Shown piece after piece: positions 1 to 31,245 of a stretch of 31,245 nt of DNA; position 1 is the stretch's first letter, and every line of letters starts with the position of its first letter. The DNA comes from Aphanomyces cochlioides (taxonomy: Eukaryota > Oomycota > Saprolegniomycetes > Saprolegniales > Verrucalvaceae), in the NCBI GenBank assembly GCA_019828595.1, contig JAHQRK010000087.1, forward strand, positions 1 to 31,245, read 5' to 3'. The notes below the pieces were generated by a model. The model was not told where the DNA came from. It worked only from the letters and a program-made list of their open reading frames with translations, and ran no database searches. Made by a program: the position numbers and the translations under genes.

Positions 1-1500
1 GACGTTGTTATCAAACTCGCTGCAATCTGCTGTGGAGCAAATGGCAATTGTGGAAGAGTTTTGCACGGCTTCAGGGGCCCGTCTGAATCGTTCCAAGTGC
101 ATGACCTTGGTTCTCAACGACCATCTCGATCAAGAAGACATCGAAGCAGATGGTTTGCTCAATATCGTACCAACTGGTCAGTGTACGAAATATCTTGGTA
201 TTCTCTTTGGCCATCGACTTTCGGCTGACTCCCAACTTCAAAAACTCAACGACAAATTCATCTCGTCCTTTCAACTATGGGGTAAACGAGCAAGGACATT
301 GCAGGGCCGAAAGCTTATTGCCTCCACGATGTTGCTATCTATGTTGTGGCATGTAACAGCCGTTGTACCTGTGCCTCCTGCTATGGTCGTTACGTGGCAA
401 CAAATGTTAAACAAGTTCATACTTTGCCGCAAGACCCAGCTCGATGAGAGTTACCGTCCCTCAATCCATAGAAGGTGGCAGTACGACAAGCCTTTAGGCT
501 TGGGAATCCCCCACATTGCATCGAGGCTGCGAACACAACGCCTTCTTCGTTTACAGCTCTTTATGTCTGCCGATTCTCCTGGTGAAATCCTGGTGTGGAA
601 GAAACTTGTACAGCGACAATTTAGCCGCACAATACATCAGTTATTCCGAGACAGTCACCCATTCGATTTTCTTACTACCCCCAAATGCAAGCTCCAAGTG
701 GCTTTTGTTCGCGAGCTCCATCCACTGTGGCTTGATACTTGGAAACATTGGTCAGCCACAGACATGAGTAAGCGAATCGGCGTGCCTCCAAATCTCGACA
801 CGGTACTGAACCTCCCGGTATGGCTCACAGCCTACGACGCAATGCACTTCGGCTCTGCTAAGATGTTAGCAAATGTCGTGAAAGATGAAGACATGCGTCT
901 GGTGCCGCCACGGGGCCAAAAATGGTCTCAGATGCCTGAAGGATTTCCTGACCCCACATGGCGCTTGGCCAACAGAGACCATGTTCGTGAACCGAATGTC
1001 GTCGAACAATCCAGCTGCCCAAGTTTGTCTAAACCAGGACGGAGTCATGGACTTTGCCACATTGCCCCGCACAACCGACATTTACAATCAACTCACACGA
1101 ATCTTCGACAAAGTTGTTCGATCGTTTGACATTCGGCAAGGGTCGCCACTGCCTAATGTCCCGACTTGTCAACATCCGTTTACAGCCAGAATCAAGGATG
1201 CTGATTTACCTTTCGAGTCGTGGCCCAGAAAAACGTGGTGCATTTAGCTTACCACGCCCAGACTGAAGCTATACATCCTATGAAGACTACGACAAGAACT
1301 GACAAAGACATAGCAAAGTATATCCGTCTCATTCGTACTGTGTGTAATCTACCTCCACCTGTTCAAGGCGATGTATGGTTTCGATTGCACATGAAGATGT
1401 TACCCGTCAACTCGAGGTTTTCCTATATGCAGATCCAAAACCCTGACGCTATTTGTTGTGTCTATGAAGATTGCTCGGATGTTGAGACTTTCATCATGCC
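1..1500 (+). pseudogene. LINE A1 ORF2, C-terminal fragment of reverse transcriptase
   Basis: This fragment encodes the ORF2 polyprotein from just after the FADD catalytic motif of the reverse transcriptase into the C-terminal zinc-knuckle region. Visible landmarks are SGARLN, KCMTLVLN and KYLGILFGHRL, which are typical downstream RT/thumb motifs of L1/Tx1-like elements, and later VICCVYEDC-type cysteines (AICCVYEDC here). Compared with A2 it has frameshifts near 672 (TTCTTACTACCCCC for TTTCATACTACCC), 707 (one base lost), 900 (two bases lost) and 1228 (one base lost). The last frame runs straight into the CCCCAAA array at 1501, so the zinc knuckle is lost after its second cysteine. It is not functional as it stands. 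The 5' end lies outside the window. Confidence 0.88.
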
Positions 1501-1827
1501 CCAAACCCCAAACCCCCAAACCCCCAAACCCCCAAACCCCAAACCCCCAAACCCCCAAACCCCCAAACCCCCAAACCCCAAACCCCCAAACCCCAAACCC
1601 CCAAACCCCAAACCCCCCCCAAACCCCCAAACCCCAAACCCCCCAAACCCAGAACCCCAAACCCCAAACCCCCAAACCCCCAAACCCCCAAACCCCCAAA
1701 CCCCCAAACCCCCAAACCCCCAAACCCCAAACCCCCAAACCCCCAAACCCCCAAACCCCCCAAACCCCCAAACCCCCAAACCCCCAAACCCCTAAACCCC
1801 TAAACCCCAAACCCCTAAACCCCAAAC
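1501..1827 (+). repeat. CCCCCAAA/CCCCAAA tandem array with CCCTAAA variants
   Basis: About 327 bp are built of irregularly alternating 8-nt CCCCCAAA and 7-nt CCCCAAA units, with a single AGAACCCC interruption near 1650. From about 1790 the last units become CCCCTAAA, matching a TTTAGGG-type telomere-like repeat with an extra C. The array begins exactly where the A1 ORF2 sequence stops. Long open frames through it (Pro/Asn/Lys on one strand, Gly/Leu/Trp on the other) only translate the repeat. It could be a minisatellite, degenerate interstitial telomere-like sequence, or miscalled telomeric reads joined in assembly. Confidence 0.9.
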
Positions 1828-1857
1828 TTCCATGGAACTTCCTCCCCAAAATCCCCC

Positions 1858-1877
1858 TTATCCGGATATCCGGATAA
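1858..1877. repeat. 20-bp perfect palindrome
   Basis: TTATCCGGATATCCGGATAA equals its own reverse complement over all 20 bases and contains two TCCGGA half-sites. Its role is unknown. It lies only about 30 bp beyond the end of the CCCCAAA array. Confidence 0.9.
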
Positions 1878-1980
1878 AGCTGGCAAGCTTCTGAACTGAC
1901 TAACTGATCCCCTCAGTCACTTCATGCTTGCACAATCAGCGACATAACTCACACTGAAGAAGGCAAACGAAAGGACCAAT

Positions 1981-2126
1981 GAAATTAGATTACGAGTGCC
2001 TACAACCAATTAAAACGACCCCTGGGAGGCTCCGCCTCCCAGACCCTCCGGACGCCCTTCGGGCGTGACGCGCTAAAGCGCGTGGTCGCTTCGCTCCGTA
2101 GTTGTAGCGTTAATTTTTAATTCACC
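1981..2126. repeat. hairpin cluster, possible short inverted-repeat (MITE-like) element
   Basis: Three strong hairpins lie almost end to end: 2022-2042 (9-bp stem CTGGGAGGC, 3-nt loop), 2052-2066 (6-bp stem ACGCCC, loop TTC) and 2068-2083 (6-bp stem ACGCGC, loop TAAA). They are bracketed by the inverted heptamers CTACAAC (2000-2006) and GTTGTAG (2101-2107), each lying next to A/T-rich sequence of the kind ATTA...CG. That layout resembles a short non-autonomous element with imperfect terminal inverted repeats. No target duplication is clear and no family is recognised. A structured RNA or a GC-cluster is the alternative. Confidence 0.4.
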
Positions 2127-2180
2127 CCTTTGTGACAAAGCTCGCTTCGCTCGCGTGGTCCCGTCGCCACTCCCTGCTTA

Positions 2181-2196
2181 CCCCCAAACCCCCAAA
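2181..2196 (+). repeat. two CCCCCAAA units at right edge of foreign block
   Basis: Two perfect 8-nt units sit immediately left of the point where A1 rejoins the family A sequence (2199). They have the same orientation and unit as the long array at 1501-1827. Confidence 0.8.
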
Positions 2197-2198
2197 TC

Positions 2199-3259
2199 CC
2201 GACACTCGTCCTTCAAGTCCAGTTACAACTGAAGAACACCAATTTACTCCTGATATGTCCATTTTGAACTCGAGCACCCGCGAATTTGACCCCTTGGGCA
2301 ATGACAATGGATCTCCGCTACCATCCCTCATGGATCTATTGGACGATGTTTCTGTTCCAGCCAGGCCACAAACGAATGCGACAACGGCTGATGCCCCAAC
2401 CAACCGCCCACGCACTCTGCGAATTCCAACCGACGATGATGACATCGATGAAGTGTTGTTTATCGATGACCACCGCGAAGTGGCATCAATGCGAAATCGA
2501 ATTTCAACTATTCAATACCAAGTCAACTGGAAGTTTCAACGCCCGGATGGACTCAACAAAGACTGGTTCGACGAAAAAGACCTCAGCGGGTGTCAAGAAG
2601 CCGTGGCGATGTACCAACGATGGCGACAAGCTGGAGCCCACTTCCTCACGAACACTGGTCTCGCCCCAACGCTTGCTGAATTTCGAGCGATGGATCCTCT
2701 ATGGCTAGAAATTGGCAACAACAGTGACAAATCTTGTCTTGCGGCTGCAATCCGAATCGTTGCTACCAATTTGAATGTCTCCAATTTTGAGCTCAGCGAA
2801 GAAGTCATTTCGGGTTTCAAAGAGGCCCATGGAGTTCCTCAAGACGCGGGCATTCCCCCTTCCAAGATGCATGATTTTCTCAAGCTGGCATACACACATG
2901 GATTCCACTACAACGACGCCATATTCTCCCGTCAACTGCTCAAGCAATCGGTGGGTGATCCAATTCGTGATATCTGTAGAGCGATATTGGATGAGCCTGA
3001 CGGAGAATTCTTGGTTGTTTCTGTCACTGATTCAACATCCCATTGCTGGGTCCTCGCCAAGCGATACAAGCGCTGCATAGACCGAAGTCTATGTATGATC
3101 CAAGACAATGAAAATGTATACCCCCTGGGTCAGATGCCAAGAGTCAGTTTTATCCGACATATTCGCCGTGTTAGCTTACAAACACCGAAGAAATCGAAGT
3201 CCCAACGTCGAAGCGAATCAAGAAAACGAAAAGCCAAATTGATTTCCAATTCAGCCTAG
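2199..3259 (+). pseudogene. LINE A1 ORF3, 5'-truncated (chromodomain-like plus cysteine-protease-like)
   Basis: The reading frame is open from the junction to the stop at 3257-3259 and is nearly identical to residues 53-404 of the complete ORF3 at 19998-21212. Two substitutions are evident: DGLNKD for DGLDKD and EIGNNSD for EIGYNSD. The chromodomain-like stretch, the candidate catalytic Cys (DKSCLAAA), His (TSHCWVL) and Asp (MIQDNE), and the basic tail are all kept. The native start codon and about 52 N-terminal residues are replaced by the foreign block. An upstream ATG at 2132 is in frame but lies in unrelated sequence, so any product from it would be a chimera. Confidence 0.85.
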
Positions 3260-3337
3260 CAGTTGGAAATGGGATGAGCCTTCGGGCAATATTAGTTTGT
3301 AGTTTACATTAACTACAAATAGACTCCCCATTGACAT
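3260..3337 (+). other. LINE A1 3' UTR and terminal stem-loop
   Basis: The 78-nt 3' end is identical to 21213-21290. It holds GGAAATGGGATGAGCC, GGCAATATTAGT, and a 9-bp stem (TTTGTAGTT with AACTACAAA), and it ends in CCCCATTGACAT next to the target. There is no poly(A) tail. I infer it is the RNA end recognised for target-primed reverse transcription. Confidence 0.75.
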
Positions 3338-3352
3338 TGAGCTATAGAGGAT
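3338..3352 (-). repeat. target-site duplication, tRNA-Asn 5' end (left side of S2 copy 1)
   Basis: On the minus strand this reads ATCCTCTATAGCTCA, which is bases 1-14 of tRNA-Asn plus the base before it. It marks the 3' flank of A1. The rest of that tRNA should lie beyond the 5' end of A1, outside the window. Confidence 0.88.
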
Positions 3353-4233
3353 TCCATACTATCGTATACCCACCGTGCCACACATACACTCATACAATCC
3401 TTTCCACTGCAAACAACCACCACGGACACAGACATTATGCACATCGTAACCAAACACACGTCAATCAAAACAAACACTTTACACTCCAATCTCTCCACAA
3501 AAACACGATTCGACCAATGGACATCAAAATTTCACATGGACATGATACCCGTCTAAAATACGCGAGCAGTTCCGATTTTGACTCTTCTTCGGATCGAAAT
3601 CTTGTCCGAAACAAAGTTTCGTGCGGTACATCGACTTATTGAGAGCATATCAGTCTCCTGCTCGCGCAAGGAATGGGAGGGTATATCCTCAATACTCCGC
3701 AGAACAAATTCATAGGTTTCCATGAAACAAAAATATACCTGGTAAACACATGTTCAATCAGAATATCAATCATATTTCCATTCGGCACAACATTAAATTC
3801 TTTTCACTAAACAACAGCAAAGCTACACCAACTGTTTATCGTACTCAATCCATCAAGCAACATCGCTCAACTTGTTTCAAACAGTTCATATCATCTTGAT
3901 TGGACTTGATTTTGTTTCACATTCTACAGAAATGGTGGTAGTGTTTTCGAGGCTTTCTGAATAGGATGTTTTTGACAGTCATGAAAGTGTATAATTCTTG
4001 TTCCATGTGCTGGTGTAGATTGTCGAAGTGAAGGTCTCGAGTTTATCAACAATGTTTTATCTGAGAGAAGCGTCGGTGTGCCTGGTGACGTAGTTTCTCT
4101 GTATAAATGTGTCGATATTCGGAGAAGCGAGTGGTGACTACGACGGTGACATGATGCACGGGTGTGATATGGATTGTCATTGTAGGTATTGTATGAGTGT
4201 ATGTTTGAAACGGTGAGGGAAGTATAGTATGGA
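3353..4233. repeat. divergent intergenic spacer S2, copy 1
   Basis: This spacer of about 880 bp lies between two tRNA-Asn 5' ends facing away from each other and is nearly identical to 21306-22187 and 23275-24156. Its ends are inverted repeats (TTCCATACTAT at the left, ATAGTATGGAA at the right), continuing the palindromic layout of the tRNA flanks. I see no convincing protein gene: short frames of 60-103 codons at 3331-3642 and 4046-4249 have no recognisable features. Both tRNA sites bordering this copy are occupied, by A1 on the left and B1 on the right. Confidence 0.85.
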
Positions 4234-4248
4234 ATCCTCTATAGCTCA
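4234..4248 (+). repeat. target-site duplication, tRNA-Asn 5' end (3' flank of B1)
   Basis: ATCCTCTATAGCTCA follows the native upstream flank GTATAGTATGGA. The same flank at 22176-22187 leads into an intact tRNA, which makes that locus the empty-site control for this insertion. Confidence 0.9.
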
Positions 4249-4405
4249 CTGCAATGGGGAGGTATATTAATAGACTTTCAATATCTACTAATACTAATAT
4301 TGCCTACTAACGGCTCATCCCACTTCCAAATGCTTCAGCAGATTTTCTACTTTGGGCTTTGGAGTACAGCGATTTTTGACTTGTTGAATAAATACTTGGG
4401 GCTTG
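4249..4405 (-). other. LINE B1 3' UTR with conserved terminal module
   Basis: In element sense this region holds GGAAGTGGGATGAGCC and GGCAATATTAGT, then a 10-bp stem (TATTAGTAGA with TCTATTAATA, one G-U pair), and ends CTCCCCATTGCAG. The order matches the family A 3' end while the stem sequences differ. This is probably the recognition site for the element's own reverse transcriptase. Confidence 0.72.
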
Positions 4406-7400
4406 TTAATTTGGGGCTGAAGGTTGGAGCGCGAGCAAAGTCGGGTACTTGGCTACCAGTGGGCGATAGACAGGTTGTCTATGCAAAGTATTGATTGCTG
4501 AAATTGCTTCCACTCGTTGAGGGCTGTCAACTTCTTGGAGGCGAAGCCATCTGCGGATCGATGCATGCCATCGGATGAAGCTGACTTCTTGCCAAATTTC
4601 TGGCGGAGGCGGCTCCTTCGATTCGAACTTGGCGGCGTTGTGCGTTGTCCAAATATAGTGAAGGTTGGAAGCACACAGAAGAGCCCAGAGCACAAACAGT
4701 ATGTCTTGAAGCTGGCTACCGCGTTCGTTGACTTGAAAGCGGTCGATGTTGGTGATGGCAGTCCAATCGAAATTGACACCGAAGCATCGCCAAGCGGTCG
4801 CGTGAAAACGCCAAAGGGGATACACGCGAGAGCAGGTGTGGAAGGCGTGGTGTTGGTCCTCCGGTGCGTCGCAATTGGTATAGACACAGCAAATTACGTC
4901 TGGCTGCTGAGGTTGCAAGTAGAACAAGCGCGAGTTGACAGGCAGCATGTTGAACAACAGTCGAAACCAAACGTCGCCATGGAGGGGAGGCGGCCAACGG
5001 CATGTTTTGCGGATGAGTCGCACGTAGGTCGCAATATCTTGTTGCTCGACGCGGGACGATGTCGCCACTGGGTGCGGTTTTCCATCCGAAGGGGCGTGAT
5101 GCGCCAAACGTGATACGAGTCGCTTGGGCCAACGCTCGAAGGATAGCAATTGATCTTTGAAAAGTGCCTTGAAAGGGTGACTTGTTGTATCGATATCGGT
5201 CAAAGCAGTTCCAGTTCGAACGCCAGACGTGCGGAGGACTTGGTCGAATATCTTGGTGAGGTGGCTATAAACTTGACCAGCACGTTCGGGTGCTGCAAAT
5301 CCCATCGCGCCGTTCGCTTGTAACGTCACTTGTGCCGCACGGTTGTTGGATGACAGTCGATCAATAAACGCAGCTCTTGTAGGCCATGTCCCTTGCCGTG
5401 TCAAGAAGTCTTTGAGGCAGTGGAAACCGTTTTGAGACGCATGTCTACACCATCGACGACACAGAGCAGTCTTCACGACATTTGATGTAGCACCCGCAGG
5501 ACCAACTTGCAGAGCGGGGTAGGATGTCAGCCACACGGGGAGGTTCAAAAGTTCTTCGAGGCTTGGTGGCGAAGCGGTTCGCTTGGCCATAGGTGTGGCG
5601 GCCCATTGATGCCAAATGTCGTGCCAAAGAGGATGCAGCTCCCACAAAAACAACCACTTGGAGCTGTGGTTGGGGAAGTACGTGAGAAAGTCGAACGGGT
5701 GGGTGTCGCGATACAGCTTGTTCATGACACGGGAAAATTGTCTCTTGACAAGCAACTTCCATGGGGCAAATGTGTTGGGTGAATTGGGCTGCATCAAGAG
5801 TTGGAGCCGCAGCAGTCGCTGAGTCCGAAGCTTCGAAGCCACATGCGGAATACCGAGGCCGAGTTTTTGATCGAACTGCCACTTGCGGCAAATAGTTGAG
5901 CGATGATGGTCGGTGATTTGCGTCTTCCGACCAAGGATGTACTTGTTGACCATTCTTTGCCAAACGGCAACCATCGTTGGAGGCACATACACTGCAGCCG
6001 TGACATGCCATAACAACGACAACAACATGGTCGATACGATGAGTTTGCGGCCTTGGATGGTTCGCGCACGACTTCCCCACGTTTGAAACGCAGCCAGAAA
6101 CTTGTCGTTCAGTTGCTGGACTTGAAAATCGCGCGGCAGTCGGTGGCCAAAGAGAATACCAAGGTATTTCACTGGCTTCTCGCTCGGCAAGACGTTCAAG
6201 AGGCCACCATCGTCGATGTCTTCGATATCGAGATTGTTGTTGAGCGCCAAAGTCATGCACTTGGCAACGTTGAGACGAGCTCCAGACACAGAGCAAAAGT
6301 CTTCGACAATTGCCATTTGCTCGACCGCCGCTTGGAGGGATGACGAGAGTAGAGTCGTGTCGTCGGCAAAGTAGATGCTCGTCAGTGAGTCTCCATTTGG
6401 AAGGGGAATACCAAAATCAGGAGATCCGCGTAGCATTTCGCCGAGTGGCTCGAGGTAAAGTACGAAGAGCATGCACGATAGGGGGCAACCTTGCTTGACT
6501 CCGCGGGTAGGCCGTATGGTAGGGCCAAGACCGTCGTTGAAAATGATCTGGACCAGAGGCGTATTGTAAAGCAACTGAACCCAAGACACAAATGTGGGAC
6601 CGATGTTCATCTCCTTGAGTACGTCGGAGAGAAAGCCTTGGTCAACCATATCGTATGCCTTGGAAAAGTCGAGAAACGTCGCGTAGTAGTCGTGGTCTTC
6701 ATTGGTACAGAAAGTCTGCAATGCTTGTACCAGCATCACGTGGTCGTGCAAGCGACGGCCAGGGACAAAACCAGCTTGGCTTGGGTGAGCGAGGTATGGG
6801 GCAACTTGTGCAAGACGGTAGGCCAGCGCCCGCGATAGAATCTTGACTTCAACCGACATGAGAGTAATCGGCCGATAGTTGCCAGGGTCGCCTCTGTCTC
6901 CAGCCTTGAACAAGAGCGCCACTGCACTTCGGCGTTGTTGGAGCAGGAGGTGACCGTGATGGGTGAGTTGGTAGTTGAACACCTTGAGCAGGATTTGGGC
7001 GAATACGTCCGGGGAGACTTGAAAGAAAGCTGCAGGCCAGCCGTCTGAACCAGGAGACTTGTTCGGGTTCATAGACTTGAGCGCGCCGCACAGGTCTTCC
7101 GCCGTGAGAGGACTTTCCAGAGCGTCGCGCTGTTCTTGAGTGAGACGTCGAGTAATGGCTCGAATGATAGCTCGGCGACGGGCCCGATTCAACGGTGGTT
7201 GGTCTCTTGGAGTGACCATGATGTTTTTCCAATGAGACGTAAAACCAGCCTTGACTTCAGACGGGTCAGTCGACGTTGCACCGTTGATTGTCACGGACGA
7301 GAGCGGCACTTTGATCCCCTTGGGTCGACGAAAACAGTGACTGGTACCTCGCTCGTTGACGTTGGCGTGAAAGTCGAATTGCTGATCCAGGTTGAACTGT

Positions 7401-8559
7401 CGGTACTCGCTGCGGGCAGTGTCAAGGGCTTGACGGGCGGTATTAACAATGGATGTCTCAACGAGTCCCATGTCGAATGCTCGGCGGGAAGTAAGCCACT
7501 TCATCTTGAGGCTGTTGAGTGTGTACTTCATCGAGTCAATGTACTGGCGATGACTGACTTGGAGACGCTTCTTCATTCTCTTCAACCAGCCGTACCACTT
7601 TGCGCCAAAGTTTTGAGTGTCGTCTGCGCGCATCTCGTCCAAAAGTTGATTGGCTTCGGCCTTGATCGCTGCGACTACTTGAGGGTTCTTTAAGAGCTCA
7701 CGGGGAGGCGCCAGTAACTTCGGTCGGGAGCTCGCTGCTCGCAGGAGAGGACCACTTTGTGTTCCATGTGGTCGCCTGCAAAGCTGCTTGGGGAATAGCT
7801 TGAACGTGCGTACGTTTGAGCGACGATATCTTGGTCCACAAACAGGTAGTCGAGGCGGTTGCTTCGACCAGGGCCGCTGTAAACGCGCTCGTTGGGGTGG
7901 TGCATCCTCCACGCATCGATAACACCAAGTGCTGAAAGCCAGGCAATGCATTCCGCCTTACCAGCGTTGTGGTCTTGGCGAGGTCGAGTCGCGTCCAGAT
8001 GCTCCTCCAGGGGTAAGTTGAAATCGCCTCCGACAAAGTGAATGCTGTCGTCTTCAAAGTCGCGAGGCAGATCGTCGAAAAACGGTGCTCGAGAGTGAGC
8101 GATAACCGGGGCATAGACGTTGTGAAAGTACACAGGAACGCCGTCCCACTGAGTTCGAACAACCATGTATCTTCCAGGTCGGTCATGGGTGGTCAAGTGT
8201 TGCAGGTCGAGGAATCCAGGCATGGATCCATGGAAATACGATGCCACACCGCAGCGCCGATTGTTGAGTGAGTCGACGCGATCAGTGCGGAGATCGTTGG
8301 TGAAGAGCTTGTATTTGCCAACGCCTACTTCGTTGTTGAGGTGGAGTTGGAAGGTTTCGAGATGTTTGATGTTATTGATTTTGGTTTCTTGAAAGAAAAC
8401 GGCTTGGGTCGGAATTTGGAGTCGCCGCGCCACAAGATGTCCGTTGTCTTTCAGCCCATTGAGGTTGGCAGTGGTCAGTTCGAGTATGGGGAACTTGGTG
8501 AAGAGACCGGCCGCGACCACCTTAGCCACGGAACGCGACAGACGTTGCGTTCGCAACAT
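4406..8559 (-). pseudogene. LINE B1 ORF2: APE endonuclease, reverse transcriptase, CCHC zinc knuckle (one frameshift)
   Basis: ORF2 nicks the target and reverse transcribes the element RNA. From ATG at 8559 it starts with an APE-type endonuclease (ANLNGL, QETK, GGDFN, SNRLDY and AGDHMEH at about residues 32-266). The RT follows, with NKSPGSDGW near 500, LDFSKAYD near 630, GVKQGCPLS near 690 and the YFADD catalytic motif near 730. A C-x4-C-x7-H-x4-C zinc knuckle lies near 1225-1243. One G is missing in a G run near 7706, shifting the frame between endonuclease and RT. Restoring its length gives 4155 nt (1384 residues), the same as corrected B2. The start overlaps the ORF1 end by 38 nt. The domain order fits the L1/Tx1 group. 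The single homopolymer indel could be a sequencing error. Confidence 0.9.
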
Positions 8560-11520
8560 CTCCCAGCATGAGTGTCTGAGTGTCGGGTTGGAACATCACT
8601 TGGTTGTCGAAGGTGGGGTCCAGGGAGCCAGCCTCATGGAATTCCAGGATCGTGGTCAAGACGTATCGCGACTTCTCGTCTTCGCCGGCATACAACGTTT
8701 CCATGATATTCCAAATCAAGAGGCCGAAGCTCGTGTCAAGCAATATGGCAGATAGCGATACGCCCGACAAACAGCGGGAGCCCAAATGAGAAGCCAGTGC
8801 AGTGACCGGGTACTTGGTAGAGGCCACGATCGCAGCATCACTGTTGTAGTACGTTGGAGCATGAATGGCCAAGAGAACTTCTGCCACAGCCAACACTTCT
8901 TCCAGGTCGCCGCGGTGGAGGGAAATCTCGTCGCCGTCAATGGTAGTATCGATGAAGTCGATGTTCTTGAATAGCTCGATGTTGCTGAAGATGGCTTGAA
9001 CGTGCTCGCGGGTCATACGCACACCCCACGTCAATGAGTACAGCTGGGAGAACGGTTTGTCTCCACCCAAGTCGCTCGAAGCCACCGATGGAGGAGGCGT
9101 TGTCTCACAAAGTACTCAAAGCATGCACGGTCTTCATCAAAAAGTCGGTGCAGTTGCAAGCCAAATTCAATCGGGGAACGCTCGAGATGGCTACACAGCA
9201 TGTCGACGCGGCCGTCGTTGATGAGTTGGGCAAGGTTGAACGAGCTGTTGGTCACTGCATCTTCGACTTGGGTTGAGAGATGCAATGGAACTTTGGCTGT
9301 CTTGGTGTCGAGGTCTTGTAGTTCGGCGAGAATTTCGTCAAGAGACATTTCTATGCGCTTGGGAACGCCATCTTGGATCTTGGTGCCGCCGACAAATTGA
9401 CCGGACGTAGGGAGGTGGGGAGGGTCATCCGAGACGTCCAGCTTGGGTACAATCGTTGAGATCTTGTAATCGCCAAACTGAGCAACGTGTTCCTCGGGGT
9501 TGACACACACACGTTCGTCGAGGGCTTCAAACATGTTGGGCGAAATCCAAGAGCGGCCATGCTCGGGGGAATCCACTTGCTGTTGCGTCTTCTTGCGCTT
9601 GCCTCTCGACGCCTTGACGCCAGTCCACTGCGGAGGGTTGGCTTGCGCAGTTTTCCGACGTTTTGGCGCCTTGGGAGTCGAAGAAGGCGGGTTGGTTGGG
9701 CTGGGAGCTGGCTTGTTCAATCCATATTGGCGGGACGTTGCATCAAGGTCCAAACGAACCAAGTTCTTGTCACGAAAATACCACCCTTGACCGTACACGC
9801 GGAGACAACGGCCCTTGAAAAGAATTTCTTCGACGAGACGGCTGTCGCGCTGTATGGTCGTTGGTACGGAGGTTCCTTCAAAGTAAAGGCGGTACCGAGA
9901 GCTCGCCATACCGCTTGAAGAGGAAACGTTGGGGTAGGAGCCCCACAGGAAGCGTGGCTCCAACTTGGTCATGACGTCGAAGATCAGGCGCTCTTCGTCT
10001 TGATCTTGAAGGCCTTGAGGGATGTCCATGAAAAATCCGCCGAGGACGTGCGGAACGTTCATCGTGAAGTGTTGGGACGAGCCATCTCGAGCGACTTGAA
10101 TCTTAAACGCGATGCCTCGCAGCTTCGTCATCGCTTCGTGAGAGGCAACACCCCACTTGAGCATGCGGTTCGGGATGTCCTTCTCGCATCTCACAATGTC
10201 AGCAATCGCAGTGTCGAGGCCGAGGGCTTGGTTGTCGAAAAGGATCGATGCCATGGCAGCTGAAACATCGATGGTCTTCGTGTGTGCACCCGTGGGCATC
10301 TGCAACCAGCCGACGATGCCGCGCGCCGAGTGCTTCTGGATCGGGAGGGTGTCTTCAAACGTGAGGGTTCCAGCAGCACGCTTGCGAAGGAGGGGTTCGA
10401 GTTCCTCCATCGTGGGCTGGTAAGGAGCAACGTCCTTGGTCTTGATGGCCTTGGCAGACTGAGACCGCTGTTGCGCTTGGAAGGCCCATACGTCGTTGGG
10501 GGCCTGGCGGTTGTTGGGTTGGCCACGGCCAGGTGTCTGGGCTCCGCCAGATTGAGAAATGTTTTCCAAATGCGATCCGGGTGAAGCCTGAGACGATGGC
10601 TGGCGGACTGAGTGAGAGTCCGAGTCGTGCGTCAGACCAACACTCAAGCGTGCGTCAGAGGCTTGGTCTTGTCCGGACCCTGTCCCATGGTGGACAGAGT
10701 CACACGTTTGACCTTCACTCGCGTTGGACTTCGAGAAGCTTCCATGGGTGACTTGGTCTTGAGTATTCCCATGACCAACACTGGCCACAGGGTTGTTCGC
10801 GATTGTTCCAGATCTTGCCCGATGATTCTTCGAGAAGAGACCATCACTCATGGAGCGACTAGTCTCGATGGGATCTTGACCTGTCGCCAGAGTGGACTTG
10901 TCGCTCGGGGGATTCTTCGAGAAGGGACCTTCACTCAGGGATGGACTGTTCTCGAATCTTCCTTGACCTGTCGTCATGTTGACGTCGGTGCTTGAGCGAG
11001 TCTTCGAGAAGCCACTATCACTCGTCGAGAGAACATTCTCGAAAGGAACAGAACCCAACGGAGTCTTGCCAGGCAAGCCACCATCACTCACGATGGACGT
11101 GGTTGATGGAGATTCTTCGGGCAAGGTCGTTGACGTCATGAGCACATCTTCCGAGGTTGGAACGCCGTCTTGCCAGGCTTCGTCGCAAGTGTCAGAGGTC
11201 GTTGGATCATTCGCGGGATCGCAAGCCTTCGTCGAGCGAGTCACAGGCAAGGGTTCAAAACGGCGCGGTTTCGAAGGGGTTGCACGTTGACGTGGAAACG
11301 GAACGCGCGTTGGAGTAGGGAGCGGATTCGTAGACGCGTCATGATGCGAAGCGTTGGAAGCATCGTCGACGTCCTCTTCCAACGACGACGCCATGTCGGT
11401 ATCGCTTGGGGATGGGTCAGCAACGACGATGACGTCCATATCGCTGGGGCTGGACGCCGAGGGAGAGAACGCGGAGGAGCAAGATGGGGCACGAGGGTTG
11501 GTCGAGCGGGTAGCAACCAT
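8522..11520 (-). pseudogene. LINE B1 ORF1, family not recognised (one frameshift)
   Basis: This is the first ORF of the element, expected by position to encode the RNA-binding partner of ORF2. I chose ATG at 11520 (MVATRSTNPRAP) because it aligns with MATTRSSS of family A ORF1; an ATG 42 nt upstream falls in the conserved 5' UTR. Residues 1-330 are rich in Ser, Thr and Asp and include degenerate tandem repeats of about 29 residues around FSKN/FSKT (residues 148-265). A conserved core follows from DVWAFQAQQRSQSAK, with LPIQKHS, LWGSYPNVSSSSG, YRLYFEG and GRCLRVYGQGWYF. A Lys/Arg-rich linker and a helical C-terminal region (LDEILAELQDLD onward) come next. One C is missing near 9068, shifting the frame. 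Corrected length is about 999 residues. I recognise no named domain. Confidence 0.8.
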
Positions 11521-11574
11521 ATTGTCAGATAGCGTAGAGTGGTACTGCGGGGTAGCTGGCAAATTGGAAACTAT
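11521..11574 (-). promoter_or_regulatory. LINE B1 5' UTR with shared 5' motif
   Basis: This short leader of about 54 nt begins near GTTTCCAATTTGCCAGCTAC (11552-11571 on the minus strand), which is also found at the same place in A2 and B2. I infer it is part of the promoter or RNA 5' end; no other promoter element is evident. Confidence 0.55.
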
Positions 11575-11589
11575 ATCCTCTATAGCTCA
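11575..11589 (+). repeat. target-site duplication between B1 and A3
   Basis: A third perfect copy of ATCCTCTATAGCTCA. It serves at once as the 5'-side duplication of B1 and the 3'-side duplication of the A3 fragment, showing two insertions stacked at one tRNA. Confidence 0.9.
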
Positions 11590-12025
11590 ATGTCAATGGG
11601 GAGTCTATTTGTAGTTAATGTAAACTACAAACTAATATTGCCCGAAGGCTCATCCCATTTCCAACTGCTAGGCTGAATTGGAAATCAATTTGGCTTTTCG
11701 TTTTCTTGATTCGCTGCGACGTTGGGACTTCGATTTCTTCGGTGTTTGTAAGCTAACACGGCGAATATGTCGGATAAAACTGACTCTTGGCATCTGACCC
11801 AGGGGGTATACATTTTCATTGTCTTGGATCATACATAGACTTCGGTCTATGCAGCGCTTGTATCGCTTGGCGAGGACCCAGCAATGGGATGTTGAATCAG
11901 TGACAGAAACAACCAAGAATTCTCCGTCAGGCTCATCCAATATCGCTCTACAGATATCACGAATTGGATCACCCACCGATTGCTTGAGCAGTTGACGGGA
12001 GAATATGGCGTCGTTGTAGTGGAAT
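11590..12025 (-). mobile_element. LINE family A, copy A3 (5'-truncated, about 436 bp)
   Basis: In minus-strand sense this equals the last 436 nt of family A (20855-21290): the ORF3 tail and the full 3' UTR. It is flanked by ATCCTCTATAGCTCA at 11575-11589 and 12026-12040, so it is an independent insertion with typical LINE 5' truncation. The truncation point (ATTCCACTACAACG) meets the target at a short GGAAT microhomology. It is wedged between full-length B1 and the tRNA body. Confidence 0.92.
11668..12025 (-). pseudogene. LINE A3 ORF3 remnant (C-terminal part)
   Basis: This fragment keeps the last 118 or so codons of ORF3, from HYNDAIFSRQLLKQ to the stop. It includes the candidate catalytic His (TSHCWVL) and Asp (IQDNE) and the basic tail, but the Cys-bearing half and the chromodomain-like region are gone. 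Confidence 0.85.
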
Positions 12026-12040
12026 ATCCTCTATAGCTCA
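12026..12040 (+). repeat. target-site duplication overlapping tRNA-Asn 5' end
   Basis: ATCCTCTATAGCTCA is the 5'-side duplication of A3 and at the same time bases -1 to 14 of the tRNA gene at 12027-12099. Confidence 0.9.
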
Positions 12041-12099
12041 GTTGGTAGAGCGTACGGCTGTTAACCGTAAGGTCGCAGGTTCGAACCCTGCTGGAGGAG
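12027..12099 (+). tRNA. tRNA-Asn(GTT)
   Basis: This is an intact 73-nt cloverleaf. The acceptor TCCTCTA pairs with TGGAGGA (one T-G pair) with discriminator G. The D arm is GCTC/GAGC with loop AGTTGGTA, the anticodon stem TACGG/CCGTA with loop CTGTTAA (anticodon GTT), and the T arm GCAGG/CCTGC with loop TTCGAAC. A box (TAGCTCAGTTGG) and B box (GGTTCGAACCC) are complete. Its native upstream flank is replaced by the A3 fragment, then B1, but the internal promoter is untouched. There is no intron. It is identical to 22188-22260. Confidence 0.96.
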
Positions 12100-12102
12100 T
12101 TC

Positions 12103-12115
12103 TTTTCTCTCTTTT
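12103..12115 (+). terminator. Pol III T-run terminators of tRNA-Asn
   Basis: Two TTTT runs (12103-12106 and 12112-12115) begin 4 and 13 nt after the tRNA 3' end, typical of RNA polymerase III termination. Confidence 0.8.
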
Positions 12116-13068
12116 GCATATCCCTTCCAACTTATCGACGTGATCGCAACAAACACATCCAACTCGCAATAGCTTTCACATCAAGTCTATAGAATGAGTA
12201 GCTTCTGACATCTTTGATTAAGACGCGAGGAAAGAATGGACACGTTTTATTCTGCTGTGCACCTTTTAATGATATCATTTGTCGTGTTTGTAAATATCTC
12301 AATACTGTAATTGAGACTATCTTCACAACTATTTCAAGTCTGTGTCATTTCTGCTTTGTTGGCGCTGTCAGTCGACAAGCCAAGAAACGATTCACACAGA
12401 TGCATAACAGCAATATCACACACATATGCGACAGAACTTTCTCCAGAATATGTTTGGCAGCAAGCTGCATAAAATGGTAGGAATGTTACGATTGTGGTCT
12501 TGAGATGCGGTATATGGATTGATTTCGATCGATGTTAACGTCGTGAAAATATGTCCATGTATACCACCGAAATTTGACACAGTCCACATTGGAGACGATC
12601 ACATTCTATGCAAAGAACAAGGTAATGGAGTGAGTACATCCATGTGCTATGATATTTCAAACCAAGTCAATGGAATACTTGTCTCTAGGTCGCTCTTGAC
12701 GACCGTGATCCGTTGTCTAAGATATCAGTTGACAAAGTCAAAAAGACACCATATGTAGTGATCTCTCCTCAAGTCCAATACAAGCCAAGTTAGCGTGGCG
12801 CAAACATTTTGTTGCTGCCAGAGAATGGCTCATTTGCAGGTTTTCCCTCATGTATTTCTCTGCAATGACTTGCGCACCTTAGTCGTATGAGCAGCAACTC
12901 TGAGGCCATTCCACATCATATTGAAGCAACAAAGGACTGGTATTTGGCATCGGCGCCTGACATAGTCTTCTTACTTTACCTATATGTTGATACGCGAAGA
13001 AGACATGCCGTTGGAGAAATTACACGTCAGTATCTTCGTATTGGCTCTGTATCAAGTTACTGATATGC

Positions 13069-13073
13069 AAAAA
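13069..13073 (-). terminator. Pol III T-run downstream of minus-strand tRNA
   Basis: A TTTTT run on the minus strand lies about 13 nt past the 3' end of the tRNA at 13087-13161, in the same context as the terminators of the intact copies. Confidence 0.6.
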
Positions 13074-13086
13074 GAGAGAAAGTAAT

Positions 13087-13161
13087 CTCCGCAAGCAGGG
13101 GTTCGAACCTGCGACGCTACGGTTAACAGCCGTAATGCTCTACCAACTGAGCTATAGAGGA
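13087..13161 (-). pseudogene. tRNA-Asn(GTT)-like, degenerate
   Basis: The 5' half matches the intact gene (acceptor TCCTCTA, A box, D arm), and the anticodon loop CTGTTAA (GTT) is kept. Differences follow: an extra base between the D and anticodon stems, CGTAGCGTC for CGTAAGGTC, an extra C in the T stem, and a 3' acceptor strand TTGCGGA that mispairs at two positions. It is either a decayed gene or a real gene with consensus errors, since the neighbouring spacer is also indel-rich. Element A2 begins one base upstream of its 5' end. Confidence 0.7.
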
Positions 13162-13162
13162 T
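13148..13162 (-). repeat. target-site duplication, 5' side of A2
   Basis: TGAGCTATAGAGGAT on the plus strand, repeated exactly at 21291-21305. It contains the first 14 bases of the minus-strand tRNA plus one base. Confidence 0.92.
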
Positions 13163-13218
13163 GAAAGTTTCCAATTTGCCAGCTACCTTGGACTACCACC
13201 TGTCCGTAAACTGACAAC
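13163..13218 (+). promoter_or_regulatory. LINE A2 5' UTR with shared 5' motif
   Basis: The 56-nt leader contains GTTTCCAATTTGCCAGCTAC at 13167-13186, identical to the 5' ends of B1 and B2, whereas the rest of the leader differs. This suggests selection on the 5' terminus for promoter or RNA-end function (inference). Confidence 0.55.
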
Positions 13219-15680
13219 ATGGCGACTACCCGCTCTTCCAGCCGTGCTCATGCACACAAGCCCTCAGCTTTTTCTGCCTCTCCCTTTCGCAATACCTCGG
13301 ACGCTTCTAGTATCATGGAGGTGATTGTTGACGATGATGATGACGATGAACCTGACTCAATCATCGACAAAACTCCGCCTGCTGCTCAACCGCCCATACG
13401 TCTTGCTACACTCGGTGGTCGCGTGCCATTACCAAGCGCTCGTACCAGCGACAAAACTGTCAACAAGGATAATGTTTCTCCGATGCCTGATGAAGACATA
13501 GAGGATATCTCCAACAACAACCAACCACATACCCCACCGATTACTCAAGCCACTGAGCTGGAGCCGCGCTCTGAAGACCAATCGATTCGCGACACCAATG
13601 TTGATGTGGAAATGGAGCCTGAAGCTCAAATCGATGCCTCGCCTCCTGCTACAACACGCTCCGTGCCAATACCACCCGAGTCGAACACCTCGACCAAAAA
13701 GCCAAACGAATGCGTGTGGGAATTCCAAGCCAAGCAGAGAGCTAAATCTGCCAAGGCTCAGCGGAACAGTGACGTCGGCCATTATCGACCAACTATGGCC
13801 GAGCTGGCGTCCTTGTTGCAAAAACGCGCGACAGGATCTCTCGTTTGACGACACTTTGCCCATCCAAAAACATTCCCCAGAGATGTTGTTGGCTGGCTAC
13901 AAATGTCCACTGGCCAATACACCAAATACATCGACATCTCCAAGGCAATGACATCTCTATTGTTTGACAACCAAGCGCTTGATTTGGACGATGCATTTGT
14001 CGATGTCATCAAGTGCGAGAAAGATGTCTCCAATCGTCTTCTCAAGTGGGGCATAGCCTCTGAAGATGCTCTTAAAAAGCTGCGTGGGGTATCTCTCAAG
14101 ATCCAAGTGGCAAAGGATGGCAGCTCTCAGAGATTTGTCATGACTGAGCCCCATATACTTGATGGATATTTCATCGATATCCCATCTGGTCTCCAAGGAC
14201 AGGATGAAGAACGTCTCATGTTCAGCATCATGTCAAAGCTTGAGCCGCGCTTTTGTGGGGCTCATACTCCACAGTTTCCTCGACGACTGGCTTGGCTAGC
14301 TCTCGTTATCGCTTGTATTTTGAAGGGACAGCTATACCCGAATCTATGCACAATGACGGTCGATCAATTGAAGAATTCATTTTCAAGGGTCGGTGCCTCC
14401 GCGTGTTTGGTCAAGGATGGTTTTACCGTGACAAGAAGCTCGCGCGCCTTGACCTCGATGTAATCGCCACCCAACATGGACTTCACGCAACCCCTCACCG
14501 CCCACGGGGAGACGCCGCTGTCTCGACATCCACTGCCAAACGGCAGAAAACGACCCGAGACAGCAACAAGGAATGGACTGAAGTTCAAACTACAGGCAAA
14601 AGAAAGAAAACCCCAATCTCCGCTGGCTCAATCCCAGCTCCTGATCGTCCTTGGATCTCCCCGAACATGTTTGCGGCTCTGGACGAACGCGCTAATGTTG
14701 AGCCCGAGGAACACGAAACGACAGTTGGCAACACCACTGTCAAAGTAATTGTTCCAAAGCTGACACTCAAATCTGGTGACAAGGTGCACGTTGCCGCTGA
14801 AGAGTTCATTAGCGGGATCAAACCCCACGAGGGCTCAATCCAAAGGTTTGAGAAGTCTCTCGATGCCATACTTGCCGAGCTCAACGACCTTGACACCAAG
14901 GCTCAAAACGCACCACAACATATCCCGGCCCAAGTTAAGGAAGCGTTAGCGCACGATTCCTTCAACTTATTGAAATTGATTACGGACGGGCGTGTTGACA
15001 CGATCTGCATCCATCTAGAACGTGCGCCAATCGAATTTGGACTGCAACTGCACCAAATTTTTGTCTCCAATCGTGACAGCTTCGAATACTTTGTTCGTCT
15101 TCGACTGCTTAATCGTTGGCTAAGAGCGTCTGGTGGTGGCACAAAATCTTTTGGTCAGCTCTACGAGGCAACATTCGGCACTCCAATCACTCACGACCAC
15201 GTGATCTCGGTGTTCAGTGACCAGAAGATGGTCAACAACCTCCCACTCATCGAGGCAATCATCACCGATGATGACATCGTCCTCAACAGAGTTGAAGTCG
15301 AAGAAGTGCTGGCCATTGCAGAAGTATTGATGGCAGTTCATGCTCCACTATATTTCAATAGCGATGCGGCAATTTTGGCCTCAACAAAAAGTCCAGTGAC
15401 AGCGTTACCCTCTCGCCTTGGTAAACGCAGTCTATCCTCCGAAACGCTCATGTCACTCCTGATGTACACCGACCTTGGCCTCCACATATGGAACAGAATG
15501 GAATTCATGTACACTGGCGACGGAGAATCGATGTGTCACATCATGACAAAAATCCTTCAACTACACGAAAGCAACGATTTGGATATCACTCTCCACAATC
15601 AAGTCATGTTTCACCCAAGCGAACCTACTTTAATTCACGGCGACCTAGCGGATCTCACAACGATCGCTTCCCGTGGCTAA
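13219..15680 (+). pseudogene. LINE A2 ORF1, family not recognised (three indels)
   Basis: It is homologous to family B ORF1 from the conserved core onward (CVWEFQAKQRAKSAKAQ, LPIQKHS, YRLYFEGTAIP, GRCLRVFGQGWFYRDKKLARLDLD, then LDAILAELNDLDTKAQ to the C terminus). The N-terminal 150 or so residues are acidic and Pro/Ser-rich, with a DDDDDDEPD stretch, and lack the FSKN repeats of family B. Relative to B ORF1 there is a 2-nt loss near 13848 and 1-nt losses near 13880 and 14254 (T run before GTGGGGCTC). Corrected length would be about 821 residues. Its stop at 15678-15680 lies inside the start of ORF2. No named domain is recognised. Confidence 0.82.
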
Positions 15681-18600
15681 AGTGGTCGCGGCTGGTCATT
15701 TTGTCAAGCTCCCCATACTTGAAGTGACGACGAGCAACCTCAATGGGCTGAAAGAAAACGGACATCTTGTTGCACGGCGTCTTCGGAAACCGACACAAGC
15801 TGTTCTCTTTCAAGAAACGAAACTCAACAACGCAAAACATCTTGACACTTTCCACACTCACCTCGACAACGAAGTGGGTGTTAGCAAGTACAAACTTTTT
15901 ACCAACGACTTACGAACAACCCGCACGGACAATTTGAACAACCGTCGATGTGGCGTTGCATCATACTTTCACGAATCGATGCCTGGATTCTCAAGCCTGG
16001 TGCACTTATCACAACACGATATCCCTGGCCGTTATATTGTGATCAAAACGTACTGGGATGAAACCCCAGTCTACATCCACAACATCTACGCGCCAGTTAC
16101 CCCTCAACATCGGGCTAGTTTCTTTGACAGTCTCCCTCGCGCTTTTGAAGCTAACAGTGTACACCTGGTTGGGGGAGATTTTAACCTTCCTGTCAACGAA
16201 CACCTCGATGCTTCCAAACCACGGCAAGATCACACCTTTGGAAAAGTCGAATGTCTTGCCTGGCTGTCACAACTAGGAGTCATCGACGCGTGGCGCCTAC
16301 ACCACCCTCACGAAAGACTGGCAAGCGGTCCAGGACGAAGCAATCGTCTGGACTACTGGTTCATTGACCAAGATTTAGTTGCCCAATCCTACCAAAGCTC
16401 AAAATATGCCACTAACAGCTTTGCCGGAGATCACTTGGAGCACACTGTCGTTCTCTCTACAAGTCATACACCCACGACCCGTGGCTACTGGAGGCTGCCG
16501 AGAGAGCTACTCAAAGACCCGCTCGTCATCAAAGCCATACGAGAAGAGGCATCACACCTCCTCTCTGAGATGCGTGCGGACGAATCGACAAACATGGGAG
16601 CCGTCTGGTATGGGTGGCTTAAGCGAATCAAACGACGTTTACAACAATGTCATCGCCACCACCTCCAATCCATGCAACACGAGCTCAAAAGCCTAAAACT
16701 GAGACATATATCTGCACAACGATCATACGAAGCTGGCTTGCTCGACGAGGCTGCCGTTGATGCTACTCGGTTGGCGCTGGAAAACGCAAGAATCGAATAT
16801 CGCCAATACCGCATGGATCAGCAATTCGATTTTCATGCAAATGTCAACGAACGCGGTACGAGCCACTTCTTTCGAAGGCCACAAGGACTCAAGGTTCCTA
16901 TCACGACGGTCAACGTCGATGGCATTCCCGTGTCTGATCCTACCACTATCAAAGAGAGATTCACTGCCCATTGGAAGGCAATAATGACTACCACTCGTGG
17001 CGAACAACCTCGGCTAAACCGGGCGAGGCGGAGGGCTGTCATACGGTTTATCTCCCGCAAACTCAATGATGAGCAACGCGAGGAGCTAGACAGACCTATC
17101 ACAGCAGCCGAGCTGTGTAGTGCTCTCAAGACAATGAGTCCAAACAAGTCTCCTGGTCCTGATGGATGGCCAGCGGCCTTCTTCCAAGTAGCACCCGAGG
17201 CTTTCTCCGAAATCCTGGTCAGGGTCTTCAACTACCAACTTCACCACCACGGTAAACTACTCCTTCAACAAAGGCGTAGTGCTGTGGCTCTGCTCTTCAA
17301 AGCTGGTGATCGAGGCGATCCTGGAAACTACCGACCTATTGCACTCATGTCAGTGGAGGTGAAGATACTATCCAGTGCCCTCGCTTATCGCCTGGCTACA
17401 GTAGCTCCTCATCTCATTCACCCAAGTCAAGCTGGCTTTGTCCCAGGACGACGGCTGCATGACCACGTCCTGCTTGTGCAAACTTTGCAAACGTTTTGCA
17501 CCAACGAAGATCACGACTACTATGCAACATTCCTTGACTTTTCGAAAGCGTACGACATGGTGGATCGAGAATTCATGCTTGATGTGCTGAGAGAAGTCAA
17601 CACTGGTGATGGTTTCATTGCGTGGGTAGCTCTTTTGTACGACTCACCTTTGGTCCAGATCATCTTCAATGGCGAGCTTGGCCCTAAGATCCGACCTACC
17701 CGAGGCGTCAAACAAGGCTGTCCTTTATCATGCCTACTGTTCGTCCTATACCTAGAACCTCTTGGTGAGATGCTCCGAGCGTCCCCACATCTTGGAATCG
17801 CTCTCCCCACGACTCAGTTATTACGAGTATATTCTTTGCCGACGACTCGACGTTGTTATAAAACTCGCTGCAATCTGCTGTGGAGCAAATGGCAATTGTG
17901 GAAGAGTTTTGCACGGCTTCAGGGGCCCGTCTGAATCGTTCCAAGTGCATGACCTTGGTTCTCAACGACCATCTCGATCAAGAAGACATCGAAGCAGATG
18001 GTTTGCTCAATATCGTACCAACTGGTCAGTGTACGAAATATCTTGGTATTCTCTTTGGCCATCGACTTTCGGCTGACTCCCAACTTCAAAAACTCAACGA
18101 CAAATTCATCTCGTCCTTTCAACTATGGGGTAAACGAGCAAGGACATTGCAGGGCCGAAAGCTTATTGCCTCCACGATGTTGCTATCTATGTTGTGGCAT
18201 GTAACAGCCGTTGTACCTGTGCCTCCTGCTATGGTCGTTACGTGGCAACAAATGTTAAACAAGTTCATACTTTGCCGCAAGACCCAGCTCGATGAGAGTT
18301 ACCGTCCCTCAATCCATAGAAGGTGACAGTACGACAGGCCTTTAGGCTTGGGAATCCCCCACATTGCATCGAGGCTGCGAACATAACGCCTTCTTCGTTT
18401 ACAGCTCTTTATGTCTGCCGATTCTCCTGGTGAAATCCTGGTGTGGAAGAAACTTGTACAGCGACAATTTAGCCGCACAATACATCAGTTATTCCGAGAC
18501 AGTCACCCATTCGATTTTCTTTCATACTACCCAAATGCAAGCTCCAAGTGGCTTTTGCTTCGCGAGCTCCATCCACTGTGGCTTGATACTTGGAAACATT

Positions 18601-19784
18601 GGTCAGCCACAGACATGAGTAAGCGAATCGGCGTGCCTCCAAATCTCGACACGGTACTGAACCTCCCGGTATGGCTCACAGCCTACGACGCAATGCACTT
18701 CGGCTCTGCTAAGATGTTAGCAAATGTCGTGAAAGATGAAGACATGCGTCTCTGGTGCCGCCACGGGGCCAAAAATGGTCTCAGATGCCTGAAGGATTTC
18801 CTGACCCCACATGGCGCTTGGCCAACAGAGACCATGTTCGTGAACCGAATGTCGTCGAACAATCCAGCTGCCCAAGTTTGTCTAAACCAGGACGGAGTCA
18901 TGGACTTTGCCACATTGCCCCGCACAACCGACATTTACAATCAACTCACACGAATCTTCGACAAAGTTGTTCGATCGTTTGACATTCGGCAAGGGTCGCC
19001 ACTGCCTAATGTCCCGACTTGTCAACATCCGTTTACAGCCAGAATCAAGGATGCTGATTTACCTTTCGAGTCGTGGCCCAAGAAAAACGTGGTGCATTTA
19101 GCTTACCACGCCCAGACTGAAGCTATACATCCTATGAAGACTACGACAAGAACTGACAAAGACATAGCAAAGTATATCCGTCTCATTCGTACTGTGTGTA
19201 ATCTACCTCCACCTGTTCAAGGCGATGTATGGTTTCGATTGCACATGAAGATGTTACCCGTCAACTCGAGGTTTTCCTATATGCAGATCCAAAACCCTGA
19301 CGCTATTTGTTGTGTCTATGAAGATTGCTCGGATGTTGAGACTTTTCATCATGCCTTCCATACATGTCATCATGTACATCAAGTTTGGATGTTCCAAGAG
19401 CGAGCATGGAGAGCTTATGGTGTTAAGTTTGATTGGGCAACCACCACGAATATCAGTCGCTTCAAGACCAATACGCGAGGAAAACACCTGCATGACGCAT
19501 TATTCAAATTATGGTCCCTCCTTTGTGCTTCCATCACGTACTCCTTATGGACTCAAAGAAATGCAACCAAGTTCGATGGCAAAAAGCCTCTACCGATTTT
19601 ACTATGGAACGAGATTATATTTGTCAGTTGGACAGCTTCCATCAGGCGAACAATTCGTTTGCTCTCGCCTGACGACTTCGACTATCGAAACATCATCGAA
19701 GCGGTCTCAGTCCTTTTCTCTCAAGCTGGATACAACGAGCTATTCGAAAAATATCCCATGTCTTTTCGAGTTGAACACCAGTAA
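15649..19784 (+). pseudogene. LINE A2 ORF2: APE endonuclease, reverse transcriptase, CCHC zinc knuckle (broken)
   Basis: Endonuclease landmarks are SNLNGL, QETKLNN, GGDFNLP, SNRLDYWF and AGDHLEH. RT landmarks are NKSPGPDGW, KAGDRGDPGNYRPI, LDFSKAYDMVD, GVKQGCPLS and FFADD, and the C terminus carries CCVYEDC...HHAFHTC. One base is missing near 17812, just before FADD, and stops follow at 17859-17861 (TAA for TCA), 18324-18326 (TGA for TGG) and 18384-18386 (TAA for CAA). The frame is open from 15649 but has no ATG near ORF1's end; the first plausible codon is GTG at 15673, overlapping the ORF1 stop in the +1 frame, whereas family B has an ATG. Translation may need reinitiation or frameshifting, or the ATG was lost. 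Confidence 0.9.
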
Positions 19785-19997
19785 TTTGATTACAAGCCCC
19801 AGCTGTATTCTTGACTTGGTATCCCAGCTGAATTTTTGATTGGGAATCCTGGCGACCATCACTCACGATCCGCGCAAAACATTTCACTGCCCAATCAAAT
19901 CGTGCCTGACTCAAGTGTCGCAACTGAGAATAAGTTCAGTGAGAATCTCAAAACAATTCTCCAAGACTCACTTTTGATTTTACCCAAGACAACAACA

Positions 19998-21212
19998 ATG
20001 GAAGCTTCAACGATTTTCACTGCCGATAGCGTACTCCCCGCGCAGACGTCGAGACCCATAACTACACGAGGTGTGGGGAGCTCGATGTCTCCAGGGATTA
20101 CTCTTGAGGGAGTGGATGGAGTTGAGATTTCTGTACCTATGACGCAATCATCCGACACTCGTCCTTCAAGTCCAGTTACAACTGAAGAACACCAATTTAC
20201 TCCTGATATGTCCATTTTGAACTCGAGCACCCGCGAATTTGACCCCTTGGGCAATGACAATGGATCTCCGCTACCATCCCTCATGGATCTATTGGACGAT
20301 GTTTCTGTTCCAGCCAGGCCACAAACGAATGCGACAACGGCTGATGCCCCAACCAACCGCCCACGCACTCTGCGAATTCCAACCGACGATGATGACATCG
20401 ATGAAGTGTTGTTTATCGATGACCACCGCGAAGTGGCATCAATGCGAAATCGAATTTCAACTATTCAATACCAAGTCAACTGGAAGTTTCAACGCCCGGA
20501 TGGACTCGACAAAGACTGGTTCGACGAAAAAGACCTCAGCGGGTGTCAAGAAGCCGTGGCGATGTACCAACGATGGCGACAAGCTGGAGCCCACTTCCTC
20601 ACGAACACTGGTCTCGCCCCAACGCTTGCTGAATTTCGAGCGATGGATCCTCTATGGCTAGAAATTGGCTACAACAGTGACAAATCTTGTCTTGCGGCTG
20701 CAATCCGAATCGTTGCTACCAATTTGAATGTCTCCAATTTTGAGCTCAGCGAAGAAGTCATTTCGGGTTTCAAAGAGGCCCATGGAGTTCCTCAAGACGC
20801 GGGCATTCCCCCTTCCAAGATGCATGATTTTCTCAAGCTGGCATACACACATGGATTCCACTACAACGACGCCATATTCTCCCGTCAACTGCTCAAGCAA
20901 TCGGTGGGTGATCCAATTCGTGATATCTGTAGAGCGATATTGGATGAGCCTGACGGAGAATTCTTGGTTGTTTCTGTCACTGATTCAACATCCCATTGCT
21001 GGGTCCTCGCCAAGCGATACAAGCGCTGCATAGACCGAAGTCTATGTATGATCCAAGACAATGAAAATGTATACCCCCTGGGTCAGATGCCAAGAGTCAG
21101 TTTTATCCGACATATTCGCCGTGTTAGCTTACAAACACCGAAGAAATCGAAGTCCCAACGTCGAAGCGAATCAAGAAAACGAAAAGCCAAATTGATTTCC
21201 AATTCAGCCTAG
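19998..21212 (+). CDS. LINE A2 ORF3: chromodomain-like plus papain-fold-like cysteine protease, basic tail
   Basis: This 404-residue intact ORF begins 213 nt after the ORF2 stop. I chose ATG at 19998 (MEASTIFTAD); an in-frame ATG at 19836 is possible. Residues 1-130 are Ser/Thr/Pro-rich. Residues 136-195 resemble a chromodomain (EVLFIDDHR, YQVNWKF, DWFDEKDLSGC). Residues 228-360 look like a cysteine protease: Cys231 in DKSCLAAAIR opening a helix, His333 in TSHCWVLAKR on a strand after GEFLVVSV, and Asp354 in MIQDNE. Residues 381-398 are Lys/Arg-rich, a likely nuclear signal. Known parallels: some LINEs carry OTU-type proteases, and chromodomains steer some LTR elements to chromatin. Here both assignments rest on motif reading only. 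A possible role is polyprotein or host-protein cleavage, or chromatin targeting. Confidence 0.7.
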   Translation: MEASTIFTADSVLPAQTSRPITTRGVGSSMSPGITLEGVDGVEISVPMTQSSDTRPSSPVTTEEHQFTPDMSILNSSTREFDPLGNDNGSPLPSLMDLLDDVSVPARPQTNATTADAPTNRPRTLRIPTDDDDIDEVLFIDDHREVASMRNRISTIQYQVNWKFQRPDGLDKDWFDEKDLSGCQEAVAMYQRWRQAGAHFLTNTGLAPTLAEFRAMDPLWLEIGYNSDKSCLAAAIRIVATNLNVSNFELSEEVISGFKEAHGVPQDAGIPPSKMHDFLKLAYTHGFHYNDAIFSRQLLKQSVGDPIRDICRAILDEPDGEFLVVSVTDSTSHCWVLAKRYKRCIDRSLCMIQDNENVYPLGQMPRVSFIRHIRRVSLQTPKKSKSQRRSESRKRKAKLISNSA

Positions 21213-21290
21213 CAGTTGGAAATGGGATGAGCCTTCGGGCAATATTAGTTTGTAGTTTACATTAACTACAAATAGACTCCCCATTGACAT
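21213..21290 (+). other. LINE A2 3' UTR and terminal stem-loop
   Basis: GGAAATGGGATGAGCC lies at 21218-21233, GGCAATATTAGT at 21238-21249, and a 9-bp stem at 21249-21257 with 21264-21272 (6-nt loop). The end CCCCATTGACAT meets the target directly. The same order of motifs is present in family B with different stem bases. Confidence 0.75.
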
Positions 21291-21305
21291 TGAGCTATAG
21301 AGGAT
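21291..21305 (-). repeat. target-site duplication, 3' side of A2
   Basis: A perfect 15-bp match to 13148-13162. It is followed by the native tRNA upstream flank TCCATACTAT of spacer S2. Confidence 0.92.
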
Positions 21306-22187
21306 TCCATACTATCGTATACCCACCGTGCCACACATACACTCATACAATCCTTTCCACTGCAAACAACCACCACGGACACAGACATTATGCACATCGT
21401 AACCAAACACACGTCAATCAAAACAAACACTTTACACTCCAATCTCTCCACAAAAACACGATTCGACCAATGGACATCAAAATTTCACATGGACATGATA
21501 CCCGTCTAAAATACGCGAGCAGTTCCGATTTTGACTCTTCTTCGGATCGAAATCTTGTCCGAAACAAAGTTTCGTGCGGTACATCGACTTATTGAGAGCA
21601 TATCAGTCTCCTGCTCGCGCAAGGAATGGGAGGGTATATCCTCAATACTCCGCAGAACAAATTCATAGGTTTCCATGAAACAAAAATATACCTGGTAAAC
21701 ACATGTTCAATCAGAATATCAATCATATTTCCATTCGGCACAACATTAAATTCTTTTCACTAAACAACAGCAAAGCTACACCAACTGTTTATCGTACTCA
21801 ATCCATCAAGCAACATCGCTCAACTTGTTTCAAACAGTTCATATCATCTTGATTGGACTTGATTTTGTTTCACATTCTACAGAAATGGTGGTAGTGTTTT
21901 CGAGGCTTTCTGAATAGGATGTTTTTGACAGTCATGAAAGTGTATAATTCTTGTTCCATGTGCTGGTGTAGATTGTCGAAGTGAAGGTCTCGAGTTTATC
22001 AACAATGTTTTATCTGAGAGAAGCGTCGGTGTGCCTGGTGACGTAGTTTCTCTGTATAAATGTGTCGATATTCGGAGAAGCGAGTGGTGACTACGACGGT
22101 GACATGATGCACGGGTGTGATATGGATTGTCATTGTAGGTATTGTATGAGTGTATGTTTGAAACGGTGAGGGAAGTATAGTATGGAA
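21306..22187. repeat. divergent intergenic spacer S2, copy 2
   Basis: Nearly identical to 3353-4233 and 23275-24156. Its right edge leads directly into an uninterrupted tRNA-Asn, giving the pre-integration arrangement for the B insertions at the other two copies. No gene is seen in it. Confidence 0.88.
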
Positions 22188-22260
22188 TCCTCTATAGCTC
22201 AGTTGGTAGAGCGTACGGCTGTTAACCGTAAGGTCGCAGGTTCGAACCCTGCTGGAGGAG
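22188..22260 (+). tRNA. tRNA-Asn(GTT), uninterrupted empty site
   Basis: Same 73-nt sequence and cloverleaf as 12027-12099, with anticodon GTT in loop CTGTTAA and complete A and B boxes. Here the native upstream sequence (GTATAGTATGGA) is still attached, so no retrotransposon has landed in this copy. Confidence 0.97.
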
Positions 22261-23211
22261 TTCTTTTCTCTCTTTTGCATATCCCTTCCAACTTATCGAC
22301 GTGATCGCAACAAACACATCCAACTCGCAATAGCTTTCACATCAAGTCTATAGAATGAGTAGCTTCTGACATCTTTGATTAAGACGCGAGGAAAGAATGG
22401 ACACGTTTTATTCTGCTGTGCACCTTTTAATGATATCATTTGTCGTGTTTGTAAATATCTCAATACTGTAATTGAGACTATCTTCACAACTATTTCAAGT
22501 CTGTGTCATTTCTGCTTTGTTGGCGCTGTCAGTCGACAAGCCAAGAAACGATTCACACAGATGCATAACAGCAATATCACACACATATGCGACAGAACTT
22601 TCTCCAGAATATGTTTGGCAGCAAGCTGCATAAAAAGGTAGGAATGTTACGATTGTGGTCTTGAGATGCGGTATATGGATTGATTTCGATCGATGTTAAC
22701 GTCGTGAAAATATGTCCATGTATACCACCGAAATTTGACACAGTCCACATTGGAGACGATCACATTCTATGCAAAGAACAAGGTAATGGAGTGAGTACAT
22801 CCATGTGCTATGATATTTCAAACCAAGTCAATGGAATACTTGTCTCTAGGTCGCTCTTGACGACCGTGATCCGTTGTCTAAGATATCAGTTGACAAAGTC
22901 TAAAAGACACCATATGAGTGATCTCTCCTCAAGTCCAATACAAGCCAAGTTAGCGTGGCGCACATCTGTTGCTGTCAGAGAATCGCTCATTGGAGTTTCT
23001 CTTATGTATTCTGCAATGACTTGCGCACTAGTTGATGAGCAGCAATTTTGAGGCCATTCCACATCATATTGGAGATAAAGGACTGGTATTGGATTGGCGT
23101 GACATAGTCTTCTTATTTACGCATATGTTGACTCGAAGAAGACATGCCGAGAATCTACACGTCAGTATTTGTATTGGTGATCAGTTATGGATATGCAAAA
23201 GAGAGAAAGAA
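22261..23211. repeat. convergent intergenic spacer S1, copy 2
   Basis: About 951 bp between the plus-strand tRNA and the deleted minus-strand tRNA. It has the same content as 12100-13086 but lacks the small extra bases seen there beyond 12760. Its right end (GATATGCAAAAGAGAGAAAG) is the inverted copy of its left end. No gene is supported. Confidence 0.82.
22264..22276 (+). terminator. Pol III T-run terminators of tRNA-Asn
   Basis: TTTT at 22264-22267 and again at 22273-22276, just past the tRNA 3' end, identical to the other plus-strand copy. Confidence 0.8.
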
Positions 23212-23274
23212 CTCCTCCAGCAGGGTTCGAACCTGCGACCTTACGGTTAACAGCCGTACGCGAGCTATAGAGGA
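23212..23274 (-). pseudogene. tRNA-Asn(GTT) with 10-nt D-loop deletion
   Basis: It is identical to the intact tRNA except that AGTTGGTAGA is missing after C13, leaving 63 nt. The loss removes the D loop, half of the D stem and the 3' half of the A box, so neither transcription nor folding is expected to be normal. Acceptor, anticodon and T arms are unchanged. The left breakpoint lies one base from the inferred endonuclease nick site (after A14) used by the LINEs. Confidence 0.88.
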
Positions 23275-24156
23275 TTCCATACTATCGTATACCCACCGTG
23301 CCACACATACACTCATACAATCCTTTCCACTGCAAACAACCACCACGGACACAGACATTATGCACATCGTAACCAAACACACGTCAATCAAAACAAACAC
23401 TTTACACTCCAATCTCTCCACAAAAACACGATTCGACCAATGGACATCAAAATTTCACATGGACATGATACCCGTCTAAAATACGCGAGCAGTTCCGATT
23501 TTGACTCTTCTTCGGATCGAAATCTTGTCCGAAACAAAGTTTCGTGCGGTACATCGACTTATTGAGAGCATATCAGTCTCCTGCTCGCGCAAGGAATGGG
23601 AGGGTATATCCTCAATACTCCGCAGAACAAATTCATAGGTTTCCATGAAACAAAAATATACCTGGTAAACACATGTTCAATCAGAATATCAATCATATTT
23701 CCATTCGGCACAACATTAAATTCTTTTCACTAAACAACAGCAAAGCTACACCAACTGTTTATCGTACTCAATCCATCAAGCAACATCGCTCAACTTGTTT
23801 CAAACAGTTCATATCATCTTGATTGGACTTGATTTTGTTTCACATTCTACAGAAATGGTGGTAGTGTTTTCGAGGCTTTCTGAATAGGATGTTTTTGACA
23901 GTCATGAAAGTGTATAATTCTTGTTCCATGTGCTGGTGTAGATTGTCGAAGTGAAGGTCTCGAGTTTATCAACAATGTTTTATCTGAGAGAAGCGTCGGT
24001 GTGCCTGGTGACGTAGTTTCTCTGTATAAATGTGTCGATATTCGGAGAAGCGAGTGGTGACTACGACGGTGACATGATGCACGGGTGTGATATGGATTGT
24101 CATTGTAGGTATTGTATGAGTGTATGTTTGAAACGGTGAGGGAAGTATAGTATGGA
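23275..24156. repeat. divergent intergenic spacer S2, copy 3
   Basis: Third near-identical copy of the 880-bp spacer. Its left border is the deleted tRNA and its right border is the B2 insertion. No gene is seen in it. Confidence 0.88.
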
Positions 24157-24171
24157 ATCCTCTATAGCTCA
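24157..24171 (+). repeat. target-site duplication, 3' flank of B2
   Basis: ATCCTCTATAGCTCA preceded by the native flank GTATAGTATGGA, exactly as at 4234-4248. Confidence 0.9.
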
Positions 24172-24327
24172 CTGCAATGGGAGGTATATTAATAGACTTT
24201 CAATATCTACTAATACTAATATTGCCTACTAACGGCTCATCCCACTTCCAAATGCTTCAGCAGATTTTCTACTTTGGGCTTTGGAGTACAGCGATTTTTG
24301 ACTTGTTGAATAAATACTTGGGGCTTG
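24172..24327 (-). other. LINE B2 3' UTR with conserved terminal module
   Basis: GGAAGTGGGATGAGCC (24234-24249 on the minus strand) and GGCAATATTAGT (24215-24226) are followed by the TATTAGTAGA/TCTATTAATA stem. One C is missing near the 3' terminus compared with B1. No poly(A). Confidence 0.72.
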
Positions 24328-27300
24328 TTAATTTGGGGCTGAAGGTTGGAGCGCGAGCAAAGTCGGGTACTTGGCTACCAGTGGGCGATAGACAGGTTGT
24401 CTATGCAAAGTATTGATTGCTGAAATTGCTTCCACTCGTTGAGGGCTGTCAACTTCTTGGAGGCGAAGCCATCTGCGGATCGATGCATGCCATCGGATGA
24501 AGCTGACTTCTTGCCAAATTTCTGGCGGAGGCGGCTCCTTCGATTCGAACTTGGCGGCGTTGTGCGTTGTCCAAATATAGTGAAGGTTGGAAGCACACAG
24601 AAGAGCCCAGAGCACAAACAGTATGTCTTGAAGCTGGCTACCGCGTTCGTTGACTTGAAAGCGGTCGATGTTGGTGATGGCAGTCCAATCGAAATTGACA
24701 CCGAAGCATCGCCAAGCGGTCGCGTGAAAACGCCAAAGGGGATACACGCGAGAGCAGGTGTGGAAGGCGTGGTGTTGGTTCTCCGGTGCGTCGCAATTGG
24801 TATAGACACAGCAAATTACGTCTGGCTGCTGAGGTTGCAAGTAGAACAAGCGCGAGTTGACAGGCAGCATGTTGAACAACAGTCGAAACCAAACGTCGCC
24901 ATGGAGGGGAGGCGGCCAACGGCATGTTTTGCGGATGAGTCGCACGTAGGTCGCAATATCTTGTTGCTCGACGCGGGACGATGTCGCCACTGGGTGCGGT
25001 TTTCCATCCGAAGGGGCGTGATGCGCCAAACGTGATACGAGTCGCTTGGGCCAACGCTCGAAGGATAGCAATTGATCTTTGAAAAGTGCCTTGAAAGGGT
25101 GACTTGTTGTATCGATATCGGTCAAAGCAGTTCCAGTTCGAACGCCAGACGTGCGGAGGACTTGGTCGAATATCTTGGTGAGGTGGCTATAAACTTGACC
25201 AGCACGTTCGGGTGCTGCAAATCCCATCGCGCCGTTCGCTTGTAACGTCACTTGTGCCGCACGGTTGTTGGATGACAGTCGATCAATAAACGCAGCTCTT
25301 GTAGGCCATGTCCCTTGCCGTGTCAAGAAGTCTTTGAGGCAGTGGAAACCGTTTTGAGACGCATGTCTACACCATCGACGACACAGAGCAGTCTTCACGA
25401 CATTTGATGTAGCACCCGCAGGACCAACTTGCAGAGCGGGGTAGGATGTCAGCCACACGGGGAGGTTCAAAAGTTCTTCGAGGCTTGGTGGCGAAGCGGT
25501 TCGCTTGGCCATAGGTGTGGCGGCCCATTGATGCCAAATGTCGTGCCAAAGAGGATGCAGCTCCCACAAAAACAACCACTTGGAGCTGTGGTTGGGGAAG
25601 TACGTGAGAAAGTCGAACGGGTGGGTGTCGCGATACAGCTTGTTCATGACACGGGAAAATTGTCTCTTGACAAGCAACTTCCATGGGGCAAATGTGTTGG
25701 GTGAATTGGGCTGCATCAAGAGTTGGAGCCGCAGCAGTCGCTGAGTCCGAAGCTTCGAAGCCACATGCGGAATACCGAGGCCGAGTTTTTGATCGAACTG
25801 CCACTTGCGGCAAATAGTTGAGCGATGATGGTCGGTGATTTGCGTCTTCCGACCAAGGATGTACTTGTTGACCATTCTTTGCCAAACGGCAACCATCGTT
25901 GGAGGCACATACACTGCAGCCGTGACATGCCATAACAACGACAACAACATGGTCGATACGATGAGTTTGCGGCCTTGGATGGTTCGCGCACGACTTCCCC
26001 ACGTTTGAAACGCAGCCAGAAACTTGTCGTTCAGTTGCTGGACTTGAAAATCGCGCGGCAGTCGGTGGCCAAAGAGAATACCAAGGTATTTCACTGGCTT
26101 CTCGCTCGGCAAGACGTTCAAGAGGCCACCATCGTCGATGTCTTCGATATCGAGATTGTTGTTGAGCGCCAAAGTCATGCACTTGGCAACGTTGAGACGA
26201 GCTCCAGACACAGAGCAAAAGTCTTCGACAATTGCCATTTGCTCGACCGCCGCTTGGAGGGATGACGAGAGTAGAGTCGTGTCGTCGGCAAAGTAGATGC
26301 TCGTCAGTGAGTCTCCATTTGGAAGGGGAATACCAAAATCAGGAGATCCGCGTAGCATTTCGCCGAGTGGCTCGAGGTAAAGTACGAAGAGCATGCACGA
26401 TAGGGGGCAACCTTGCTTGACTCCGCGGGTAGGCCGTATGGTAGGGCCAAGACCGTCGTTGAAAATGATCTGGACCAGAGGCGTATTGTAAAGCAACTGA
26501 ACCCAAGACACAAATGTGGGACCGATGTTCATCTCCTTGAGTACGTCGGAGAGAAAGCCTTGGTCAACCATATCGTATGCCTTGGAAAAGTCGAGAAACG
26601 TCGCGTAGTAGTCGTGGTCTTCATTGGTACAGAAAGTCTGCAATGCTTGTACCAGCATCACGTGGTCGTGCAAGCGACGGCCAGGGACAAAACCAGCTTG
26701 GCTTGGGTGAGCGAGGTATGGGGCAACTTGTGCAAGACGGTAGGCCAGCGCCCGCGATAGAATCTTGACTTCAACCGACATGAGAGTAATCGGCCGATAG
26801 TTGCCAGGGTCGCCTCTGTCTCCAGCCTTGAACAAGAGCGCCACTGCACTTCGGCGTTGTTGGAGCAGGAGGTGACCGTGATGGGTGAGTTGGTAGTTGA
26901 ACACCTTGAGCAGGATTTGGGCGAATACGTCCGGGGAGACTTGAAAGAAAGCTGCAGGCCAGCCGTCTGAACCAGGAGACTTGTTCGGGTTCATAGACTT
27001 GAGCGCGCCGCACAGGTCTTCCGCCGTGAGAGGACTTTCCAGAGCGTCGCGCTGTTCTTGAGTGAGACGTCGAGTAATGGCTCGAATGATAGCTCGGCGA
27101 CGGGCCCGATTCAACGGTGGTTGGTCTCTTGGAGTGACCATGATGTTTTTCCAATGAGACGTAAAACCAGCCTTGACTTCAGACGGGTCAGTCGACGTTA
27201 CACCGTTGATTGTCACGGACGAGAGCGGCACTTTGATCCCCTTGGGTCGACGAAAAAAGTGACTGGTACCTCGCTCGTTGACGTTGGCGTGAAAGTCGAA

Positions 27301-28484
27301 TTGCTGATCCAGGTTGAACTGTCGGTACTCGCTGCGGGCAGTGTGTCAAGGGCTTGACGGGCGGTATTAACAATGGATGTCTCAACGAGTCCCATGTCGA
27401 ATGCTCGGCGGGAAGTAAGCCACTTCATCTTGAGGCTGTTGAGTGTGTACTTCATCGAGTCAATGTACTGGCGATGACTGACTTGGAGACGCTTCTTCAT
27501 TCTCTTCAACCAGCCGTACCACTTTGCGCCAAAGTTTTGAGTGTCGTCTGCGCGCATCTCGTCCAAAAGTTGATTGGCTTCGGCCTTGATCGCTGCGACT
27601 ACTTGAGGGTTCTTTAAGAGCTCACGGGGGAGGCGCCAGTAACTTCGGTCGGGAGCTCGCTGCTCGCAGGAGAGGACCACTTTGTGTTCCATGTGGTCGC
27701 CTGCAAAGCTGCTTGGGGAATAGCTTGAACGTGCGTACGTTTGAGCGACGATATCTTGGTCCACAAACAGGTAGTCGAGGCGGTTGCTTCGACCAGGGCC
27801 GCTGTAAACGCGCTCGTTGGGGTGGTGCATCCTCCACGCATCGATAACACCAAGTGCTGAAAGCCAGGCAATGCATTCCGCCTTACCAGCGTTGTGGTCT
27901 TGGCGAGGTCGAGTCGCGTCCAGATGCTCCTCCAGGGGTAAGTTGAAATCGCCTCCGACAAAGTGAATGCTGTCGTCTTCAAAGTCGCGAGGCAGATCGT
28001 CGAAAAACGGTGCTCGAGAGTGAGCGATAACCGGGGCATAGACGTTGTGAAAGTACACAGGAACGCCGTCCCACTGAGTTCGAACAACCATGTATCTTCC
28101 AGGTCGGTCATGGGTGGTCAAGTGTTGCAGGTCGAGGAATCCAGGCATGGATCCATGGAAATACGATGCCACACCGCAGCGCCGATTGTTGAGTGAGTCG
28201 ACGCGATCAGTGCGGAGATCGTTGGTGAAGAGCTTGTATTTGCCAACGCCTACTTCGTTGTTGAGGTGGAGTTGGAAGGTTTCGAGATGTTTGATGTTAT
28301 TGATTTTGGTTTCTTGAAAGAAAACGGCTTGGGTCGGAATTTGGAGTCGCCGCGCCACAAGATGTCCGTTGTCTTTCAGCCCATTGAGGTTGGCAGTGGT
28401 CAGTTCGAGTATGGGGAACTTGGTGAAGAGACCGGCCGCGACCACCTTAGCCACGGAACGCGACAGACGTTGCGTTCGCAACAT
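24328..28484 (-). pseudogene. LINE B2 ORF2: APE endonuclease, reverse transcriptase, CCHC zinc knuckle (one frameshift)
   Basis: The protein is nearly identical to B1 ORF2. The endonuclease (residues 1-290) and linker are open from ATG at 28484. A GT duplication near 27342 (CAGTGTGTCAAG for CAGTGTCAAG) then shifts the frame, and the RT and zinc knuckle continue in another frame to the stop at 24328. B1 is intact at that point, and B2 is intact where B1 has its indel, so the pair together define a complete gene of 4155 nt. The RT motifs including YFADD and all endonuclease residues (N34, E58, D179, N181, D237, H264) are unaltered. Confidence 0.9.
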
Positions 28485-31180
28485 CTCCCAGCATGAGTGT
28501 CTGAGTGTCGGGTTGGAACATCACTTGGTTGTCGAAGGTGGGGTCCAGGGAGCCAGCCTCATGGAATTCCAGGATCGTGGTCAAGACGTATCGCGACTTC
28601 TCGTCTTCGCCGGCATACAACGTTTCCATGATATTCCAAATCAAGAGGCCGAAGCTCGTGTCAAGCAATATGGCAGATAGCGATACGCCCGACAAACAGC
28701 GGGAGCCCAAATGAGAAGCCAGTGCAGTGACCGGGTACTTGGTAGAGGCCACGATCGCAGCATCACTGTTGTAGTACGTTGGAGCATGAATGGCCAAGAG
28801 AACTTCTGCCACAGCCAACACTTCTTCCAGGTCGCCGCGGTGGAGGGAAATCTCGTCGCCGTCAATGGTAGTATCGATGAAGTCGATGTTCTTGAATAGC
28901 TCGATGTTGCTGAAGATGGCTTGAACGTGCTCGCGGGTCATACGCACACCCCACGTCAATGAGTACAGCTGGGAGAACGGTTTGTCTCCACCCCAAGTCG
29001 CTCGAAGCCACCGATGGAGGAGGCGTTGTCTCACAAAGTACTCAAAGCATGCACGGTCTTCATCAAAAAGTCGGTGCAGTTGCAAGCCAAATTCAATCGG
29101 GGAACGCTCGAGATGGCTACACAGCATGTCGACGCGGCCGTCGTTGATGAGTTGGGCAAGGTTGAACGAGCTGTTGGTCACTGCATCTTCGACTTGGGTT
29201 GAGAGATGCAATGGAACTTTGGCTGTCTTGGTGTCGAGGTCTTGTAGTTCGGCGAGAATTTCGTCAAGAGACATTTCTATGCGCTTGGGAACGCCATCTT
29301 GGATCTTGGTGCCGCCGACAAATTGACCGGACGTAGGGAGGTGGGGAGGGTCATCCGAGACGTCCAGCTTGGGTACAATCGTTGAGATCTTGTAATCGCC
29401 AAACTGAGCAACGTGTTCCTCGGGGTTGACACACACACGTTCGTCGAGGGCTTCAAACATGTTGGGCGAAATCCAAGAGCGGCCATGCTCGGGGGAATCC
29501 ACTTGCTGTTGCGTCTTCTTGCGCTTGCCTCTCGACGCCTTGACGCCAGTCCACTGCGGAGGGTTGGCTTGCGCAGTTTTCCGACGTTTTGGCGCCTTGG
29601 GAGTCGAAGAAGGCGGGTTGGTTGGGCTGGGAGCTGGCTTGTTCAATCCATATTGGCGGGACGTTGCATCAAGGTCCAAACGAACCAAGTTCTTGTCACG
29701 AAAATACCACCCTTGACCGTACACGCGGAGACAACGGCCCTTGAAAAGAATTTCTTCGACGAGACGGCCGTCGCGCTGTATGGTCGTTGGTACGGAGGTT
29801 CCTTCAAAGTAAAGGCGGTACCGAGAGCTCGCCATACCGCTTGAAGAGGAAACGTTGGGGTAGGAGCCCCACAGGAAGCGTGGCTCCAACTTGGTCATGA
29901 CGTCGAAGATCAGGCGCTCTTCGTCTTGATCTTGAAGGCCTTGAGGGATGTCCATGAAAAATCCGCCGAGGACGTGCGGAACGTTCATCGTGAAGTGTTG
30001 GGACGAGCCATCTCGAGCGACTTGAATCTTAAACGCGATGCCTCGCAGCTTCGTCATCGCTTCGTGAGAGGCAACACCCCACTTGAGCATGCGGTTCGGG
30101 ATGTCCTTCTCGCATCTCACAATGTCAGCAATCGCAGTGTCGAGGCCGAGGGCTTGGTTGTCGAAAAGGATCGATGCCATGGCAGCTGAAACATCGATGG
30201 TCTTCGTGTGTGCACCCGTGGGCATCTGCAACCAGCCGACGATGCCGCGCGCCGAGTGCTTCTGGATCGGGAGGGTGTCTTCAAACGTGAGGGTTCCAGC
30301 AGCACGCTTGCGAAGGAGGGGTTCGAGTTCCTCCATCGTGGGCTGGTAAGGAGCAACGTCCTTGGTCTTGATGGCCTTGGCAGACTGAGACCGCTGTTGC
30401 GCTTGGAAGGCCCATACGTCGTTGGGGGCCTGGCGGTTGTTGGGTTGGCCACGGCCAGGTGTCTGGGCTCCGCCAGATTGAGAAATGTTTTCCAAATGCG
30501 ATCCGGGTGAAGCCTGAGACGATGGCTGGCGGACTGAGTGAGAGTCCGAGTCGTGCGTCAGACCAACACTCAAGCGTGCGTCAGAGGCTTGGTCTTGTCC
30601 GGACCCTGTCCCATGGTGGACAGAGTCACACGTTTGACCTTCACTCGCGTTGGACTTCGAGAAGCTTCCATGGGTGACTTGGTCTTGAGTATTCCCATGA
30701 CCAACACTGGCCACAGGGTTGTTCGCGATTGTTCCAGATCTTGCCCGATGATTCTCGAGAAGAGACCATCACTCATGGAGCGACTAGTCTCGATGGATCT
30801 TGACCTGTCGCCAGAGTGGACTTGTCGCTCGGGGGATTCTTCGAGAAGGGACCTTCACTCAGGGATGGACTGTTCTCGAATCTTCCTTGACCTGTCGTCA
30901 TGTTGACGTCGGTGCTTGAGCGAGTCTTCGAGAAGCCACTATCACTCGTCGAGTAGAACATTCTCGAAAGGAACATAACCCAACGGAGTCTTGCCAGGCA
31001 GTGCCACCATCACTCACGCGATGGACGTGGTTGATGGAGATTCTTCGGGCAAGGTCGTTGACGTCATGAGCACATCTTCCAGCAACGACGATGACGTCCA
31101 TATCGCTGGGGCTGGACGCCGAGGAAGAACGCGGAGGAGCAAGATGGGGCACGAGGGTTGGTCGAGCGGGTAGCAACCAT
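28447..31180 (-). pseudogene. LINE B2 ORF1, family not recognised (N-terminal deletion and indels)
   Basis: From about 30714 to the stop at 28447 (755 codons) the frame is open and includes the conserved core and the whole C-terminal region, intact at the site of the B1 frameshift. Upstream, B2 lacks the 266 bp equivalent to B1 11153-11418 and has several 1-2 nt indels (for example near 30754, 30797, 30955 and 31003), so the N terminus is broken. The expected start is ATG at 31180 (MVATRSTNP). The product role is inferred only from its position as ORF1. Confidence 0.8.
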
Positions 31181-31231
31181 ATTGTCAGATAGCGTAGAGT
31201 GGTACTGCGGGTAGCTGGCAAATTGGAAACT
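31181..31231 (-). promoter_or_regulatory. LINE B2 5' UTR with shared 5' motif
   Basis: A 51-nt leader beginning AGTTTCC; the shared motif GTTTCCAATTTGCCAGCTAC occupies 31211-31230 on the minus strand. Confidence 0.55.
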
Positions 31232-31245
31232 ATCCTCTATAGCTC
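31232..31245 (+). repeat. target-site duplication, 5' side of B2 (cut by window end)
   Basis: ATCCTCTATAGCTC, 14 of the 15 target bases, reaches the window end. It is either the start of another tRNA-Asn body or another stacked insertion. Confidence 0.85.

Follow-up and report, generated by a model that had tools for sequence, protein, structure and literature searches.

In Aphanomyces cochlioides, two families of L1-type LINEs, A and B, are inserted within the A box of tRNA genes at one base of TRGCTCA/G, between A14 and G15 (the stroke marks the insertion point), as judged from the assembled sequence. Both lie antisense to the tRNA, and it is highly probable that their own endonuclease nicks at this position. 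The window, by which we mean the whole stretch of 31,245 nucleotides that was analyzed (JAHQRK010000087.1, positions 1-31,245; contig C86 in our numbering), is a tRNA-Asn array bearing both families. Genome-wide counts cover the 76.2-Mb assembly. The initial annotation had described two LINE families at one exact antisense site inside a tRNA, represented by five insertions (A1, A2, A3, B1 and B2). Window and genome both bear this out; all five insertions are present, and each has its 3' end adjoining TAGCTCA, antisense to the tRNA. The window contains the following features.

1..3337, + strand: LINE A copy A1, covering A positions 4687-6193 and 6990-8128
3338..3352, - strand: target-site copy ATCCTCTATAGCTCA at the A1 3' end (15-mer search)
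3353..4233, no strand: native spacer between head-to-head tRNA-Asn genes
4234..4248, + strand: target-site copy at the B1 3' end (15-mer search)
4249..11574, - strand: full-length LINE B copy B1 (7326 b)
4406..8595, - strand: B1 ORF2, in two frames in B1; endonuclease 7690-8595, RT 4406-7957
9031..11586, - strand: B1 ORF1 frame
11575..11589, + strand: target-site copy between the B1 5' end and the A3 3' end, stacked insertions (15-mer search)
11590..12025, - strand: LINE A copy A3, 5'-truncated, last 436 b remaining
12026..12040, + strand: target-site copy, equal to restored tRNA positions -1 to 14 (15-mer search)
12027..12099, + strand: tRNA-Asn(GTT), complete, restored beside the A3 5' end (ARAGORN; Rfam, 72.1 bits)
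13087..13161, - strand: tRNA-Asn(GTT) adjoining the A2 5' end, body altered in this contig (ARAGORN; Rfam, 36.8 bits)
13148..13162, - strand: target-site copy at the A2 5' end, within the restored tRNA (15-mer search)
13163..21290, + strand: full-length LINE A copy A2 (8128 b)
15649..17934, + strand: A2 ORF2 part, APE-type endonuclease (Exo_endo_phos, 5e-4, under the Pfam cut-off) and RT (RVT_1, 3e-22)
18387..19784, + strand: A2 ORF2 C-terminal part, zf-RVT (under the Pfam cut-off)
19815..21212, + strand: ORF3 of A (465 aa), uncharacterized apart from a weak Chromo-domain match
21291..21305, - strand: target-site copy at the A2 3' end (15-mer search)
22188..22260, + strand: tRNA-Asn(GTT), unoccupied, with native 5' flank (ARAGORN, Rfam)
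23212..23274, - strand: tRNA-Asn, unoccupied, 10-bp D-loop deletion from A14 (Rfam)
24157..24171, + strand: target-site copy at the B2 3' end (15-mer search)
24172..31245, - strand: LINE B copy B2, reaching the contig end (alignment to 31233)

The ATCCTCTATAGCTCA 15-mer occurs nine times in the window (eight exact, one with one mismatch) against a mean of 0.03 in shuffled sequences, which rules out chance matching. The native spacer at 3353-4233 recurs with 100% identity at 21306-22186 and 23276-24156, and A1 is broken at 1501-2198 by (CCCCAAAC)n plus other sequence. ARAGORN found three of the tRNA genes listed and Rfam added the fourth, at 23212-23274; these four tRNAs were the only Rfam matches in the window at E values up to 0.5, with no known ribozyme at an element 5' end. 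The aberrant tRNA at 13087-13161 is matched in contig C36 by a perfect counterpart, so the changes are this copy's own or consensus errors.

The proteins and the shape of the copies identify A and B as LINEs. ORF2 residues 137-824 are co-linear with residues 91-781 of human L1 ORF2p, with an APE-type endonuclease N-terminal to the RT, and B ORF2 matches human L1 ORF2p (1.5e-56) more strongly than it matches R2 (1.3e-24). The assignment of the nuclease rests on this alignment and on Pfam, which detects a LINE-type RT (RVT_1, 4.5e-34) and, under its cut-off, Exo_endo_phos. Variable 5' truncation, a fixed 3' end and target duplication, all hallmarks of LINEs, are present. No LTR-like repeat of at least 60 b pairs both ends of one element copy in the window, and among the frames scanned no Pfam transposase was above cut-off. 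A quick tree of 135 RTs (of 148 rows, with no named Tx1 or animal L1, and carrying a long-branch warning) places A and B among Saprolegniales relatives (23 rows, SH-aLRT 99). The two families are 64% identical in ORF2, and a third, distant family, C (34% identity), uses the same base. Relatives were sought in IMG/VR, which gave no match, and in GTDB, which gave two distant contigs at 26% identity. The B1 ORF1 frame has no Pfam match, and the predicted structure of A ORF3 has a mean pLDDT of 37, too low for the model to be of use. Folding of the 3' end is better than in shuffled sequences for A (z -3.2) and B (z -2.9) but not for C. ORF2 is open in 8 of 9 B copies and 3 of 6 A copies examined, which suggests that both families were recently active.

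The 3' 14-mer of A occurs 204 times in the assembly. An A end followed by TGAGCTATA (A box TAGCTCA, at most two mismatches) was found at 202 places, 100 of them listed, which are not necessarily the same set as the 204; backwards controls gave none. Two off-pattern places among the 204 14-mers were fetched, one being a chance match and the other an end at TGGCTCA. The latter (L054) sits behind a run of G, and no tRNA start was recognized there. A search for A ends with any base but T next to them gave none; it skipped places with T as the 35th base and for that reason did not pick up the C10 chance match. Of the 225 occurrences of the B 3' 14-mer, 220 are joined to TRGCTCA (187 to exact TGAGCTA, 31 to TGAGCCA and 2 slipped), and the remaining five, one of them at C7:1097458, fall outside this tally. 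Slippage-like extra bases are seen at two B junctions, C36:171067 and C42:110113. Tabulated genome-wide, nearly all A and B ends lie at the site, and the refuting outcome named at the outset, most copies lying outside tRNA genes, was not seen.

In C36:1-200000 there are 33 inserts with a 3' end, and all are at the site (31 exact, 1 with a base change and 1 with 5 extra bases). A duplicated target copy is present on the 5' side in 31 of the 33. The duplication was first given as 15 bp spanning tRNA bases 1-14; it does cover those bases, but some copies have 14 bp and others 15 bp. Because these bases are covered, a whole gene is formed again at the insert's 5' end. The same interval has 39 native tRNA-Asn flanks, of which 22 are occupied, 13 empty and 4 deleted, and in all 22 occupied genes the restored tRNA matches at 73/73 nt, as expected from the earlier proposal that the tRNA is restored beside the element 5' end. 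A rebuilt tRNA gene likely still works and could be hit again. Inserts stack on a single tRNA gene, and a 44-bp B piece is flanked by two target copies, the second of which begins an intact tRNA-Met. L046 is chimeric; the A pieces in L035 and L036, also considered as chimeras, proved to be ordinary stacked truncated copies. Some neighboring tRNA sequences are damaged, with a 10-bp deletion allele in four copies and a 30-bit tRNA fragment in L048.

The initial annotation named tRNA-Asn as the target. Going by the sequences at the junctions, the target is instead the A box TRGCTCA/G of several isotypes, and targeting of tRNA-Asn only was rejected, since several other isotypes carry inserts at the same site. 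The targeted sequence was read in genes for Asn, Ile, Phe, Lys, Thr, Met and (by eye) Tyr, and 144 of 203 A ends have a target 14-mer that was either read directly or assigned from the contig. The targets GCCCCTATAGCTCA (C2), TCCCGTTTAGCTCA (C12, C1) and GGGGTTGTAGCTCA (C22) are known from the 14-mer rather than from a full tRNA, and GGGGATGTAGCTCA from the 30-bit fragment in L048 alone. In tRNA-His genes (L048, L058) and a tRNA-Val-like sequence (L054) the A box is different (TAGTATAG, TAGTGTAG) and carries no insert.

The 3' junction is most naturally read as the product of a nick between A14 and G15. ORF2, with its APE-type endonuclease and RT, would nick the tRNA sense strand after A14, and the 3' end so released would serve as primer for reverse-transcribing the element RNA, beginning at the conserved 3' end of that RNA (...CCCCATTG...). 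The second strand would be cut 14-15 bp off, at the mature tRNA 5' end, and repair would rebuild bases 1-14 ahead of the remaining gene. Both internal promoter boxes and the terminator would survive as a result, so the tRNA gene should stay active as a fresh target. The 8-mer by itself should greatly outnumber the tRNA genes, so recognition probably involves TRGCTCA/G together with further parts of the gene, either adjoining D-arm bases or Pol III factors bound to it.

The junction might be fixed by pairing and not by the nuclease, if read-through RNA ending in TGAGC(T/C)A annealed to the nicked TRGCTCA. That motif follows resident copies in the genome, so a read-through tail would be complementary to every target, and the extra bases at the two B junctions are consistent with such a guide. 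Annealing, however, leaves the second cut and the reaching of tRNA genes unexplained, and we regard it as possible though doubtful. We think it unlikely that the Pol III machinery (TFIIIC or TFIIIB on the gene) sets the target and the endonuclease has a weak sequence preference, as proposed for Dictyostelium TRE5. Inserts lie nearly all at A boxes, though by an arithmetic estimate 76 Mb should contain the 8-mer TRGCTCAG thousands of times, and the TRE5-A ORF1 protein is described as interacting with TFIIIB proteins (PMC5911963). Against tethering, the junction is base-exact and confined to TRGCTCA, the few additional tRNA genes that were read close to the arrays (His, Val-like), with other A boxes, are without inserts there, and TRE elements are described as scattering over a range of distances (PMC5911963).

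Copying within arrays bears on how many events the counts represent. Window positions 1499-31080 are 99.4% identical, in the same order, to C36:46-29615, so the five insertions of the window are a second copy or haplotig and not extra events; evidence for independence is drawn from the rest of C36 and from other contigs. The 33 inserts of C36:1-200000 have a fixed 3' end and 17 truncated start points. Both junctions were read for 15 of these distinct 5' truncation points (11 in A and 4 in B), which excludes a single copied event as the source. Three truncation points in C36 (A 6749, B 5526 and B 3309) were found twice each, and six of the seven loci retrieved from C47 and C54 are alike in the flank before the B end; array duplication thus also occurs, and copy counts overstate events. 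An origin of the shared junction in copying rather than targeting, with one or a few old insertions multiplied as tRNA arrays underwent segmental duplication and gene conversion, would agree with these repeats and with whole 882-bp array spacers that are 99.8-100% identical (one 218-bp remnant is 96%), but is very improbable given that inserts within 200 kb share their 3' base yet differ in truncation point, the presence of families as different as A, B and C at the site, and the different isotypes on different contigs, each with its own flanks and its own duplicated 14-mers. Segmental duplication of one event, raised at the outset as a possible source of all copies, is contradicted as the whole story by the truncation points, though array duplication adds copies.

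A LINE entering a gene usually breaks it. With targeted nicking after A14, the cut spacing that we infer would put the duplication over tRNA bases 1-14, leaving the insert inside the gene and the gene complete. Such gene-sparing insertion would be a concrete answer to the conflict of copy number versus harm and would account for the stacking of inserts. We somewhat favor the broader view that one lineage of L1-type LINEs in oomycetes treats the Pol III A box as a landing site both universal and renewable, with one nick position in at least 10 tRNA gene families and rebuilt genes that stay expressed and are re-hit, and that A, B and C have kept this specificity since before their divergence. 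A and B represent a second enzyme class, unrelated to that of Dada, that has come to occupy the A box. If their APE-type nuclease reads TRGCTCA/G, it is a candidate to study, and perhaps to use, for gene-sparing insertion beside tRNA genes.

Dada DNA transposons are reported to enter multicopy tRNA genes, often at nucleotides 8-13, and in Perkinsus marinus at TAGCTC followed by AG (PMC3706591, PMC8869645). They share the A-box spot inside tRNA genes with A and B, but have a DDE transposase and a 6-7-bp duplication, whereas A and B have an RT in ORF2 and a 14-15-bp duplication. The Dada duplication would be too short to rebuild the gene start. Dewa, Keno and Mutsu belong to the Tx1 clade. They are found in the tRNA-Leu spacer, U2 and 5S, respectively, and like A and B are target-specific LINEs in small-RNA gene arrays; in what PMC3706591 presents of them, unlike A and B, none is described in the A box. 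Utopia, which targets U2 snRNA and is reported from oomycetes among others (PMC4640811), is likewise a target-specific LINE in oomycete RNA gene arrays, but is NeSL-like, with a restriction-type nuclease and another target.

The initial annotation placed all known tRNA-associated LINEs outside the tRNA. This was not supported, as NeSL-1_TV, LIN15_SM and LIN25_SM are described as non-LTR retrotransposons specific for tRNA-Pro, tRNA-Arg and tRNA-Glu genes (PMC4640811). They resemble A and B in being specific for tRNA genes, a comparison of gene specificity and not of position in the tRNA; they are NeSL-related, with a restriction-type nuclease and one tRNA gene each, whereas A and B are APE-type, match L1 best and enter several isotypes. 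TRE5, TRE3, NLTR-A and NLTR-B of dictyostelids are classed as L1 (PMC5911963; also PMC5006619) and, like A and B, are APE-type LINEs tied to tRNA genes, TRE5 also being antisense to the tRNA. NLTR-A, reported 2-6 bp upstream of the mature tRNA, resembles by position the restored copy of A and B. The dictyostelid elements are described as lying outside the tRNA at a range of distances, whereas A and B lie at one base within the A box. To judge from the descriptions in these sources, LINEs specific for tRNA genes were already known with another nuclease type, and L1-type ones beside tRNA genes.

LINE families A and B, both L1-type and antisense in tRNA genes, occupy a tRNA-Asn array. Its unit of ~1,970 b holds two genes, which face each other alternately by their heads and by their tails, with one spacer of 882 b and another of roughly 950 b between the genes. 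The window is contig C86 (31,245 b), and its positions 1499-31080 repeat 46-29615 of contig C36, with the order kept and an identity of 99.4%. The target lies in the tRNA A box, TRGCTCA|G, between A14 and G15. Target-site copies (tRNA bases 1-14, the stretch that insertion duplicates), counted at up to 2 mismatches, number 72 in 200 kb of C36; what follows the copy is a tRNA body in 35 cases, the 3' end of A in 19, that of B in 14 (including 2 variants) and an allele with a 10-bp deletion in 4. The native 5' flanks there (n=39) lead to an insert in 22 cases, to an empty gene in 13 and to the deletion allele in 4. All 22 tRNA bodies following an element 5' end are identical to the reference tRNA (73/73), as are 12 of the 13 empty genes; the remaining one has one change. 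Since 33 inserts with a 3' end are found on 22 occupied genes, inserts stack, as many as three in a row per gene. The 3' junction is exact in 31 of the 33; of the other two, one shows a substituted base in its target copy and one carries 5 extra bases. A target copy is present on the 5' side of 31, and two adjoin unrelated or rearranged sequence. Where both junctions were read, 11 A and 4 B truncation points are distinct. Three truncation points were seen twice each, so segmental duplication contributes too.

The deletion allele is a tRNA-Asn gene with its native flank and no insert. Ten bp of its D loop are missing, from A14 onwards, beside the inferred nick.
Window 23212-23274, minus strand: D-loop deletion allele, Rfam tRNA match.
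C36:21802, 49016, 58328 and 70381: D-loop deletion allele.
It is possibly the scar of a failed insertion, subsequently spread by duplication.

The same junctions recur throughout the assembly (94 contigs, 76.2 Mb). The final 14-mer of A has 204 exact matches, and the A end followed by TGAGCTATA has 202 within 2 mismatches, not necessarily at the same places (100 places listed for each count); backwards controls gave 0. Two of these 204, fetched because they departed from the pattern, are C10:198472, which is no A element, and C15:1207852, where the A end meets TGGCTCA behind a G run, adjoining what we read as tRNA-Val-like sequence. The final 14-mer of B has 225 exact matches, followed by TGAGCTA in 187 and by TGAGCCA in 31, all in one array on C78; with slipped junctions on C42 and at C36:171067 (one each), 220 of the 225 are accounted for. 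The 31 lie at the tRNA-Met 14-mer GCTCCTATGGCTCA within about 374 kb (C78:1889516-2263665). Because B ends precede either TGAGCTA or TGAGCCA, target position 9 may be A or G. The Pol III A-box consensus, TRGCNNAGYNGG, likewise has A or G at position 9.

ARAGORN places the targeted 14-mers in genes for Asn, Ile-AAT, Phe-GAA, Thr-AGT, Lys-CTT and Met-CAT. An intron-bearing Tyr-GTA gene (locus L061) was read by eye, ARAGORN giving no call there. The Lys and Tyr genes read are unoccupied, and their native flank adjoins inserts elsewhere. The tRNA-Ile beside an A or B insert is complete in 3 of 3 read (L050, L052). At tRNA-Met, a 44-b piece of B lies between two copies of GCTCCTATGGCTCA, the second opening an intact tRNA-Met. 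Four more 14-mers are candidate tRNA targets. For family A, target 14-mers were displayed or contig-assigned for 144 of 203 ends (59 + 29 + 56).

A third family, C, is present in L052, inserted at the same base of tRNA-Ile with a different 3' end (...CCCCGATTGTCAT). Its 514-aa frame has 34% identity to B ORF2 residues 871-1371. That one site serves families this distant suggests, without proving, that the specificity is old. On C47 and C54, one common flank precedes the B end in six of the seven loci retrieved; this flank resembles the 5' end of the C copy, and its recurrence is a sign of array duplication on these contigs. A sequence common to the Phe and Thr genes (GCAAAAGTAAAAGT, tRNA strand) adjoins them and resembles the 5' end of another element, possibly that of family C.
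L037 64-148 and L046 1-864: element-5'-end-like sequence (ACTTTTACTTTTGCCGTC, element strand) adjoining intact tRNA-Thr and tRNA-Phe.

Family A is 8.13 kb, with frames of 838, 1379 and 465 aa, and B is 7.33 kb, with frames of 1017 and 1396 aa (open, stop to stop). ORF2, encoding an APE-type endonuclease and reverse transcriptase (RT), is unbroken in 3 of 6 A and 8 of 9 B copies examined and interrupted in the window copies. The ORF2 proteins are 64% identical across 1372 aa, whereas near their 5' ends A and B have 34 identical bases in common (GTTTCCAATTTGCCAGCTACCCCGCAGTACCACT).
C36:117819-125950: A copy used for the 5'-end comparison.
C36:2819-10146: B copy used for the 5'-end comparison.
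A ORF3 (window 19815-21212), 3' of the RT, matches the Chromo domain (PF00385) weakly, at E 0.003 for a cut piece and below the cut-off. By eye, its conserved Cys, His and Asp give a protease-like appearance; three database relatives were found, two from Aphanomyces cochlioides. In A1, the first A copy of the window, positions 1499-2198 hold an interruption made up of 42 units of a telomere-like (CCCCAAAC)n repeat and some 370 b of other sequence. The start of contig C36 falls inside the same tract, so the break reflects either an event at a chromosome end or a join made in assembly.

Three marks of target-primed reverse transcription are present: the target duplication, the constant 3' end and truncation at the 5' end. 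In this mechanism the sense strand of the tRNA would serve as primer, with A14 as its last base, and the second cut would fall at the mature tRNA 5' end, at position -1 or 1. A single chimeric insert (L046 1916-3447), in which B positions 6587-7178 are joined to A positions 7190-8132, fits template switching or recombination. The tRNA gene beside an insert is predicted to keep working, because its 73 nt are intact and its 3' flank is T-rich; its upstream sequence is the element's 5' end in place of the native one. An arithmetic estimate, not a count, puts the chance occurrences of TRGCTCAG in 76 Mb in the thousands. Almost every A and B end nevertheless sits at a tRNA-like A box, so recognition uses more than this 8-mer. 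D-arm bases and Pol III factors are both possible sources of the extra recognition. The exactness of the junction favours DNA reading, possibly together with annealing of read-through RNA.

Literature searches among open-access papers turned up no title or abstract opening that describes an APE-type LINE within the A box of tRNA genes. The excerpts of the relevant sources place tRNA-associated LINEs listed as L1 outside tRNA genes (PMC5911963; PMC5006619) and assign the tRNA-specific NeSL and LIN elements to a restriction-nuclease lineage (PMC4640811). Dewa is reported in a tRNA-Leu spacer (PMC3706591) and Dada within tRNA genes (PMC3706591; PMC8869645).
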